From the NCBI RefSeq assembly GCF_030122805.1, contig NZ_CP126080.1, positions 4,221,501 through 4,285,500 of the forward strand: a stretch of 64,000 bases of DNA, written 5' to 3'. The position numbers were made by a program, and so were the translations under genes. Below are positions 1 to 64,000 of the stretch, piece after piece (within the stretch, counting starts at the first letter, position 1; each line of letters starts with the position of its first letter). This DNA is from Mesobacillus sp. AQ2 (GTDB lineage Bacteria > Bacillota > Bacilli > Bacillales > Cytobacillaceae). A model generated the notes under the pieces. The model made no database searches, was not told the origin of the DNA, and was given only the letters and a program-made list of their open reading frames with translations.

Positions 1-471
1 CTCATCCGTTTTTACATAATAGGAATGGACGAAGTACACGTAATCCTCCTCAAGTGAAGCGAGCAATGGCGAATCACCGGTAAAACGGAGCTTGTTCCAT
101 CCCATATGCGGAACCTTATAGGCCTCGCCATCTGATGTTCGGCCGCTGAAACGCACGACTTTTCCGGGAAGGAGCCTGAGCCCTTTCGTCTTGCCATTCT
201 CTGTGCTTTCTTCAAAAAGCAGCTGCATGCCAAGGCAAATGCCGAGCACAGGCTTGCCGGTCGCTGCGAAATCACGGATCATTTCAGCAAGTCCAGTCCG
301 ATTCAACACGTCCATCGCGTCACGGAATGAGCCAACGCCCGGAACGAGCAATGCATCTGCTTCCATTAATCCATCTTTATATTGTGAGATAAAATAGGGC
401 GCATTCAGCCGTTCAAGCGCTTTGCTGACGCTGAACAGATTGCCCATGCCGTAATCGACGATGCCAATCAT
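1..471 (-). CDS. hisH: Imidazole glycerol phosphate synthase, glutaminase subunit HisH (3' end cut by window edge)
   Basis: The reading frame is open from an ATG at 471 to the window edge, giving the first 157 residues of a normally ~200-residue protein. It is a class I glutamine amidotransferase: the start MIGIVDYGMGN is typical of HisH, the PGVGSF segment lies near residue 44, and the nucleophile Cys is C79 in GICLGMQL. The His/Glu of the triad would lie beyond the edge. HisH releases ammonia from glutamine for HisF, which makes IGP and AICAR in histidine synthesis. It is the last visible gene of the minus-strand order hisZ-G-D-B-H; hisA, hisF and hisI probably follow outside. Its Shine-Dalgarno, GGAAGGAAG, is the last copy of a 29-bp repeat that fills the spacer from hisB. 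Confidence 0.95.
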   Translation of the reverse strand, partial: MIGIVDYGMGNLFSVSKALERLNAPYFISQYKDGLMEADALLVPGVGSFRDAMDVLNRTGLAEMIRDFAATGKPVLGICLGMQLLFEESTENGKTKGLRLLPGKVVRFSGRTSDGEAYKVPHMGWNKLRFTGDSPLLASLEEDYVYFVHSYYVKTDE

Positions 472-478
472 GGTTTAA

Positions 479-565
479 CTTCCTTCCGTTTGAAGATCTG
501 TTTACAGCTTCCTTCTATTTGAAGACCTCTGTTCAGCTCCCTTTCAATTTATGAGATCTTTACAG
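479..565 (-). repeat. Three tandem 29-bp repeats containing the hisH ribosome binding site
   Basis: Three imperfect 29-bp units lie head to tail at 479-507, 508-536 and 537-565, filling the hisB-hisH spacer and including the hisB stop codon. On the coding (minus) strand each unit starts CTG(T/A)A and ends in a purine-rich Shine-Dalgarno-like run (GGAAGGAAG, GAAGGAAG, GAAAGGGAG). Only the unit next to hisH is followed by a start codon. This looks like local duplication of the hisH translation-initiation region. Confidence 0.75.
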
Positions 566-1147
566 CATCCCCTTCGTTGATGGAACGCCTTTTACGCGCG
601 GGTCGATGGTCGTTGCTTCATCTAGCGCACGGCCAAGAGCTTTAAATACCGCCTCGATCATGTGGTGAGTATTTTTACCGTAATGGACGATGACATGCAG
701 GTTCATCCTCGCTTCCAGCGCCAGTTTCCAAAGGAATTCATGGACCAGCTCGACATCGAATGTACCGACTTGCTGCGACGGGAATTCTGCGCGCATTTCA
801 AGGTGCGGGCGGTTGCTTAAATCGATTACTACCTGGGCAAGTGCCTCATCCATTGGGACAAATGCGTTTCCGTAGCGTTTGATTCCCTTTTTATCGCCAA
901 GTGCTTCACGGAGAGCCTGGCCGATGCAGATGCCGATATCTTCGGTTGTGTGGTGGCCATCAACTTCTACATCACCCTTGGCGTCCACAGACAAATCAAA
1001 TTGCCCGTGCTTCGCGAATAGATCGAGCATGTGGGATAGGAAAGGTACGCCGGTTTCGAGAGAGGATTTCCCTTCCCCATCGATGCCAAACGTTAAATCT
1101 ATTTTCGTTTCATTTGTATATCTGTTCACTGTTGCAGTCCGTTCCAT
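560..1147 (-). CDS. hisB: Imidazoleglycerol-phosphate dehydratase HisB
   Basis: A 195-residue single-domain dehydratase, the size usual for Gram-positive HisB (no phosphatase domain as in E. coli). It converts imidazole glycerol phosphate to imidazole acetol phosphate using Mn2+. Visible signatures are the two metal-binding motifs, HHTTEDIGI near residue 65 and the later HHMIEAVFKALGRAL with its HH(M/T)xE pattern, plus the start RTATVNRYTNET. The ATG at 1147 follows a good Shine-Dalgarno (GGAGG). It lies 25 bp downstream of hisD in the same operon. Confidence 0.97.
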   Translation of the reverse strand: MERTATVNRYTNETKIDLTFGIDGEGKSSLETGVPFLSHMLDLFAKHGQFDLSVDAKGDVEVDGHHTTEDIGICIGQALREALGDKKGIKRYGNAFVPMDEALAQVVIDLSNRPHLEMRAEFPSQQVGTFDVELVHEFLWKLALEARMNLHVIVHYGKNTHHMIEAVFKALGRALDEATTIDPRVKGVPSTKGML

Positions 1148-1172
1148 TACCTTACCTCCGGATTAAAAATTC

Positions 1173-2438
1173 TTATTTCAGTCGAGATTCTACTGCACGG
1201 GCATGGGCTTCAAGCCCCTCAAGCCTTGCAAATTCAGCTATCTTCTCACCATTGGTGTTCATTGCTTGCTCACTGTATAAAATCACGCTTGATTTTTTCT
1301 GGAAATCCTCGACGCTGAGTGGACTCGAAAAGCGCGCTGTTCCATTCGTTGGCAGGACGTGGTTTGGTCCGGCAAAATAATCGCCAACAGGCTCCGAACT
1401 GTATCTGCCTAGAAAAATCGCTCCTGCATGCTTTATTTTGCCGAGCAATTCGACTGGATTTTCCGTGATGACTTCGAGATGCTCCGGGGCCAGCTGATTG
1501 ATTGCTGCGATGGCTTCTTCCAAATCAGCGGCAACATAGATCGCTCCAAAGTCCTCAATCGCCGCTGTGGCGATTTCCTTTCGCGGTAAGTGCGACAGCT
1601 GTTTATACACCTCGTCCAGCACATCCTCTGCCAGAGTCCGTGATGTTGTCACCAGGACTGCACACGCACGCGGATCATGCTCCGCCTGGGAAAGCAGGTC
1701 AGCCGCAATCTCATTTGCACGTGCTGTATCATCAGCCAGGATGCCGATTTCACTTGGGCCGGCGATCATGTCGATTGCGACATCTCCGAACACCTCACGC
1801 TTGGCAAGGGCGACATATATGTTCCCGGGACCGGTGATTTTATCGACCGGCTTGATCGTTTCTGTTCCATATGCCAGAGCTGCAATCGCTTGTGCTCCGC
1901 CGACTTTATAGATCTCTTTTACCCCGGCGATGTCGGCCGCAACCAGCACACCTGCCGGAAGCTTTCCATCATGTCCTGGCGGCGTCACCATCACGATTCG
2001 CTCCACACCTGCCGTTTTGGCGGGAATGACATTCATCAATACAGATGACGGGTATGCGGCGGTTCCTCCCGGGACATATACACCGACAGAATCGAGCGGT
2101 GTCACCTTCTGGCCGAGCATCGTACCATTTTCCTCTGTCGTCATCCATGAAGGCCGCAGCTGCTTTTCATGGTATTTACGAATATTGGCCGCCGCTTCGG
2201 TGATGATGTCCACCAACTGGCTGCTGACCGTTTTATAGGCTTCAGAAACCTCTTCTTCTGTTACTCGAATTTCATCAAGCGTCACTGAGTCGAATTTTTC
2301 GGTAAAAGCCCTTAGAGCCTGGTCGCCCGCAGCTCTGACTTCTTCTATGATTGCCTTTACAGCCTTGCGTTGGTCTTCCGTTCCGCCATCCACTGTCCGT
2401 TTGAGTGACAAATTGCCGTCTATCTGTAAAATTTCCAC
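1173..2438 (-). CDS. hisD: Histidinol dehydrogenase HisD
   Basis: A 421-residue protein of normal HisD length. It catalyses the last two NAD-dependent oxidations, L-histidinol to L-histidine, with a Zn2+ in the active site. Family features include the nucleotide-binding segment [13 protein letters not shown], the [11 protein letters not shown] stretch, the SQAEHDP motif with the zinc/catalytic His, the [10 protein letters not shown] motif, and GPNHVLPT near the C-terminus. The start is GTG at 2438 behind a moderate Shine-Dalgarno (GAAAGGA) with long spacing. It sits between hisG and hisB in the minus-strand his operon. Confidence 0.97.
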
Positions 2439-2467
2439 CGAAGATCAAATCCTTTCAGTTTCAACGA

Positions 2468-3091
2468 TTAAATTACTTCATTAAGTCTTTTGATCAGTTC
2501 GCTGATGCGCTCATCCTTGATTCGGTAGCTGACTGGGTTCACGATCAGTCTTGAGGTCACGCCGGTGATTGTTTCGTATTCGACAAGGCCGTTCTCCTTT
2601 AGGGTCCTGCCGGTTGATACGATATCGACAATCCGGTCGGCGAGGCCAATCAGGGGAGCAAGCTCAATCGATCCATTTAATTTAATGATTTCGACCTGCT
2701 CACCCTGTTCGCGGAAATAAGCGGCAGCGATGTTTGGATACTTCGTCGCGATTTTCGGGGCGACATCGTTCATTTTTGTATCAGGCAGACCTGCGACAGC
2801 GAGGTAGCAGCCGCTGATTTTCAAATCGAGCAGCTCGTACACATCGCGTTCTTCCTCAAGCAGGACGTCCTTCCCGGCAATCCCGAGATCGGCGACACCA
2901 TGCTCCACATATGTCGCCACATCCATTGGCTTGGCGAGGATAAAGCGGAAATTTTCTTCTTCAACATCGATAATCAGCTTGCGCGAATCATCGAATTCAG
3001 GAGGAAGATCGAACCCCGCGCTGCGCAGCAGTTCAACTGCTTCGGTAAAAATCCTGCCCTTCGGCATCGCAATCGTCAGCTGTTCATTCAT
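2468..3091 (-). CDS. hisG: ATP phosphoribosyltransferase catalytic subunit HisG (short form)
   Basis: A 207-residue short-form HisG, which needs HisZ as its regulatory partner. It condenses ATP with PRPP in the first step of histidine synthesis. I place the start at the ATG at 3091 ([14 protein letters not shown]), preceded by GGAGGG. The frame is open further upstream, but that stretch is inside hisZ and does not look like HisG. The ATG overlaps the hisZ stop codon (ATGA), as expected for translational coupling of two subunits of one complex. The PRPP-binding region is the [14 protein letters not shown] segment near residue 155. Confidence 0.96.
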
Positions 3092-4263
3092 TGCGTTCCC
3101 TCCTTCCCTACAAGGAAAACGACATTGGCAAAAACATTCGAACACGCATCCAGATTACGGACTGCGCTAATGTCCTGCAGGACGATCTGTTCACCATCCG
3201 CCCTTCTTTGCGCGGCCAACTGGTAGGCTTCCTTTCTTCGTTCCGGACTGAAAAGGATGCAGGTGACAGGTTCTGATTCCCCAAGATCGCCGAGGCTTTC
3301 AAGCAGACGGTCGAGCCTGATGGCAAATCCTGTCGCTCCAGTTGTTTTGCCGAATTTCTCGAGTAATTTGTCGTAGCGCCCGCCATTGCCGATCGGAAAA
3401 CCGACCATTCCGGCATAAACCTCGAATAGGGTTCCTGTATAGTAGCTCATATGGCTGACAATTGTTAGATCGAACTTGATTCGGCTGCTTTCTCCAAAGT
3501 CCTCGATGACATCCCAGAGCAGCTTCAGTTCGTCAAGCGCCGCCCTGCCTTTCCCGTTCTCGACCAGTTCCAGCGCTTTGCCAATCACTTCAGGACCGCC
3601 GCGCAATTCGAGGAAGGCAAGCAGCCTTTGCGAATCAATCGATGACAGCGGCAGTGATTTGACATGCTCACGATAGCCAACATAATTTTTCTCATATAAA
3701 AATTTCGTCAATTCCCTGGCGCGTTCTTCGTTGCCAAGGATCTGCACGAACAATTCGTTGACGAAGCCTACATGACCAACTGAAAGCTGGAATTGTTCCA
3801 ATCCTGCTTTTTTCAGCGAGGAAATCGCCAAGGCAATCATCTCGCCATCAGCACTGACAGAATCGTCGCCGATACACTCGACCCCGATTTGTTCAAACTC
3901 AGCCGGCCTGCCTCCTTCACGCTGCTGGGCACGGTAGACGTTCGCCGAATAAGCCAGTCTTAATGGTATCTGGTCTTTGTAAAGCTTGGACGCCGCAACC
4001 CTGGCGATCGGCGCAGTCATATCAGGGCGCAGCACCAGTGTGTGCCCCTGCTGGTCCAGCAGCTTGAACAATTGCTGATCCAATATTGCCGATGCCGTTC
4101 CGACCGTTTCGTAATATTCGAGCGCCGGTGTTTCGATGAACTGAAAACCCCAGCGTTTCATCTCCATTTCAATTGAGCTGCGGACCCTTTCCTTCGCTTC
4201 ATGCAGCTCCGGCAGTGTATCCCGCATGCCAAGCGGTTTTTCAAACATGAATAATCTACTCAA
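3088..4263 (-). CDS. hisZ: ATP phosphoribosyltransferase regulatory subunit HisZ
   Basis: A HisRS-like paralogue without tRNA-charging activity that pairs with short HisG and confers histidine feedback control. The N-terminal [12 protein letters not shown] and class II synthetase-like segments ([28 protein letters not shown]) are clear. I favour a TTG start at 4263, because AGAGGGTGA lies at ideal spacing from it. A GTG at 4272 and the in-frame ATG at 4248 (MFEKPL) are alternatives, so the length is 386-394 residues. It is the first gene of the his operon; the pairing with short hisG supports the call. Confidence 0.95.
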
Positions 4264-4286
4264 TATGGTCACCCTCTTCGTTGCCG

Positions 4287-4474
4287 ATGTGGTTGGTTTA
4301 TTTATTGGAACTCATTAGTTCGTTGCCTGTGCGGCTAACTTTTAATTTGATCATTTAGTTAACCTTGCTTCAGTCACTTGGTTTACTTTATATTTAACCA
4401 TTTGTTTTTCTTTGCTTTAGTCACTTGGTTCACTTTTAATTTAATTATCGGAATCCTTTAGTTCGCTAATATGG
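4287..4474 (-). repeat. Four imperfect 47-bp tandem repeats in the hisZ leader
   Basis: Four consecutive 47-bp segments (4287-4333, 4334-4380, 4381-4427, 4428-4474) align with each other. The two middle units share TTTGCTT(T/C)AGTCACTTG at the same phase. The outer two share an ATT/CGGAA..TTAGTTCG block. They lie between the likely his promoter and hisZ, so they would be transcribed as the 5' leader. I see no T-box motif here. Confidence 0.6.
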
Positions 4475-4495
4475 TAACAAGATGAAGTTATATGT

Positions 4496-4524
4496 AGTGT
4501 ACCGTTCATTCTATTATCCGTCAA
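4496..4524 (-). promoter_or_regulatory. Candidate sigma-A promoter of the his operon
   Basis: On the minus strand TTGACG (4524-4519), a 17-bp spacer and TACACT (4501-4496) make a good vegetative promoter facing hisZ. It predicts a leader of roughly 225 nt that includes the 47-bp repeats. Confidence 0.55.
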
Positions 4525-4655
4525 CCATTAGCTCTTCATGTTTATAATTTTTCATACTTGATTCTAAAAAGGGGTCTGTTTCATAAGAGGATGTAAAAAA
4601 GGCACTCATTACAGAAGAAATTTTGGGTTATAGAGATGAAGAATTATACTTTTTT

Positions 4656-4764
4656 GGCGAAAATCGAAATATATCGACCACTTTTCAAGATATATCAGCG
4701 GATTTTTGATTTTATCGACCACATTTTGCAATATTTCGGCGGATTTTCAATTATATCGACCAAG
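4656..4764 (-). repeat. 21-bp-period tandem array, type A, copy 1
   Basis: About five degenerate units are phased at 20-21 bp. The TCG (or TCA) core recurs at 4674, 4695, 4715, 4736 and 4756. On the minus strand the unit reads GTGGTCGATATAT followed by an A-rich tail, alternating with a GCCGAAATAT variant. The array lies just downstream of the yvoF terminator on the yvoF strand. Its first unit carries the same ATATCGACCAAGTC edge (plus strand) as the copy at 45745-45860. Because spacing alternates between 20 and 21 it does not hold a reading frame. Confidence 0.8.
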
Positions 4765-4780
4765 TCCCTTCAAGAAACAA

Positions 4781-4815
4781 AAAAAGCGAAGCGGAATCAT
4801 TTCCGTTCGCTTTTT
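4781..4815 (-). terminator. Rho-independent terminator of yvoF
   Basis: A hairpin with arms GCGAAGCGGAA and TTCCGTTCGC around a short loop is flanked by A and T runs. The arm overlaps the last codons of yvoF. Confidence 0.75.
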
Positions 4816-5339
4816 GTTCCATAAATTTCATCATCCGCCCAACGTTCAGCTAGTTCTTCCTTTGTATAGATGACACGCATCGGGTTGCCGCCGACGAATG
4901 CGCCTTCTGGGACGTCTTTGTGGACGAGTGTCCCAGCAGAGACGATGGCGCCGTCGCCGATCTTAATGCCGGGCATGATCGTTGAATTGGCGCCAATCAT
5001 GACTTCACTGCCGATTTCGACATCGCCAAGACGGTATTCCTTAATCAAATATTCGTGAGCAAGGATGGTGGTGTTATAGCCGATGACGGTATTGCGTCCA
5101 ACCGAAATTTTTTCCGGGAACATGACATCCAGCATGACCATCAGCGCAAAAGAAGTCTGTTCACCGATTTTCATCCGCAAAAATGTACGGTACAGCCAGT
5201 TTTTTATCCCGAGGAAGGGCGTGTAGCGTGCGACCTGGATGACGACAAAATTCTTGACGACCTTCCAGAACGGGACGGTTTTATAAACATGCCAGAGTGA
5301 ATTGGCGCCTTCTACACGATAACGTGTCGTACGTCTCAT
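4797..5339 (-). CDS. yvoF: Hexapeptide-repeat acetyltransferase YvoF
   Basis: About 180 residues with a left-handed beta-helix acyltransferase fold. Repeated isoleucine-rich hexapeptides (IGYNTTI, VMIGANSTI, IKIGDGAIV, GTLVHKDVPEGAFVGGNPM) end in the GNPMRV tail typical of the maltose/galactoside O-acetyltransferase group. The acceptor substrate is unknown. I chose the ATG at 5339 (MRRTTRYR), one base past the ppaX stop, because the longer frame to 5528 is only ppaX read out of phase. It is co-transcribed with ppaX, yvoD, lgt and hprK as in B. subtilis. Confidence 0.88.
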   Translation of the reverse strand: MRRTTRYRVEGANSLWHVYKTVPFWKVVKNFVVIQVARYTPFLGIKNWLYRTFLRMKIGEQTSFALMVMLDVMFPEKISVGRNTVIGYNTTILAHEYLIKEYRLGDVEIGSEVMIGANSTIMPGIKIGDGAIVSAGTLVHKDVPEGAFVGGNPMRVIYTKEELAERWADDEIYGTKSERK

Positions 5340-5340
5340 C

Positions 5341-5985
5341 CTACACCCCGATAATCGGCAGGATATCAGCCATTTTTTCCAGCATATAATCCGGATTGTA
5401 TTGCTCCAGATGCTCTCTGCCCTTGATGGACCAGGCCACGGCAGCCGTCTTTGTGCCGGCATTTTTGCCGCCAAGAATGTCATGGTGGTTATCGCCGACC
5501 ATGATTGCTCGGTCCGGGGAAGAACCAAGCATGTCCAATGCTTTTAAAAGCGGCTCTGGATCTGGCTTTGCTTTTTCGACATGATCCAGTGCGACGACGA
5601 CGTCGAAAAATTCATCAAGCCCCGTCAGCTTCAGGCCCATCTGGACGACATCAGAAAGCTTTGTCGTGACGATTCCAAGGTGGAAACCATTCTCTTTCAG
5701 AGTCCTTACAGTTTCGTACACACCTTCGAAACCTTTTACCAGCAGGTCATGGTTTGCCAGATTGTAGGTGCGGTAGGTTTTGATCATTTCCTCGTAGCCT
5801 TCAGGATCCATCGGCTCGAATGTATCCTTGAGCGATGGCCCTAAAAACGGAAGGACATCCTCCCGTTTGTACTGGCCCGGAAAATAAGTTTCCATTGTAT
5901 GGAGGAAAGACGAAATAATCAATTCATTCGTATCAATCAAAGTCCCGTCGAGATCGAACAAGACCGTATCTATTTTATTGCTCAT
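5341..5985 (-). CDS. ppaX: Pyrophosphatase PpaX (HAD family)
   Basis: A 214-residue HAD hydrolase. Motif I is DLDGTLIDT near residue 9, motif II is around IVTTKLS, and motif III/IV is K-x(n)-GDNHHDI. In B. subtilis PpaX hydrolyses the pyrophosphate released when HprK dephosphorylates Ser-P-HPr, and its position three genes downstream of hprK fits that role. I start at the ATG at 5985 ([11 protein letters not shown]), preceded by AAAGGAAG. This overlaps the last 11 bases of yvoD, which suggests coupled translation. A longer in-frame start at 6009 lacks a Shine-Dalgarno. Confidence 0.93.
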
Positions 5986-6919
5986 ATACTGCTTCCTTTC
6001 TTTTGGCAAGGTCAGCCCGGTTCCAGATGAACGCTACTGCTGTCGTCAATAATATCGCCACTCCAAGGCGAATCAATAACAACGGCAGCACCGGGATTCC
6101 AAGCGGAACAAAAATTAGTGTATCTTCAACGACTGCGTGGCAGGCCACAAGAAAAATGAACGCTAGTGTGACATCCTTTTTGCTGACTCCATCCTCTTGG
6201 ACTGCCTGGATCATCACACCCGCACCGTATGCGAGGCCGATCAGCAGGCCGGCTGCCATGGTCGTCGAGGTGTTTTCCTTCATGCCCAGCGCTTTTGTCG
6301 CCGGCGCCATCCATTTTGAAAAAACGGCAAGCCATTGCTTATCCTTCATGATCTGAACGATGACCATCAGCGGGATGACGATGAGCGCCAGCTGGAAAAT
6401 GCCGATACCGGCTTTGGTGACACTTTCAAGAAGAATTGATCCCCAGCCAGAAACCTCTTCCCCTTTGGCAGGAACCATGCCATATTTTGCGATTTCGGAA
6501 CCGCCATTCCAGACAAGGTTGATGATGATCGCCGATAAGAACGCTAGCCCCAGCCGGACAAGGACAATGATCCAAAGCTTGACGCCGACCTTGACGGCCA
6601 CACTTGATTCGACAAGCATATTGTGCGAAAAGCTCAGCATCACGGCGATGATGAACACTTCTTTTACCGTCAAATCAAGAGTCAGTATTGCTCCGATTGC
6701 CGCATACAGATTGAGGAAGTTCCCTATGACAAGCGGTATCGCCGCATCCCCCGACAAGCCGAACAACGACATCAGCGGTGTGATCAAGTCGATGAGCCAC
6801 GGCAGGACAGGAGTATATTTAAGGATTGAAACAATCAGGGTCACCGGAAAAATCACTTTCCCCAGTGCCCATGTTGTATTCAAGCCAACCATCAACCCTC
6901 TTTTCAATGAAGAACCCAT
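5975..6919 (-). CDS. yvoD: Nucleoside-recognition (Gate) domain membrane protein YvoD
   Basis: A 314-residue polytopic membrane protein with about eight hydrophobic segments. Two Gate/nucleoside-recognition repeats show the characteristic GLxxxxxALGxxxFPVTL-like and [16 protein letters not shown] segments. Family members resemble the SpoIIIA/SpmAB and FeoB gate modules. The transported substrate, if any, is unknown. It lies between lgt and ppaX exactly as yvoD does in B. subtilis, and overlaps ppaX. Confidence 0.85.
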
Positions 6920-6980
6920 TGAAGCATCTCTCCCACTTTTTCAGCCTATATTTAATGTATTGAGTTGGTCCGTAATTTTT

Positions 6981-7793
6981 CTAGTTATCTAAATATCTTA
7001 CTTTTGAATAACCCTTGGCTCTCCTGTAAATCCATAAACCAATCGCAAAAGCAATCAGTGCGATTGAGATAGTCTGGGCAATCCTTAGCGTGTCTGTCAG
7101 CATCAGGCTGTCTGTGCGCATGCCTTCGACAAAGAAGCGTCCGATTGAATACCAGATGACATAACTGAGGAAAAGTTCCCCGCGGCCCAGGTTGACCCTG
7201 CGCAACGACATAAGCAGGATAAAACCAAGCAGATTCCAGATAGATTCATACAGGAACGTTGGGTGATAGTATGTGCCATTGATATACATCTGGTTGATGA
7301 TGAATTCAGGAAGATGCAGGTTCTCCAAAAATGCCCGGGTGACTTCTCCGCCATGTGCCTCCTGGTTCATGAAATTGCCCCAGCGGCCGATTGCCTGGCC
7401 AAGGATGATACTCGGAGCGGCGATATCCGCAAGCTTCCAGAATGAAACATTCCTTGACTTCGTAAAGAAATAAGTAGTGGCTACAGCTCCGATCAACGCG
7501 CCATGAATCGCAATCCCGCCATTCCAGATTTTAAAAATCTCGCCCGGATACTGTACGTAATAATCCCACTGGAAGATAACATAATAAATCCTTGCTGAGA
7601 TGATGGCGATTGGAATCGCCCAGAGCATCAAGTCTGCAAATATATCTTTTGGCAATCCGCGCCGTTCGCCTTCGCGCATGGCAATCCATAAAGCGAGCGC
7701 AATTCCAAGCCCGATGATGACGCCGTACCAGTGCACCTGGATCGGGCCAAGCGAAAAGGCAATCGGGTCGATCGGCTGAATATTCTTTTCCAT
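6981..7793 (-). CDS. lgt: Phosphatidylglycerol-prolipoprotein diacylglyceryl transferase Lgt
   Basis: A 270-residue membrane enzyme that attaches diacylglycerol to the lipobox Cys of prolipoproteins. It shows the Lgt signature [14 protein letters not shown] near residue 137 and the conserved PTFLYES and [12 protein letters not shown] motifs, with about seven transmembrane segments. The ATG at 7793 follows GGGGAAATGAT. The 5' side carries a dispersed hairpin repeat (7815-7933) between hprK and lgt. Its lipoprotein substrates in this window would include the 41334-42392 protein, CccB and GerAC. Confidence 0.97.
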
Positions 7794-7814
7794 ATCATTT
7801 CCCCTTTTTCACAA

Positions 7815-7933
7815 GAAAAGCGCAAGCGCCTTGTCCAGCCCCGACAAGCGCTGGAGGGCCGCCCATTGAAGTCGTTCTTTGACTTCATTGGGCGGACCGA
7901 AGCGACTCGAGGGGCTAGGCGCTGGAGCTGGAC
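7815..7933. repeat. Dispersed 118-bp hairpin repeat (R1), copy 1
   Basis: The element runs from AAAGCGCAAGCGCC to GGCGCTGGAGCTGGA and matches 29888-30005 over almost its whole length in the same orientation. Its centre is a 15-bp inverted repeat (CCGCCCATTGAAGTC / GACTTCATTGGGCGG) around TTCTT-like loop bases. It sits in the lgt 5' region and codes for nothing recognisable. Similar GC-rich extragenic repeats are familiar to me from Bacillaceae genomes, but I cannot search here. Confidence 0.85.
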
Positions 7934-8001
7934 AATTCTCGAAGTGAATTTTTATATATTAAAAAATGAAAAAACCATTTATACCAGCACTTTAGCCGTG
8001 T

Positions 8002-8050
8002 TTAATCAAACGTTTGATTAAGGCTCTTTTTGTAAACTTTATTGCTTTAC
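8002..8050. repeat. 20-bp perfect palindrome plus fragment resembling the end of repeat R2
   Basis: TTAATCAAACGTTTGATTAA (8002-8021) is its own reverse complement and is framed by AGCC and GGCT, then a T run, so it can form a terminator-like hairpin on the plus strand. The next bases, GGCTCTTTT then AAACTTT and TTGCT, resemble the reversed right end of the 22153-22304 element. The rest of the 7934-8113 gap shows nothing else I can name. Confidence 0.5.
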
Positions 8051-8113
8051 AATGCATTATTTTCTTGCGTTCTACTATAGAAATACCTATCTAAAATTCA
8101 TGGTTGTGTCAAT

Positions 8114-9049
8114 TTACCGTTCATCATGGTCGCCGTCTTCGATGACGTCAGAAAGCCTGTTGGTGAATTGCTCTGCTGCGTTCATCCCCATGCGCTTCAG
8201 CCTGAAGTTCATTGCGGCTACCTCAATGATGACAGCGAGGTTACGGCCTGGACGGACCGGAATCGTCAGCTTCGTGATATCGGTGTCGAGGATTCTCATT
8301 TTTTCTTCATCAAGGCCCAATCTATCATATGATTTTTTCTGGTCCCAGATTTCGAGATCAATAATCAGGGAAATCCGTTTATGTGAGCGTACCGCTCCTG
8401 CCCCGAACAGGGTCATGACATTGATGATGCCCACGCCGCGGATTTCGAGCAGATGTTCAATTAGATCTGGCGAGTTACCGACGAGTGTTCCGATATCTTC
8501 CTGGCGGATTTCGACGCAATCATCCGCTACCAGCCGGTGTCCGCGTTTGACCAGTTCAAGCGCAGTTTCACTTTTACCGACACCGCTTTTGCCTGTGATC
8601 AGAACGCCAATCCCATATAGATCGACCAGTACACCATGTACGGCAGTAGTTGGTGCAAGCTTGCTCTCCAGGTAATTTGTCAGATGACTCGAAAGCCTTG
8701 TTGTCTTTTGCTTCGATCTCATGACCGGAACAGATTCTCGTTCGGCCGCTTCAATCAGTTCAGCCGGAACTTCCATGTCCCTTGTAACAATGATGCCTGG
8801 CGTAATATCTGTACAAAGCTTTTCCATCCGCTCTGTCTTTTCGCGAGGGTTCAGTTTTTCAAAGAAGGTCAATTCTGTTTTACCAAGCAACTGCAGGCGC
8901 TCCGCAGGATAATATTCAAAGTAACCGGCAATCTCGAGTCCCGGCCTTGAGATATCAGTGGTCGTAATCGGACGGTTGATGCCTTCCTCTCCACTTAACA
9001 ATTCCATGTCGAATTTCTCGATGATGTCTTTAGTGCGGACTTTTGGCAA
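8114..9049 (-). CDS. hprK: HPr kinase/phosphorylase HprK
   Basis: A 311-residue bifunctional enzyme that phosphorylates and dephosphorylates Ser46 of HPr (and Crh), setting carbon catabolite repression. It carries the Walker A motif GKSGVGKS and the family signature [23 protein letters not shown] stretch. The C-terminal [16 protein letters not shown] is also conserved. I start at TTG 9049 (PKVRTKDI), which follows AAAGGAGG at ideal spacing; a GTG at 9085 would add 12 atypical residues. It heads the hprK-lgt-yvoD-ppaX-yvoF operon and is divergent from nagA. Confidence 0.95.
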
Positions 9050-9188
9050 AGAAACTTCCTCCTTTATTAGGACATTTTTTTCCACATGATCACAATACTT
9101 TATATTTTAGCACTTTTTCAGACAGAACCAAATATAAGGAGTCAAAAAACACCATTGTTGTTTTTGAAATTGTATACTTCTCAATATA

Positions 9189-9262
9189 TGTCTATACCAG
9201 TTGAAGCCATAATCAAATTATGTATAGTGGTATAGACAACCCAAAGGTGAGATTTGTATAAT
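9189..9262 (+). promoter_or_regulatory. nagAB promoter with two NagR (YvoA) operators
   Basis: Two half-symmetric sites match the known NagR/YvoA operator core TGGTATAGACAA: TGTCTATACCAGTT at 9189-9202 (inverted) and AGTGGTATAGACAAC at 9226-9240. The second overlaps a probable -35 (TAGACA, 9233-9238), with TATAAT as the -10 at 9257-9262. nagR itself is the third gene of this operon, so autorepression relieved by GlcN-6-P or GlcNAc-6-P is expected from the B. subtilis case. Confidence 0.75.
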
Positions 9263-9296
9263 AGAAAGAAATAAGACACAATTTTCGGGTGATAGG

Positions 9297-10469
9297 ATGA
9301 AAGAATTATTGCTGGTTAACGCCAGGATTTTAACCGAAGAGACGTTGATTCAAAAAGGATATCTTTATATAAAAGACGGGATAATTGCTGATATCGGGCT
9401 TGTTTCTTCCCTCCCCGAGCATCATGCAGATGTAGTGGAACTGCCGGAAGATAGCACAATTGTTCCCGGGTTCATTGATGTGCACATCCATGGAGCCGGC
9501 GGAGCCGATACGATGGACGCAACCATTGAAGCCCTGACCACCATGGCGTCGTTCCTGCCAGAGGAAGGAACGACCAGTTTTCTTGCTACAACGATCACAC
9601 AGGAACAATCCGCCATTTTCAAAGCTTTGAAAAATGCCGAAGACTATATGGGCAGTCATAATTATCCAGGAAAAGCGGAGATGCTCGGGATCCATCTGGA
9701 AGGACCCTTCATCAATGAAGTACGTAAAGGGGCCCAGCCAGAGAAATACATCAACAAACCCGATATCGAGCTATTCAAGAACATGCAGCAAGCATCAGGG
9801 AACAATATCAGGCTTGTCACGCTGGCGCCGGAAAAAGAGAACGGCAATGAACTTATAGCACATTTGGCCAAAAATGGTGTCATTGCTTCGGTTGGCCATT
9901 CTGATGCTACATACGCACAGATGTCTGAAGCTGTAAAATCCGGCGCGAGCCATGTGACCCATTTATTCAATGGTATGCGCGGGATACATCACCGCGATCC
10001 AGGAGTCGCAGGAGCTGCGCTGCTTTTGGATGAGTTGAAAATCGAGCTGATTGCGGATGGAATCCATGTCGTTCCAGAAATGCTTGATCTAGCGATACGG
10101 TCAAAGGGAAAAGATGGTGTCATTCTGATTACCGATTCCATGAGGGCGAAATGCCTTAAGAACGGCATATACGACCTTGGCGGGCAAGCAGTGAGTGTTG
10201 CGGACGGAAAGGCACTTTTAGAAGATGGAACTCTTGCTGGCAGTATTTTAAAAATGAAGGATTCCCTGAAGAATATGATGAAATTCACCGGCATCAGTCT
10301 TGAGGATGCAGTAAAGCTATCCAGTGAGAATCCTGCCAGGCAGCTTAAAGTTTTCAATCGAAAAGGAAGCATTGCTGCCGGGAAGGATGCCGATCTTGTT
10401 GTGCTGGACAGCAACAACGATGTTGCCATGACTTTTTGCCGGGGTATCATCAGCTATACCCGCTTATAA
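9297..10469 (+). CDS. nagA: N-acetylglucosamine-6-phosphate deacetylase NagA
   Basis: A 390-residue amidohydrolase that removes acetate from GlcNAc-6-P to give GlcN-6-P. The PGFIDVHIHG motif (residues ~56-65) is the metal-binding HxH. The downstream HLEGPF, GHSDATY and HLFNGM motifs, and a catalytic Asp in LITDSM, are typical. The ATG at 9297 follows a GGGTGATAGG Shine-Dalgarno. It is the first gene of nagA-nagB-nagR behind two NagR operators. Confidence 0.97.
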   Translation: MKELLLVNARILTEETLIQKGYLYIKDGIIADIGLVSSLPEHHADVVELPEDSTIVPGFIDVHIHGAGGADTMDATIEALTTMASFLPEEGTTSFLATTITQEQSAIFKALKNAEDYMGSHNYPGKAEMLGIHLEGPFINEVRKGAQPEKYINKPDIELFKNMQQASGNNIRLVTLAPEKENGNELIAHLAKNGVIASVGHSDATYAQMSEAVKSGASHVTHLFNGMRGIHHRDPGVAGAALLLDELKIELIADGIHVVPEMLDLAIRSKGKDGVILITDSMRAKCLKNGIYDLGGQAVSVADGKALLEDGTLAGSILKMKDSLKNMMKFTGISLEDAVKLSSENPARQLKVFNRKGSIAAGKDADLVVLDSNNDVAMTFCRGIISYTRL

Positions 10470-10491
10470 CCATTTTGAAAGAGGTGATGAT

Positions 10492-11217
10492 GTGAAACTG
10501 ATCCAAACATTGAATTACGCAGAGCTTAGCCAGCAGGCAGCAGCGCAAGTCCTCTCTAGCCTCAAAGGGAATCCAGCGCTCAATCTTGGCCTTGCTACCG
10601 GAAGTACACCGACCGGACTTTATCAGGAACTTATTAAAGACCATCAGTTGAACGGGACTTCCTACCAACAAGTAAACACATTCAACCTGGATGAATACAT
10701 TGGCGTTCCAAAAAAGGATTATCACAGCTACCACTACTTCATGTGTGAGAAGCTATTTAAACACATCGATATCCCGCTTGACCAAACCCATATACCTGAT
10801 GGTACAGCAATGGATTTTGCCAAAGAATGCACACGTTATGAACAGTTCATCCTTGAGCATGGAGGCATTGACCTGCAGGTTCTCGGGATTGGACAGAATG
10901 GGCATATCGGTTTTAATGAACCAGGAACATCATTCGACAGCAGGACGCACATCATCGACCTGGCGGAAAGCACACGCAAGGCAAATTCGCGTTTTTTCGC
11001 TTCGCTTGATGATGTCCCGAGGCAGGCGATCACTATGGGAATTGCCACGATCTTGGATAGCAGGGAAATCTTCTTGCTTGTTTCCGGCACTGCAAAAGCT
11101 GAGGCACTTGCCCGCTTGATGAATGGCGAAGTCAGCGAAGAGTTTCCTGCTTCTGTCCTGAAAAAGCACGAGAATGTTACGATTTTTGCCGATAAAGAAG
11201 CGGCAGCAATGCTTTGA
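10492..11217 (+). CDS. nagB: Glucosamine-6-phosphate deaminase NagB
   Basis: A 241-residue deaminase/isomerase that converts GlcN-6-P to fructose-6-P and ammonia, joining amino sugars to glycolysis. Family motifs are GLATGSTPTGLY near the N-terminus, FNLDEYIG, the GIGQNGHIGFNEPG catalytic loop, and the SGTAKAEAL tail. The start is GTG at 10492 after AAAGAGGTGATGAT. It lies 22 bp after nagA. The length matches the short, non-allosteric Gram-positive NagB group. Confidence 0.97.
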   Translation: MKLIQTLNYAELSQQAAAQVLSSLKGNPALNLGLATGSTPTGLYQELIKDHQLNGTSYQQVNTFNLDEYIGVPKKDYHSYHYFMCEKLFKHIDIPLDQTHIPDGTAMDFAKECTRYEQFILEHGGIDLQVLGIGQNGHIGFNEPGTSFDSRTHIIDLAESTRKANSRFFASLDDVPRQAITMGIATILDSREIFLLVSGTAKAEALARLMNGEVSEEFPASVLKKHENVTIFADKEAAAML

Positions 11218-11259
11218 TTCCGCTATAACGGAAACGATATGCAGTCAGGAGAATGACCT

Positions 11260-11982
11260 ATGATTGATAAAAATTCACCTATACCGATTTATCATCAGCT
11301 TGAAGAATATATTAAAAGCCAGATTGAAAGCGGCGAGCTCAAGCCTGATGAAGCCATTCCCTCGGAACGCGTTTATGCCGACCTCTTCAAAATCAGCCGA
11401 ATGACCATCAGGCAGGCGTTGACGAATCTTGTGAATGATGGATACCTGTACCGCCAAAAAGGGAAAGGCACCTTCGTCAATCAAAAGAAAGTCGAAAATC
11501 GCCTGGAGGGAATGACAAGCTTTACAGAAGACATGAAGGAGCGCGGGCTTACTCCTGGCAGCAGGCTGGTGTCATTCGAAATCATTCCCGCCAGCCGGAA
11601 AATTGCCGATATGCTCCACCTCGCAGAACATACACCTGTGTTTGAAATCAAGCGTGTCAGACTTGCCGATGATGCCCCGCTGGCTCTTGAAACCACATTT
11701 CTACCTGCCAATCTGGTGAAGGGATTGACAGAGGAAATCATCAATCATTCCCTTTACGAGTACATCGAGGAAAAACTATCCCTGACGATCCATGAAGCGA
11801 CACAGCAAATCGAGGCGACAATCGCGAAGGAACACGAATTGCCCTTGCTGGAAATCGATAGAGGCTCGCCAGTCCTGCTGATACACAGGACTTCATATCT
11901 AAAGGATGGCACCCCCTTCGAATACGTAAAGTCAGCATATCGCGCCGACCGATACAAATTCGTTCATAGTATGAAGCGGTAA
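11260..11982 (+). CDS. nagR: GntR/HutC-family repressor NagR (YvoA)
   Basis: A 240-residue GntR-family regulator. The N-terminal winged helix (residues ~5-70) holds PIYHQLEEYIKSQIESGEL, SERVYADLFKISRMTIRQAL and the GKGTFV wing. The C-terminal UTRA effector domain includes EGMTSFTEDMKERG and the RTSYLKDGTPFEYV stretch. NagR represses GlcNAc catabolism and is released by amino-sugar phosphates. It is third in the operon, 42 bp after nagB, and its probable operators lie upstream of nagA. Confidence 0.93.
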   Translation: MIDKNSPIPIYHQLEEYIKSQIESGELKPDEAIPSERVYADLFKISRMTIRQALTNLVNDGYLYRQKGKGTFVNQKKVENRLEGMTSFTEDMKERGLTPGSRLVSFEIIPASRKIADMLHLAEHTPVFEIKRVRLADDAPLALETTFLPANLVKGLTEEIINHSLYEYIEEKLSLTIHEATQQIEATIAKEHELPLLEIDRGSPVLLIHRTSYLKDGTPFEYVKSAYRADRYKFVHSMKR

Positions 11983-11997
11983 TGACTAGTTTTGCAG

Positions 11998-12020
11998 AGA
12001 CCCCCAGCCGGGTCTTTTTT
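11998..12020 (+). terminator. Rho-independent terminator of the nag operon
   Basis: AGACCC and GGGTCT arms around CCAGCC are followed directly by a T run, 15 bp after the nagR stop. The remaining 12021-12261 stretch shows no other clear signal. Confidence 0.85.
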
Positions 12021-12261
12021 CGTGGCTTTTTTCACACTGAAAATCCCCCCTGCCCGGTAAGTAATCATTCAAAGGCTAAACGAGCTTTTCATGACTGTAG
12101 CTCCCTCCATATAAATTCCTACAAAAATTTCATGTAATGGCTCTATTGTCGATGCTAAAAGAAAATTTAGCTTATTTCCACGGAAATAATCGAACGCCTT
12201 TGTCGAATAGTTTGTCTGATTGCCTTAAAATGGGGGTAACAAACAATAAGGAGTAGATAAG

Positions 12262-12489
12262 ATGCTTAAGAACTTCCAGATTGATGATTTTGCCAGGAAT
12301 CAAATGACCGCTGAGATCAAGCAATATTTCCTTGAAGAACGGGGTGAGGAACTGGGAGATTTGGCTGCCATGCTGATTCTTGAATTTTTTGCGAATAAGC
12401 TCGCACCTCACTTTTATAATAAAGGAATCCAGGACGGCCACGATTTCATATCACAGCGTCTTGATGACATATTTGAACTGAACAAATAA
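12262..12489 (+). CDS. DUF2164 family small protein
   Basis: A 75-residue acidic, probably cytoplasmic protein. The QYFLEERGEELGDLAA and FANKLAPHFYNKGIQD segments match my memory of the DUF2164 family, which has no established function. The ATG at 12262 follows AATAAGGAG. It is monocistronic by position, between nagR and the amidase gene. Confidence 0.75.
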   Translation: MLKNFQIDDFARNQMTAEIKQYFLEERGEELGDLAAMLILEFFANKLAPHFYNKGIQDGHDFISQRLDDIFELNK

Positions 12490-12597
12490 GAAACAACGTA
12501 TGGATAACCGCCTTTATCTGATCTCAATATGTCCTTTTCCTGGATTTAGTCATATATATACTGATGAGGAAATCTTTTAACGGAAGGTGTGATAAAC

Positions 12598-13329
12598 TTG
12601 AAGATCATGCTTGATGCTGGGCATGGCTACAACACCCCGGGTAAGCGAAGTCCTGATGGATTGAGAGAATATGAGTTTAACAGGGCCGTGGCGAATTATG
12701 CGAACCAGCTGCTTGAAAACTACAAGAATGTCACCGTGTATTTTTCTCATTCCGATCAGCGAGATGTGTCATTGACAGCAAGGACAGACAAGGCGAACAG
12801 CCTGAATGTGGAGATATTTGTATCGATCCATGCCAATGCGTTTGGGAGCGGGGGCTGGAATAATGTCGGCGGTATTGAGACTTATGTCTATCCATCCAGG
12901 CCGCCTGTGGCGAATCAGCTGGCCCAAAAAATCCAGCGCAATCTTGTCATCGCTACAGGTCTCGAGAACCGCGGGGTACGAACTGCTGATTTCCATGTCC
13001 TGAGGGAAACAAAAATGGACGCCGTCCTTGTGGAGGGCGGATTTATGACAAACAGGAACGAAGTGGAGCTGCTGCGCTCCGAAACGTACCGAAGAACGAT
13101 AGCAGAAGGCATTGTCAAAGCTTTGGCAGAGCAGTTCAAGCTCCAGCGAGAAGACAATGCGCCACCATCTCCTGCTCCCCCACCTTCGGCTGCAAAATCT
13201 GCCGCTACAGGCAGGAAAGGCGGATTATACAAAGTCCAGGCAGGGGCGTTCGAAGATGAGCGTAACGCTGAAGAACTTGCCGCACGTTTAAGGAAGGCGG
13301 GCTTTGAAGCCTATATTGAGCAGGAATAG
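12598..13329 (+). CDS. N-acetylmuramoyl-L-alanine amidase with SPOR domain (CwlC-like)
   Basis: An Amidase_3 domain (residues ~1-180) starts directly with MLDAGHGYNTPGK, whose His is a zinc ligand. SIHANAF supplies the second His, and VLVEGGFMTN carries the catalytic Glu. A Pro/Ala linker (PPSPAPPPSAA) leads to a C-terminal SPOR domain (YKVQAGAFEDERNAEELAARLRKAGF, split here for description) that binds denuded peptidoglycan. There is no signal peptide, as in B. subtilis CwlC, which acts in mother-cell lysis. I prefer TTG at 12598; a GTG at 12589 overlaps the Shine-Dalgarno GGAAGGTG. Sporulation use is inferred from similarity. Confidence 0.88.
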   Translation: MKIMLDAGHGYNTPGKRSPDGLREYEFNRAVANYANQLLENYKNVTVYFSHSDQRDVSLTARTDKANSLNVEIFVSIHANAFGSGGWNNVGGIETYVYPSRPPVANQLAQKIQRNLVIATGLENRGVRTADFHVLRETKMDAVLVEGGFMTNRNEVELLRSETYRRTIAEGIVKALAEQFKLQREDNAPPSPAPPPSAAKSAATGRKGGLYKVQAGAFEDERNAEELAARLRKAGFEAYIEQE

Positions 13330-13334
13330 GAATA

Positions 13335-13361
13335 GGCCGACACATACCGTGCCGGCCTTTT
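13335..13361 (+). terminator. Rho-independent terminator after the amidase gene
   Basis: GGCCGACAC and GTGCCGGCC arms around ATACC are followed by TTTT, 5 bp after the stop codon. Confidence 0.8.
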
Positions 13362-13380
13362 CTGTTTTATCTAGATGATG

Positions 13381-13746
13381 TTACCTGCGTTTTTTATCCG
13401 ATTCGCGCAACACCGTGTTCTGGATGACCAGGTTTGCGATGGACATGATCACCGCTGTAAGAAGCGCCATGCCAAAACCGGCTATTTCAAATGAACTCCC
13501 CATCATGCTGTCTGTCAGCATCAGCGTGACTGCGTTGATGACAAACAGGAATAGTCCGAGGCTAAGGACTGTGACAGGAAGTGTCAAAATGATTAAAATC
13601 GGCTTAACCAGGATATTCAAGATTGAAAGAATGAAGCTGGCGCCTAATGCAGCACCGAAGCCAGACAGATAAATCTCATTCTCGAAATACCCGGCAAGTG
13701 CCATGAAAAGGACTGCGTTAATGACGATCCCCAACAGCCATCTCAT
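13381..13746 (-). CDS. yvlD: YvlD, four-helix phage-holin-family-4 membrane protein
   Basis: A 121-residue integral membrane protein with four hydrophobic helices. The LGASFILSILNILVKPI segment is characteristic of the YvlD/phage holin family 4 (DUF360) group. It ends in a basic tail (SDKKRR). It is the last gene of yvlA-B-C-D. In B. subtilis this operon belongs to the sigma-W envelope-stress regulon; the promoter seen at 15421-15446 supports the same control here. The molecular function is unknown. Confidence 0.9.
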   Translation of the reverse strand: MRWLLGIVINAVLFMALAGYFENEIYLSGFGAALGASFILSILNILVKPILIILTLPVTVLSLGLFLFVINAVTLMLTDSMMGSSFEIAGFGMALLTAVIMSIANLVIQNTVLRESDKKRR

Positions 13747-13748
13747 TT

Positions 13749-13940
13749 TTAATATTCCTCCCTGTTTGGCAGTGCAAACACAAATACAAGATAAAGGACG
13801 GCCATCGGGAAGAATGCCGTACTGAACAGCAGAATCACAAACAGGATTCGCAGCAGGGCTGCCTTCACTCCAAAGGATTCTGCCATCCCGCCGAGCACTC
13901 CTGCGAGCATCCGGTTCGTCCGGGAACGGGATAATTTCAT
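13749..13940 (-). CDS. yvlC: YvlC, PspC-domain protein
   Basis: A 63-residue PspC-domain protein: a basic N-terminus (KLSRSRTNRMLAGVLGGMAE) is followed by one or two hydrophobic helices. PspC proteins sense or buffer membrane stress. I start at the ATG at 13940, with GGAAGGTG upstream; the longer frame begins with the GTG inside that Shine-Dalgarno. It lies 2 bp before yvlD, in the same operon. Confidence 0.9.
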   Translation of the reverse strand: MKLSRSRTNRMLAGVLGGMAESFGVKAALLRILFVILLFSTAFFPMAVLYLVFVFALPNREEY

Positions 13941-13953
13941 GGTTAACACCTTC

Positions 13954-15069
13954 CTACTGCTGTTGTAATATTTTTTTTACTGCTATTGAACCTGTTTTGG
14001 TGTCAGCATAGAGCCTGACTGCCTTTTGCCCGCCATCAGCAGGCTTGAAGCGAAGATGTTTCTGAACCATATCACTTTTCTCCTCAACGACCTGTATGCC
14101 ATCGAGCTCGATGGTAAAGCCGCCAAGATTCGATTTGAGTTCACCACTGGCTGGTGTTTTTTCCGGCAGGGTCACCTCTATGCTTCCTGTCGTGGCCTTC
14201 ACTTCCACGCTTTCGCAATCCTGGTTCTTTACTGTGCATGTCACATTTCCATTAAAAGATTGAAGATCGACATGATTAAAAAAGCCATCGGCCTTGATTG
14301 CGCCATTGATTGTTTCAGCTTCAAGTTCTCTGATTGCACTTCGCTGGATGCTGATTTGGCCACTCACAGTTTCCGTTTCCAGCTTGCCGCACTCAAGGTT
14401 TCCGAGCAATACTTTGCCGTTTGCCGTTTTTGCCCGGCAATCCTTTATTGTTAAGTTTTCACCTTCGATGGTTCCATTAAACAAGCGGATCCGGACATTT
14501 TCATATTCTTCTTTCGGAATATGGATGACTGCATCCACCTTCATCCACTTTTGCTGCACCGAAAAACGGAGCTTTTGATTTTCAATCGTGAAGATTGCAT
14601 CCTCTAAAAACTTCTTGCGTGCCTCATCCTGGTTTTCGACCCGATACACTTTCGCACTGCACTCGACTCGCACATCCTTTTGTTCCCATGGCACTATTTT
14701 TACCGAACCATTTGCCATATCAATGTCCACCTGGTTCAAATAAGTATCACCCTGCTGGAAAATATGCGTGATATCAACGGAATGGCCAAAGTTCAGGTCC
14801 AAATCGAAATCCTTGATCTTTTTGAAAGCAGAATCTACAAAATCAAGCACCTTATCTTTTACAGTGTTGAAATTATACGTATTGTAATCTTCTTTTTTGT
14901 ATTCAGCTTTTTTGGCTTCTTCAAAATTCACATTTGTTGAAAGAGCGGTTGATTTTTCCTGGTTCTGTGTTTTCCCCTGCTCCAGCTGCTCGATCAGGAA
15001 CAAAGCTTCTTCCACCGTCATCTTTCCCTCTTCAACAAGCTTCAAAATCCGTTTTCTTTCTTCTTTCAT
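13954..15069 (-). CDS. yvlB: YvlB, DUF4097 beta-strand-repeat protein
   Basis: A 371-residue protein. Residues ~1-35 (MKEERKRILKLVEEGKMTVEEAL) form a short helical N-terminal module shared with YvlB/LiaX-type proteins. Residues ~105-360 contain a DUF4097-like repetitive beta domain with many GSV/GTI/NGxI turns (MANGSVKIVP, LFNGTIEGE, TVSGQISI, SFNGNVTC, ATTGSIEV). No signal peptide is visible. It is the largest product of the sigma-W operon and could bind or report on stressed membrane; this is inference from the family. Confidence 0.87.
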   Translation of the reverse strand: MKEERKRILKLVEEGKMTVEEALFLIEQLEQGKTQNQEKSTALSTNVNFEEAKKAEYKKEDYNTYNFNTVKDKVLDFVDSAFKKIKDFDLDLNFGHSVDITHIFQQGDTYLNQVDIDMANGSVKIVPWEQKDVRVECSAKVYRVENQDEARKKFLEDAIFTIENQKLRFSVQQKWMKVDAVIHIPKEEYENVRIRLFNGTIEGENLTIKDCRAKTANGKVLLGNLECGKLETETVSGQISIQRSAIRELEAETINGAIKADGFFNHVDLQSFNGNVTCTVKNQDCESVEVKATTGSIEVTLPEKTPASGELKSNLGGFTIELDGIQVVEEKSDMVQKHLRFKPADGGQKAVRLYADTKTGSIAVKKILQQQ

Positions 15070-15081
15070 GGTCCATCCTCC

Positions 15082-15396
15082 TCAATTTGTATTAAGCACC
15101 TTTATTCCTTTAACCAAATTCCATATAAGGACAATGAAACTCAATATAACCATTAAAATCGCACTGCTGAACAGGAATACAGGGAATCCCCCTGTTCCTC
15201 CGTTAAAATCAATGAACACCGCAATTAAAATAAGCGGCACAGGAATCAGTGGTATAAGATGTGACATTAGCGCTTTCTTCGCATGGAACTTTACATCTCC
15301 ATCCTCTGAAGCTAAATAAGCAACAAGGGGGAACAAGATCCCGGCGAACATAATACTGAAATAGCACAAAGCTGACAGAATCCTTTTCGTATCCAT
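15082..15396 (-). CDS. yvlA: YvlA, DUF4870 small membrane protein
   Basis: A 104-residue membrane protein with about three hydrophobic helices and the KFHAKKALMSHL segment typical of DUF4870. I start at the ATG at 15396 (MDTKRILS), because AAGGAG lies nine bases upstream and the longer frame (to 15447) would begin within the sigma-W -35 element. It is the first gene of yvlABCD. Confidence 0.85.
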   Translation of the reverse strand: MDTKRILSALCYFSIMFAGILFPLVAYLASEDGDVKFHAKKALMSHLIPLIPVPLILIAVFIDFNGGTGGFPVFLFSSAILMVILSFIVLIWNLVKGIKVLNTN

Positions 15397-15420
15397 CCTC
15401 TTCATCTCCTTAGCAATTAA

Positions 15421-15446
15421 TACGCAGCGGAGTCTAAGAAGTTTCA
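15421..15446 (-). promoter_or_regulatory. Sigma-W promoter of yvlABCD
   Basis: On the minus strand TGAAAC (15446-15441), exactly 16 bp, then CGTA (15424-15421) match the sigma-W consensus TGAAAC-N16-CGTA. The -10 lies 25 bp before the yvlA start. The remaining 15447-15674 stretch before the deacetylase shows no clear feature. Confidence 0.88.
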
Positions 15447-15674
15447 TTTCTTTATGAAATTAATTCGACAAACTGCTTTCAAACCCTTGTCTACACCCCC
15501 ATTATTTATCGAATCTTCCGTGAACTCTACAATAGGCAAATTCCACTATTTTCTTATTCAAATAATGTTGATGAACTATTATCCTGTAATTATATAGAAA
15601 TATTCCTGTAACAAACATGAAATATTACCGTCTAAGTAAGTGAAATTAAATTAGAAATCAGCGAGGGATGCAGA

Positions 15675-16553
15675 GTGTTCAGATTGAAAAGTAAAACAGC
15701 CAGATGGTGCACTGTTGTTTGTTTAGTTGGGTGGCTAGTCACTTCCTCTTCCGCCGTGGCTAGCCAGGTGAAAAAGCCAGTGGTCCATAGTTCCTGCCAA
15801 CATCAGGAACTCAAACCAGCTTATCATCGCACTGACCATGTGTTAAAAAAACTTGAAACAAAGCCGCCTAGATTTATAGTAAGTGAAACACGATATAAAG
15901 AACAACCGACTCCAGACGTAGTTAACCCTCCCTCTGAAGAACCAGCCAAAGCTCCTTCAAAAACTGTCTACTTAACATTTGACGACGGACCGCACAAGGT
16001 ATCAGACCAACTTTTATCGATTCTAAATGAGTTTGACGCAAAAGCTACCTTTTTTATGCTGGACGGCAATATGAGGAACTTTCCCGATGCGGTAAAAAGG
16101 ATGGCAGAAGCCGGCCACAGCCTTGGAGCGCATGGTGTCACCCATGACAAAACGAAAATCTATCAGTCTCCGCAAACCGTTGTCGCTGAAATGGAACAGA
16201 CACTAAAGACCATCAAAGAAATCACAGGAATCGATTCGACCCTGATCCGCACACCATATGGGAGCGCCCCTTACATGAAGGATCCTTATAAAAAAGCCGT
16301 CAGTGACAAAGGATACCAGTTGTGGGACTGGAACGTAGACAGCAAAGACTGGTATTACCGCGATAACCGGCTGGTTGCCAATACAATCGCCCAGGTAGCA
16401 GACAAAGCCAAGAAGGATGAGCCGCTCGTGATCCTTCTGCATGAAAGAGAAGAAACCCTTATCCAGCTGCCTCAATTGCTGGAATTCCTGAAAAAGCAGA
16501 ATTATGATTTTAAAGCGCTCGATGCACAGATGACACCGATTCAGTTGAAATAG
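15675..16553 (+). CDS. Secreted polysaccharide deacetylase (NodB domain)
   Basis: A 292-residue protein with an N-terminal signal peptide or anchor (basic RLKSKTARW, hydrophobic core to ~residue 30) and a linker to ~90. A NodB-type carbohydrate esterase 4 domain follows: TFDDGPH (motif 1), SLGAHGVTHD (motif 2, zinc His pair), RTPYGSAP (motif 3), WNVDSKDW (motif 4), and ILLHERE at the end. The usual last motif His is in LLH. It probably deacetylates peptidoglycan or a related glycan outside the membrane. The start is GTG at 15675 after GAGGGATG. The exact substrate (PdaA-, PdaC- or YheN-like) cannot be fixed here. Confidence 0.85.
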   Translation: MFRLKSKTARWCTVVCLVGWLVTSSSAVASQVKKPVVHSSCQHQELKPAYHRTDHVLKKLETKPPRFIVSETRYKEQPTPDVVNPPSEEPAKAPSKTVYLTFDDGPHKVSDQLLSILNEFDAKATFFMLDGNMRNFPDAVKRMAEAGHSLGAHGVTHDKTKIYQSPQTVVAEMEQTLKTIKEITGIDSTLIRTPYGSAPYMKDPYKKAVSDKGYQLWDWNVDSKDWYYRDNRLVANTIAQVADKAKKDEPLVILLHEREETLIQLPQLLEFLKKQNYDFKALDAQMTPIQLK

Positions 16554-16573
16554 TGTAGTATGATTCTTTACGC

Positions 16574-16607
16574 AAAAAATCTCTTCCCGAAAAGGAAGAG
16601 ATTTTTT
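16574..16607. terminator. Bidirectional terminator between the deacetylase gene and uvrA
   Basis: AAAAAATCTCTTCC and GGAAGAGATTTTTT form a near-perfect hairpin with A/T tails on both sides, suited to both convergent genes. Confidence 0.88.
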
Positions 16608-16615
16608 CATATAGA

Positions 16616-19495
16616 TTACGCATTGCTAGTACTTTTTTCTTTTTCCTCGATCTGCTCTTTCATCCGCAGTCTATCGCGTTCCAATATCGGCTTGAGGTAC
16701 CGGCCGGTATAAGATTCTTCCACTTCGGCGATTTTTTCCGGAGTGCCGGTAGCGACGATGGTGCCGCCGCGGTCTCCTCCTTCCGGGCCAAGGTCGACGA
16801 TATAGTCAGCGGCTTTGATGACATCGAGATTATGTTCGATGACCAGCACGGTGTCGCCATTTTCGACGAGACGCTGGAGGACGACAAGCAGGCGGGATAT
16901 ATCATCGACGTGCAGACCGGTTGTCGGCTCATCCAGGATATAAAGCGAACGTCCTGTTGAGCGTCGGTGCAGCTCGGATGCCAACTTGACGCGCTGGGCT
17001 TCCCCGCCGGAAAGAGTCGTCGCCGGCTGGCCGAGTTTGATATAACCAAGGCCGACATCGTAAATCGTCTGCAATTTGCGGGCGATCTTCGGAATATTAG
17101 CAAAGAATTCAACCCCTGCCTCAACCGTCATATCAAGGATATCTGAAATATTCTTTCCTTTGTATTTCACTTCCAAAGTCTCGCGGTTGTAACGCTTACC
17201 ATGGCATACTTCACATGGGACGTATACGTCAGGCAGGAAGTGCATCTCGATTTTGATAATACCGTCTCCGCGGCAGGCTTCACAGCGGCCGCCTTTTACA
17301 TTGAAGCTGAAGCGGCCCTTTTTATAGCCGCGGACTTTTGCTTCATTCGTCGACGCAAACACATCACGGATGTCATCGAACACACCCGTATAGGTTGCCG
17401 GGTTTGATCTTGGCGTACGGCCGATTGGCGACTGATCGATATCGATGACCTTGTCGAGGTAATCGATACCTTTTATTTCCTTGAACTCGCCTGGCTTGCT
17501 TTTTGCTCTGTGCAGCTTCATCGCCAGCGATTTATGAAGGATTTCATTGATCAGGGTACTTTTGCCGGAACCGGATACACCTGTGACGGCCATGAAGGTT
17601 CCGAGCGGGAACTTCACATTGACATTTTTCAGGTTGTTTTCCTTTGCGCCTTTGATTTCAATATAGCGGCCGTCTGGTTTGCGGCGCTCGATTGGCAGCG
17701 GAATGAATTTTTTGCCTGAGAGATACTGGCCCGTAAGCGAATTTGGATCATCCATCACCTCTGCCGGCGTACCCTGGGAGATAATTTCCCCGCCATGGAT
17801 GCCAGCACCAGGACCGATATCGATCAGGTGGTCAGCCGCTAACATCGTATCTTCATCATGTTCGACGACAATCAAGGTATTGCCGATGTCACGCATATTT
17901 TTCAGCGTATCAATCAGCCTGTCATTGTCGCGCTGATGCAAACCGATGGACGGCTCATCAAGGATATAAAGCACTCCGGTTAGACGCGAACCAATCTGGG
18001 TTGCCAGCCTGATCCGCTGAGCTTCCCCGCCGGATAGCGTTCCGGCAGCGCGGCTCAACGTCAGATAATCCAGACCCACATTTATCAGGAAGCCAAGCCG
18101 CTCAGTGATTTCACGGAAAATCATGTTGGCAATTTTCATTTCTTTTTCAGAAAGTTCAAGGCCCTCGAAAAATTGATGTGCTTTCTCAACCGATAATGCT
18201 GTTACTTCACCGATATGGCGGCCGTCAACCAGTACCGCCAGGGTTTCACGCTTCAGCCTATAGCCTTTGCATGTCGGGCAGGCGTGCTCGCCCATATACT
18301 TCTCCATCTGCTCGCGGATATAGTCAGAGCTAGTTTCCTTATAACGGCGCTCCACATTCTTCAATACGCCTTCGAAAACAATATAATTTTCCCTGACCTG
18401 TCCCCAGTCGTTCTCGTAACGGAAGTAAATCCTGTCTTTAGTGGAACCATAGAGAATCTTCTCCATCTGGTTGTCTGGGAGATCCTTTACCGGCATATCC
18501 ATATCGATTCCATAGTGATTGCAGATTGCCTCAAGCAGCTGCGGATAGTATTGCGAGCTCGTCGGTTCCCACGGGGCAATGGCATGCTGCTTTAATGAAA
18601 GCTCCTTATTCGGGATGACCAGGTCGACATCAACCTCCAGCTTTGCGCCGAGTCCGTCACATTCCGGGCAGGCACCGAACGGGCTGTTGAATGAGAACAT
18701 CCGCGGCTCCAGCTCACCGATTGAAAAACCGCAAATCGGGCAGGCATGGTTTTCGCTGAACATCAATTCTTCCTCGCCCATCACGTCAATCAGCACATTG
18801 CCTTCACCTAGCTTGAGTGCAGATTCAAGTGAGTCCGCCAAGCGTGCAGCTATGCCTTCCTTGATGACAATCCGGTCGATGACGACTTCGATCGAATGCT
18901 TCTTGTTCTTTTCAAGCTCGATTTCGTCACCCAGGTCGAGCATTTCCCCGTCAACGCGGACACGGACATAGCCCTGCTTTTTTACATCCTCAAGGACTTT
19001 TGCATGGGTGCCTTTACGGCCGGAAACGAGCGGAGCCATAATTTGCAGCTTCGTTCTCTCCGGATATTCCAGCACGCGATCGACCATCTGTTCAATCGTC
19101 TGTGAGGTAATCTCTATATTGTGCACCGGGCAGGTTGGTCTTCCCACCCTTGCGAATAACAGTCGCAAATAATCATAAATCTCGGTCACCGTTCCCACTG
19201 TTGAACGCGGGTTCCGGCTTGTTGTTTTCTGGTCGATGGAAATCGCCGGAGACAATCCTTCGATTGAATCGACATCCGGCTTGTCCATCTGGCCGAGGAA
19301 CTGGCGCGCGTATGCAGACAATGATTCCACATAGCGGCGCTGCCCTTCAGCGTAAATCGTATCGAACGCCAGCGAGGACTTCCCTGAACCGGAAAGTCCT
19401 GTCAGCACAACAAGCTTGTCTCTCGGAATGGTGACATCTATATTTTTCAAATTATGGGCCCTGGCGCCTTTGACAATCAGTTTATCCATAGCCAT
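16616..19495 (-). CDS. uvrA: Excinuclease ABC subunit UvrA
   Basis: A 959-residue damage-recognition ATPase of nucleotide excision repair. Two ABC-type ATPase modules are visible: Walker A GLSGSGKS near residue 35 and GVSGSGKS near residue 640, each with an LSGGEAQR signature. Zn-binding CxxC pairs are seen in CPICGFS..CPECDG and [14 protein letters not shown]. The length is typical. It is 7 bp downstream of uvrB, so uvrB-uvrA form one operon, and it ends at a shared bidirectional terminator. Confidence 0.98.
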
Positions 19496-19502
19496 GTTAT
19501 CG

Positions 19503-21482
19503 TCATCCTTCCGCTTTCAACTCAAGAATGAGGTCACGCAGCTCGGCTGCCCGTTCGAAGTTGAGGGCCTTTGCTGCTTCCTTCATTTCCTTTTCCATAT
19601 TTAAAATTACTTGTTCGCGATCTTTCTTTGTCAGCTTCTTCAGACCTTCTGCCGGGCTGTACGCTTCCTGATCTTCGGCAGCAATCGTCGCACGGATCAC
19701 GTCGCGGATACTCTTCTGGATCGTCTGCGGTGTGATGCCATGCTTTTTGTTATATTCCTCCTGGATTTCACGGCGGCGCTTCGTTTCACTGATCGCCTTT
19801 GTCATCGAATCGGTCATCTTGTCCGCATACATGATGACATGACCGTTTTCATTCCTCGCTGCACGTCCGATCGTCTGGATGAGCGATCTTTCTGAACGGA
19901 GGAAGCCTTCCTTATCGGCATCCAGAATCGTCACCAGCGATACCTCCGGAATATCCAATCCTTCCCTCAAAAGGTTGATTCCGATAAGGACATCATATTT
20001 ACCAAGCCGCAGCTCGCGGATGATTTCAATCCGCTCAAGCGTCTTGACCTCTGAGTGCAGGTACTGGACCTTGATGCCGATTTCCTTCAGGTAATCGGTC
20101 AGATCCTCTGACATTTTCTTCGTCAAGGTTGTTACCAGTACACGCTCATTCCGCTTCGTCCGCTCCTGGATTTCGCCGATCAGGTCATCGATCTGGCCTT
20201 CAATCGGCCTTACATCGATTGTCGGATCAAGTAATCCAGTAGGACGGATGATCTGCTGGACCATTTCCGGTGTATGCTCCAGTTCGTACGGCCCTGGAGT
20301 CGCCGAGACGAACACCGCCTGTTTGACATGCTTCTCGAATTCGGCAAATGTCAGCGGACGGTTATCCATAGCTGACGGCAAGCGGAACCCATGGTCAACA
20401 AGCACTTGTTTACGTGCCTGGTCACCATTAAACATTCCCCGTATTTGCGGCAATGTAACATGCGACTCATCGACGACAATCAAAAAGTCATCGGGGAAGT
20501 AATCAAGCAATGTATAAGGAGTCGCACCCGCCGGCCTTAAAGTCAGGTGGCGCGAGTAGTTTTCGATTCCTGAACAGAAGCCCATCTCGCGCATCATCTC
20601 AAGGTCATACCTTGTCCGCTGCTCAAGCCTTTGAGCCTCAAGCAATTTCTCCTCGGCACGAAGCACTTCAAGGCGCTCTTCTAGTTCTTTTTCAATATTC
20701 TCGATCGCGATCTTCATCTTTTCTTCGCGGGTTACGAAGTGGGATGCCGGGAAAATCGCGACATGGTCACGTTCACCGATGATCTCGCCAGTGAGCGCAT
20801 CGACTTCGCGAATCCGGTCAATCTCATCACCGAAAAACTCAATCCTCATGCAATGCTCATCACGTGATGCAGGGAAGATCTCAACAACATCACCGCGGAC
20901 ACGGAACGTCCCACGCTTGAAGTCAATATCATTCCGTTCGTACTGGATATCAACCAGCTTGTGGAGCAGTTTGTTCCGCTCAATCTCCATCCCAGTCCGG
21001 AGCGACACGACCATGTCACGGTATTCATCCGGATTACCGAGACCATAGATGCAGGATACACTGGCAATGATGATGACATCCTTGCGCTCGAACAAAGACG
21101 AAGTAGCTGAGTGGCGCAGCTTGTCGATCTCATCATTGATGCTCGCATCTTTTTCAATGAATGTATCCGTCTGAGGCACATAGGCCTCCGGCTGGTAGTA
21201 ATCATAGTAACTGACAAAATACTCAACCGCATTATTCGGGAAAAATTCCTTGAACTCGCTGTAGAGCTGCCCTGCCAATGTCTTATTGTGGGCAATGACA
21301 AGCGTCGGCTTGTTCACTTCCTTGATGACATTCGAAATCGTGAACGTCTTACCTGTTCCTGTCGCGCCAAGGAGCGTCTGGTGCTTCTTGTTATCGCGAA
21401 TGCCTTTCACCAGCTCTGTTATTGCCGCAGGCTGGTCTCCCTGCGGGGAATACTTCGAGACTAATTCAAATTGGTCCTTCAC
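19503..21482 (-). CDS. uvrB: Excinuclease ABC subunit UvrB
   Basis: A 659-residue SF2-helicase-like protein that receives damaged DNA from UvrA and recruits UvrC. It shows Walker [11 protein letters not shown], the [12 protein letters not shown] beta-hairpin region, DESHVTLPQ, helicase motifs V/VI ([22 protein letters not shown]), and a C-terminal UVR motif ([19 protein letters not shown]). The start is GTG at 21482 after AGGAGG. A LexA-like box lies 143 bp upstream, consistent with SOS control in B. subtilis. Confidence 0.98.
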
Positions 21483-21624
21483 AGAAAAGCCTCCTGTAAT
21501 TTAATTTCTGTCGGGTTCATTTCGCAGTGGAAAATGAACCTTCCTATATATAAGCCTTACACGGTTGTCAAAAAAGTCATATCCTCATTCTACCACAAAG
21601 CAGGTAAAACAAACCAACAAAAAG

Positions 21625-21638
21625 CGAACAGACATTCG
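21625..21638 (-). promoter_or_regulatory. LexA (SOS) box upstream of uvrBA
   Basis: On the minus strand CGAATGTCTGTTCG matches the Bacillus LexA consensus CGAAC-N4-GTTCG at nine of ten core bases. A TAGAAT -10-like element follows at about 21587-21592 on the way to uvrB. Confidence 0.65.
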
Positions 21639-21688
21639 AATTATTATTCTTCTTTTAAAAGACACTGTTGAGCAATGTCGAATGATTG

Positions 21689-21708
21689 TTAATCAAATGT
21701 TTGATTGA
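21689..21708. promoter_or_regulatory. Inverted repeat of AATCAAA / TTTGATT
   Basis: Arms AATCAAA and TTTGATT flank a TG centre, making a near-copy of the perfect palindrome at 8002-8021. It lies between csbA and uvrB. An operator for an unidentified regulator is one reading; the other 21483-21782 sequence carries only the LexA box and the csbA terminator. Confidence 0.35.
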
Positions 21709-21734
21709 ACTTCGGTTTTGCCTGCTGTAATAGG

Positions 21735-21762
21735 AAAAACCTGCCGAACAGAATTCGACAGG
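21735..21762 (-). terminator. Terminator of csbA
   Basis: On the minus strand CCTGTCGAA and TTCGGCAGG arms are followed by TTTTT, just past the csbA stop. Confidence 0.75.
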
Positions 21763-21782
21763 CTTGATTTAAGTTTTTTCAG

Positions 21783-22010
21783 CTATTTCTTGTTCCTGCT
21801 CCTCATCTGATTGGCCAGAAAGAAGCCAAACGTCAACGAGAAAGCGTCAACGACGATCAGCAGAAAGGTATCCGTATACCCTTTATAAACAGAAGCCGCG
21901 ATCAATGCGACTGTCAATACAAGCGCAAGGACATGATTATAGGCAACCCGGGAAAAAAACACGACCATGAAACCAGGCAGGAGCAGTGCGGACAAATATT
22001 TCAGCACCAA
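21783..22010 (-). CDS. csbA: CsbA small membrane protein
   Basis: A 75-residue protein with two or three hydrophobic helices and the KGYTDTFLLIVVDAFSL segment close to B. subtilis CsbA (sigma-B-controlled, function unknown). Position upstream of uvrB-uvrA is conserved. The start is TTG at 22010 after GAGGTG; a GTG at 22007 is also possible. I do not see a clear sigma-B promoter here. Confidence 0.88.
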   Translation of the reverse strand: MVLKYLSALLLPGFMVVFFSRVAYNHVLALVLTVALIAASVYKGYTDTFLLIVVDAFSLTFGFFLANQMRSRNKK

Positions 22011-22152
22011 TGGAAAAACACCTCATTCAGAGAGAATTTCGAACTTTTTCAAAACGACTTTATCTATGTAAAAAATATAGCTTTTTTAGCGGCAGGTTAC
22101 AAGAATTTACTTTGCAAATGAAGGTTGTTATCGAAAGATGTTGTTAAAATCT

Positions 22153-22304
22153 TAAAGCCGATTTTAACGTGCTAAAAAGCCATTTTGCAGTTCGTTTTTA
22201 AGTGTGCAAGCTCTTTTCTCATGATAAGCTTTTATTTTATGAAGAAAACTATCATTCAATCCCATTTAGTAGTCAATAGCAACAAAGTTTGAGAAAAGAG
22301 CCTA
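22153..22304. repeat. Repeat R2, 150-bp non-coding element with internal inverted repeat
   Basis: A non-coding, AT-rich element upstream of csbA. It contains AGCTCTTTTCTCA (22209-22221) and TGAGAAAAGAGCC (22290-22303), which are 12/13 complementary across a 68-bp loop. A fragment resembling its right end recurs, reversed, at 8022-8050. I recall similar GGCTCTTTTCTCAAACTTTG sequences between genes in other Bacillaceae; that is memory, not a search. Confidence 0.55.
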
Positions 22305-22305
22305 A

Positions 22306-22332
22306 AAGAAAAAGCATGCAGCAGCATGCTTT
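22306..22332 (-). terminator. Terminator of the EAL-HDOD gene
   Basis: AAAGCATGC and GCATGCTTT arms around AGCA, followed on the minus strand by a T-rich tail, 6 bp past the stop. Confidence 0.8.
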
Positions 22333-22337
22333 AAAGA

Positions 22338-23579
22338 TTATGGATTCACTTCAGTCAATACCTTGGCTGCCCAGTCACTCGCCTCTCCATAAAGCCTGAA
22401 GAGCTCTTCCTTGCTCATCGTGGTCGGGTTGAAAGCAAGCTCAAGATTTTCGTGGAAGGCATGCTCAATATCTATTAAAAATTGAAGCATGACGTATTCA
22501 TCATTCTTTTCACCCGATAAGGCATCCTTCAATTCATTGCTGAGAGGCAAGTCTTGAAGCAAGTCCTCCATCGGATGGTGCAGCAGGGAATCCATCAGGG
22601 AAAACATTCCGAGAAGGAAATACTTAGAGGCCAATACCTCTCTTCCTACCTTCCTGCCAATCAGTTCCCCCAGCTTTCCCCGCTTTAGGGACAATTCAAT
22701 GATTTCCCTTTCCTTGGAATTGCCGGTACCTGTGACTGCTCCCCTGATGGCCAGTACATAGATCCATTTTTTTATTTCATTAAGCCCTAAAAGGATAATA
22801 GCCTGCTTAATCGAGGAAATCTCGTTCCGCGGCCTGAAAACCGGGTTATTGATCAATCTTAACAGTTTGTAGGAAAGGGATATATCCTTTTCAATGACAT
22901 CCTTTATTTTTTCCAGGTCTGGTTCCGGGCTCTCGGTTTCTTTCAGAATCTGAAAATAGGAATGATAATAAGATGGGATATCATAGCTGTTCAGGATAAC
23001 TGGCTTGCTAAAGTAAAAACCCTGAAAGAATACGAACCCATCTTCCTTCGCTTCAAGATATTCATCGATCGTTTCGACTTTTTCAGCAAGAAACCGGATG
23101 GCCCTTCCCTTTAAAAAGCGGATCATTTCCAGCCTGTCCGTTCGGCTGGTCGTCCTGAAATCGATTTTGATTATATCAATAAAGTCCAATAATCGGACCG
23201 TCAGTTCATTCCACTGGGAAACAAAAAAATCATCCAGCGCAATAGTGTATCCATGCGATTTCAATTCCTGGCAAATTTTCAGGATCTCATCATTCAATTC
23301 AACGGTTTCAAGAATTTCCACCACAATGGATAATGGATTGAAATAAGAAGGAACACCCAGTTTTAATAGATTATCAGTAAAATTAATGAAACAAGGTTTG
23401 CCATTCGATAAATCTTTGACCCCGATATTCAAGAAGCTATTCACAATAACGTCCGTTGTAGCCTGGTCCCCATCTGTATGCTGATAAGTATTGACTGCGC
23501 TGCTCCTGTAAAGCAATTCATACGCAACAGTTTTCTCATTCAAATCAAATATAGGCTGCCTGGCAACATAAATATCCAT
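22338..23579 (-). CDS. EAL-HDOD domain signalling protein (YuxH-like)
   Basis: A 413-residue protein. Residues ~1-200 form an EAL-like domain: ELL replaces EAL at the first motif; an E-x2-E motif (VEILE), LDDFF, KIDF and a QGFYFSKP end are visible. The usual DDFGTG loop is DDFFVS. Residues ~210-400 form an HDOD domain (SLSYKLLRLINNP; ISSIKQAIILLGLNEIKKW). Cyclic-di-GMP hydrolysis is therefore doubtful; binding or a scaffold role is possible. I start at the ATG at 23579 (MDIYVARQPIFD) after GGGAGGA. Confidence 0.85.
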   Translation of the reverse strand: MDIYVARQPIFDLNEKTVAYELLYRSSAVNTYQHTDGDQATTDVIVNSFLNIGVKDLSNGKPCFINFTDNLLKLGVPSYFNPLSIVVEILETVELNDEILKICQELKSHGYTIALDDFFVSQWNELTVRLLDFIDIIKIDFRTTSRTDRLEMIRFLKGRAIRFLAEKVETIDEYLEAKEDGFVFFQGFYFSKPVILNSYDIPSYYHSYFQILKETESPEPDLEKIKDVIEKDISLSYKLLRLINNPVFRPRNEISSIKQAIILLGLNEIKKWIYVLAIRGAVTGTGNSKEREIIELSLKRGKLGELIGRKVGREVLASKYFLLGMFSLMDSLLHHPMEDLLQDLPLSNELKDALSGEKNDEYVMLQFLIDIEHAFHENLELAFNPTTMSKEELFRLYGEASDWAAKVLTEVNP

Positions 23580-23707
23580 ACTGAATCCTCCCGGGGACGT
23601 TAACAACTAATCTGTTACTATTTAACAATAGTTTGATAGGAAAAATATACTATTATTTTACAAGTATTACAAGATTAATGTTGAGTTACCAGGATTTTCA
23701 ATTTTTC

Positions 23708-24271
23708 TCATTGCTTATTATGAATAACTCTATTGATTTTTTTGCGAATGGATTCTCGCGTCCTCCCTAGCAATTCAGAGATTTCGCCCAACGACTTGCC
23801 GCAGCAGTAGAATTCCATCAGGAGCTTCTCTTCTTTTTTCGTCCATGCTTTATAATTCGTGACTTGCCGAACGGTTTTACGCTCTTCTGCCACCCACTCC
23901 GGTTCAGGAGGGAGTGCATCAAGCTCTAGTTTGGAAAAGTCAATTTTATGGCGCTTACTTTCAGCCCACGCCCAAAAATCATCAATGTTGATGAAGGTAA
24001 ATTTCTTCTTATTGCGGGTAATCCGCTGATGGGAATCCAATTCATGATTAAGGATCCATTGCATCACGGTATTTCGGTCTATCTTGAGGATGTTTGCCAG
24101 TTCTCCTGCGGTCAGCATTCCCGTGTAAGATTTCGTGTGGGACAGTCCCAATCTGGTGATCTTCACTTCAAGGGCTGTAAGACTGCGATTCAGCCTTCTG
24201 GCAATGCTAGGTAATGATTGGCTGCCAAGCTGGTCTTTAATTAGCTGTATATCTTCAGGCGCGTATTTCAT
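23708..24271 (-). CDS. DNA-binding protein with multiple helix-turn-helix segments
   Basis: A 187-residue protein with three likely DNA-binding parts. Residues ~1-45 are Myb/SANT-like (YAPEDIQLIKDQLG..LPSIARRLNRS). Residues ~52-110 resemble an excisionase/MerR-type helix-turn-helix (LTAGELANILKIDRNTVMQWI). The C-terminus is a second Myb/RsfA-like unit (AWTKKEEKLLMEFYCCGKSLGEISELLGRT). I cannot assign a regulon. The ATG at 24271 is preferred to the TTG at 24283, which abuts the GGATGG Shine-Dalgarno. It is monocistronic by position. Confidence 0.7.
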   Translation of the reverse strand: MKYAPEDIQLIKDQLGSQSLPSIARRLNRSLTALEVKITRLGLSHTKSYTGMLTAGELANILKIDRNTVMQWILNHELDSHQRITRNKKKFTFINIDDFWAWAESKRHKIDFSKLELDALPPEPEWVAEERKTVRQVTNYKAWTKKEEKLLMEFYCCGKSLGEISELLGRTRESIRKKINRVIHNKQ

Positions 24272-24429
24272 CTTAGATCTCAACCATCCTTCAATCTAAA
24301 ATTACTGCTGCTTTATTTTTCACTTTGCTAATTAAAACACATTTAGAATCCAAGAAGAATACCACATGGGGTAAAAAACCAATTTTCCCAACAATTATTA
24401 GCGCAGGATTTTCCTTCCATTACCACTTG

Positions 24430-24837
24430 TTAGTACTTACGATACATTCCATAGGAAGCAGGATAAGTATAGTCAAAACCAAATTTTTCATACAGCTTAT
24501 TTGCCGGTGAATCCGCAATCAAGCTGACATAAGAACCTTCGTATGTATGTTGTTCAAGGTATGTGCAAAGCTCCTCCATCACAAGTCTTCCCAATCCCTT
24601 ACCCTGATAAGCCGGCTTGACGGCGATATCTACTACTTGAAAAAACGCCCCGCCATCGCCAATGATCCTTCCCATCGCCACTAGCGTGGTATGTTCATAA
24701 ACAGTGACAGCAAATAATGAATTTTTCAGTCCGATTCGCACGGCTTCCTCCGATTTCGCGCTCAAACCTGCTTCGAGACGAAGATTGATATAGTCTGAAA
24801 TGCTTGGGGGATGATATGTAACCTTAAAATCAGTCAT
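24430..24837 (-). CDS. GNAT family N-acetyltransferase
   Basis: A 135-residue single-domain GNAT. The acetyl-CoA loop is QGKGLGRLVME, preceded by the VDIAVKPAY strand, and NKLYEKFGF is typical of the C-terminal part. The substrate is unknown. The ATG at 24837 overlaps the end of the HAD gene by 8 bp, so the two are co-translated. Confidence 0.88.
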   Translation of the reverse strand: MTDFKVTYHPPSISDYINLRLEAGLSAKSEEAVRIGLKNSLFAVTVYEHTTLVAMGRIIGDGGAFFQVVDIAVKPAYQGKGLGRLVMEELCTYLEQHTYEGSYVSLIADSPANKLYEKFGFDYTYPASYGMYRKY

Positions 24838-25510
24838 GATTTTCAGCTCCTTTTCCGATGATCCCTAACAACTCTTCTAATTCTTTAATGATAAAATCAG
24901 CTTCCGCGCTGTGCCAATAGTCATTACGCTTCAAAATCCCAATCATCCCGGCACATTTGGAGGCAGCCACATCATATTCTGGATGGTCACCTACAAATAT
25001 ACTGCCAAATGCTGATACACCAAGAGCGTCAATCCCCTTCCTGAAGATTCGTAAGTCAGGTTTCCTCAATCCCACTGCTTCAGAGATGAGAATGGTATCA
25101 AAGTAACCCTCAATTCCTAAAGCCTTTATATTGTCCATCTGGAAATTAGCCTTGCCATTCGAAATGATGCCCAGCCCCAGATCCATTTGCTTAAGTTTCC
25201 CAACTACCTCGTTCAGGTTATTAAATCCTGTGCACGAATGCTTGAAATTCATTATGTAATCTTCCATCAACTCTTCCCATGTCAGTGACGCTATGTTGAA
25301 TTCTTGTAAGAGCTGGCTGTAGACTTTATCCTTCCATACATATCCGCGGGCATCCAATTCAATGAATCTCTCTTTATAAATCTGTTTGTCTATCACTTGC
25401 AATTCAATTTGAAAGCGGTCGTACTGGGCTTCAATAAATTTTACGAGAGATGTTTCACGATCCAGGAGGGTACCGTCCAAATCAAAAAAGACAGCCTCAA
25501 TATTCCGCAA
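24830..25510 (-). CDS. HAD family hydrolase
   Basis: A 226-residue HAD phosphatase: motif I DLDGTLLDRE near residue 11, motif II IISNGK, a Lys in RKPD, and motif IV FVGDHPEYDV. A helical cap of about 70 residues follows motif I, as in the YjjG/PGP-like subgroup. The start is TTG at 25510 after GAGGAGG. It overlaps the downstream GNAT gene. The substrate cannot be inferred. Confidence 0.88.
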   Translation of the reverse strand: MRNIEAVFFDLDGTLLDRETSLVKFIEAQYDRFQIELQVIDKQIYKERFIELDARGYVWKDKVYSQLLQEFNIASLTWEELMEDYIMNFKHSCTGFNNLNEVVGKLKQMDLGLGIISNGKANFQMDNIKALGIEGYFDTILISEAVGLRKPDLRIFRKGIDALGVSAFGSIFVGDHPEYDVAASKCAGMIGILKRNDYWHSAEADFIIKELEELLGIIGKGAENHD

Positions 25511-25592
25511 CTGAATTCCTCCTCTTTCAAAAGAATCGTATTTGTTTAATGACTTTCTGAACTATGGACGCTGCCAGGGATTAGCCCATGCG

Positions 25593-25621
25593 AAAAAGAA
25601 CAGACCATTTTAGGCCTGTTC
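25593..25621 (-). terminator. Terminator of the SLH-subtilase gene
   Basis: GAACAG(A)CC and GGCCTGTTC arms are followed on the minus strand by CTTTTTC. Confidence 0.75.
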
Positions 25622-25631
25622 ACATTTTACC

Positions 25632-28091
25632 CTATTTCAGAAATGCATTATAGTAACGTGTCATCGCAACTGCAAAGTCTCCGCGTGTGTTTTTTGCAGT
25701 TGGGCTGAAGCTTGCTGTTACTTTTGGTTTTAAATCGTATGGACCCTGTGTTACAGCGAAGTTCGCATTTAGGATGTTCAGGTCCAGCGCCATCTGAACA
25801 TAGCCTTTCAGATGTTCCGGAACTTCTGCTGCATCTGAAATGGCAATTCTCTCATCATTATACTGTACGGTCAGCTGGCCATCGAATTCTTCCGCCTCTT
25901 TTTGCATGCCCAATGCCTGGACGAGTGAGTATGCCAATTCTGCGCGAGTCACGCCATCCTTTGGCGCAAATTTGCCTGTTGCTTTAGGAAGAATGACTCC
26001 GTTCTGGATATGCTGCTGATCCCGGAAGGAGGCTCCTTTGGCAGTTGCTGCTTCAATGAATGGAATGTCTGAGCTTGAAACATCCGTGAAACTTGGGGCT
26101 GCTGGGAGTGATTGCTTGATTTCTGCTCCCATTACCAGGTATTTTGCCAGCTCAGCTCTTGTTAAAAGTGCATCAGGTTTGAAGGCGCCATTCGAGAAGC
26201 CATCAAATAAACGCTCGCCCACCCCCATTTTAATTGCTTCAGCTGCTGGGTGTCCGGCAATATCATTCAATCCGGAGAAACCGCTGACCTTCGTGAACGC
26301 CATCTCTCCTTTTACCGTTTCTGGAAGAGCCAGGCCTAGCGGATTGGCATCTGCCCCGCGAAGCCCGCGGATTTCAGCCTTCCATGCACCAGGTACAGGT
26401 GATGTGACCGATACGGTGCGGTCATAGTAGAGCGGGAACAGCAGGCTTACACCTGAGCTGTATTCCTTGCCGTCCGGAGCAATCAGCACCAGGTTGATTG
26501 GATTGCCCGTTTGCTCCATCAGACCCGCTCCGTCTACTTTTGCCACAATGCTGGACATGCCTTCTTCGACAGTGAATTCATATTTGTTATCCGAAATAAA
26601 TGTGAGCGGATTATAATCAACTGAAAATTCCTTTCGCTCCGTTGATGAATCAACATTGCTATAGAATGTCTGGGTTGAGTTCAGGGTTGATCCATAGGCA
26701 GTATCATTGAATGCCTGATCGATGGCTGCATAGGCATTCACATAACCTGCACCGACCTCCCATGTTTCATAGCCTGGCATATTCGTAGCGGTCTGTTCAA
26801 GGATGGATTTGATTTCATCCGGTGACAACTGTGGATTCGCATCGAGCATCAAAGCGACGATCCCGGCAACATGTGGCGTCGCCATTGAGGTCCCGCTCAT
26901 GGTTGTGTAATAAGGCAGGTAAGCAGTCTCGATTGTTTGCGCATCCTGGTCGGCTGACAGGCTTGATACCGGCGCGAGGACACGGGTTGAAACGATATCT
27001 ACCCCCGGAGCCGTCACTGTCGGTTCATCCTTCCATGTCCATTCCTTGCCATTCATTGTAAAAGTACCGCCGACACCCTTTGTTCCCCTTGAAGAAAAAT
27101 CAGCCAGTGTGCCATCTTTGACTCCGGCCGCAACGGAAATGACCCATGGAGCTTTAGCGTACGGATTATGAGTGTTCTCCCCGGGACCTTCATTTCCTGC
27201 CGCAAAGAGAACTGTGATGCCGCGGTCGTGCGCTTTTTTGCTGGCAATATTGATCGGATCATTTGGATCGAAGTCACCTGATGAACCCCATGAATTCGTG
27301 ATGACACGGATATTGTACTGTGATTGATGAGTGATCGCGTAGTCAAAACCGCCGATTCCATCAAGGACGAATAATGCCGCTCCTGAGCCATAGCCAATCA
27401 AGTCAGCGCCAGGTGCTGCACCTTCATATTTGCCGCCTGACATCGCCCCCGTTCCGCCAACCGTTCCGGCAACATGTGTACCATGTCCTGAGTTCGAGTC
27501 AGTGTTGGGGACATTTTCCTGGTAGCTGATTGGCAGCAATCCCGGAGCCAGTGCATTCAGATTTGTCTGGGCCATTACATTCTGGACCAGATTTTTACCC
27601 AATTCGTGGTCCTTATGCGTTCCGTCAATGCCACTGTCGTTCACGACGACACCTACTCCTTTTCCTGAAACCGGCAGTCCTCCATTTGCTTTCCGGAAGC
27701 TGTCGTCTGTCCTTGCTTTATCGACGCCGGTGATCGCTGTGGCATCTGCGTTGAAGTAAGAGAGCTTCTTGTTCATATAGATTGATTGAACTTCCGGATT
27801 TGCCGCCAGCTGCTCAATCTGATCCTTTGTCGCGATGACCCCGGCAATCGGCAGGGACTTCATGCTTACTCCCGTTTCAATTCCGAGCGTTTTTAACAGA
27901 GATAGCTGGGAGCTTGTTGGTGCGCTGTCCCCCTTGAAAGTGACAATGACTTGCAGTGAACTTGCCATGTCAAACGCCTTGGTGACAAGCGGGTCAATTA
28001 CCGCAAGACTGCTCGCCTTCCCCTGTGGAACGGCAAAAAACGGCATAAACAGCAGGAATGCCAGCAACAGATACATAAAACGTTTCATCAT
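25632..28091 (-). CDS. Secreted S8 subtilisin-like protease with C-terminal SLH region
   Basis: An 819-residue exported protease. A signal peptide ends near residue 27 (PQGKASS) and a propeptide-like segment reaches ~125. The S8 catalytic triad is D152 (NDSGIDG), H203 (SGHGTH) and S402 (SGTSMA), with N300 (AAGN) for the oxyanion hole. A beta-sandwich region spans ~470-610. The last ~200 residues hold three S-layer-homology-like repeats (FSNGAFKPDALLTRAELAKY; TGKFAPKDGVTRAELAYS; a weaker third), which usually anchor proteins to pyruvylated wall polymers. It is a paralogue of the next gene upstream, from tandem duplication. Confidence 0.93.
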   Translation of the reverse strand: MMKRFMYLLLAFLLFMPFFAVPQGKASSLAVIDPLVTKAFDMASSLQVIVTFKGDSAPTSSQLSLLKTLGIETGVSMKSLPIAGVIATKDQIEQLAANPEVQSIYMNKKLSYFNADATAITGVDKARTDDSFRKANGGLPVSGKGVGVVVNDSGIDGTHKDHELGKNLVQNVMAQTNLNALAPGLLPISYQENVPNTDSNSGHGTHVAGTVGGTGAMSGGKYEGAAPGADLIGYGSGAALFVLDGIGGFDYAITHQSQYNIRVITNSWGSSGDFDPNDPINIASKKAHDRGITVLFAAGNEGPGENTHNPYAKAPWVISVAAGVKDGTLADFSSRGTKGVGGTFTMNGKEWTWKDEPTVTAPGVDIVSTRVLAPVSSLSADQDAQTIETAYLPYYTTMSGTSMATPHVAGIVALMLDANPQLSPDEIKSILEQTATNMPGYETWEVGAGYVNAYAAIDQAFNDTAYGSTLNSTQTFYSNVDSSTERKEFSVDYNPLTFISDNKYEFTVEEGMSSIVAKVDGAGLMEQTGNPINLVLIAPDGKEYSSGVSLLFPLYYDRTVSVTSPVPGAWKAEIRGLRGADANPLGLALPETVKGEMAFTKVSGFSGLNDIAGHPAAEAIKMGVGERLFDGFSNGAFKPDALLTRAELAKYLVMGAEIKQSLPAAPSFTDVSSSDIPFIEAATAKGASFRDQQHIQNGVILPKATGKFAPKDGVTRAELAYSLVQALGMQKEAEEFDGQLTVQYNDERIAISDAAEVPEHLKGYVQMALDLNILNANFAVTQGPYDLKPKVTASFSPTAKNTRGDFAVAMTRYYNAFLK

Positions 28092-28288
28092 ATTCTCCTC
28101 TCACTATATTAAAATTTTGAATATTCCTAACTTAATTATCATGAAATCCCTGCTGCAAAACTATTCTTCTAAGGTTATAAACTTTATTTCCGGAATGTCT
28201 ATTTTGGCATCGTACAAAAGTTGTAGATGGAGTAGTGCAGACGTAAGATGCGCGTCATTCGCTAGTTTTTTTCTCACTTCAGCATTGC

Positions 28289-28318
28289 AAAAATCTCCCT
28301 CGCAACGGCAAGGGAGAT
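28289..28318 (-). terminator. Terminator of the upstream subtilase gene
   Basis: On the minus strand ATCTCCCTTGCC and GCGAGGGAGAT arms are followed by TTTTTGC, lying 11 bp past the stop. Confidence 0.85.
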
Positions 28319-28328
28319 CAACTAATCA

Positions 28329-29756
28329 TCACTTTTTCATTTTAAAAGCTGCATCTACCGCTTTATAAGCGTTCACATAACCGGCGCCGACTTCCCACTC
28401 AGCGTAATCCGGCATTGCTGTGGCGGTGTTTTCAAGGATTGATTTTACCTCGGAAGGTGACAGCAACGGGTTTGCCTCCAGCATAAGAGCAATGATGCCG
28501 GCGACGTGCGGTGCGGCCATCGATGTTCCGCTCATCGTTGTGTAATAAGGCAGGTATGCCGGCTCTATATATTCAGCGTCAGAGGTTGCTCCAAGCGCCA
28601 CGAGGGGGCTGATGACTCTGGTTGAAATGATGTCGACTCCTGGTGATGTCACTGTCGGCTGATCGATCCATTTCCATGTCTGGCCGTCGACAGTGACGGT
28701 TCCTCCCCGGCCCTCTTCGCCGCGTGATGAAAAGTCGGCGAGCTTTCCTGATTTATCCCCGGCTGCAACGGTCACTGCCCATGGTGCCTTTTTGTAATTC
28801 CCGGAAATCGTTTTTGATTCCGGACCAGAATTCCCGGCGGAGAATACTGTCACGATTCCGCGGTCGTACAGTTTTTTTGTTGCGATATTAATAGGATTGT
28901 ATGGATCAAAGTCAGTTCCGGCGTCACCCGTGTCTCCCCAGGAATTCGTGATGACGCGGATATTGTACTGCTGCTGATGGGTCAGCGCATAATCAAATCC
29001 GCCAAGAGTATCAAGCATTGCAACCGCTGCGCCTGATCCATAGCCAATCAGGTTCGCGCCAGGAGCAACCCCTTCATATTTTCCTCCAGACATTTCGCCA
29101 GTTCCGCCTACAATACCAGCTACATGTGTGCCATGGCCGGAACTTGAATCAGTGTTTGGGACATTTTCAATATATGAAATAGGCAAAAGCGTGCTTAGTG
29201 CATTCAGGTTGGTGGATCCCAGCACATTCTGGACGAGATGGCTGCCGAATTCCAGATCCTGATGCGTTCCGTCGACCCCGCTGTCATTGATGACGACGCC
29301 AATCCCCTTGCCAGTGACCGGCAAGCCGCCGTTCAGCTTTCTCATTGTGTCATCTGTTCGAACCTGGTCAACGCCGGTGAGATCCGTAGCTTCGGCGTTT
29401 TCGTACTCCAGCTTTTTGTTCAAATAGATTGAAACCACCTGGTCACTTTGAGCAAGCTGATCAATCTGCGATTTTGTCGCGAGAATTCCCGCGATTGGCA
29501 ATTTGTTCAGCGTCAGGCCCTTCGTGATGCCAAGCTTCTCCAAAAGATTTACCTGCTCCGGCATGACCCCTTCATCACTATTAAAAGTGACGATTGCTTC
29601 GACCGGCGTGATGCTCTTCAGCAGGGTTTCTGTCAGTTCAGAGTCCACAACTGCTGTACCAGGCTCAACTGCCTTAGTCGCTGTCCCTGGAACCATCGCA
29701 GCAAAGACTGTCGCGGCCGTGAGAATAAATGATAAAAATGCAGCTTTTAACTTCAT
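28329..29756 (-). CDS. Secreted S8 subtilisin-like protease (no SLH region)
   Basis: A 475-residue paralogue of the neighbouring protease. It has a signal peptide (KLKAAFLSFILTAATVFAA) and a propeptide-like region to ~130. The triad is D158, H208 and S412, with N309 in SAGN. It ends directly after the catalytic domain at the AYKAVDAAF helix, the position where its neighbour continues into its beta-sandwich and SLH parts. The ATG at 29756 follows AAGGGG. Each gene has its own terminator, so they are probably separate transcripts. Confidence 0.93.
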   Translation of the reverse strand: MKLKAAFLSFILTAATVFAAMVPGTATKAVEPGTAVVDSELTETLLKSITPVEAIVTFNSDEGVMPEQVNLLEKLGITKGLTLNKLPIAGILATKSQIDQLAQSDQVVSIYLNKKLEYENAEATDLTGVDQVRTDDTMRKLNGGLPVTGKGIGVVINDSGVDGTHQDLEFGSHLVQNVLGSTNLNALSTLLPISYIENVPNTDSSSGHGTHVAGIVGGTGEMSGGKYEGVAPGANLIGYGSGAAVAMLDTLGGFDYALTHQQQYNIRVITNSWGDTGDAGTDFDPYNPINIATKKLYDRGIVTVFSAGNSGPESKTISGNYKKAPWAVTVAAGDKSGKLADFSSRGEEGRGGTVTVDGQTWKWIDQPTVTSPGVDIISTRVISPLVALGATSDAEYIEPAYLPYYTTMSGTSMAAPHVAGIIALMLEANPLLSPSEVKSILENTATAMPDYAEWEVGAGYVNAYKAVDAAFKMKK

Positions 29757-29887
29757 TAATTTTTCAGCCCCTTATTTTTTTCTTAATATTCCCATAATAT
29801 TTACACGAAAACCATTCTGCATTGGGTTTAAAAAATGATATCTTCTGTACTAATCTTCGATACTACCAAAGTAGTATCTAAAGAACA

Positions 29888-30005
29888 AAAAGCGCAAGCG
29901 CCTTGTTCAGCCCCGACAAGCGCTGGAGGGCCTGACAGTGAAGTCGTTCTTTGACTTCATTGGCAGGACCGAAGCGTCTCGAGGGGCTAGGCGCTGGAGC
30001 TGGAT
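29888..30005. repeat. Dispersed 118-bp hairpin repeat (R1), copy 2
   Basis: Near-identical to 7815-7933 and in the same orientation, between the subtilase gene and the response regulator terminator. The central stem differs from copy 1 at paired positions: CCTG/CAGG replaces CCGC/GCGG, so pairing is kept. The rest of 29757-30061 shows nothing else I can identify. Confidence 0.85.
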
Positions 30006-30061
30006 TAAAACACCCATATGCAGTTATCCACACAAAAATGCTTTTATAATTTCCTATACAA

Positions 30062-30091
30062 AGAAAAAGAGCCCTCGTCATGAGGACTCTC
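30062..30091 (-). terminator. Terminator of the two-component operon
   Basis: AGAGTCCTC and GAGGGCTCT arms on the minus strand are followed by TTTTTC, right after the response regulator stop. Confidence 0.8.
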
Positions 30092-30092
30092 T

Positions 30093-30749
30093 TTATACTC
30101 CGCTTGATGTCGGCGGGATTGGTACGAGCTGATGCTGGACAGCATGGATGACAACCTGTGAACGGCTCTTGACGTTCAGCTTTTTGAAAATTTTGCTGAC
30201 GTGGATTTTCACCGTTTTGTCGCTGATGAACAGGCGGTCGGCAATTTCTTTGTTGCTGAGGCCTTCGACCAGACATAGAAGCACCTCTTTTTCGCGCTCA
30301 GTCAGGGTCGTGTCCTCCTGCTCTGTTTGTTTTTGCTGGTGAAAGGCGAGCAGTTTCCTGGTCATCGAGGGATGAATGACCGATTCGCCGCGGGCGACGG
30401 TCCTGATCGCTTCGACGACCTGGTCGGATGGCGCGTCCTTCAATAAATATCCATCCGCTCCTTCGCGGATTGCGGACATGAAGTATTCCTCGTGGCTATG
30501 CATCGTCAGCACAAGAATTTTGATATTCGGGTATTTCTTTTTTAAAATGCCAGTGACTTCGACACCATTTTTCATCGGCATGTTGATATCCATCAAAATC
30601 ATATCCGGCTGACAATTTTCCACCTTCAAAAGGGCATCATCCCCGGAAACAGCTTCACCGACGACTTCGATATCTTCTTCAACGGACAGGATGTTTCGCA
30701 GCCCATCGCGCAGTACAGCATGGTCATCCACTAGCATGAGCCTGATCAT
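30093..30749 (-). CDS. NarL/LuxR-family response regulator
   Basis: A 218-residue regulator. The receiver domain (1-120) has acidic pocket DD at 8-9, phospho-acceptor D54 (MDINMP), T82 (VLTMHS) and K104 (LLKDAP). The C-terminal LuxR-type helix-turn-helix (150-205) shows [22 protein letters not shown] and [15 protein letters not shown]. It overlaps the kinase gene by 26 bp, so the pair is translationally coupled. The signal and target genes are not evident; the adjacent ABC permease genes are candidates only by position. Confidence 0.92.
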
Positions 30750-32571
30750 GTATGTTTTCCCCCTCGATTCCCATTCTAGGAACGGTGATGCTCACTTCCG
30801 TTCCCGAGCCTTCCTTGCTGTCGATCTGCAGGGAAGCGTTGATTTTTTCAGCAGCATCGTTCATCTGCAGGATGCCGAAATGCGGCTGGTTCCTCGCCTT
30901 GAGCATTGCCTGGAACAGAGAGAACCCTTTTCCTTCATCCTTGATTTTTAAAAGGATATGCTCCGTTTGATAGCTTAAGAGAACCTCTGCCTTCATTGCC
31001 TGTGAGTGCTTGATGGCATTGTGCAGGCTCTCCTGGAAGGTGTCGAACAGAACCTTTTCGACCATCGGGCTAAGCTCCTGCTCCTTGCCTCTGATCTCGA
31101 ATTCGATATCCATCTTGTATTCCTTCTGGACAGCTTCGATTTTCCGCAAAATCGCTTCTGCCAGGGTCGCTTTCTGCGTCGGATATGGACGCAATGCATA
31201 AATCGACTCGCGGACCTCCTTCAGGCTTTCCCTGAGGCCGCTGACACTTTCGTCCACAAGCTTCCTTGTTTCTTCTGGGTTTTTCGTGAACTTCTTACCC
31301 GCGGTCTCAAGCTTCATGACCGCCCCGGCAAGAGTCTGAGCCACACCGTCATGGATATCGCGGGCAATCCGGTTCCGTTCTTCAAGGACAATCCGCTTTT
31401 CCTTTTCAGTAAAAAGCATCCTTGTTTTGATAATGACAGCAAGCTGGTTGGCCAGTGTCGCAATTGATTGGACATCATGGTCCTCAAAGCTTTTCGTCCG
31501 GCTCCTCGCGACGATGAACATCCCGATTGTTTCATTCTCGATGACAAGCGGTGAGTAGACGAACGCCTTCACGTCATCTTCAAAACACGCAGCTGCCACA
31601 CCGCCATCTTTTTTGCGGTCATTATAGACAACAGGACTGCGCATGCCGTCAAATTCAGCAAACGCCTCTGATGGCAGCTCGCAATTCAATATGGTCCTCC
31701 CATCTTTGAAGCTAAGCTCCCATTCGCCATCCCGTTTAATCCATAATGAACTTGCCTCTGCTCCAATCAATTCGTTGAAGCTGCCGCTTAATGCCGACAG
31801 CCAGTCTTGTGAAGGAAGCATCTGGTTCAACTCGGAGGTGATTGAAAAAAGCAGCTTCAATCGGTTCTTCTCCCTTTTCAGCCTGGCAACCGTCGCGCTC
31901 AAAAGGGAAATCCCGACAAGCGGCGAGAAAAAGAAGAAGTAGGCAAAGACATCGATTTCACCGCGGTTTTGGCTGCCGACGACATAAAGGGTAATGCCGT
32001 AAATCAATGAAATTGCCGCACTATTCATTTCTGTGATCGTTTTTTGCTTCCAAACTTTAAACGAATAATGCTGCGGCCTGATGAAAAGGACGAGGTCGAC
32101 AATCACATTGTTTACCAGTACATAGACTGCCAACAGGAAAAGATAACCCAGCATTCCCTGGAAAATCGGTGCGGGTGCAATTATCGCAAGCAAAGGCTCC
32201 ATTACAGGCAAAAGCATGGCGGCAGAGTAAAAGCTCAGCACCAGCTGGGCGGGGTTGAACAAAACCGTCCGAAGCGGTCTTCTATGGATGATGTTCACGA
32301 TCAGGACGGCAGCTGCATAAGCAATCGCAGTATACGAAAATCCATACAGCAAGAACAACACGTAGACCACGGGAAATGTGATGGCTGTATGGCCCCTCCA
32401 CACCGGCATTGGGTAGTACTCGCTAATAAGCAGGAATAAGAACAGAAGTGCAAAAACAACCGCTTCAGCAGGCAATTCTATTTTTACAAATGAATAAAGG
32501 ATGAGTACCCAGCCAAGCAGTGTAACTGAATTCATGAACAGCTTCGCATACCACTCCCTTTTTTGTTTCAC
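30724..32571 (-). CDS. Membrane sensor histidine kinase with GAF domain (HisKA_3)
   Basis: About 615 residues. The N-terminal ~235 residues hold seven or eight transmembrane helices. A GAF-like domain spans ~250-390. The HisKA_3 phospho-acceptor motif [11 protein letters not shown] has its His near residue 407-410, and an HATPase_c domain ends the protein ([17 protein letters not shown]). It should autophosphorylate and signal to the overlapping response regulator. I prefer GTG at 32571 because ATAGGGGTGA gives ideal spacing; the GTG at 32580 lies inside that Shine-Dalgarno. The stimulus is unknown. Confidence 0.9.
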
Positions 32572-32641
32572 TTGTTTCACCCCTATCGCGTTTAGAATTT
32601 TCAGTTAATTAATTTTATAACGACAGGTTCTATATTACAAA

Positions 32642-32690
32642 TAAAACCCATTCACTGGCCGAATGGGGGTGCCACTAGCCAATGAATGGG
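32642..32690 (-). terminator. Long hairpin terminator of the permease pair
   Basis: CCCATTCACTGGC (32647-32659) and GCCAATGAATGGG (32678-32690) form a 13-bp stem with one internal mismatch region, followed on the minus strand by TTTTATTTG. It lies about 95 bp past the permease stop. Confidence 0.65.
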
Positions 32691-32784
32691 CCAAACTCAT
32701 ATAGAGTTTCGTTGAACACTATTATGACAAAAGCTTTGGAAAATGACTATTCATCAAACGGGGTATTTTTATAGTACAAAAGTG

Positions 32785-33714
32785 TTATGTCCCCTTGTTC
32801 TTCCTTACCATATCCTTATGGCTGAAAAAGTCGCTCAGGGCCTTGTTAATCATTGCCACACTCAGGGCGGTCATGGCGAAAAACAGGATTGGCACATAGA
32901 CAATCCATTCATATGCAAGCATAAAGCGCTTGTTCAGGCCGATCAATCCAGACCATTCATGGGTGACCGAGGAAGGCGGCCCTTCGCCCAAGATCGTCCC
33001 GCCGAAGAGGACGAGCATGACACCAAGGTGGACAAGCAGCGTAAGCACCTGCAGGAATTGCTGGCCAAACATCAATATCCATTCTTCATAAAGCTGCGGA
33101 AGGATGTGCTTGAAATAGATATGGCGCTTGCTTCCTCCCAGTGTAATGGCTGACTCGATGAATTCCTCCTTCCAAATGCGGCGCTTTTGCTCAATCAGCT
33201 GGACAGTCAAGGCCGGCAGCGCGATCAATACCAAAATGATGAATTCATAGACCACCCTGACCCATAAAGGGTGATTGAAGCCGTTGATCGTATACATGAC
33301 GACCGTGGCCAGCAGGAAGTAGGCAATCAGCGTCTGTGGGAAAAATGACAAAGGCTCGGCAATCGCTTTTAGCAGCTTGAAGATCCGTTCCGGGACCCTG
33401 AAAAGGAAATAACTGAGCACAACCGATAAAACCATCCTTAAAAAAGCGACAATCAAGACGATGCCGATTGAATATTTCGCTCCCTCAATGACCGTATGGA
33501 GCATATCATAGCCATACATGTCCGACCCCAAAACAAAAACATCAAATGGCGGATACGGCGGAGCCTTGTCCAGGCTTCCATCTTCATTGTAGACGAAAGG
33601 AACCTGCCTGATTTTCCCGTCGTTCACAACGGTGTTCAAAATGCTCAGGACCAGAAGAATCGTCAAAAAAGATACTCCAAATATGAATTTCTTCGTTTTC
33701 AGCAATTTGCTCAT
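32785..33714 (-). CDS. Opp/Dpp-type ABC transporter permease (OppC-like)
   Basis: A 309-residue membrane protein. An N-terminal anchor helix (FIFGVSFLTILLVLSIL) is followed by a periplasmic-type loop (residues ~30-80) and about five helices. The EAA-type loop FIESAITLGGSKRHIYFKHI contacts the ATPase. It overlaps its OppB-like partner gene by 4 bp (ATGA). No ATPase or substrate-binding protein gene lies next to the pair, so it must use a subunit encoded elsewhere. The substrate is unknown. Confidence 0.8.
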   Translation of the reverse strand: MSKLLKTKKFIFGVSFLTILLVLSILNTVVNDGKIRQVPFVYNEDGSLDKAPPYPPFDVFVLGSDMYGYDMLHTVIEGAKYSIGIVLIVAFLRMVLSVVLSYFLFRVPERIFKLLKAIAEPLSFFPQTLIAYFLLATVVMYTINGFNHPLWVRVVYEFIILVLIALPALTVQLIEQKRRIWKEEFIESAITLGGSKRHIYFKHILPQLYEEWILMFGQQFLQVLTLLVHLGVMLVLFGGTILGEGPPSSVTHEWSGLIGLNKRFMLAYEWIVYVPILFFAMTALSVAMINKALSDFFSHKDMVRKNKGT

Positions 33715-34559
33715 AAGGTTAACCTTCTAAAATCTATTAGTCTGTAAATCAGGAAAAACGGCGTGAAAAATAGAATGCAGCTAAACACGAATAGTTCGAC
33801 GGATATATGCTTGATATTGAACAGCATCAAACCGTCCAGGTTAAATATGTATTCAACCATGACAAGCGTTGAAAGCATCATCCAGACAATCGTCTTGAAG
33901 TGACCCTGCAAATCCTGGCTGATATTGCGGAGCACATGGACATTCAGCATATAAAAATACGACAGGCCTTTTGCTTTTGCCAGCAAAATGTACTGCTGAT
34001 CCAATTCTTCAAAGATTTTAAGGACGATAATCTGCGTCAGGAACAGAAAAAGCGGCAGGCTCAGGCTGATCAGCGGCAGCAGGAAAGCCTGGTGATCGGT
34101 TCCAAGCGAAGTCGTCTGGACGAATTTCACGCCAAAGGTCTTAAAAACCCAGATCACTACCGCCTGCAGCAGGAACATCCATAGCACATCAGGAACGGAC
34201 CGGATGATTTCTATGAAGCTTAGAATATAGTCTTTTTGCTTTTCAAAAAAGAGAACGAGCAAATAGGACAGCAGGAACGCCGCAGCTGTGGCCGCGATAA
34301 GAGCCGTGCCCAATGTCGTCATCGAATAGAAAAAGCGGCCCATCACCGCCGGCAGCATCTCATGCTGGCCATTGTATGTCAGGCCAGTCAATGTGAAAAT
34401 CTTGATGGCAAGGTCCTTTATGCTTTTGAAATATCCTTCCGTATCAAAGGTCAAATCCCTCAGGAGGACTGGCAGACTGCCGATGAAGATGAAAATGAGC
34501 ACACCCGATATGTATTGCACCACAATTTGGAGAAGACACAATATCACTTTTCTAACCAT
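33711..34559 (-). CDS. Opp/Dpp-type ABC transporter permease (OppB-like)
   Basis: A 282-residue membrane protein with about six helices. The EAA loop (YILLAKAKGLSYFYMLNVHVLRN, given here as a region near residue 200) matches OppB/DppB permeases. The start is the ATG at 34559 (MVRKVILC) after GAGGGGGTTG; an upstream in-frame start at 34634 has no good Shine-Dalgarno. It is the first gene of a two-permease operon following two small membrane-protein genes on the same strand. Confidence 0.8.
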   Translation of the reverse strand: MVRKVILCLLQIVVQYISGVLIFIFIGSLPVLLRDLTFDTEGYFKSIKDLAIKIFTLTGLTYNGQHEMLPAVMGRFFYSMTTLGTALIAATAAAFLLSYLLVLFFEKQKDYILSFIEIIRSVPDVLWMFLLQAVVIWVFKTFGVKFVQTTSLGTDHQAFLLPLISLSLPLFLFLTQIIVLKIFEELDQQYILLAKAKGLSYFYMLNVHVLRNISQDLQGHFKTIVWMMLSTLVMVEYIFNLDGLMLFNIKHISVELFVFSCILFFTPFFLIYRLIDFRRLTL

Positions 34560-34630
34560 ATTTTCAACCCCCTCATCTCCAAACTTACCCATTAAATTAT
34601 AATGGACTGCCGTATTAATTTCCAGTTTTT

Positions 34631-35122
34631 TCATGATCCTCTCTTTTTCACGCTCAAATAGTAAAACATAATCATCAAGCTTTGCGAAAACAGATAAATC
34701 GGGAATGACCAGTGCATTTTATAGCCTTTATCAAAATGGAACAGGCCGACCTTTAGGCCAATCCATTCCAATACAATCGAAACAGCAGACCAGACAAGGA
34801 GGTAAGGAATGATTTTCATACGCCTGATATTCCATTTTTGATAAAAATAGATAAAAAAGTAACTATACGGACCATACATGATGTAACTGAGGAAGTCGAT
34901 GAACTGATACGAAGACGTATCGTTTACATCATAGAAGTCCCAGGGTTTTATGCTGATTGTGTGGTCGTAGAACAGGCCGATGTATATGCCGAAAATATAG
35001 TAACCCATCACCTCCAGCTTGCTGAAGACTTTCGGTGCGAACCAAATCGCAGCATTCATGACAATGATGCTGATGATGACAAACCACTCATTTTCATTAA
35101 ACGCCCTATCATAAACTTTCAT
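34631..35122 (-). CDS. Small polytopic membrane protein, possibly CBO0543-like
   Basis: About 163 residues with five hydrophobic helices, rich in Tyr/Trp/Phe, e.g. the MYGPYSYFFIYFYQKW segment. I think it belongs with CBO0543-type Bacillus membrane proteins, but this rests on general resemblance. The ATG at 35122 follows GGAG and overlaps the upstream gene by 14 bp. The function is unknown. Confidence 0.6.
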   Translation of the reverse strand: MKVYDRAFNENEWFVIISIIVMNAAIWFAPKVFSKLEVMGYYIFGIYIGLFYDHTISIKPWDFYDVNDTSSYQFIDFLSYIMYGPYSYFFIYFYQKWNIRRMKIIPYLLVWSAVSIVLEWIGLKVGLFHFDKGYKMHWSFPIYLFSQSLMIMFYYLSVKKRGS

Positions 35123-35591
35123 TATCAACATTCTCCATTGGTTTAAAAATTGAAATGATCTTAAAAACGGCAATCCCACTGAGCAGGAAACCGGCATTCA
35201 ACAAAGTGGTATAGAAAAAGTTCCATTTTATATAGGTGATAAGGTCAAAATCAACCGCTAGCTTATGGAGAGCAAGCAAGACCCCAAGAGCGATAAAAAA
35301 AGCAGTCATTTTTGAACCCCACGCAACAGCACGGACATAAAAATTGATAAAAATAATGGTCATTAACGGAGTCAATAAATCCCGGCACAAAAGTAAACAA
35401 ATGAAAAGCCAGGAATCCTCTGTCATTCTGTACAGGCCCCACTCCAGTGCCAACAGCGTCAAACATTGGCGCGTAATGATCGCAACCACCATGAAAATGA
35501 TTCCATTCTCCAGAAAACTGAGCGGCTTGCGCAAATGGTACGTAAAATGCAGGATCAGAATAGATATCGTTAGATAAATCGATAAAGCCAT
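35109..35591 (-). CDS. Small polytopic membrane protein of unknown function
   Basis: A 160-residue protein with about five hydrophobic helices (LSIYLTISILILHFTYHL; FMVVAIITRQCLTLLAL; LTPLMTIIFINFYV; and two more), ending in a charged tail. I do not recognise the family. It is the first gene of a minus-strand set leading through a second small membrane protein to the permease pair. It is divergent from the multicopper oxidase gene. Confidence 0.6.
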   Translation of the reverse strand: MALSIYLTISILILHFTYHLRKPLSFLENGIIFMVVAIITRQCLTLLALEWGLYRMTEDSWLFICLLLCRDLLTPLMTIIFINFYVRAVAWGSKMTAFFIALGVLLALHKLAVDFDLITYIKWNFFYTTLLNAGFLLSGIAVFKIISIFKPMENVDNESL

Positions 35592-35789
35592 AATGACATC
35601 CTCTTTGAATGAATTTACTTCTTAGCAGTGCCCAGTCTGATGGGATACTATCCTTTCTAAAGAAAAAGATCATAATCCATGAAAAATGCACATTTTGCTG
35701 ATAGGTTCTATATGACGCTTTTAAAATACAGGATGAGGTATTATAAATACAATAAAAAAAATTAAGCATACATCAAGGGAGGCGCAAAA

Positions 35790-37322
35790 ATGAAAAAGAC
35801 AGCCATTGCAGCGATCATCATTATTGTTTTAATCATCGGAAGTGGATGGTTTTTCATGAGGATGATGAGCGGTGGTGCAGGCGGAAATATGCCTGGCCAG
35901 GGGGGCAGCATGATGAACGGCGGCGGAATGAGCAATGGCGGCATGATGGGGGGCAGTTCTGGCGCTGTTGAAGATATGAAAAATGACTCTTTTTCAGAGA
36001 AAGAAAAGCCCCTGCCGATTCCGCCAATCCTTGAAGACGAGAATCCCGACCCGGGCAAAGCAGAATTCACTCTTGTTGCCCAAAAAGGTTCGATGGAGTT
36101 TTTAGAAGGAAAAGCTACAGATACATTCGGGTATAATGGCGATTACCTTGGCCCAGTCATTCGCGTCAAAAAGGGCGATGACGTTTCTGTCAAAGTGAAA
36201 AATGAGATTGGTGAAGCAACCACTCTACACTGGCATGGTCTCGAAGTGGATGGTGAGGATGATGGCGGTCCTCACAACGGAATCCAGCCAGGGACTACCT
36301 GGAATCCGCAATTTAAAATCGAACAAAACGCGGCAACATTATGGTACCATCCGCACCTGCTCCATGAAACAGGAGAACATGTTTATAAAGGGCTTGCCGG
36401 GTTATTTTTAATCGATGATGAAGAAAGTGAAAAACTGGACCTGCCAGATGAATATGGTGTGAATGATATACCATTGATTGTCCAGGACAAACAGCTGGAT
36501 GAAAATGGCCAGTTTGATTATGATTTGAGCATGCACGACGTGATGATGGGTCTCCAGGGTGACACCATTATGGTCAACGGAGCCATCAATCCGTATGTTG
36601 AGGTTCCGAAAGGAAAGGTTCGTTTCCGGCTGCTCAATGGGTCGAATGCGCGGATCTATCAATTCGCATTGAGCAATGGACAGGAATTTTTCCAGATAGG
36701 TACGGATGGCGGTCTGATGGAAAAGCCTGTGAAGCTGGACAGCCTCATTTTAAGCTCCGCCGAGCGGGCAGAGCTGATTGTGGATTTTTCCGAATATGAA
36801 GAGGGCCAGACAGTCGAGTTGACAGACCAGGGCACCTCATTCATGAAATTCGTCGTAACTGGCGAGGAAAAAGGGCCAAAAGAACTTCCCTCCCAATTGG
36901 CTGACATTCCGCAAGTCGATGAATCCATGGCTTCCAGGACAAGAGAGTTTGTCATGTCAGGAATGGGAAGCAATGTTACGATCAACGGCAAACAGATGGA
37001 CATGGATCGGATTGACGAGCAGCTCAAACTTCATGATACAGAGATATGGGAAATTTCGAACGAGGGCATGGGCATGATGGGCAATAATATGGGAATGGCT
37101 CACCCATTCCATGGCCATGGCACTCAGTTCCTGATTTTGGACCGGGATGGAAATCCTCCACCTGCAAACGAACGTGGCTGGAAAGATACGATTTTGGTCG
37201 CACCTGGAGAAAAAGTGCGTGCAATTGCGACATTCGACCATAAAGGTTTGTTCATGTACCACTGCCACATCCTCGAGCACGAGGACGCCGGGATGATGGG
37301 ACAATTCACAGTAGAAGAGTAA
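35790..37322 (+). CDS. Met-rich multicopper oxidase (CueO/CotA-like)
   Basis: A 510-residue oxidase anchored or exported by an N-terminal hydrophobic segment (residues 4-22). A Gly/Met-rich stretch (residues 23-56, with about nine Met) may bind Cu(I). The copper motifs are HWHG (147-150), HPH (187-189), HPFHGHG (from 438) and HCHILEHEDAGMM (491-503), with Met502 as the likely type-1 axial ligand. It probably oxidises Cu(I), Fe(II) or Mn(II) outside the membrane while reducing O2. The ATG at 35790 follows AAGGGAGG. It is monocistronic with its own terminator. Confidence 0.93.
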   Translation: MKKTAIAAIIIIVLIIGSGWFFMRMMSGGAGGNMPGQGGSMMNGGGMSNGGMMGGSSGAVEDMKNDSFSEKEKPLPIPPILEDENPDPGKAEFTLVAQKGSMEFLEGKATDTFGYNGDYLGPVIRVKKGDDVSVKVKNEIGEATTLHWHGLEVDGEDDGGPHNGIQPGTTWNPQFKIEQNAATLWYHPHLLHETGEHVYKGLAGLFLIDDEESEKLDLPDEYGVNDIPLIVQDKQLDENGQFDYDLSMHDVMMGLQGDTIMVNGAINPYVEVPKGKVRFRLLNGSNARIYQFALSNGQEFFQIGTDGGLMEKPVKLDSLILSSAERAELIVDFSEYEEGQTVELTDQGTSFMKFVVTGEEKGPKELPSQLADIPQVDESMASRTREFVMSGMGSNVTINGKQMDMDRIDEQLKLHDTEIWEISNEGMGMMGNNMGMAHPFHGHGTQFLILDRDGNPPPANERGWKDTILVAPGEKVRAIATFDHKGLFMYHCHILEHEDAGMMGQFTVEE

Positions 37323-37352
37323 GACTCCGGACATCAGCGGAGTCCTTTTTTT
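37323..37352 (+). terminator. Terminator of the multicopper oxidase gene
   Basis: GACTCCG and CGGAGTC arms around an eight-base loop are followed by a T run. Confidence 0.88.
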
Positions 37353-37358
37353 GTGGCA

Positions 37359-37880
37359 TTAACCGATCAGGAGATGGACCCCTAAGGCAATCCCAAAAAC
37401 AATCGCGATTGCCCGGTGGATTTTTTTATACGCGAGATACTTCTTCCCCTTTGCCCACTTGTCCAGGATCAAGCCAAAGGTTACAAGAAAAGCAAATCCT
37501 ATCAATGTCGCTAATCCGCTGTAGATGCTTTCCCATTCTTCATTAGTCTGCAGGAAAAAATAAGAGCCATGCGCAATCGCTCCTGAAAAAGCAGCCCAGC
37601 CAATCAGTGTATGATGCTCCCTCAAAAGCTTGTATGCTATCTGGGCCCACTTCAAAAATCCAACTTTTCGTTTTTTTAATTGCAGGAATAGAAGTCTGGC
37701 CAGCCATAGTGCAAAGGCTGCGATCGCTCCTATTTCGGCTGCTGTTCCGACCTTCTCGTAAAGATCGCTCAACAAATCAGTTTCACCAGTGAAGAAACCG
37801 AGGATAAACATACCAGCAAATGCAGCAGTAACTATGTAGCCACCCAGCTTAATCCATTTTGACAAAGCATCTTGGGACAT
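37359..37880 (-). CDS. Cytochrome b561/ferric-reductase-like membrane protein
   Basis: A 173-residue protein with four or five helices and helix-embedded His residues (REHHTLIGW; GAIAHGSYFF; YKKIHRAIAI; LGVHLLIG), spaced as in heme-b-binding ferric-reductase-like or b561 proteins. It may move electrons across the membrane. The ATG at 37880 follows AAGGAG. It is convergent with the multicopper oxidase; I do not know its partner. Confidence 0.65.
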   Translation of the reverse strand: MSQDALSKWIKLGGYIVTAAFAGMFILGFFTGETDLLSDLYEKVGTAAEIGAIAAFALWLARLLFLQLKKRKVGFLKWAQIAYKLLREHHTLIGWAAFSGAIAHGSYFFLQTNEEWESIYSGLATLIGFAFLVTFGLILDKWAKGKKYLAYKKIHRAIAIVFGIALGVHLLIG

Positions 37881-38035
37881 ACGCTTCACTCCTTGTCTAA
37901 TTATTCTATCCTATACCCTGAAACCCATTCTATATTAGGCAAAGAACAAATTCGCAAGCATCTCGTTCAGGCCAACAACAAACGCTGCCAACTTAAAAAT
38001 AACGGTGTCGCTTGCTGGTCGGGCCTTGGATAAAA

Positions 38036-38077
38036 CAAAAAGCATAAGGACCAACCCACTTATTTGGCCCTTATGCT
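38036..38077 (-). terminator. Terminator of the feo operon
   Basis: AGCATAAGG (38041-38049) and CCTTATGCT (38069-38077) form the stem; the minus strand continues into a T run. Confidence 0.8.
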
Positions 38078-38082
38078 TATTT

Positions 38083-39483
38083 TCACACCCAGCCTAATAA
38101 CTTTGCCAGTTGGGCGATCACAAATGTTACAAGTAAGGCGATGACAGTCGGGATCATGAATGCCATAAAAGTCCATTTCTTGCTCTTTGTCTCCTTATAA
38201 ATATTGATCAATGTGGTTCCGCAAGGATAATGAAGGAGTGAAAACAACATCATGTTGAGAGCTGTCAGCCAGGTCCAGCCCTGATCCAGGAAAATTTGCT
38301 TCAAATCCCCGATTCCTTCCACATCGATCAGTTCCCCTGTGGATAAATAACCCATCAACAGTACCGGCAATACAATTTCATTTGCCGGCAGGCCAATCAA
38401 GAAAGCCATCAGGATATATCCATCCAGCCCCAGCGATTGCCCAAGAGGATCTAAAAATTGCACAATATGCAGGAGGATGCTGGTTCCGCCTATATCGATG
38501 TTGGCGAAAACCCATGTCAGGACGGCTGCGGGCGCCGCGACTTTAACCGCCCTGTTAAGAACGGATAGCGATTTTGTCAGAGAAGCCCTGATCACAGTAT
38601 CGAATATTTTCGGTTTGCGATATGGAGGCAGCTCCAATGTATAATGTGTCGGAACTCCTTTAAGCATTGTTTTTGAAAGAATCCATGATACAAAGAATGT
38701 CACGATGATGCCAAACAATACAATCCCCACGATGACCGACGTCGTCACGACCATTGCCATTCCGCCCGTAAAACCTGAAGCCATGAATAGTGAAGCAAGG
38801 ACAATCAGTGTTCCCCATCTTCCGTTGCAAGGTACAAAGTTATTCGTAAGGATCGCCAGCATTCTTTCCCGCGGCGACTCGATGATTCTCGTTGACATCA
38901 TCGCCGCCGCATTGCACCCAAAACCCATCGCCATTGTCAGTGACTGCTTTCCATGTGCCCCAACAGATTTAAAAAGTCGGTCCATATTAAAGGCAACACG
39001 CGGGAGGTAGCCATAGTTTTCAAGGAGGGCAAATGTCGGGAAGAAAATCGCCATCGGCGGGAGCATGACACTGATCACCCATGTTGTGCCACGATAGAAA
39101 CCTAGAACAAGTACACCATGAAGCCATTCAGGAGCATGGATCATTTCAAAAAACAAAGTGAGGTATCCTTCAATCCAGCCAAAAAATTCAGCCAGCATGG
39201 CAGATGGAACATTTGCGCCGGCAATCGTTAAATAAAAGACCACCCCGAGCATCACCAGCATGATCGGGAAACCAAGGATGGGCGAGGTGAAAATCGCATC
39301 TAATTTTTCAGTCCGCTGAGAGTGCTTATTTTTCGTGTAAGTAACTCCGGCCTGAACCAATTTACTGCTATTCTGATAGAGCTTCTCGACGATTCGGTCA
39401 CGAGAATCCGAGGTTGATAGTTTTTCAGCTTGATGAAGAATTTCGTCCAAAAGCTGATTTTGATCCAATGATTTGGATTCCAT
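38083..39483 (-). CDS. feoB: FeoB membrane (Gate) part, separate gene
   Basis: A 466-residue polypeptide equal to the C-terminal two-thirds of FeoB. A cytoplasmic linker (residues 1-65) is followed by about eight helices with the Gate repeats: LGFYRGTTWVISVMLPPM, GFGCNAAAMMSTRIIESPRER and the NFVPCNGR segment, whose Cys is conserved in FeoB. It imports Fe(II). Its ATG overlaps the stop of the GTPase gene (TAATG), with AGGAGGTG upstream, so it is a designed separate gene rather than a frameshift. Confidence 0.93.
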   Translation of the reverse strand: MESKSLDQNQLLDEILHQAEKLSTSDSRDRIVEKLYQNSSKLVQAGVTYTKNKHSQRTEKLDAIFTSPILGFPIMLVMLGVVFYLTIAGANVPSAMLAEFFGWIEGYLTLFFEMIHAPEWLHGVLVLGFYRGTTWVISVMLPPMAIFFPTFALLENYGYLPRVAFNMDRLFKSVGAHGKQSLTMAMGFGCNAAAMMSTRIIESPRERMLAILTNNFVPCNGRWGTLIVLASLFMASGFTGGMAMVVTTSVIVGIVLFGIIVTFFVSWILSKTMLKGVPTHYTLELPPYRKPKIFDTVIRASLTKSLSVLNRAVKVAAPAAVLTWVFANIDIGGTSILLHIVQFLDPLGQSLGLDGYILMAFLIGLPANEIVLPVLLMGYLSTGELIDVEGIGDLKQIFLDQGWTWLTALNMMLFSLLHYPCGTTLINIYKETKSKKWTFMAFMIPTVIALLVTFVIAQLAKLLGWV

Positions 39484-40178
39484 TACTGCAACACCTCCTC
39501 ATACTGCTGCCGCTTGCTGATTTCCTCAAGCAGCGCTTTATCTCCATCAAGCAAGCGCAAAGCAAGCCATCTGGATGGAATTCGGCTATTCCGAAGCTGT
39601 TTGACCAATGGCATGAGGACTGCGATTTTTTCTTCGGTTTCTTCATCATAGGTGACCGGTACAGGATTACATGTGATCTCACCGCTCATCAGCCGATCCA
39701 TGGCATCGAGCAGCGCAGAAATGCCCGATTTATTCCTTGCAGAGATTTTGATGACCGGTACCCCAAGCCGTCTCATTAAGATCTTTTCATTGATTTTAAT
39801 CCCCATCTTCTCAGCCTCATCTATCAAATTAACGCAAATGATTACCTGGCCGGTCATCTCAAGAACCTGTAAAGCCAGGTTAAAATTCCGTTCCAGTGCA
39901 GTAGCGTCCAATACGACGAGGGTGAGATCAGGTTTTTCGAACACAATATAATTGCGGGCCACTTCTTCATCAAGAGAATTGGAGTAAAGCGAATAAGTAC
40001 CAGGCAAATCCACTAGTTTAAAAGTATTGCCTTTGTATTGAAAGGAACCTTCCTTTAATTCAACCGTCTTTCCCGCCCAGTTTCCCGTATGCTGTTTCAA
40101 TCCCGTCAATACATTGAACAATGTGCTTTTCCCCGTATTAGGGTTTCCAGCCAGCGCCACACGAAATTGCCTGCTCAT
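39483..40178 (-). CDS. feoB: FeoB GTPase part, separate gene
   Basis: A 231-residue soluble G domain: G1 GNPNTGKST (residues 11-19), switch G2 near GNWAGKTVE, G3 DLPGTYS, and G4-like NLID (for NKxD). A helical GDI-like tail follows. It controls Fe(II) uptake by the membrane part encoded next. It overlaps feoA upstream and the membrane part downstream by one base each (TGATG and TAATG). The classical feoB is one ORF of ~660-770 residues. Confidence 0.93.
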   Translation of the reverse strand: MSRQFRVALAGNPNTGKSTLFNVLTGLKQHTGNWAGKTVELKEGSFQYKGNTFKLVDLPGTYSLYSNSLDEEVARNYIVFEKPDLTLVVLDATALERNFNLALQVLEMTGQVIICVNLIDEAEKMGIKINEKILMRRLGVPVIKISARNKSGISALLDAMDRLMSGEITCNPVPVTYDEETEEKIAVLMPLVKQLRNSRIPSRWLALRLLDGDKALLEEISKRQQYEEVLQ

Positions 40179-40423
40179 CAGTCCATCAGCTCCCCTTCGA
40201 TTTTTATGCTTTCATCTTTCCTTAATGCAATCGTAGTATTGCTTACGCGAAAGGCAATTGGATCACCCAAAGGACTTTTCCTGACCACTTCTACTATCGC
40301 CCCAGGCACAAATCCTAAATCAAGCAGCCTTCTCCGCATGACTCCTTCAACTGATATGCACGTCAGCTTAATGACGTTTCCTTTTTCACCATCGGATAAA
40401 CGGACTTTTTTTGATTCACTCAT
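40178..40423 (-). CDS. feoA: Ferrous iron transport protein FeoA
   Basis: An 81-residue SH3-like FeoA protein (LSDGEKGNVIKL; MRRRLLDLGFVPGAIVEVVRKSP, a family hallmark). It assists FeoB. The ATG at 40423 follows AAGGTGGAGG; the longer frame begins inside that site. It is the first gene of feoA-feoB(N)-feoB(C). Confidence 0.93.
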   Translation of the reverse strand: MSESKKVRLSDGEKGNVIKLTCISVEGVMRRRLLDLGFVPGAIVEVVRKSPLGDPIAFRVSNTTIALRKDESIKIEGELMD

Positions 40424-40441
40424 TAATATTTCCTCCACCTT

Positions 40442-40466
40442 AAAAAGTTTCCTTAGTGCAACTTTT
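40442..40466 (-). promoter_or_regulatory. MntR/DtxR-like operator in the feo leader
   Basis: On the minus strand the core TTGCACTAAGGAAACTTTT closely resembles the B. subtilis MntR box as I remember it (TTTGCCTTAAGGAAAC). The site has AAAAGTT/AACTTTT symmetry. It lies between the -10 and the feoA start. A metal-sensing DtxR-family repressor is inferred. Confidence 0.5.
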
Positions 40467-40473
40467 GTTTTTT

Positions 40474-40502
40474 ATTATATGTAAGTGTGGGGAAAGTGTC
40501 AA
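40474..40502 (-). promoter_or_regulatory. Consensus sigma-A promoter of feoAB
   Basis: On the minus strand TTGACA (40502-40497), exactly 17 bp and TATAAT (40479-40474) form a perfect vegetative promoter, consistent with control by a repressor downstream. Confidence 0.85.
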
Positions 40503-40520
40503 AATTATTTTTATAAAATA

Positions 40521-40564
40521 TAAAAGCATATGGACAATCCAGAAAATTGGATTTGCCCATATGC
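40521..40564 (-). terminator. Terminator of the siroheme-reductase-like gene
   Basis: GCATATGG and CCATATGC arms with an inner AATCCA/TTGGATT stem are followed on the minus strand by TTTTATATTTT. Confidence 0.75.
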
Positions 40565-40604
40565 TCTCAAGCCTTGCATAACGGAATATGAAATCATCTT
40601 ATTT

Positions 40605-41246
40605 TTACTTTTTACATGCTGTATTGATCATTTCCAACAGCTCGTCTTTTCCAAACCGGGCAATGAATTTATGGACCGGCTCGCGCTTTTTCCCATTCTC
40701 ATTATATATGTCTATGAGACTCTCAACTCTTTGATAAAGCTCATTCGGAGTAAGCTGTTCATATAACAGGCTTCCCGGTGCAGCATCCTGCCCCTTTGAT
40801 TTTCCCCCGGCATAAAGATTGTAGCCGTCTTTCACTTTCATGATGCCGATATCGTTGATGAGCGGTTCACCGCAGCCGACCGGGCAGCCGGTGTACGCTG
40901 GCTTCAGGGTAAAAGGGACTGCTTTGCCGGCGATCCTTTTGTTCAGTTCAATGGCAATGGGCATCCCTTCCTCCTCCGCTCCTTTGCAAAAATTACATGT
41001 GCGGAGACTTTTCACAAAGCTTCCAACTGGATAACAGCTGAGGCCAGCCTGTTCAAACTCTGCAATTGCCTCTTCTTTTCGGCTTTCCGGTATTTCGATA
41101 TACAGCTGCTGAAACGTCGTCAGCTCCAGTTCCTGGTCCTCTCCCAGATATTTCGCCAGGACCAGAAGCTGCCTGGCATTCAGCTTGGAGCCAAAATCAA
41201 TGCCGCCATTAACAGCCAGCTTTATGGTTTTCTCAGTCGTTTCCAA
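40605..41246 (-). CDS. Nitrite/sulfite reductase-like single-module protein
   Basis: About 213 residues: a ferrodoxin-like half-domain (LNARQLLVLAKYLG; FQQLYIEIPES) followed by a siroheme/4Fe-4S type module with Cys pairs in RTCNFCKGAEEEG and TGCPVGCGEP. Canonical sulfite and nitrite reductases have a first pair spaced C-x5-C and two such modules; here the spacing is C-x2-C and there is only one. I prefer TTG at 41246 (spacing to AAGGAGGATGG); a GTG at 41267 is upstream. The electron acceptor is unknown. Confidence 0.75.
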   Translation of the reverse strand: METTEKTIKLAVNGGIDFGSKLNARQLLVLAKYLGEDQELELTTFQQLYIEIPESRKEEAIAEFEQAGLSCYPVGSFVKSLRTCNFCKGAEEEGMPIAIELNKRIAGKAVPFTLKPAYTGCPVGCGEPLINDIGIMKVKDGYNLYAGGKSKGQDAAPGSLLYEQLTPNELYQRVESLIDIYNENGKKREPVHKFIARFGKDELLEMINTACKK

Positions 41247-41333
41247 TAAATCTCCATCCTCCTTCACGCTTGTTTAGAATGAATTTATTTCCATCATACC
41301 GAGAAAAAGTGGAGAATGTGTGGATTTTTCGAA

Positions 41334-42392
41334 TCAATTCATGATCGTGATTCCGTTAGGTATTTCCCCGACCTCGATAGTTTCTGCTTGTTTGCTAGCC
41401 AGGTCAATGATGCTGACTGTGTTATCGAACATATTAGTTACATAAGCGAACTTTCCGTCACTGCTTACCGTTACACCATGGGCGCCATTTCCTGTCTTGA
41501 TCTCATCGACAACTGTTTTTGCTTCTAAATCGACTATTGACATGGAACTTGAAGGGGATTCCTCGGTGCCCTGGTTCGCGACATACGCATACTTGCTGTC
41601 AGGACCAATATAGACCTGTGCCGGGCCTGTACCAACTTCCACCTTGGCCACTTGCTTCGTTTCAAGATCGACTATGGCCAGTGAGTTTTCCGAGAAAAGG
41701 GTTACTGCCAGGGTCTTTCCGTCCTTGGTCACTCCTGTTGTCACAGGTGTACTTCCTATATTCATTCTTTCTTCCTGGAATGTTTCCAGATTGATTACAC
41801 TTACTGTGTCCTCACCCATATTGGCGATATAGGCTAATTGGCTGTCTGGAGAAATCCTGAAACCATGTGGGCCATCGCCTGTCGGAACGGTTTTGATCAC
41901 TTTATAGGTTGCCGCGTCAATGACTGAAACGGTGTCATCCTCGTTGTTTGTTGCCAATACGTATTTGCCATCCCCTGAATACACAATATGCGCCGGATGA
42001 TTCCCAACTTCCACTTCTTTTAACAGTTCATTTGTAAAGGCATCATAGAATACTACTTTTCCAGAAGTTCCTCCTTCGTGACTGCCATGCCCGTGCCCAG
42101 ATTCAGGAATTAGTGTTGCGGCAACCACTTTTCCATCAGGCGAAAGCTGGATATTATGAACAACTCCATCTGCCTTGATGGTATCGGCCACCTTATTATC
42201 TTTGACATAGACCTTGCTGATGGTCCCGCCCTCATTGGCGGTGAAATAATATTTTTCTGAAACTTGTTCTTGTTTGGCCGCTTTCACTTCAGGTTTCTTT
42301 TCAACCTTAGTAGCAGCACCCGTCCCACACCCTGCAAGAACAAGTCCAACAGAAGCAAACAGGCTAATCATTTTTACATTTAAACGACTCAT
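41334..42392 (-). CDS. YncE-like beta-propeller lipoprotein
   Basis: A 352-residue lipoprotein. The lipobox VLAGCG follows the signal MSRLNVKMISLFASVGL. The rest is about seven beta-propeller blades of the YVTN type, each with an SPDGKxxYxAN-like turn (GKYVLATNNEDDTVSVID; QLAYIANMGEDTVSVIN; KFAYVTNMFDNTVSIID). A His-rich loop (GHGHGSHEG) near residue 100 could bind metal. The ATG at 42392 follows AAAAGGAGG. Its ligand is unknown; proximity to iron and redox genes is only suggestive. Confidence 0.85.
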   Translation of the reverse strand: MSRLNVKMISLFASVGLVLAGCGTGAATKVEKKPEVKAAKQEQVSEKYYFTANEGGTISKVYVKDNKVADTIKADGVVHNIQLSPDGKVVAATLIPESGHGHGSHEGGTSGKVVFYDAFTNELLKEVEVGNHPAHIVYSGDGKYVLATNNEDDTVSVIDAATYKVIKTVPTGDGPHGFRISPDSQLAYIANMGEDTVSVINLETFQEERMNIGSTPVTTGVTKDGKTLAVTLFSENSLAIVDLETKQVAKVEVGTGPAQVYIGPDSKYAYVANQGTEESPSSSMSIVDLEAKTVVDEIKTGNGAHGVTVSSDGKFAYVTNMFDNTVSIIDLASKQAETIEVGEIPNGITIMN

Positions 42393-42581
42393 TTTGAGCC
42401 CTCCTTTTCGGAAATCTACCACCATGATAATCCCGCCCATTCCTGCGAAAATGTTAAGTTCATCACAAACCAAAATATAAAGCTGAGAAATTTTACAGCT
42501 TTTTGAAATTGATAAAATCTGCAAATTTCCGGAGTAGAATTTACTATTTGTTTTCATTAGGGAAGGATAGTAGCAAAATAA

Positions 42582-42641
42582 TTGATTTATTTTCTTGATA
42601 AGTTAAAATGATATCGAGTTTCGTTATTGGATTTCGATATC
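42582..42641 (+). promoter_or_regulatory. padR promoter with inverted-repeat operator
   Basis: TTGATT (42582-42587), a 16-bp spacer and TAAAAT (42604-42609) are followed at once by GATATCGA (42610-42617) and TCGATATC (42634-42641), a perfect 8-bp inverted repeat with a 16-bp spacer. It overlaps the expected start of transcription, so PadR autoregulation is likely but unproven. Confidence 0.6.
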
Positions 42642-42661
42642 AGGGAAAGAAGGAATTTTAC

Positions 42662-42970
42662 ATGGAGGATAAAGTTCTCAGGAAACTTTTTCTCGGGTTC
42701 ATCCAGATCCATATTTTGCATCATGCAAAAGAGCAAGAGATTTTTGGGTTGTGGATGCTGGAAGAGCTTAAAGAACACGGCTACAGTTTGAGCGCCGGGA
42801 CTCTATATCCGATTTTGCACAGTATGGAATCAGATGGATTGCTGATAAAAGAAGAAAGAAAGGTCGAGGGAAAAATACGCAAATACTATCGGACAACAGA
42901 CAAAGGAAACAGGGTGCTTGAGGAAGCCCAAAAGAAAGCGTACGAACTCTTCAAGGAAATCAAGGATTGA
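42662..42970 (+). CDS. PadR-family transcriptional regulator
   Basis: A 102-residue PadR regulator: a winged helix with GLWMLEELKEHGYSLSAGTLYPILHSME, then a wing (KIRKYYRTTDKG) and a short C-terminal helix. The ATG at 42662 follows GAAGGAA; the longer frame from 42608 would begin inside the promoter. It leads the padR-fetA-fetB-chrA set, 58 bp before fetA. The effector is unknown. Confidence 0.88.
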   Translation: MEDKVLRKLFLGFIQIHILHHAKEQEIFGLWMLEELKEHGYSLSAGTLYPILHSMESDGLLIKEERKVEGKIRKYYRTTDKGNRVLEEAQKKAYELFKEIKD

Positions 42971-43028
42971 TCAGAGGCTCGAAGATATATGTGTACCAGA
43001 ATTCAGTGGATGAAGGGAGTGAAGCAGT

Positions 43029-43664
43029 TTGTTTGAACTTCAGAATGTGACTGTGAACGGTATTTTACAAATCGATCAGCTGACGATTCCGGAAAATCAA
43101 TTCACCTGCATCCTTGGACCGAGCGGAAGCGGGAAGTCGACGCTATTGAGGCTTTTGAATGATCTGTCCAGCCCTGATGATGGGAAGATTCTTTATAAAA
43201 ACAAACCAATCAACGAATTCGATCCGCTTCAGCTCCGAAGAACGGTTGTTATGGTGTCGCAGGCGCCGGTCATTTTTCAGGGCAGTATTGAAGATAATTT
43301 GCAGATTGGCCTTTCTTTTTCCGGAAAAGAAGCAGCAAGTGTTAAGGAAATGGAGACAATGCTCGAATTATTCATGCTTGATAAAAAGCTGGGCGATGAA
43401 GCGGAGAACCTGTCTGGCGGCGAAAAACAGCGTCTTTCCTGGGCCAGGGCGATGCTGCTGGATCCCGAGGTGTTTTTGCTGGACGAGCCGACCTCCGCGC
43501 TGGATGAAGAAACAGCCCGTACTGTGCTAACAAGATTTTACGAGTATGCTAAAAAGCGTTCGAAAACAGTCATTATGATCACTCATTCAAAGGAACTGGC
43601 AGAGCTCGCAGCCGAGAATACGATTGACTTGTCCCAATACTCCCTTGGAAGCGAGGGGCTCTGA
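43029..43664 (+). CDS. fetA: ABC transporter ATPase of the FetA (YbbL) type
   Basis: A 211-residue ATPase: Walker A GPSGSGKST (residues 31-39), Q-loop VSQAP, signature NLSGGEKQR, Walker B VFLLDEPTSALD and the H-switch ITHSKE. It pairs with the UPF0014 permease encoded next, as in E. coli FetAB, an iron exporter that protects from oxidative stress. The start is TTG at 43029 after AGGGAGTG. It overlaps fetB by one base (TGATG). Confidence 0.85.
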   Translation: MFELQNVTVNGILQIDQLTIPENQFTCILGPSGSGKSTLLRLLNDLSSPDDGKILYKNKPINEFDPLQLRRTVVMVSQAPVIFQGSIEDNLQIGLSFSGKEAASVKEMETMLELFMLDKKLGDEAENLSGGEKQRLSWARAMLLDPEVFLLDEPTSALDEETARTVLTRFYEYAKKRSKTVIMITHSKELAELAAENTIDLSQYSLGSEGL

Positions 43665-44458
43665 TGGATGGTGTAATGGATCTATCGTTACTGCAGCTTG
43701 CTGCTGCCTATATCTTCATCCTGATATTAATCATCATTGTCAGGGTTCGCGGGATCCGGCGGGAAAAAGAAATCCTGCTGGCTACTGTGCGAATGTCCAT
43801 CCAGCTTGTACTGGTCGGGTACCTTCTCGTCTATCTGTTTGATAATCCGAACCCCTGGTCTACCTTGCTAATCATTGCCATCATGCAGATTTTTGCTATT
43901 TATAATGTGTACAAACGTACAAAGCACCCTCTTGGAAGCGGGATGAAAAAGTATATTGCTTATGCTATGGCAATCGGAATCCTATCGAGTTTGTTCTTTT
44001 TCATTCTCGTTGTCCTGGATGTTACTCCATGGTACGAACCGCGTTATTTCATCCCGATTGCCGGGATGATCATCGGAAATTCGATGACCGGTGTTTCGCT
44101 CGGGGTGAATAATTTAATTTCGGGATTTACATCGCACAAGGATGAGATCGAGGGCGCCCTGATGCTTGGGGCCACACCGAAGGACGCCGCCAGGAAGGTC
44201 GTCAACGAAGCTTTCGATTCTGCGATGCTGCCAACCATAAACTCAATGGTCGGGATGGGAATCATATTCCTGCCGGGAATGATGACGGGTCAAATTCTTT
44301 CCGGCACCTCCCCCATCGTTGCCGTGGAATACCAGATCGCCATCATGCTTGGGATTGTCGGAAGTGTGTCACTGACGGTGATTTTGTATTTGCAGATGGC
44401 CTATAAATCTTTTTTCAATGAGCGTTTTCAATTAGTTATGAAGGAGAATAAGAAATGA
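43664..44458 (+). CDS. fetB: FetB/UPF0014 ABC transporter permease
   Basis: A 264-residue permease with about seven helices. Diagnostic segments are LLATVRMSIQLVLVGYLL, PIAGMIIGNSMTGVSLG, ALMLGATPKDAARKVV (EAA-like loop) and GMIFLPGMMTGQILSG-like (residues ~190-215). E. coli FetB exports iron; plant STAR2 relatives handle UDP-glucose. Iron or metal export is the best guess. It overlaps fetA by one base and chrA by four (ATGA), so all are co-translated. Confidence 0.87.
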   Translation: MDGVMDLSLLQLAAAYIFILILIIIVRVRGIRREKEILLATVRMSIQLVLVGYLLVYLFDNPNPWSTLLIIAIMQIFAIYNVYKRTKHPLGSGMKKYIAYAMAIGILSSLFFFILVVLDVTPWYEPRYFIPIAGMIIGNSMTGVSLGVNNLISGFTSHKDEIEGALMLGATPKDAARKVVNEAFDSAMLPTINSMVGMGIIFLPGMMTGQILSGTSPIVAVEYQIAIMLGIVGSVSLTVILYLQMAYKSFFNERFQLVMKENKK

Positions 44459-45648
44459 CAGAGAAAAAAAGTGTAACTTTCCAGTCGCTGCTGGAAATCT
44501 TGATGGTTTCGACCAGGCTCGGCCTGACATCTTTCGGCGGGCCTGTCGCCCATCTAGGCTATTTCCATGAAGAATATGTCCGCCGCAGGAAGTGGATGGA
44601 CGAAAAAAGCTATGCGGATCTCGTGGCATTATGCCAGTTCCTGCCTGGCCCGGCAAGCAGCCAGGTCGGGATCGGCGTGGGGCTGATGCGCGGCGGATTA
44701 CTCGGAGGATTGTTCGCATTCCTTGGATTCACCCTGCCTTCTGTTCTGGCACTTATCGTCTTCGCTTTGATTTTACAGGGATTCGATATTGGAGACGCAG
44801 GCTGGATTCATGGTTTGAAAATCGTCGCTGTCGCGGTGGTGGCACATGCTATCCTCGGAATGGCACAGAAGCTCACTCCCGATCTGCCGCGGAAGACGAT
44901 TGCTTTATTTGCGCTCGCTGCAACTCTGCTGTGGCAAACAGCGTTCACGCAAATTGGCGTGATTATCATCGCTGGAATTTTAGGATATGTTTTATTCAAG
45001 TCCCATACTGCATCTGCAGACGATCGGATGACTTTCCCGATTTCCAAAGGTGTTGGGTATGTCAGCTTGGGACTCTTTTTCGGTTTGCTCATCCTCCTGC
45101 CGATTTTACGGGAAGCCACTTCACTAAACTGGATTGCGATGTTCGATAGCTTTTATCGATCAGGTTCACTTGTTTTTGGCGGAGGACATGTAGTTTTGCC
45201 TCTGCTTGAACGCGAATTCGTGCCGACAGGCTGGCTGAGTGAGGAAGCCTTCCTCGCTGGATATGGCGCTGCCCAGGCAGTACCCGGACCCTTGTTTACC
45301 TTCGCTGCCTATATCGGAGCAGTCATCAGCGGCTGGAAGGGCGGACTGCTCGCGACAGCGGCAATTTTTCTTCCGGCATTCCTGCTGATCCTTGGGACAC
45401 TGCCTTTCTGGGATGCATTGAGACGGAACAGCAAGATCAGCAGAGCGCTTATGGGCGTTAATGCCGCTGTTGTCGGCATCCTGATTGCGGCGTTCTATCA
45501 TCCTATCTGGACAAGTTCCATTCTCGTGCCTGTTGATTTCGTGTTTGCAGCAGTTTTGTTCAGCATGCTAGTGTATTGGAAGCTCGCACCGTGGATTGTC
45601 GTTGTTACTGGTGCGGTTGGCGGAATGATTTTGTCGATGATTTTTTAA
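44455..45648 (+). CDS. chrA: Chromate transporter, two-domain ChrA family
   Basis: A 397-residue membrane protein made of two CHR domains. The first has FGGPVAHLGYFHEEYV and CQFLPGPASSQVGIGVG; the second has FGGGHVVLPLLEREFV and AQAVPGPLFTFAAYIG. ChrA extrudes chromate, probably with protons or sulfate. It overlaps fetB by ATGA, making it part of the padR-fetA-fetB-chrA operon. Fusion of both CHR halves in one chain is common in Bacillus relatives. Confidence 0.9.
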   Translation: MTEKKSVTFQSLLEILMVSTRLGLTSFGGPVAHLGYFHEEYVRRRKWMDEKSYADLVALCQFLPGPASSQVGIGVGLMRGGLLGGLFAFLGFTLPSVLALIVFALILQGFDIGDAGWIHGLKIVAVAVVAHAILGMAQKLTPDLPRKTIALFALAATLLWQTAFTQIGVIIIAGILGYVLFKSHTASADDRMTFPISKGVGYVSLGLFFGLLILLPILREATSLNWIAMFDSFYRSGSLVFGGGHVVLPLLEREFVPTGWLSEEAFLAGYGAAQAVPGPLFTFAAYIGAVISGWKGGLLATAAIFLPAFLLILGTLPFWDALRRNSKISRALMGVNAAVVGILIAAFYHPIWTSSILVPVDFVFAAVLFSMLVYWKLAPWIVVVTGAVGGMILSMIF

Positions 45649-45675
45649 AAAATGCGGGTTTTTGCCCGTTTTTTT
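45645..45675 (+). terminator. Terminator of the padR-fetAB-chrA operon
   Basis: CGGG and CCCG arms around TTTTTTG, preceded by an A run and followed by a T run, immediately after the chrA stop. Confidence 0.65.
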
Positions 45676-45744
45676 GCTGTTTGGGTAAGGTTTCATTGAT
45701 TTCGCACCCATATTCCTGCTTCCGAATTCCGGTAAAATGGGTTT

Positions 45745-45860
45745 ATTGGCGAAAAATCTGATTTTATCGACCACATTTTTGATTATTTCGGCGGATTTTC
45801 AAATATATCGACCACTTTTCCGAATATATCGACCACATTTACAGATATATCGACCAAGTC
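45745..45860 (-). repeat. 21-bp-period tandem array, type A, copy 2
   Basis: The TCG core recurs at 45767, 45788, 45808, 45829 and 45850, i.e. steps of 21, 20, 21 and 21. On the minus strand units read GTCGATATATTCGGAAAAGT, with one GCCGAAATAATC variant as in copy 1. It begins one base beyond the iadA terminator on the iadA strand and ends with the same ATATCGACCAAGTC edge as copy 1. Confidence 0.82.
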
Positions 45861-45894
45861 AAAAAGAACCTTGACCGCTTATGGTCAAGGTTCT
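45861..45894 (-). terminator. Terminator of iadA
   Basis: AGAACCTTGACC and GGTCAAGGTTCT arms around GCTTAT; the minus strand continues into TTTTT. Confidence 0.88.
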
Positions 45895-45899
45895 TCTAA

Positions 45900-47069
45900 T
45901 CATTCAAATGTCCCTCTCACTAGCGGAACTTTGTTTTCTACCATTACTTTTCCCATTGCGATGACCGTATCAATCTCAAGGTCCTTATCCAGCAGCACCA
46001 GGTCTGCATCACGTCCTGTTTCGATCCGGCCTTTTTGTGAAAGCTTTAAAACGGCTGCCGGGTTCGCCGTGATCACTCGGATGGCGACCTCAAGCGGAAT
46101 CCCCTCCGAAACTACGGCTTCCTTAACAGCATCGTACAAAGACGAAACCTGGCCAATCTGCAAACCAATCAGTTCACCATTTTGATCAAAATCAGGCAGG
46201 CTCGCCTGTCCATCGGAAGTGAAGGTAATCTGGCTGATGTCGACGCCCGCTTCAAGCATCCGCTTGAGACCGACACTGCATTTGACCTCCCCTTCCTCCA
46301 AAAACTTCGGGATGGAACTGGTAGTGAAATCAACCCAGCCGCCTTTTTTCGCGTACTCAATGCCTGCTTCAAACAGGTGGGGATTGCGGTTGATATGGGT
46401 CGGATAAAATTGCCGGATCGGGATGTCGGTATTCTCGACGACCTCCTCGATCAGCTTCAGATGGTCTAGGCTGTCGCCGACATGGACATTGACGATGCCG
46501 CTTTTTCCAGCGAGCATCCCGCCAATCCTCGCTGCCGAAGCGATTTTGGCCAGCTCCTCGGCAGTCGGCTGGGATGAACGATGATCGGCGATCGCAATCT
46601 CGCCCGCTCCGATTACTTTATCAATCAAAATGATGTCGTCCTCAATTTTGCCGGTAAGCGTTTTGACAGGGACCTGATAGGAGCCCGTTTGCACATAGGT
46701 AGTGATGCCTTCTTCTTCTAACGCTCTTGCCTTGGCAATCAAGCTCGGCATCGTTCGTGTCGTGCCGTCAGTGCCGAGAACACCGACCAGCGTCGTGATG
46801 CCGGCAGTTGTCGCCTGGGTCAGCTGGATTTCCGGTGTCCTGGTACGGAACCCGCCTTCTCCGCCGCCGCCAATCAGGTGGACATGTGAATCGATGAAGC
46901 CTGGTACAACCGTCTTGCCCTCAGCATCAATAACTTTCACATCGACGAACTTTTCTGGAACTTCGATTTCATCCTGGATGAATCCGATTTTCCGATCGAC
47001 AATTAAAATATCTTTTTTACCAATGTGATCTGGTGCGTAAATCTCGCCATTCTTAATAAGTGTCAGCAT
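45900..47069 (-). CDS. iadA: Beta-aspartyl dipeptidase (isoaspartyl peptidase) IadA
   Basis: A 389-residue amidohydrolase: HVHL in PGFIDSHVHLIGGGGEGG (metal ligands), a catalytic/bridging region around IAIADHRSSQP, HVGDS and PTHINRNPHLFE (metal His), and TSDGQASLPDF with the catalytic Asp. It cleaves isoaspartyl dipeptides from damaged proteins. The ATG at 47069 follows GGAGGAGAG; the longer frame to 47102 has no site. It is divergent from the T-box-controlled transporter gene. Confidence 0.92.
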   Translation of the reverse strand: MLTLIKNGEIYAPDHIGKKDILIVDRKIGFIQDEIEVPEKFVDVKVIDAEGKTVVPGFIDSHVHLIGGGGEGGFRTRTPEIQLTQATTAGITTLVGVLGTDGTTRTMPSLIAKARALEEEGITTYVQTGSYQVPVKTLTGKIEDDIILIDKVIGAGEIAIADHRSSQPTAEELAKIASAARIGGMLAGKSGIVNVHVGDSLDHLKLIEEVVENTDIPIRQFYPTHINRNPHLFEAGIEYAKKGGWVDFTTSSIPKFLEEGEVKCSVGLKRMLEAGVDISQITFTSDGQASLPDFDQNGELIGLQIGQVSSLYDAVKEAVVSEGIPLEVAIRVITANPAAVLKLSQKGRIETGRDADLVLLDKDLEIDTVIAMGKVMVENKVPLVRGTFE

Positions 47070-47135
47070 GCACTCTCCTCCAACTTCCTGCTGTTTCCTC
47101 AATTATAGCTTGTTTCAATTCTCTGAAAAAGAAGC

Positions 47136-47164
47136 TTGACAGTATATTCTTATCATACTATAAT
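47136..47164 (+). promoter_or_regulatory. Consensus sigma-A promoter of the T-box operon
   Basis: TTGACA (47136-47141), 17 bp and TATAAT (47159-47164) form a perfect vegetative promoter just upstream of the T-box leader. Confidence 0.9.
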
Positions 47165-47170
47165 TTCGAG

Positions 47171-47440
47171 TATTACATTTTAATAAGTTGAAGCATTGAA
47201 GAGAGTTTATTAAGCCGGTCTCCCTGTTACTAGAGAATCAGTGGTTGGTGAAAACTGATACAAAGTCCTGGTGAATTTCGTTCTTGGAGCTTTTCCTTTA
47301 ATACACATTGTAAAAAAGGAACGGACTTGGCCGTTATCCAATTAACTTGAGCGGGAAGCGTATTTTTGCTTCCAAATAGGGTGGTACCGCGTGTTCAGCC
47401 ACGTCCCTATCCAGATCGTTGGATAGCGGCGTGGCTTTTT
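47171..47440 (+). promoter_or_regulatory. T-box riboswitch, probable tRNA-Phe (UUC) specifier
   Basis: The T-box core AGGGTGGTACCGCG lies at 47378-47391 and is followed by a strong terminator hairpin (GCCACG..CTATCC / GGATAG..CGTGGC, 47398-47436) with a T run. The 3' strand of Stem I reads GAAT-TTC-G-TTCTTGGAGC (47273-47292), which aligns with the glyQS pattern GAAA-GGC-A-TTCTTGAGC. The specifier codon is thus TTC at 47277-47279. Uncharged tRNA-Phe should allow read-through into the transporter gene. The Phe assignment is inference from alignment by eye. Confidence 0.88.
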
Positions 47441-47496
47441 ATTTTGCCCGGACGTCCAGCGGCTCAGCTGAAATAGAGAGAAAAGGGAGAATCAAC

Positions 47497-48834
47497 ATGG
47501 AGAAAGAGCAATGGTCATCAAAGATTGGATTTATCCTTGCCGCAGCCGGTTCGGCAATCGGAATCGGGGCAATCTGGAAGCTTCCTTATGTGACGGGGGT
47601 CAGCGGCGGCGGAGCGTTTTTCCTCATGTTCATTTTATTTTCGCTGTTCATCGGCCTGCCGCTGCTGCTTGCGGAATTCGTGATCGGCCGCAGTACTGGA
47701 AAAGAAGCGATCCGTGCTTATCTAGAAATCGCGCCTAAAAGCAAATGGTATTTGATCGGGATACTCGGTGTCGTTACCAGCTTCGTGCTGCTTAGCTTTT
47801 ACAGTGTGGTTGGCGGCTGGATCAGTGTTTATTTTGTAAAGGGGCTTGCTGGCGGAGTGATCCAGGAAGGCGCCGATTATGGTGAGCTGTTCGGGACGAC
47901 GATCAGCGATCCGTGGAGTGTACTCGCCGCGCAGGCTGCGTTCTTGCTGATGACCATCGTGGTAGTCGCCAAAGGCGTCCAGTCTGGCATTGAAAAAGCG
48001 AGTAAAATCCTAATGCCAGCCCTGTTCCTGCTTTTTATCATCTTGATCGTCCGTTCACTCACGCTCGATAACGCGTTAACTGGAGTAAAGTTTTTCCTCG
48101 CTCCGGATTTTTCAAGCATCACCTCCGAAAGCATCTTATTCGCGATGGGACAATCCTTTTTCTCCCTGAGCATCGGGGTCTCGGTGATGGTGACATACAG
48201 TTCGTACCTGCCGAAAAAAGGCAGCCTTGTACAGCCGGCCCTGTCGGTTGTCGGGATGAACCTGTTCATCGCATTGCTTGCCGGACTGGCGATCTTTCCG
48301 GCGGTCTTCTCACTCGGATTTGAAGCTGCTGAAGGTCCGGGACTGCTATTTGTCGTCCTGCCAGCGGTTTTTGAAAAAATGGTTTTCGGCGAGCTGTTCC
48401 TGCTGCTGTTTTTAGCGTTATTCCTGTTCGCGACACTGACATCGGCATTCTCGATGCTTGAAATTGTCGTCGCCACTCTTGCAAAAGGCGATCGTAAAAA
48501 GCGCGCCAGATTCGCATGGATTGCCGGCGGATTGATCTTCCTTCTCGGCATCCCATCCGCCCTGGCTTTTGGAATTCTGGCGGAGGCAACGGTTTTCGGA
48601 AAAAACATCTTTGACACAGCCGACTTCCTGGTAAGCAATATCCTGATGCCGCTTGGAGTCCTGCTGATTTCGATTTTCGTTCCGCTGAAAATCAGGAAAG
48701 AAGTTTTAAGGCAGGAGCTTCTCCAACATTCCAAAACAGGCAGCTGGCTTTTTAATCTCTGGTACAATGTCATGAGGTTCATCGTTCCAATCGTCATCAT
48801 CATTGTATTCCTTGATTCACTAGGCCTCATATAA
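47497..48834 (+). CDS. Neurotransmitter:sodium symporter (NSS) family amino acid transporter
   Basis: A 445-residue LeuT-fold transporter with about 11 helices. TM1 carries the family signature [23 protein letters not shown]. The TM6 region [17 protein letters not shown] holds the second unwound segment. Na+-coupled amino acid uptake is expected. The ATG at 47497 follows AAAAGGGAGA; the longer frame from 47419 runs through the T-box terminator. Control by a probable Phe T-box suggests uptake of phenylalanine or another aromatic amino acid. Confidence 0.92.
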
Positions 48835-48837
48835 AAG

Positions 48838-48867
48838 GAAGCTGGCATTACGCCAGCTTCTTTTTTT
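48838..48867 (+). terminator. Terminator of the NSS transporter gene
   Basis: GAAGCTGGC and GCCAGCTTC arms around ATTAC are followed by seven T. Confidence 0.9.
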
Positions 48868-48963
48868 AGTTGATACATACAATCACAAAATCTATCATCA
48901 GTATAATTTTTCCCTATAATGCAAAACCTTTTGTGTAGATGACTGGCATCGGAGGGATTTTTT

Positions 48964-50469
48964 ATGTTCTTCAAGAAACAGAAACGTGAAGCTCCTGACA
49001 CCATGAATGAAAAAAATCTCGACGACAAGGAGTTAATCCCCGTATCCAAAGATGAATTCATCAACATTATGAAAGAGCGTCTTCATCATAGTGCCGACCT
49101 AAACACAAAAGAATTGGCCAATGGTTTCACCCTTGTTTTCCTCGACACTTTGACTGATAAGAAAATGTTGAATGAGGATATTTTATCGCGTTTGGCTGGC
49201 ACCTCTGCTACACCGGATGAAGCTTTAAAGAGCATAACGGTTTCGAGCACTTCGAAGCATAAGTACGTTGAAGATGGTGTCGATTCGATACTGAAAGGTG
49301 CCGTACTGGTCCATTCTACTGGATATCCTGTCATTATCAGCGCAGTTGTGGCTACCCAGGAAAACCGCTCATTGACCAGGCCAGAAAATGAATCCCAGGT
49401 GATGGGACCGCAAATCGCCTTCAATGAGAGTCTGGCAACGAATATATCACTGCTTCGCCGTTTTCTTACAAATGCCAATCTATGCAATGAAAGTTTTAAA
49501 GTAGGAAAACAAACGAATTCTGCGGTTGCGCTGCTTTATTTAAAAGATATTGCCGATGAAGAGATGGTTGACAGAATGCGTGAACGGATTCAGAGCATCG
49601 ACATCGATTCAGTTCTTGATAGCTCTTTCTTGATCCAGCTTATCGAAGACAATTCACTGGCAATTTTCCCGCAAATGCTGCTGACGGAAAGACCAGATCG
49701 TGCCTGTGCATGGCTTTTGAACGGAAAAGTAGTGGTACTGGTGGATGGCAGTGTCCAGGTCATCGGAGCACCGCAAACCTTCATCGAATTTTTTCAGAGC
49801 ATGGAGGATGAAAGTGTCAGATGGCAGATTGCCACTTTTATCAGGATCCTGCGCGTTTTTTCCATGATAGTCTCGATTTTTTTCACCGCCATTTATGTTG
49901 CGTCTTTGACATTCCATTACGAAATCATTCCACAGACATTGCTGGTCCCGCTCGGTGAATCAAGATCGCGTGTTCCTTTTCCGCCCATTATTGAGGCATT
50001 ATTGCTCGAAACAATGATTGAGCTCCTCCGGGAAGCAGGAGCCCGGCTGCCAACGAAAGTCGGCCAGACAATGGGTATCGTAGGCGGTATTGTAGTTGGT
50101 ACAGCTGCAGTAGATGCCGGATTCACAAGCAACATCCTGATCATCATCATTGCCGTTAGCGCCCTTGCCTCTTTTACAACACCAAACTATACGATGGGCA
50201 ATGTCATACGGATCCTGCGCTTCCCCTTAATTATTTTAGCTGGTTTTTGGGGTTTTTACGGGCTGATGTTCGGCTTTTGTTTCCTGCTGATCCACCTGAT
50301 CCGCCAATCCAGTCTTGGAAGCCCATTTCTGGCTCCTTTTTACCCGCCGAGATTTGCAGACTGGCGGGACAGCATCATCCGTCTCCCGATTGGCTGGACC
50401 AATAGACGTCCAAAACAGGCAAGACCAGATGACAAAATGAAATTCAGAGCCCAAAAAACCAAAGAATAA
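48964..50469 (+). CDS. Germinant receptor A subunit (GerAA family)
   Basis: A 501-residue GerA-type A subunit. A soluble N-terminal region of ~280 residues (EDGVDSILKGAVLVH; FNESLATNISLLRRFL) is followed by four or five helices with the conserved GESRSRVPFPPIIEALLLE and REAGARLPTKVGQTMGIVGG-like region. It sits in the spore inner membrane and starts germination with the B and C subunits. It is first of three genes in canonical A-B-C order. The germinant is unknown. Confidence 0.95.
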   Translation: MFFKKQKREAPDTMNEKNLDDKELIPVSKDEFINIMKERLHHSADLNTKELANGFTLVFLDTLTDKKMLNEDILSRLAGTSATPDEALKSITVSSTSKHKYVEDGVDSILKGAVLVHSTGYPVIISAVVATQENRSLTRPENESQVMGPQIAFNESLATNISLLRRFLTNANLCNESFKVGKQTNSAVALLYLKDIADEEMVDRMRERIQSIDIDSVLDSSFLIQLIEDNSLAIFPQMLLTERPDRACAWLLNGKVVVLVDGSVQVIGAPQTFIEFFQSMEDESVRWQIATFIRILRVFSMIVSIFFTAIYVASLTFHYEIIPQTLLVPLGESRSRVPFPPIIEALLLETMIELLREAGARLPTKVGQTMGIVGGIVVGTAAVDAGFTSNILIIIIAVSALASFTTPNYTMGNVIRILRFPLIILAGFWGFYGLMFGFCFLLIHLIRQSSLGSPFLAPFYPPRFADWRDSIIRLPIGWTNRRPKQARPDDKMKFRAQKTKE

Positions 50470-50485
50470 AGATGTGGTGTTATGA

Positions 50486-51613
50486 ATGAAAATCCTGATC
50501 GAGGTAAAACCGCAGAGTATGGTCAATACCATGCTGCTCGTATTCGTGATTTTTTCCATGCAGGTAGGCGTAGGCATCCAGGGATTCCAGAGGGTCATTT
50601 ATATGGAAGCAAAGCATGATGCCTGGATTTCCGTTATTTTGAGTGGTGTTGCAACTGCAATCGTTGGGTTCATCATGGTCAAGACTTTGAAAGCCTATGA
50701 GAATACGGACCTCTATGGAATTCAATATGATGTACTTGGAAAATGGTTCGGGAACTTGCTCAATATCTTATTTGTCATTTATTTTCTTGGAGGATTCCAC
50801 ATCATTGTCCGAAATTATATTGAAGTTATCCAGGCGTGGATTTTCCCTGAAGTACCGGACTGGCTGATTTCCCTTACTCTTCTCTACCTTGTCTACTACG
50901 GACTAAATGGAGGACTGAGGACAGTGGTAGGAGTATGCTTCTTTAGTGTAGGTCTGTCCTTCTGGCTAATTCTCCTGCTTGCCTATCCCTTCCAGTTCGC
51001 CAATTTGGATTACTTATTTCCGATGTTCGAAGCGAGCATTCCGGAAATTTTAAGGGGTACAAAACAAATGACATTCACTGTCGTCGGCTTTGAGATCATC
51101 TATGTAATCTATCCTTTTTTAAAAGAAAAAGACAAGGTCCACAAATATATGCAAGTAGGCCTTTTTTTTACCACCATCCTTTACCTCACGATTATGGTGG
51201 TCTCCCTGGCCTATTTTAGCGGAGGACAGTTGGAACGGACGATTTGGGGAACTCTCTCTCTCTTAACAATCGTCCGCTTTCCTTTCATAGAAAGATTTGA
51301 ATACGTGGCTATTACCTTCTGGGTGTTGCTGATCATGCCGAACTTGATGCTCTATATGTGGGCGGCTACCCGAGGTATTTCAAGGGTTTTTGGTAAAAAG
51401 GAACAGAAAGTCAGTTGGAAGTTGCTGATATTTTTATTCTTGACCCTGCTTTATCCACTCACCAGGGTACAAATCAATATGATGAACGATTATTTCGCAA
51501 AAGGTGCCTTCTATATCGTGTTTATCTATCCATTCCTGCTATTCGGTGCAGTTCTAGTCAAAAAGAAATTTTTCCGAAAAAAGGATGAGGCCAATGTACA
51601 GAAAAATGAATAA
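50486..51613 (+). CDS. Germinant receptor B subunit (GerAB family, APC fold)
   Basis: A 375-residue protein with ten helices of the spore germination/APC family (FVIFSMQVGVGIQGFQRVIY; GGLRTVVG; FTVVGFEIIYVIYPFL). B subunits bind the germinant. It begins 16 bp after the A gene and overlaps the C gene by 20 bp. Confidence 0.94.
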   Translation: MKILIEVKPQSMVNTMLLVFVIFSMQVGVGIQGFQRVIYMEAKHDAWISVILSGVATAIVGFIMVKTLKAYENTDLYGIQYDVLGKWFGNLLNILFVIYFLGGFHIIVRNYIEVIQAWIFPEVPDWLISLTLLYLVYYGLNGGLRTVVGVCFFSVGLSFWLILLLAYPFQFANLDYLFPMFEASIPEILRGTKQMTFTVVGFEIIYVIYPFLKEKDKVHKYMQVGLFFTTILYLTIMVVSLAYFSGGQLERTIWGTLSLLTIVRFPFIERFEYVAITFWVLLIMPNLMLYMWAATRGISRVFGKKEQKVSWKLLIFLFLTLLYPLTRVQINMMNDYFAKGAFYIVFIYPFLLFGAVLVKKKFFRKKDEANVQKNE

Positions 51614-52718
51614 AATCATCATTGCGATCCTTGCCATCATCATTTCCGGCTGTGCTGATCCGAAAACATTGGAGCGAATGGGTTTGGTCACAACAATCGG
51701 ATATGATACGACAGAAGATAAAAATGTTCTTGTAACAATGGTACTGTTGCAAATTGATCCAGAGGCAGCTCAGAATTCCATTATCCTTTCCGCAAAATCA
51801 GAGACTAGCAAAGGGGCGAAAAACAAAGCTGATTTAAAAAGCCCTAAAAAGCTGCAATCAGGTCAACTCCGGGTAGCACTAGTCAGCGAAGAGTTCGCAC
51901 AGCTAGGTATCATCAATCTCGTAGACACCCTGGCACGGGATCCGGCTATCAGCAATCTCACCTATCTTGCAGTCGTTGAAGGCAGTACACATAAACTGCT
52001 CAAACAGAAAAACGCGGGGTTTTCCGATATCAGCCAGCTCATTTATAAGGAACTAGATCAAAATATAAAAGGGGAAAAAATCCCCTCGTCAACTCTGCAG
52101 GAAGTCATGCAAGATTATTATGCTGCAGGAACTGACCCGGTTTTGCCCACTATAAGGGGGGAAAACGGAGAAATTATCATTACCGGCATGGCGTTGTTCA
52201 AGAATGATAAAATGGTCAGCAAGGCCAATCCCGATGAAGCATTTTTTCTGAAATTGGTCAATGACCGATATAAAACAGGAGCAATAGAAATAACCATCCC
52301 AAAAGGCGGTTTTGGTATTCCGGAGTCAATTGAAGCTCCTGACCAAATGTCCGTGGTCCTGGATACGATCACAAGCAAAAGTGATATCAACCTGCTCAAC
52401 AAAGACAACCTCCAGTTCGAAATGAAAATCAAATTAACAACAAGATTGCTTGAGGTCAATCAAGTAATGGACATTAAGAACCCAGTACTACTAAAAAAAC
52501 TGGAAGACAGACTTAGTGAAAAAATCACCTCCGAAATTGAGAACCTGGTTGAAAAGGCGCGCGTGGCCGGAGCAGATCCATTCGGGTTTGGCGAAATTTA
52601 CCGTAAAAGCGTCAGAGGCACAAACCTGACTGCATCGAAATGGCACAAAATGTATCCGGATAGCAAGGTTAATGTAAAGGTGGACTTCGAGATTCTGCGG
52701 ACAGGGGTTGTGGAATAA
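51594..52718 (+). CDS. Germinant receptor C subunit lipoprotein (GerAC family)
   Basis: A 374-residue lipoprotein: signal IIIAILAIIISGCAD with lipobox ISGC (Cys near 20), an N-terminal domain (LVTTIGYDTTED), a middle domain, and the C-terminal Ger(x)C segment with ENLVEKARVAGADPFGFGEIYR, then the KWHKMYPD motif. The ATG at 51594 (MYRKMNK) follows AAGGATGAGG and lies inside the end of the B gene; another ATG at 51585 overlaps that site. Confidence 0.94.
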   Translation: MYRKMNKIIIAILAIIISGCADPKTLERMGLVTTIGYDTTEDKNVLVTMVLLQIDPEAAQNSIILSAKSETSKGAKNKADLKSPKKLQSGQLRVALVSEEFAQLGIINLVDTLARDPAISNLTYLAVVEGSTHKLLKQKNAGFSDISQLIYKELDQNIKGEKIPSSTLQEVMQDYYAAGTDPVLPTIRGENGEIIITGMALFKNDKMVSKANPDEAFFLKLVNDRYKTGAIEITIPKGGFGIPESIEAPDQMSVVLDTITSKSDINLLNKDNLQFEMKIKLTTRLLEVNQVMDIKNPVLLKKLEDRLSEKITSEIENLVEKARVAGADPFGFGEIYRKSVRGTNLTASKWHKMYPDSKVNVKVDFEILRTGVVE

Positions 52719-52722
52719 TACG

Positions 52723-52758
52723 AAAAAAGCGGGAGCCTCGTGTGATGGCTCCCGCTTT
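52723..52758. terminator. Bidirectional terminator between the germinant receptor operon and minJ
   Basis: AAAGCGGGAGCC and GGCTCCCGCTTT arms around a nine-base loop; the T run is stronger on the minus (minJ) side. Confidence 0.85.
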
Positions 52759-52764
52759 GGTTTC

Positions 52765-53958
52765 TTATCCAACTTCACTGTCCCACTTTTTCTCATCCTG
52801 AACAAAAAGGATACCAAGTTCGTGATGATCGCCTTCATATAACGCCCGTTGCACAAAACGGATTTGCGCATTCGTATCAAGCACTTCCAGCTTGCAATGT
52901 GCCCTATTTCGCGAAAGAGCCTCGTAAAATGTTTTTTCGTCATTGACGTTCGTGCCATTGACTTTTGTGACAAGCTCCCCTACTTCCAGGGCCATTTTAT
53001 CGGCTGGCGATCCTGGCAGGATGCCGAGAATCATTACGCCATGATTCTTTTTGGAAAAATAGAACGGACGGCTTTCTTCCTGCATCCGCTGGGTATAAGT
53101 CAAAGCTTCGCGGCCGATGATGGCGATTGACACTGCTGCGATGGACGCGATTGGGTACCAGTACCCGGCTGCAGCAATCAGTGCGGCCAGGATGCCAAGT
53201 CCAATCACCCGGCTGCCCTGCTGCTGAATGGCCTCCCTCGGCAGCATGCCCTGGATTTGCTGATGCATGCCGATCGCGAATGGAACGAGAAGCAATGAAT
53301 ATGTATTGTCGCCAAGCGTGAACACCGGCCACCACTCGAACGGCATGGTCAGGATGTTTCCTGGAATGAGCATGAATGCCGGAACCAGCCACAGCCGTTT
53401 CACCTCATGAACACCGACCGTCTGGCCGCGCTTGCTTTTAACTAATTTTGGAGAAGTTCCCTTTTTGCCATTCTTTAAAATAAGGAATCCTTCACCGATT
53501 GTCAGCAGTGCCAGCAAAATCGCGATGGAAGGATATATTTTTTCATCCAAATTTGAAAATAAATCGCCGGCCAGCGGAAGCTCGATGTTTTTGCCCGACA
53601 GAAAAGCTAGAGCAAAAAAAGCAGCGCCAACCGTATAGGCAGGAGCCAGCAGCCTCACTCTCGCGGTAAAGCTCAATAGCAATGTCGCCGCCGCAATTAA
53701 AACAATCGCCGCGAATGGTATCGTAAGCCCTGCTCCAATAGTGATTGCGGAAATCAGCAGACCGACAAGCAGCCCAAGCGGAAACAGCTGCCTTAGCTCA
53801 AAATAAGCATCTTCCGACCGGACCGTGAAGTTTTTCCGCTCCCGCTTCACGCGCGCAACCCCAAGGACCGCAGCTATAATAAAAGAATAATAGAACACAG
53901 GGTGAAGCAGAAGCCTGCCCGTCCCCTTCAAAAGCTCAATGAACCAATCCTGTGCCAC
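52765..53958 (-). CDS. minJ: Division-site protein MinJ (membrane protein with PDZ domain)
   Basis: A 397-residue protein with about eight helices (residues ~15-290) and a C-terminal PDZ domain (~300-385: GVMILGILPGSPADKMALEVGE). In B. subtilis MinJ links DivIVA to MinCD. Position next to ctpB and the ftsEX block matches B. subtilis. The start is GTG at 53958. Confidence 0.88.
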   Translation of the reverse strand: MAQDWFIELLKGTGRLLLHPVFYYSFIIAAVLGVARVKRERKNFTVRSEDAYFELRQLFPLGLLVGLLISAITIGAGLTIPFAAIVLIAAATLLLSFTARVRLLAPAYTVGAAFFALAFLSGKNIELPLAGDLFSNLDEKIYPSIAILLALLTIGEGFLILKNGKKGTSPKLVKSKRGQTVGVHEVKRLWLVPAFMLIPGNILTMPFEWWPVFTLGDNTYSLLLVPFAIGMHQQIQGMLPREAIQQQGSRVIGLGILAALIAAAGYWYPIASIAAVSIAIIGREALTYTQRMQEESRPFYFSKKNHGVMILGILPGSPADKMALEVGELVTKVNGTNVNDEKTFYEALSRNRAHCKLEVLDTNAQIRFVQRALYEGDHHELGILFVQDEKKWDSEVG

Positions 53959-54097
53959 CCCTATGTCACCATCCCCGTAAAATTACTTATTATTAAGCTT
54001 ATTCTATCAAATCTAGGGGGTAAAACCTATTAATACTTGCGGAAATGGGATGGGATTTTTTTCTTGTGGAGGTTTATTTCTGTCGATAGCAACTAAT

Positions 54098-54223
54098 CTC
54101 TATGGAATCCGGGTTATTCTCTACGGTTTGGTCTGGAATCTCTACGGAATGCTGCTTATTCTCTACGGAAGAGGCTATAATCTCTACGAAATGAAGCATA
54201 TTCTCTACGTTTACCATAAACTA
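54098..54223 (-). repeat. 21-bp tandem array, type B
   Basis: Six units with exact 21-bp steps: CTCTA begins at 54098, 54119, 54140, 54161, 54182 and 54203. On the minus strand the unit is CGTAGAGAWTAT, a variable part and TTC. It lies directly past the ctpB terminator on the ctpB strand. The plus frame translates as seven-residue repeats (LYGxxxI), but no ribosome binding site supports expression. The remainder of the minJ-ctpB gap is empty apart from the terminator. Confidence 0.88.
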
Positions 54224-54225
54224 AC

Positions 54226-54260
54226 AAAAAAACGCTGCACCCCTGACTAAGGTACAGCGT
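54226..54260 (-). terminator. Terminator of ctpB
   Basis: On the minus strand ACGCTGTACC and GGTGCAGCGT arms are followed by TTTTTT. Confidence 0.85.
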
Positions 54261-54285
54261 CTTCTAAAAATGGAGTTGTAGTTGA

Positions 54286-55743
54286 TTACCTTGCCAGCAG
54301 CCTCAACGCAGTCTGCAGCTGCAAATCGTTCTCTTCCTGCTTCATCGCTTCCCTGGCAGCTTCCTCAAGAGCACTGGCCGTTTTGGCGTTGATTACACCT
54401 GTTACGTTCATACTCTTGTTACGCTGGAATGCCTTGACAGCGATTTCGGTCTTATCGCTAAAGTAGCCGTCCGTGCGCCCCGGCTCGAATCCAAGGCCTG
54501 CAAGAATCTCTTGGGCGTTCTTGACCTGCTCGTTATTCATATCCAGCTTCAGCGGTTTTTCAGCCTGAATCGGATGGGTGTGATACAAAGCCGGCTGGTT
54601 GACTTCGACGGTTGGCTCGATACCTTTCTTATGGATCCATTTGCCATCCGGCGTCAGCCATTTGAACAGCGTCAGCTTGATATTGCTGCCATCGCCCATC
54701 GGCACAGCCTGCTGGACTGTTCCCTTTCCGAAGGTCTTTTCGCCGATAACAGGATAGCCGCCCGCTTCCTTCAATGCCCCGGCCAGGATTTCCGCTGCGG
54801 ATGCACTTCCGTCATTTGTCAGCACGCCAATCGGGTAGTCTTTCGCTTTAGCCAAATTTGAAAAATAACGTGTCTTATCTCCGCTGCGTTCCTCTATCTG
54901 ATAAAGCGGCTTATCTTTAGGAATCAGCTCTCGCAAAACCTCTTCGACACTCGATAGCAGCCCGCCAGGATTTCCGCGAACATCAATCAGCAGCGCATCC
55001 AATCCCTCTTTTTCCAGTATCTTCAGTTCTTTATTGAATTCCTTGGATGTTTCCTCAGAAAATGAGGTTATCTCCAGGTATCCGATTTTTTCGCCATTTA
55101 CCTTTTTCATATCACTATAAACCGTAATCTGTGGGATTTCATCACGGATCACTTTTACCTGAAGCGGATCCTTCAAGCCTTTCCGCCCAATCTCGAGTAC
55201 CACAGGGGTCCCCTTTTTCCCGCGGATTTTCGTTGTCGCTTCAAACAAGTCCAGCCCATCGATACTTTCACCATCAACCTTCAGAATCTGGTCGTTCGGC
55301 TTCAAACCCGCTTTTTCTGCAGGCGAATTTTTAAAAGGCGAAACAATCACGATCTTTCCATCAACTGAACTGACTTCAGCGCCAATCCCCTCAAATGATG
55401 ACTCCAGTGTCTGATTGAATTGCTTAGCAGTTTCCTTGTCCATATAGACCGAATAAGGATCCTCCAAAGTCGACAGCATGCCCTTGATGGCACCCTCAAC
55501 CAGCTTTTTTCCCTCTACTTTTTCCACATAACTATTAAAAATCAAACTGTAGGCCTGCTCAACTTTTTCAATACTGCCCTGCTCGCCTGATTCTGCCCTC
55601 GCACTATCCTTAAAAGGGACAATCTGACGGTCCAGCACCCCAGCCTTACTCTCGTACCATTGCATCCCGGCGTATGTACTCCCCGCCCCAGTCAGCAGCG
55701 AGCCCGCCATCAAAATGGCAATCCACTTACGCTCCATTGCCAA
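54286..55743 (-). CDS. ctpB: S41 carboxy-terminal processing protease CtpB
   Basis: A 485-residue exported protease. A signal/anchor helix occupies ~6-26, a PDZ domain ~115-185, and the S41 core ~215-400. The catalytic dyad fits S315 (GSASAAE) and K340 (FGKGTVQ), with Q344, the same spacing as in known CtpB. A peptidoglycan-binding-type helical repeat (NAQEILAGLGFEPGRTDGYF) follows near residue 415. In B. subtilis CtpB cleaves SpoIVFA in sporulation. It lies downstream of the ftsEX/M23 block. Confidence 0.93.
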   Translation of the reverse strand: MAMERKWIAILMAGSLLTGAGSTYAGMQWYESKAGVLDRQIVPFKDSARAESGEQGSIEKVEQAYSLIFNSYVEKVEGKKLVEGAIKGMLSTLEDPYSVYMDKETAKQFNQTLESSFEGIGAEVSSVDGKIVIVSPFKNSPAEKAGLKPNDQILKVDGESIDGLDLFEATTKIRGKKGTPVVLEIGRKGLKDPLQVKVIRDEIPQITVYSDMKKVNGEKIGYLEITSFSEETSKEFNKELKILEKEGLDALLIDVRGNPGGLLSSVEEVLRELIPKDKPLYQIEERSGDKTRYFSNLAKAKDYPIGVLTNDGSASAAEILAGALKEAGGYPVIGEKTFGKGTVQQAVPMGDGSNIKLTLFKWLTPDGKWIHKKGIEPTVEVNQPALYHTHPIQAEKPLKLDMNNEQVKNAQEILAGLGFEPGRTDGYFSDKTEIAVKAFQRNKSMNVTGVINAKTASALEEAAREAMKQEENDLQLQTALRLLAR

Positions 55744-55901
55744 ACTCCTCCCTGTTTACCGCATCAACTGCTCCTCTGCCGTAAAAATTTATATGATTCC
55801 CATTATATGACGAAGAGGGACAGGGTATGAAGGTTTAATTTTGCAGGAAGGTCCCGTTTGGATTTATTTTACAAGTTTCTAAGACTATTAAACGGGAAAA
55901 T

Positions 55902-55930
55902 AAAAAAGGAAGAGATTTGAGGTCTCTTCC
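55902..55930 (-). terminator. Terminator of the M23 hydrolase gene
   Basis: GGAAGAGA and TCTCTTCC arms; the minus strand continues into TTTTTT. Confidence 0.85.
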
Positions 55931-55938
55931 TGAATTTA

Positions 55939-57264
55939 TTACCAATATGCAGCTGGGTTTACAGCGTTTGATTTAGAAGCGTTCCACGATCCTCTGTGCA
56001 GTTCAAAGTGCAAGTGCTGTCCATAAGATTGTCCAGTATTGCCCATTGTGCCAATTCTTTGTCCTCTGGAAACCACTTGACCATTGCTGGCCATACGCGC
56101 ACTCATATGTGCATAAACAGTTGTCCATGTTTGTCCATTAATTGAGTGTGCTACAAAAATAACATTCCCATAGCTTGAGGAATAATAAGAGCGAATGACA
56201 ACACCATCTGCCGCAGCATGAATTGGTACGTTCGATCCACGGTTGGCAATATCAATTCCTGCATGGTATGAACCCCAACGGCTGCCAAGTCCAGATGAGA
56301 TGCGTCCGCTTGCCGGCATGATGATCATGCCGCCTGATGATGGTGCTGCCGCTACTGGTTCTGGGTCTGGAGCTGGAGTTGAAGTGCTTCCGCCACCGCT
56401 GCTTTTCGCTTTTGCAGCAGCCGCAGCCCTTTGTCTTGCAAGCTCAGCTTGTCTCGCTCTTTCGGCTGCGATCTCAGCCTGGCGTTTCTTTTCTAGTTGA
56501 ATTGCCTGAGCCATTGCAGCTTCCTGTGCCGCCAAAACATCCGCGGCTTCTGACATTTCTAGATTCTCCGCATGCATCTGCTCTTCTTCATGCTTAAGAG
56601 TGCTCATAAGCTTGTTCTTTTCTTTAATTTGAGCGTTCAGCTTCACTTTTAATGCTTCTAGTTCCTTCTTCATTCCCTGAAGGTTATTAAGCTTTGTTTC
56701 TACTTCATTCTGCTTCTTTTCAAGCTCTTCCTTATCCAATCTGTGCTGTTCAAGGATATCTTTATCAGCCTGTACGATTGTTGTTACCGCACTTACACGG
56801 TCAACGAAATCACTGAAACTTTGTGCTCCAAGAAGGACATCGATATAGTTTACAGTACCGCCATTTTCCTGGAAAGAACGTGCCTTGTCCTTAAGCAATT
56901 CATTGCGTTTTTCGATACGCTTGATCAATTCAGCGATTTCTACTTTTAATTGCTCGATTTCAGCGGTAGTCTGTGCGATTTCCGCATTTTTTACTTCAAT
57001 TTTCTTTTCTGCGTCTTCAACACCTAAATCAAGTTTTTTGATCTGGTCATTCAGACTTTGCTGTTCAGTTTGCAGCTCACCGATCTTAGATTTATTTTTA
57101 TTGATTTCAGAATTGATGCCTGAACGTTTATTTTGCAATGCATTCTTTTCTTTTTGCATTTCCGAGATGCTTGCTGCTTTTGCTTCATTTACTGATAATG
57201 GGCTTACTAAAGAACCCAGGCTTAAAGTACTGACTACTGCTAGTGAGAGTATCTGCTTTTTCAC
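55939..57264 (-). CDS. Coiled-coil M23 peptidoglycan hydrolase (EnvC/PcsB-like)
   Basis: A 441-residue secreted protein. The signal peptide ends near residue 32 (NEAKAAS). A long coiled coil occupies ~35-280, rich in Glu/Lys/Gln/Leu. A Ser/Gly/Pro linker leads to an M23 domain (~320-441) with HAGID and HLHFE, the zinc ligands, plus YAHMS. Coiled-coil plus hydrolase is the layout of FtsX-activated enzymes (EnvC, PcsB, CwlO). It lies just downstream of ftsX, which makes FtsEX its likely activator; this is inference. Confidence 0.92.
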   Translation of the reverse strand: MKKQILSLAVVSTLSLGSLVSPLSVNEAKAASISEMQKEKNALQNKRSGINSEINKNKSKIGELQTEQQSLNDQIKKLDLGVEDAEKKIEVKNAEIAQTTAEIEQLKVEIAELIKRIEKRNELLKDKARSFQENGGTVNYIDVLLGAQSFSDFVDRVSAVTTIVQADKDILEQHRLDKEELEKKQNEVETKLNNLQGMKKELEALKVKLNAQIKEKNKLMSTLKHEEEQMHAENLEMSEAADVLAAQEAAMAQAIQLEKKRQAEIAAERARQAELARQRAAAAAKAKSSGGGSTSTPAPDPEPVAAAPSSGGMIIMPASGRISSGLGSRWGSYHAGIDIANRGSNVPIHAAADGVVIRSYYSSSYGNVIFVAHSINGQTWTTVYAHMSARMASNGQVVSRGQRIGTMGNTGQSYGQHLHFELHRGSWNASKSNAVNPAAYW

Positions 57265-57349
57265 TAGATCTTTTCCCCTCTCTTACTCATGATAGTTTCG
57301 TAACTTTGTCTTTCTATCTATCGTCTATTGGTTATGTAGTGTTTAGGAG

Positions 57350-57374
57350 AAATTTCCGGCGATACCGGAAATTT
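57350..57374. other. Perfect 10-bp hairpin between ftsX and the M23 gene
   Basis: AAATTTCCGG and CCGGAAATTT flank the loop CGATA, six bases past the ftsX stop. It lacks a clear T run, so it could stabilise an mRNA end or attenuate rather than terminate. Confidence 0.6.
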
Positions 57375-57380
57375 GATCCT

Positions 57381-58274
57381 TTACACCTTCAAGAACTTGC
57401 GGACGGACATGAGACTTCCCCAGATTCCAATTGCCGCACCCATGATAATCAGGATCGCAGACAGCTGGTACACAAACGGGTTGAATTCTAGCAATCTTAT
57501 GAAATGATCTTTTAGCTTTTCGTTCAAGAAGTCGTAAGCGTAATAATACGCTGCTGATACGACGGCAATCGGCACCACTGCTCCAAGGATACCCAGCCAT
57601 AGGCCTTCAAGGAAGAACGGCCATCTGATAAAACCATTTGTGGCCCCAACGAGTCTCATAATCTCAATCTCTCGTTTACGCGCCATGATTGTAATCTTAA
57701 TCGTATTAGAAATCAGGAACATTGCAGTAAAAAGAAGTCCGACAATCAAGACGAGTCCGACATTACGGCTTACTTTTATAAAACCGAAAAGTTTCTCCAC
57801 CTTGCCCTGACCATATTTTACAGTTGCTACATACTCCAGCTTCTCTATTTGCTTCGCGACTTTCATTGTGTCAGTAGGATTTTTCGTCTTTACGACGAAC
57901 ACATCGTTTAAAGGATTGTCCTGCTCAAATAACTGGAAGGCTTCCCCTTCATCTCCGAGACTGTTAATCAGGCTTTCGAGTTCTTTTTCCTTCGGAGAAT
58001 AGGTCACTTTTTTAATTCCAGATACCTGGTTGATCCGCTGTTCCAATACCTTTTTATCTTTGTCGTTCGCAGCTACATCCACATGGACTCGGATTTCTAC
58101 ATCCTCCTCGATTGTGGTTGCGACTTTATTTAAGTTCATCATAATGACGAAAAAGACACCGACCAAAAGCAAGGTAACCGTTACGGCACTTACGGATGCG
58201 AACGTCATCCAGCCATTCCGGCCTAAGCTTTTAAAGCTTTCACGAATGTGGCGGCGGAATGTTCTAGCTTTCAT
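57381..58274 (-). CDS. ftsX: Cell-division/wall-hydrolase regulator FtsX
   Basis: A 297-residue permease-like protein with four helices. A large extracellular domain (~45-165) follows TM1 (VTVTLLLVGVFFVIMM). TM2-4 form an FtsX/MacB core (LVGATNGFIRWPFFLEG loop). With FtsE it transmits ATP-driven change to wall hydrolases. The ATG at 58274 (MKARTFRRH) follows AAAGGTG and overlaps ftsE by 11 bp. Confidence 0.95.
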   Translation of the reverse strand: MKARTFRRHIRESFKSLGRNGWMTFASVSAVTVTLLLVGVFFVIMMNLNKVATTIEEDVEIRVHVDVAANDKDKKVLEQRINQVSGIKKVTYSPKEKELESLINSLGDEGEAFQLFEQDNPLNDVFVVKTKNPTDTMKVAKQIEKLEYVATVKYGQGKVEKLFGFIKVSRNVGLVLIVGLLFTAMFLISNTIKITIMARKREIEIMRLVGATNGFIRWPFFLEGLWLGILGAVVPIAVVSAAYYYAYDFLNEKLKDHFIRLLEFNPFVYQLSAILIIMGAAIGIWGSLMSVRKFLKV

Positions 58275-58950
58275 ATCCGTAATCACCTTTCATTTCATCA
58301 CGCGCAATCCGGCCGTTCTCTATCGCGATGACGCGATGCTTGATTGTGTTGACGATTTCTTTGTTGTGGGTGGCCATGACAATCGTGGTTCCCCTCATAT
58401 TAATTTCTTCGAATATGTTCATAATTTCCCATGAAGTGTCCGGGTCAAGGTTACCAGTTGGCTCATCGGCGATTACCACTTTTGGTGCGTTCACTATTGA
58501 ACGAGCGATGGCAACACGCTGCTGCTCCCCGCCTGAAAGCTCAGTCGGAAGCGATCTAGCTTTATGCTTCAACCCGACTAGATCCAAAGTTTCCATTACT
58601 CGCTTTTTGATATATTGCGGCGATTCCTCAATAACCTCCATCGCGAACGCGACATTTTCATAGACTGAAAGAGTATTGAGCAATTTGAAGTCCTGGAATA
58701 CGACGCCAATATTTCGGCGCAGCAATGGTACTTTGCTGTCCTTAAGCTTTGCGAGATTAACACCATTTATAATGATGGAACCCTTGGAAGGCTTCACTTC
58801 ACGATACATCATTTTTATAAAAGTAGATTTCCCAGCACCGCTGGGTCCTACCACGTATAAAAATTCACCAGCATCTATATGAACATTAATTCCGTTTGCG
58901 GCCATGATACCGTTGGAATAAGTCTTGTAAACATCCTGCATATCAATCAT
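58264..58950 (-). CDS. ftsE: Cell-division ATPase FtsE
   Basis: A 228-residue ABC ATPase: Walker [10 protein letters not shown], signature LSGGEQQR, Walker [13 protein letters not shown] and H-switch ATHNKE. The ATG at 58950 (MIDMQDVYK) follows AAGGTGATAC. It precedes and overlaps ftsX. Confidence 0.97.
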
Positions 58951-59016
58951 TTTTTGTATCACCTTAGATAGTTAGTCTTATCACTCGGCTTTTCTTCGAC
59001 AATTTGTAACAAACCT

Positions 59017-59025
59017 ATTATAGCA
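59017..59025 (-). promoter_or_regulatory. Extended -10 promoter candidate for ftsEX
   Basis: TGCTATAAT on the minus strand is a perfect extended -10 about 65 bp before ftsE; no good -35 is present at 17 bp. The remaining 59026-59354 stretch is AT-rich and shows no other signal I trust. Confidence 0.5.
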
Positions 59026-59354
59026 TCTAGCTCTATCAAATAAACCCTTTTATATATTACAGTTTCTTTTCAAATTGAACAAAAAGTCCCATTATATTCC
59101 TCTGAAGGGTAATATATCTACTAATTCACAAAGCATTTCACTTGCCAATCTAGCTATTTACCAAGTAAAATGCACTATTTGCAGCAAGTGTGTATTTGTC
59201 GAATTTTTAGTTTTATTACACGTGTGTTACGAGATTTTGTCAAAACTTGTATGTACAAATTGTGAAGCTTGCTGAATTGCTAAATAATTTGGCGATTTTT
59301 CTAAAATGCATAAGGACAGCATTTTACCTGACAGCAGACTGGAAAAATAAGCGC

Positions 59355-59387
59355 AAAAAAAAACGCCCTGATGATGATCAGAACGTT
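59355..59387 (-). terminator. Terminator of cccB
   Basis: AACG..CTGAT and ATCAG..CGTT arms; the minus strand continues into a nine-base T run. Confidence 0.85.
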
Positions 59388-59399
59388 TCCTTTTAAATG

Positions 59400-59711
59400 T
59401 TATTTTTTGTTTGCCAGCCATTCAGCAACTGCAGATGCATCGTCACCTTCAAGTAATTTTGGAGGCATTGACCCTTTACCATTGGCGATTGTACTTTCAA
59501 TCTCATCCTGGGATAGACGTGAACCTACATCACTTAATTTTGGCCCTACGCCGCCTTCAAGATTTCCGCCATGGCAGCTTGAACATTTTTGGTTAAAAAG
59601 CTTTTCCGGATCTGCACCAGCTTTGTCGCCGCCAGCTTCATCGCCGCCACCGCCGCAGGCTGCCAGTGCCAAGGAGGTTCCCATTAATAGAGCTAATAAT
59701 TTCTTCTTCAA
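59400..59711 (-). CDS. cccB: Cytochrome c-551 lipoprotein CccB
   Basis: A 103-residue small cytochrome c. The lipobox ALAACG follows a short signal; a Gly/Asp-rich linker leads to the heme c motif CSSCH, with axial Met in GSMPP. It carries electrons at the outer face of the membrane. The start is TTG at 59711 after AGGGGGAG. It lies between yvjA and ftsE as in B. subtilis. Confidence 0.93.
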
Positions 59712-59762
59712 ACTTAACTCCCCCTAAGAAAATTTTGCATACATGACTATTTTATACCAATA

Positions 59763-60626
59763 CTAAGCCCTTTTAAAACCCTCACCCAATACCTCTGAAG
59801 CATCCATTACAATCACAAATGCAGCAGGGTCAATGGATTGAACCAATTGTTTCAATTTTGTGAACTCCGTCTGGTCCACTACACACATGATGATTGGCCG
59901 TTCTTGATCGGTATAGCCGCCGTATGCTGATAGTTTTGTCACTCCACGGTCAATTTTATTCAAAATCGCTTCACGAACTTCATCCTGGCGGTTCGTGATG
60001 ACCATCGCCATCTTCGAGCGACCGATACCAACCTGCACAAGGTCGATGGTTTTACTAGTCACATAAAGCCCGATCAAAGCATAAAGACCTCGTTCAATAT
60101 CAAAGACAATCGCTGCAGACAATACAATCAGCCCATCAATCAACGCCACGCAGGTTCCAAGTGAAAGTCCCGTGTACTTATGGATGATTTGCGCGGCCAA
60201 ATCCGTACCGCCAGTTGATGCATTTCCTCTGAATACAATCCCAAGGCCCAGACCGACACCAATACCGCCGAACAATGACCCAAGCAAAGGATCGAGAGTC
60301 CAAGGCTTCACATCATTCGTCAGGAACACAACAAATGGAAGAAAAATGGTCCCTGCAAGAGTTTTATACCCATATTGCCTTCCAAGTAAAACAACCCCGG
60401 CAATAAACAACGGAATATTAAATGCCCACTGCACATACGCTGGCTCCCAGCCAAGCGTCGCATCCAAAATTGTACTGATCCCGCTCACTCCTCCTGAAGC
60501 AACACGGTTTGGCAGCAGGAACACATTAAACGATATAGCCACAATCCCTGAACCTATCAACACATATACATATTCAATCAGCTTGTCCAAAGCTGGATTC
60601 ATCTTTTGATTCCGCCGTTTTTTCAC
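59763..60626 (-). CDS. yvjA: YitT/DUF2179 family membrane protein YvjA
   Basis: A 287-residue protein: five or six helices (residues ~15-200; FLLPNRVASGGVSGIS; FRGNASTGGTDLAAQI) and a C-terminal DUF2179 ferredoxin-like domain (TNRQDEVREAILNKIDRGVTKL). The function is unknown. I prefer GTG at 60626 (VKKRRNQ) after GGGGATAGG over the longer frame to 60671. Confidence 0.87.
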   Translation of the reverse strand: MKKRRNQKMNPALDKLIEYVYVLIGSGIVAISFNVFLLPNRVASGGVSGISTILDATLGWEPAYVQWAFNIPLFIAGVVLLGRQYGYKTLAGTIFLPFVVFLTNDVKPWTLDPLLGSLFGGIGVGLGLGIVFRGNASTGGTDLAAQIIHKYTGLSLGTCVALIDGLIVLSAAIVFDIERGLYALIGLYVTSKTIDLVQVGIGRSKMAMVITNRQDEVREAILNKIDRGVTKLSAYGGYTDQERPIIMCVVDQTEFTKLKQLVQSIDPAAFVIVMDASEVLGEGFKRA

Positions 60627-60684
60627 TGTCCTATCCCCTTTTCCCATTAATGCCGTCAGTGAGTATAGCATGTGTCGAATTTTC

Positions 60685-60698
60685 TGTAAACGCTAGCA
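60685..60698. promoter_or_regulatory. Candidate CcpA cre site
   Basis: TGTAAACGCTAGCA matches the cre consensus TGWAANCGNTNWCA at 13 of 14 positions. It lies 59 bp before yvjA and about 320 bp before the sulfur-enzyme gene. Confidence 0.45.
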
Positions 60699-60832
60699 GT
60701 GCGCCGTATTAAAGGATGAAAGAAAGACTTCGATTATATATGAAGAGGTACGCCGTCTTTTAATAGGCTGCCCCGGGTCAATTAGGAAAAGAAAGATTTT
60801 AAAGCTAATTTTTTTGACTTCTCTGGGTGAGT

Positions 60833-60909
60833 TTGTGAAATTATGAACAATTTTTGACGTTTCTTTAAATACCCTTACCCCTAGTCGTACTTTGTGATAT
60901 ATTTCACGT
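60833..60909 (+). promoter_or_regulatory. Two Rex/FNR-like boxes upstream of the CoA-disulfide reductase fusion
   Basis: TTGTGATATATTTCACGT (60892-60909) matches the Rex operator TTGTGAA-N4-TTCACAA with few mismatches and also fits FNR (TGTGA-N6-TCAC). TTGTGAAATTATGAACAA (60833-60850) has a perfect left Rex half and a weaker right half. They are 59 bp apart. Redox or oxygen control is inferred. Confidence 0.5.
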
Positions 60910-60926
60910 ATAAGGAGGCGGTCATA

Positions 60927-60968
60927 TTGATTAGTCTTTCCTGTAATAAGATGAAATTATTTTTTTAA
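60927..60968 (+). CDS. Possible 13-residue leader peptide
   Basis: A TTG start with AAGGAGG eight bases upstream opens a frame of 13 codons (MISLSCNKMKLFF) ending in TAA, 53 bp before the large redox gene. The site is stronger than that of the main gene. It may be a leader peptide or chance; no stem-loop attenuator is obvious. Confidence 0.35.
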   Translation: MISLSCNKMKLFF

Positions 60969-61021
60969 CAAGGATTGCTCAACGCTACACAATAAAATTC
61001 TCCAGAAAGAGGGTAATATAG

Positions 61022-63589
61022 ATGGCTAAAAAAGTGGTAATCGTAGGTGGAGTTGCTGGCGGAGCTACAACAGCTGCCCGGTTGAGAAGATTGGATGAAC
61101 AAACAGAAATCGTGATGATCGAACGCGGTGAATACATTTCTTTTGCCAACTGCGGCCTTCCTTATTATATCGGCGGTGCCATCCAGGAGCGCGATGCATT
61201 GCTTGTGCAGACAGTTGAAGGCATGTCTAAAAAGTTCAATATGGACATCCGCAACCTAAGCGAAGTGACGCGAATTGACCGTGAACGCAAGGTAGTGGAA
61301 ATCCATGATTTAAAAACAGGTAAAACATATGAAGAAAATTATGATGTACTGGTTCTATCACCTGGAGCGAGTCCTATTAAACCTCCGATTCCGGGTATCG
61401 ATGAAGCTGAAGCATTGTTCACACTTCGCAATATTCCGGACACTGATAAAATCAAGGCATATGTCGATGAGCGGAAGCCGATGAAAGCAACAGTCATCGG
61501 CGGCGGTTTCATCGGTGTCGAAATGGCCGAAAACCTTTGGGAACGCGGCGTCGAAGTGACACTTGTCGAGATGGCTGACCAGATCATGGCGCCGATCGAC
61601 TTTGAGATGGCTTCTATTTTACACCAACATCTACGGGAAAAAGGCGTGAACCTGATCCTAGAAGATGGTGTGAAATCTTTTGAAAACAACGGTAAACTGA
61701 TCAACCTGAATAGCGGCAAACAAATCGATACTGATCTGGTAATACTTGCGATTGGCGTTACTCCTGAAAATAAATTGGCTAAGGAAGCAGGCCTGGAGCT
61801 TGGACTTCGCGGTGCAATCCGTGTTAATGAAAGATTGCAGACAGCCGATGAAAGCATCTACGCTATCGGTGATGCGATTGAAGTAAAAGATTATATCAAC
61901 GGCCAGGCGACTCACATTCCGCTCGCATGGCCGGCCAACCGCCAGGGACGCATCGTCGCTGACCATATCAACGGCATCGACTCCAAGTACCAGGGAACAC
62001 TCGGAACATCCATTGCGAAGGTGTTTAACATGACAGTTGCCGCAACAGGCAATAACGAAAAGACATTGAAGCGCCTTGGCATTTCTTACGATGTCGTTCA
62101 CGTTCACCCAAGCTCTCACGCTGGCTACTATCCAGGCGCCTTCCCTATCGCACTTAAATTGATCTTTGACCGCGAGACAGGAAAAATCTTTGGAGCTCAG
62201 GCGGTGTCTTATGATGGCGCCGACAAACGAATCGATGTTTTAGCAACTGCCATCAAAGGCGGCATGACGATTTTTGACCTTCCGGATCTTGAGCTGGCAT
62301 ACGCGCCGCCATACTCTTCTGCAAAAGATCCGGTCAACATGGCGGGCTATGCAGCGAAGAATATCGCTGAAGGTCTTGTGGAAACCGTTCAATGGCATGA
62401 AATCAATGACATCCTTGCAAACGGCGGCTACCTGATTGACGTCCGCGAGCCAATCGAGCGCGACATGGGCCTGATTGAGGGTTCTGTCAACATCCCGCTT
62501 GGCGAGCTGCGCGACCGCCTAGACGAGATTCCGACGAAAGAAGTGTATGTATACTGCCAGGTCGGCCTGCGCGGGTACCTTGCTTCTCGTATCCTGAAGC
62601 AGGCTAGGTTCAATGTTCGCAACCTGGATGGCGGATACAAGACTTACTCTTGCGTGTTCGAGCCAGATGCGAGTGAAAACTGTGGTACACCAATTAGCGA
62701 TAATGGTGTGGCTCAGCGCAATCTTGCGATGGAAGAGATTGCTGCGGGTGCGGCCCAGAGCAGTGTTGGATTGGCCGTTGAGGCGGCTCCAGTTGCACCG
62801 GCAGCTCCAGTTGCTCCACCGACTGTAAAAACCACCCTTGATGCCTGCGGCTTATCCTGTCCTGGCCCAATCATGAAGGTGTACAAAACAATCGGTGACA
62901 TGAAGGACGGCGAGGTGATGGAAGTCCATGCAACTGACCCAGGCTTCGCGAAGGACATCAAGGCATGGTGCGAAAAGACCGGCAACAAGCTGGTCAGCAA
63001 CAAGTTTGAAGATAAGAAATTCAAGGCGCAAATCATGAAAGGAAACGTTGTGGTGACTTTGAATACGATGGCTGCACCGGTGGAAGTTCCTACTGGCGTA
63101 CCAGCTGCTGCCCCTGCTAAAAACGGTGCGACCATGGTCGTATTCAGCGGTGACCTCGACAAGGCCATCGCAACCTTCATCATCGCATCCGGAGCCGCGG
63201 CGATGGGTAAAGAGGTAACTTTGTTCTTCACCTTCTGGGGACTGAACATCTTGAAGCGCAACGACGCACCGGCCACCGAGAAGGATATGATGGCAAAAAT
63301 GTTCAGCATGATGATGCCGAAAGGCGCGAACGACCTGCCATTATCCAAGATGAACATGGGCGGCATGGGCGCCAAGATGATCAAGACCGTCATGGCCAAC
63401 AAAAATGTCGACAGCCTCGAAACCTTAATGAAAAACGCTATGGACGCCGGTGTTAAGCTTGTCGCCTGCGGCATGAGCATGGACCTCATGGGGATTTCCA
63501 AAGAAGAGTTAATCGACGGAGTCGAAATCGGCGGAGTTGCAGCATATCTTGGAGATGCTGAGGATTCTGGATTGAATTTGTTTATATAG
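61022..63589 (+). CDS. CoA-disulfide reductase / rhodanese / TusA / DsrE fusion protein
   Basis: An 855-residue fusion. Residues 1-~445 form an FAD/NAD(P) disulfide reductase (VVIVGGVAGGATTAARLRR; active Cys C44 in FANCGLPY; second nucleotide site ATVIGGGFIGVEMAENL). Residues ~455-550 form a rhodanese (VDVREP-like; Cys in YCQVGLRGY). Residues ~600-675 form a TusA sulfur carrier (CGLSCPGP, CPxP-type). Residues ~705-855 form a DsrE2-type domain (conserved VACGMSMD). It should shuttle persulfide sulfur and reduce CoA or other per/disulfides. It is monocistronic with Rex/FNR-like boxes upstream. Confidence 0.93.
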   Translation: MAKKVVIVGGVAGGATTAARLRRLDEQTEIVMIERGEYISFANCGLPYYIGGAIQERDALLVQTVEGMSKKFNMDIRNLSEVTRIDRERKVVEIHDLKTGKTYEENYDVLVLSPGASPIKPPIPGIDEAEALFTLRNIPDTDKIKAYVDERKPMKATVIGGGFIGVEMAENLWERGVEVTLVEMADQIMAPIDFEMASILHQHLREKGVNLILEDGVKSFENNGKLINLNSGKQIDTDLVILAIGVTPENKLAKEAGLELGLRGAIRVNERLQTADESIYAIGDAIEVKDYINGQATHIPLAWPANRQGRIVADHINGIDSKYQGTLGTSIAKVFNMTVAATGNNEKTLKRLGISYDVVHVHPSSHAGYYPGAFPIALKLIFDRETGKIFGAQAVSYDGADKRIDVLATAIKGGMTIFDLPDLELAYAPPYSSAKDPVNMAGYAAKNIAEGLVETVQWHEINDILANGGYLIDVREPIERDMGLIEGSVNIPLGELRDRLDEIPTKEVYVYCQVGLRGYLASRILKQARFNVRNLDGGYKTYSCVFEPDASENCGTPISDNGVAQRNLAMEEIAAGAAQSSVGLAVEAAPVAPAAPVAPPTVKTTLDACGLSCPGPIMKVYKTIGDMKDGEVMEVHATDPGFAKDIKAWCEKTGNKLVSNKFEDKKFKAQIMKGNVVVTLNTMAAPVEVPTGVPAAAPAKNGATMVVFSGDLDKAIATFIIASGAAAMGKEVTLFFTFWGLNILKRNDAPATEKDMMAKMFSMMMPKGANDLPLSKMNMGGMGAKMIKTVMANKNVDSLETLMKNAMDAGVKLVACGMSMDLMGISKEELIDGVEIGGVAAYLGDAEDSGLNLFI

Positions 63590-63596
63590 TATTGGG

Positions 63597-63625
63597 AGCG
63601 GCCTTCTTAGGAGGGCTGCTTTTTT
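63597..63625 (+). terminator. Terminator of the redox fusion gene
   Basis: AGCGGCC and GGCTGCT arms (one G-T pair) are followed by TTTTT, just past the stop. Confidence 0.85.
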
Positions 63626-63651
63626 CTGATTTTTTCCTTATTTAGGAAGAC

Positions 63652-63756
63652 GGTGCAATTATCTCGATTATTGGCGCAATTAATTAGGAGGACCGTGCAA
63701 TTATTGCAAAACATGGTGCAATAACCTTAAACAACGGTGCAATTATCTCTTTTTAC
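63652..63756 (+). repeat. 21-bp tandem array, type C
   Basis: Five units of exactly 21 bp start at 63652, 63673, 63694, 63715 and 63736. The consensus is GGTGCAATTAT followed by ten variable bases. It begins 27 bp after the terminator of the redox gene and on its strand. From 63757 to the window end I see no gene; an AGATTTGCG / CGTAAATCT inverted repeat lies near 63872-63902. Confidence 0.9.
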
Positions 63757-64000
63757 TAACAGAATAATTTTTCCAGTAGCAAAAGTGAACAGCTATATTC
63801 GATAAAAAGTCTACTTTTTGACCTTTTTCTACCTTCGCCCCTCCACAAAAACGACTTGCGTACTGTGCTAAGCAGATTTGCGCAATATATTAGCGTAAAT
63901 CTAGATTTTAATTGCAAGTTACCTTTTTTACTCCTTACTTGTTTCGTGCTTGCTTACTGAATTAAGCTCCTCATCTGGAATATTCTCCAAACCTCGAGCT

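Follow-up and report, generated by a model that had tools for sequence, protein, structure and literature searches.

Arrays of helically phased 20-21 bp repeats pair with NERD-domain genes in Mesobacillus

Introduction

Several direct repeats of 20-22 bp that share a DNA face and have A/T-rich parts and an asymmetric core are a familiar feature of plasmid origins, where they are termed iterons.

REP/REPIN elements, on the other hand, are present in many extragenic copies per genome and fall into several classes, each of which is defined by nearness to a single-copy nuclease gene, RAYT (available sections of PMC3686654 and PMC3116915). According to the same sections, REP classes change at orthologous genes ("orthoswitch") and orphan classes occur whose gene is present in relatives (PMC3686654, PMC3116915). 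In the Beggiatoaceae, TAACTGA direct repeats are abundant between genes and show an orientation preference; they are 7-bp, contiguous units of a single sequence and lie mostly upstream of start codons in the Maribeggiatoa genome (available part of PMC4679880).

The nuclease-related domain NERD has been described as a DNA-processing domain (Grynberg and Godzik 2004, as cited in the accessible text of PMC12567373). Excerpts of the literature on this domain and repeats contain no NERD-repeat link, and as far as could be found the pairing of arrays with NERD genes reported here has no earlier description.

Results

Four repeat arrays in the window

The window, i.e., the whole stretch of 64,000 nucleotides of the Mesobacillus sp. 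AQ2 chromosome that was analyzed, contains four arrays of short direct repeats and the following neighboring features.

4656..4764 (-): array 1, d type (GGTCGA), five registered units with 20/21-bp spacing, reading with the heptaprenylglyceryl phosphate acetyltransferase (yvoF-like) gene 4797-5528 (-)
4778..4815 (-): terminator-like hairpin with T-tract of the acetyltransferase gene, 11 bp from array 1; exact limits read from sequence
45745..45860 (-): array 2, d type (GGTCGA), five registered units, reading with the beta-aspartyl-peptidase (iadA) gene 45900-47102 (-); the next gene is convergent
45861..45897 (-): terminator-like hairpin of the beta-aspartyl-peptidase gene, running into array 2; limits read from sequence
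54098..54223 (-): array 3, e type (GTAGAGA), six units, all spacings 21, reading with the CtpB-like gene 54286-55743 (-), which encodes an S41 protease with a CtpB N-terminal domain
54226..54265 (-): terminator-like hairpin of the CtpB-like gene, 5 bp from array 3; limits read from sequence
63652..63756 (+): array 4, f type (GTGCAAT), five units, all spacings 21, after the redox fusion gene 61022-63589 (+), a CoA-disulfide-reductase/rhodanese/TusA/DsrE fusion
~63594-63626 (+): terminator-like hairpin of the redox fusion gene, read by eye

An earlier note on this DNA had placed four arrays of 20-21 bp period at these positions, close behind terminators. TRF recovered arrays 1-3 (4670-4762, 45765-45856 and 54094-54209) and autocorrelation the fourth; the window's three strongest stretches at lag 21 begin at 45734, 54089 and 63628, and array 1 ranks top at lag 41. 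The period was likewise borne out, with 20- and 21-bp spacings mixed in arrays 1-2, where the core variants GTGGTCGATATA, CCGCCGAAATA and CCGCTGATATA also occur side by side, and 21 bp throughout arrays 3-4. Terminator-to-array distances of 11, -6 and 5 bp for arrays 1, 2 and 3 agree with the claimed proximity, as does the fourth hairpin, which ends at ~63626 ahead of a first core at 63652 and was left unscored because the window holds no gene to its right. Array 4 precedes, by ~0.8 kb, an f-type NERD gene that starts at about position 64554, beyond the window. In all, two matching NERD genes flank the window, ~0.6 kb to the right and ~2.3 kb to the left. Scanning the window with Rfam 15 at the gathering threshold returned no RNA family at the arrays, the sole match being a T-box at 47187-47411.

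The arrays belong to a large system with a common grammar

A core-blind detector was applied to 61 stretches of the same genome (1.264 Mb, window included). It returned 30 noncoding arrays at period 20 and 32 at period 21, two overlapping sets, as well as 17 at period 22 and 7 at period 19, and none at periods 14-18, 23, 24 or 28. A separate class with periods of 25-27, comprising 23-28 arrays, represents a different element. The four arrays of the window are members of this large system, and that they are real is practically certain.

Most arrays consist of 5-6 units, which are asymmetric direct repeats 20-21 bp apart. The earlier note had aligned three unit types to one consensus. The letters turned out not to be shared, at least nine core types being present in the genome, but a common grammar was found, in which a core of 5-7 bp is followed by an A/T block, a mixed block and a second A/T block. 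Units agree at 0.88 in the cores versus 0.43 in the linkers, and 360/361 neighboring units are like with like. Conservation of the cores exceeded a uniform-decay simulation by 2 SD in 72/80 arrays, as judged with a detector that favors exact cores. A/T tracts recur at ~10.4 bp, and the A/T signal peaks at half the unit period in 58/80 arrays (mean power 2.38 versus 0.77). Together with the strict 20-21 bp spacing, this peak agrees well with the earlier note's idea of a site family facing one side of the DNA. Young-looking tandem copies were seen at L037, with nine near-identical 20-bp units, and at L107, with 13 units. L112 shows higher-order repeats.

Cores are conserved and, at one locus, switched in place

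In orthologous arrays, mismatches affect 37/750 core letters versus 219/625 free positions, which points to selection on the sites. Part of the linker sequence is conserved across species and the A/T blocks are kept, 121 of the 171 A/T-block mismatches being A-T swaps. At one orthologous locus, all four matched cores differ by one letter (A/T) while the linkers are still homologous; this switched locus shares 15/20 free positions, and none of 404 non-orthologous pairs reaches 0.65. Between loci of the AQ2 genome, linker letters are shared at 0.54 within types and 0.455 between types, which we take as a likely indication that types a, b and d have spread. For types e and f, linker likeness (0.42 and 0.47) compares with a chance level of 0.45, so that no spreading is seen. 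A repeat-generating process, as the earlier note had offered, does not by itself account for core likeness over diverged linkers, like-with-like neighbors or in-place switching.

Placement relative to genes and terminators

Arrays lie mainly at gene 3' ends. Among 29 oriented arrays of the genome, 23 read with the upstream gene (21/27 after dropping two rows of another kind). Tandem gaps favor the upstream gene by 11:4 (p=0.12), and by 37:9 when relatives are included (p=4e-5), the latter a count in which orthologous loci recur. Divergent gaps hold 2/27 arrays, as compared to 115/470 of gaps overall (p=0.059). A terminator-like hairpin is located within 110 bp upstream of 20/27 arrays, versus 199/389 array-free gene ends with one within 130 bp (p=0.027). 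The genome-wide tie to terminators and strand that had been predicted is mostly upheld in direction (23/29 oriented arrays, 20/27 with hairpins) but weak in places, and the array-terminator association is modest.

Each core type pairs with a clade of NERD genes

We compared 79 proteins (PF08378) of one NERD subfamily from Mesobacillus with 675 control genes, using the identical detector. An array was found within 620 bp of 76/79 subfamily-1 NERD genes versus 71/675 controls; it lies upstream of the NERD gene in 70 of those 76, and all 68 labeled upstream arrays read in the direction of the gene. Each of the five subfamily-1 NERD genes of the AQ2 genome is accompanied by an array, and no two of these arrays share a core. 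Nineteen core labels, mapped onto the tree of 72 labeled proteins, require 18 changes, the minimum without homoplasy, a match that is partly expected since gene and neighboring array are co-inherited. Judged by this comparison of sequences, each core type pairs with one clade of the subfamily. Seven NERD loci are syntenic, and alleles with different cores exist at five of them.

One of eight cores is found in 30/32 array rows of the AQ2 genome, and for each of the eight there is a NERD gene in Mesobacillus with an adjacent array of that core. This genome lacks a same-type NERD gene for its arrays of types b, c, e and the ninth type; those of types b and e look as intact as types with a resident NERD gene. 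Nineteen of 21 Mesobacillus genomes searched carry 9-14 NERD genes and the remaining two carry 5 and 0, the latter in a 66% complete assembly. The genes are syntenic, with almost none on plasmids or phages. A second NERD subfamily adjoins 52-bp repeats.

There is a tendency for scattered arrays to be of the same type as the resident allele, but the exceptions are clear. The a-type share is 0.50-0.91 in six genomes with the TCGCTAT allele and 0.23-0.68 in eight with the TCGCCAAT allele (p=0.004, ignoring kinship), although a-type arrays predominate in three of these eight. Similarly, and again with kinship ignored, GTAGAGA and GTAGTGA pairs number 31:19 in two GTAGAGA-allele genomes versus 7:138 in four GTAGTGA-allele genomes. 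As further exceptions, G000 and G008 retain GTAGAGA arrays despite a GTGCAAT allele, and G018, with the GTGCAAT allele, has 57 GTAGTGA pairs.

The NERD protein

PF08378 was matched by 47/47 aligned homologs, in which a Pfam search found no transposase domain, weak zinc-ribbon matches excepted. E46, D79, K94 and four cysteines are invariant in all 47; the first three are putative catalytic-type residues. The protein is modeled as a PD-(D/E)XK-type nuclease with a zinc ribbon and a terminal winged helix (mean pLDDT 94.9). Specificity-like columns are not concentrated in the winged helix at the strict cut-off (0/61, compared with 5/76 in the middle part and 4/112 in the NERD domain). Six proteins were scanned with PADLOC. 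L257 matched 112 residues of PglW (E 3e-8) and 137 of MkoA (E 5e-7), both much larger proteins; only weak stretches of Cas12f and Cas10 were matched by L260 and L266, respectively, and L092, L258 and L261 gave no match.

Discussion

The arrangement resembles RAYT-REP in that repeat classes are tied to a neighboring single-copy nuclease gene, the core following the NERD clade, in the class switches at five syntenic loci and in the orphan types b, c and e. It differs in its enzyme, a NERD protein of predicted PD-(D/E)XK type instead of a tyrosine transposase (TnpA-REP), in its repeats, runs of 5-6 non-palindromic direct units in helical phase instead of palindromic, inverted doublets, and in the arrays that switched core in place with linkers kept. 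Iterons are likewise sets of direct repeats (20-22 bp) along a single DNA face, with A/T-rich parts and an asymmetric core; unlike them, the arrays are chromosomal, number ~30 per quarter genome and have many cores, and no replication protein was seen. TAACTGA repeats have, in the part of the source available, no partner gene family. A CRISPR reading was rejected, given linkers partly conserved between species with A/T blocks, cores of 5-9 bp spaced at 20-21 bp, and, among the neighbors inspected, NERD and ordinary genes.

We propose, with a probability of roughly 0.55, a NERD-array system that acts like RAYT-REP but is made of unrelated parts, the arrays being clusters of cognate sites for NERD proteins. 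That NERD proteins are the readers of the arrays is highly probable. The binding, cutting and spreading that we infer for them would proceed as follows. A C-terminal winged helix would read the 5-7 bp core, the proteins being lined up head to tail along a single DNA face, one for every 20-21 bp, and A/T tracts bent towards them each turn; 5-6 proteins would therefore cover ~105-130 bp. The array preceding the NERD gene may serve the protein's own control. By analogy with the supposed role of RAYT at REPs, the conserved nuclease center may act on cognate arrays and keep, convert or spread them at gene 3' ends; for the nuclease keeping or spreading arrays, we see an even chance. Once a NERD locus gains a new-core allele, the scattered arrays would follow, at least partly unit by unit and in place, and arrays of the old type would persist as relics.

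The same placement at 3' ends, oriented with the gene, could instead reflect NERD proteins that are host transcription or chromosome-organizing factors, with arrays as operators (read-through roadblock, insulator or supercoil sink) under ordinary selection and no spreading by a nuclease. In-place selection on cores and spacing, the modeled winged helix and syntenic genes nearly absent from plasmids and phages are consistent with this explanation, which we regard as quite possible, if unlikely. A plain DNA-binding factor, however, would have no need of the nuclease residues that all 47 homologs keep unchanged, host regulators do not usually come with so many alleles and cores at one locus, and linker likeness across loci for types a, b and d suggests copying.

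That the link is one of mere neighborhood, with gene and array inherited jointly and another protein as reader, is improbable. Both do descend together within a syntenic locus, and four array types of the AQ2 genome lack a resident NERD gene of their type; against this stand seven separate loci with their own core at each, the enrichment over control genes (76/79 versus 71/675) and scattered arrays that partly follow the resident allele. Phased A/T tracts might alternatively bend DNA, e.g., for gyrase or a nucleoid protein, with incidental core letters. The half-period A/T peak and the prevalence of A-T swaps point in this direction, whereas the predicted bend is only moderately larger than in column-permuted arrays (81 versus 67 degrees, 45/73 arrays above), and letter-exact cores and the NERD link are left unexplained; we consider a pure DNA-shape element very improbable. 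Neutral minisatellites, formed by slippage at gene ends, are scarcely credible, as the young-looking copies at L037 and L107 and the higher-order repeats at L112 are outweighed by periods limited to 19-22, the excess over uniform decay, like-with-like neighbors and in-place switching.

For a NERD-array system acting on its cognate sites, a bolder version, which we consider doubtful, is that NERD nuclease and DNA repair rewrite the core letters of existing arrays genome-wide after a change in specificity, leaving linkers untouched. Such rewriting would amount to a drive acting inside the chromosome, by which dozens of binding arrays stay matched to a single protein. It may run twice per genome, since the second NERD subfamily also adjoins repeats, those of 52 bp.

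Defined by behavior alone, the NERD-array system could count as a RAYT-REP variant; it may be regarded as a new kind of system, since it departs from RAYT-REP, the closest one found, in protein family, in repeat geometry and in its in-place switching. Seven loci and 19 core labels, along with orthologous arrays in which one core letter changed in every matched unit, offer a natural experiment in protein-DNA co-evolution. If our reading is true, the NERD family, whose role is so far unproven, would gain defined DNA targets, and bacteria would possess, besides RAYT-REP, an unrelated second way of pairing scattered repeats with a resident nuclease gene.

Phased arrays in the chromosome

TRF and autocorrelation recovered all four arrays of direct repeats that the earlier note had placed in the window (4656-4764, 45745-45860, 54098-54223 and 63652-63756). 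The chromosome holding the window measures 4.80 Mb, and 61 stretches of this genome (1.264 Mb, about a quarter) were scanned with a detector that records, for each period, any 7-mer recurring three or more times. Noncoding arrays numbered 30 at period 20 and 32 at period 21 (overlapping sets), 17 at period 22 and 7 at period 19; the same detector found none in these stretches at periods 14-18, 23, 24 or 28, and a separate class occupies periods 25-27. Unit registration yielded 32 rows. Two (L032 15365 and L053 13227) are not arrays of this kind and were set aside; L032 15365-15448 holds TGTGGATAA copies at 19-22 bp spacing, caught by the detector, which we take to resemble a DnaA box cluster. 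The remaining 30 rows comprise eight core types: d (GGTCGA) 8, a (TCGCTAT) and b 5 each, c and f (GTGCAAT) 3 each, g, h and e (GTAGAGA) 2 each. A ninth core type, CAACTGGAGATAAA, also occurs in the genome. Relatives with the nearest ctpB-like gene are mostly Mesobacillus or Bacillus, and 30 of 80 such ctpB neighbourhoods carry at least one array with at least four units. Gene calls throughout are mechanical ORFs, and the compared genomes are kin to each other, some coinciding. A T-box leader scoring above gathering lies at 47187-47411 (+) of the window.

Unit anatomy

Units were compared across 80 arrays of four units or more, namely 30 rows from this genome (including the two odd ones) and 50 from ctpB neighbourhoods. 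Five units are present in 33 arrays and six in 29; among 383 spacings, 251 are 21 bp and 114 are 20 bp. Compared pairwise, units have a mean identity of 0.88 over their best 9-bp block, a figure inflated because the detector demands exact 7-mers, versus 0.43 elsewhere, and 72/80 arrays lie 2 SD above simulated uniform decay. The best sampled type (147 units) has the consensus C-GTAGWGA-TTAT-N5-WWWW, with A/T fractions of 0.96-1.00 at positions 8-9, 0.40-0.59 at 12-16 and 0.95-0.98 at 17-19. Across all types, the A/T signal peaks at half the unit period in 58/80 arrays, with a mean power there of 2.38 versus 0.77 when columns are permuted. A TGGAAAA-like leader usually precedes unit 1 and in some cases forms an arm of an inverted repeat. 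Cores match in 36/40, 39/40, 31/39 and 30/36 cases for units 1-4, and in 24/32, 20/25 and 1/5 for units 5-7. Several GTGCAAT/GGGCAATT arrays have in common a AAGAGAATAATTTTTCCAG-like trailer that follows their final unit in 21-bp register by eye (window 63757-63780; L093, L095, L096 and L099, after ctpB).

Placement at gene ends

The upstream gene is co-directional with the array in 23/29 oriented arrays of this genome, or 21/27 without the two odd rows. In its tandem gaps, arrays running with the gene outnumber those against it 11:4 (p=0.12); including relatives the ratio is 37:9 (p=4e-5), with orthologous loci counted repeatedly. Divergent gaps hold 2/27 arrays compared to 115/470 of all gaps (p=0.059). 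A terminator-like hairpin lies within 110 bp upstream of 20/27 arrays, and within 130 bp at 199/389 array-free gene ends and 52/233 gene starts (enrichment at arrays, p=0.027). Orientation, gap and hairpin counts therefore make the arrays mainly 3'-end features. Of the earlier proposal that arrays follow terminators and read with the terminated gene, placement at gene ends and direction are mostly borne out, weakly in places; the terminator link is a modest enrichment.

Arrays adjoin NERD genes

Genes next to arrays located 5' of a gene, when read, include NERD-domain proteins (PF08378), modelled as a PD-(D/E)XK-type nuclease with zinc ribbon and winged helix. The genome has 11 NERD genes, five of which (318-332 aa) adjoin an array, with five different cores (CAACCGT, GGTCGA, AAGGAATA, GTGCAAT and TCGCTAT). 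NERD genes number 9-14 in 19/21 genomes, 5 in one and none in one that is 66% complete; 3/14 well-known control genomes gave a NERD match. Proteins were obtained from 91 of 100 fetched NERD loci, 79 of them treated as subfamily 1. An array lies within 620 bp of the gene in 76 of these 79, compared to 71/675 control genes with the same detector; none was detected within that distance at L278, L304 and L343. NERD-side arrays are upstream in 70 cases, at a median distance of 98.5 bp from the start codon, and downstream in 11, and orientation equals gene direction in 68/68 labelled upstream arrays. Core labels, post hoc at NERD loci, were assigned to 72/79; 18 changes on the NERD tree, the minimum, account for the 19 labels, with 17/76 inner branches weak and one join flagged unsure. 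Beyond the genus, in one record from Cytobacillus (L122), a TGACCGGAATA array sits 92 bp upstream of a NERD gene, which is split in that record.

Several further observations concern these genes and their neighbours. The NERD frame at L316 (genome G012, C15:35582) has one internal stop codon and is perhaps a decaying copy. Four of the six other NERD genes of this genome (L262, L263, L266 and L267) adjoin a repeat class of ~52-bp period. This class has inverted halves, e.g., GACAGGTTT...AAAAGCTGTC, adjoins genes of the other NERD subfamily and occupies 28 places in the scanned stretches, e.g., L033 15227-15949 and L036 5680-6742. At least eight 9-mers are shared with one of six NERD loci by 27/28 of these arrays, a count in which three arrays are the same DNA as NERD loci and two loci were compared over the whole 3.3 kb. 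Another repeat family, made of repeated blocks with AGTTACCTTTTTTA and AAATAGGTAATTGAGGGG, lies right of the window end in L260 intergenic 414-1377, where it separates the f array from the f-type NERD gene; such blocks also occur at L091 and L095. In three other Bacillaceae records, arrays with three differing cores (L119 17557, L121 16696 and L131 19404) precede an ABC_trans_CmpB (PF06541) gene.

NERD alleles and scattered arrays

By flanking genes, the 79 NERD genes form seven syntenic groups and one singleton, and five of the seven groups contain alleles with differing cores.

Core alleles by syntenic group (one group per line)
CAACCGT / AACYGGAGA / CAACTGGTA / CAACCGGSAA / AACGGGGA
GTGCAAT / GAGAGAT / GGGAGAT / GTAGAGA / GTAGTGA
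TCGCTAT / TCGCCAAT
GGTCGA / TCGCAA
TCGCGGAA / TTGCGAA / TTGCGGA

Array types b, c, e and the ninth have no resident NERD gene in this genome; the same cores belong to NERD alleles in other species. Scattered arrays appear to match the resident allele in part, in counts that include the NERD-side arrays themselves. The a-type share is 0.50, 0.65, 0.79, 0.84, 0.91 and 0.91 in six genomes with the TCGCTAT allele versus 0.23, 0.28, 0.32, 0.37, 0.44, 0.58, 0.60 and 0.68 in eight with TCGCCAAT (p=0.004, relatedness ignored; 14 of 21 genomes typed). Two GTAGAGA-allele genomes have GTAGAGA:GTAGTGA pair counts of 25:9 and 6:10; four GTAGTGA-allele genomes have 0:25, 3:23, 0:27 and 4:63. Counter-cases are three genomes with a resident GTGCAAT allele, G000 (19:2), G008 (8:0) and G018 (0:57).

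Core switching

Forty GTAGWGA arrays were compared in seven Mesobacillus genomes, including the present one. The fifth core letter is uniform, all A or all T, in 37/40. Over 21 genomes, 361 adjacent unit pairs comprise 100 A-A, 1 A-T, 0 T-A and 260 T-T (the last by subtraction), and eight of the 21 hold both kinds. In orthologous arrays (free-position identity at least 0.5, same-species pairs excluded), mismatches affect 37/750 core letters versus 219/625 free positions; the A/T blocks differ at 142/500 and 171/500, with A-T swaps making up 84 and 121 of these mismatches. These pairs are non-independent, and some are built on two or three units.

At one locus, array L228 of this genome and L232 of another species agree at 15/20 free positions, and all 4/4 matched cores differ, A vs T; L215 at the same locus agrees at 13/20. 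Among non-orthologous controls, none of 404 pairs having four or more units attains 0.65 (maximum 0.6). Replacement of the whole array fails to account for the L228-L232 case, whereas unit-by-unit change accounts for it. A third candidate switch, L202 vs L235, agrees at 9/15 over three units, not above the control maximum of 0.6.

Proposed action and comparison with RAYT-REP

With cores masked, linker similarity between loci of this genome is 0.54 within types (57 pairs) versus 0.455 between types (378 pairs), a difference that supports probable copying of arrays in types a, b and d but not in e and f. Comparison across genomes demonstrates, at the level of sequence, the arrays, their grammar, their linkage to NERD genes, the allele-core match, a partial match in trans and conserved residues. 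As to mechanism, the winged helix of NERD may read the array core, with proteins binding head to tail and DNA bent around them. The upstream array would serve self-control of the NERD gene, and the nuclease may act on the arrays.

The closest working model is RAYT-REP, a nuclease gene with its repeats. According to PMC3686654, RAYT repeat classes are defined by closeness to the gene, the class beside an orthologous gene can change ('orthoswitches'), and for orphan repeats the RAYT gene is found in relatives. The NERD-array system has an enzyme of another family, and its repeats are not palindromic; it would therefore work like RAYT-REP without being RAYT-REP.
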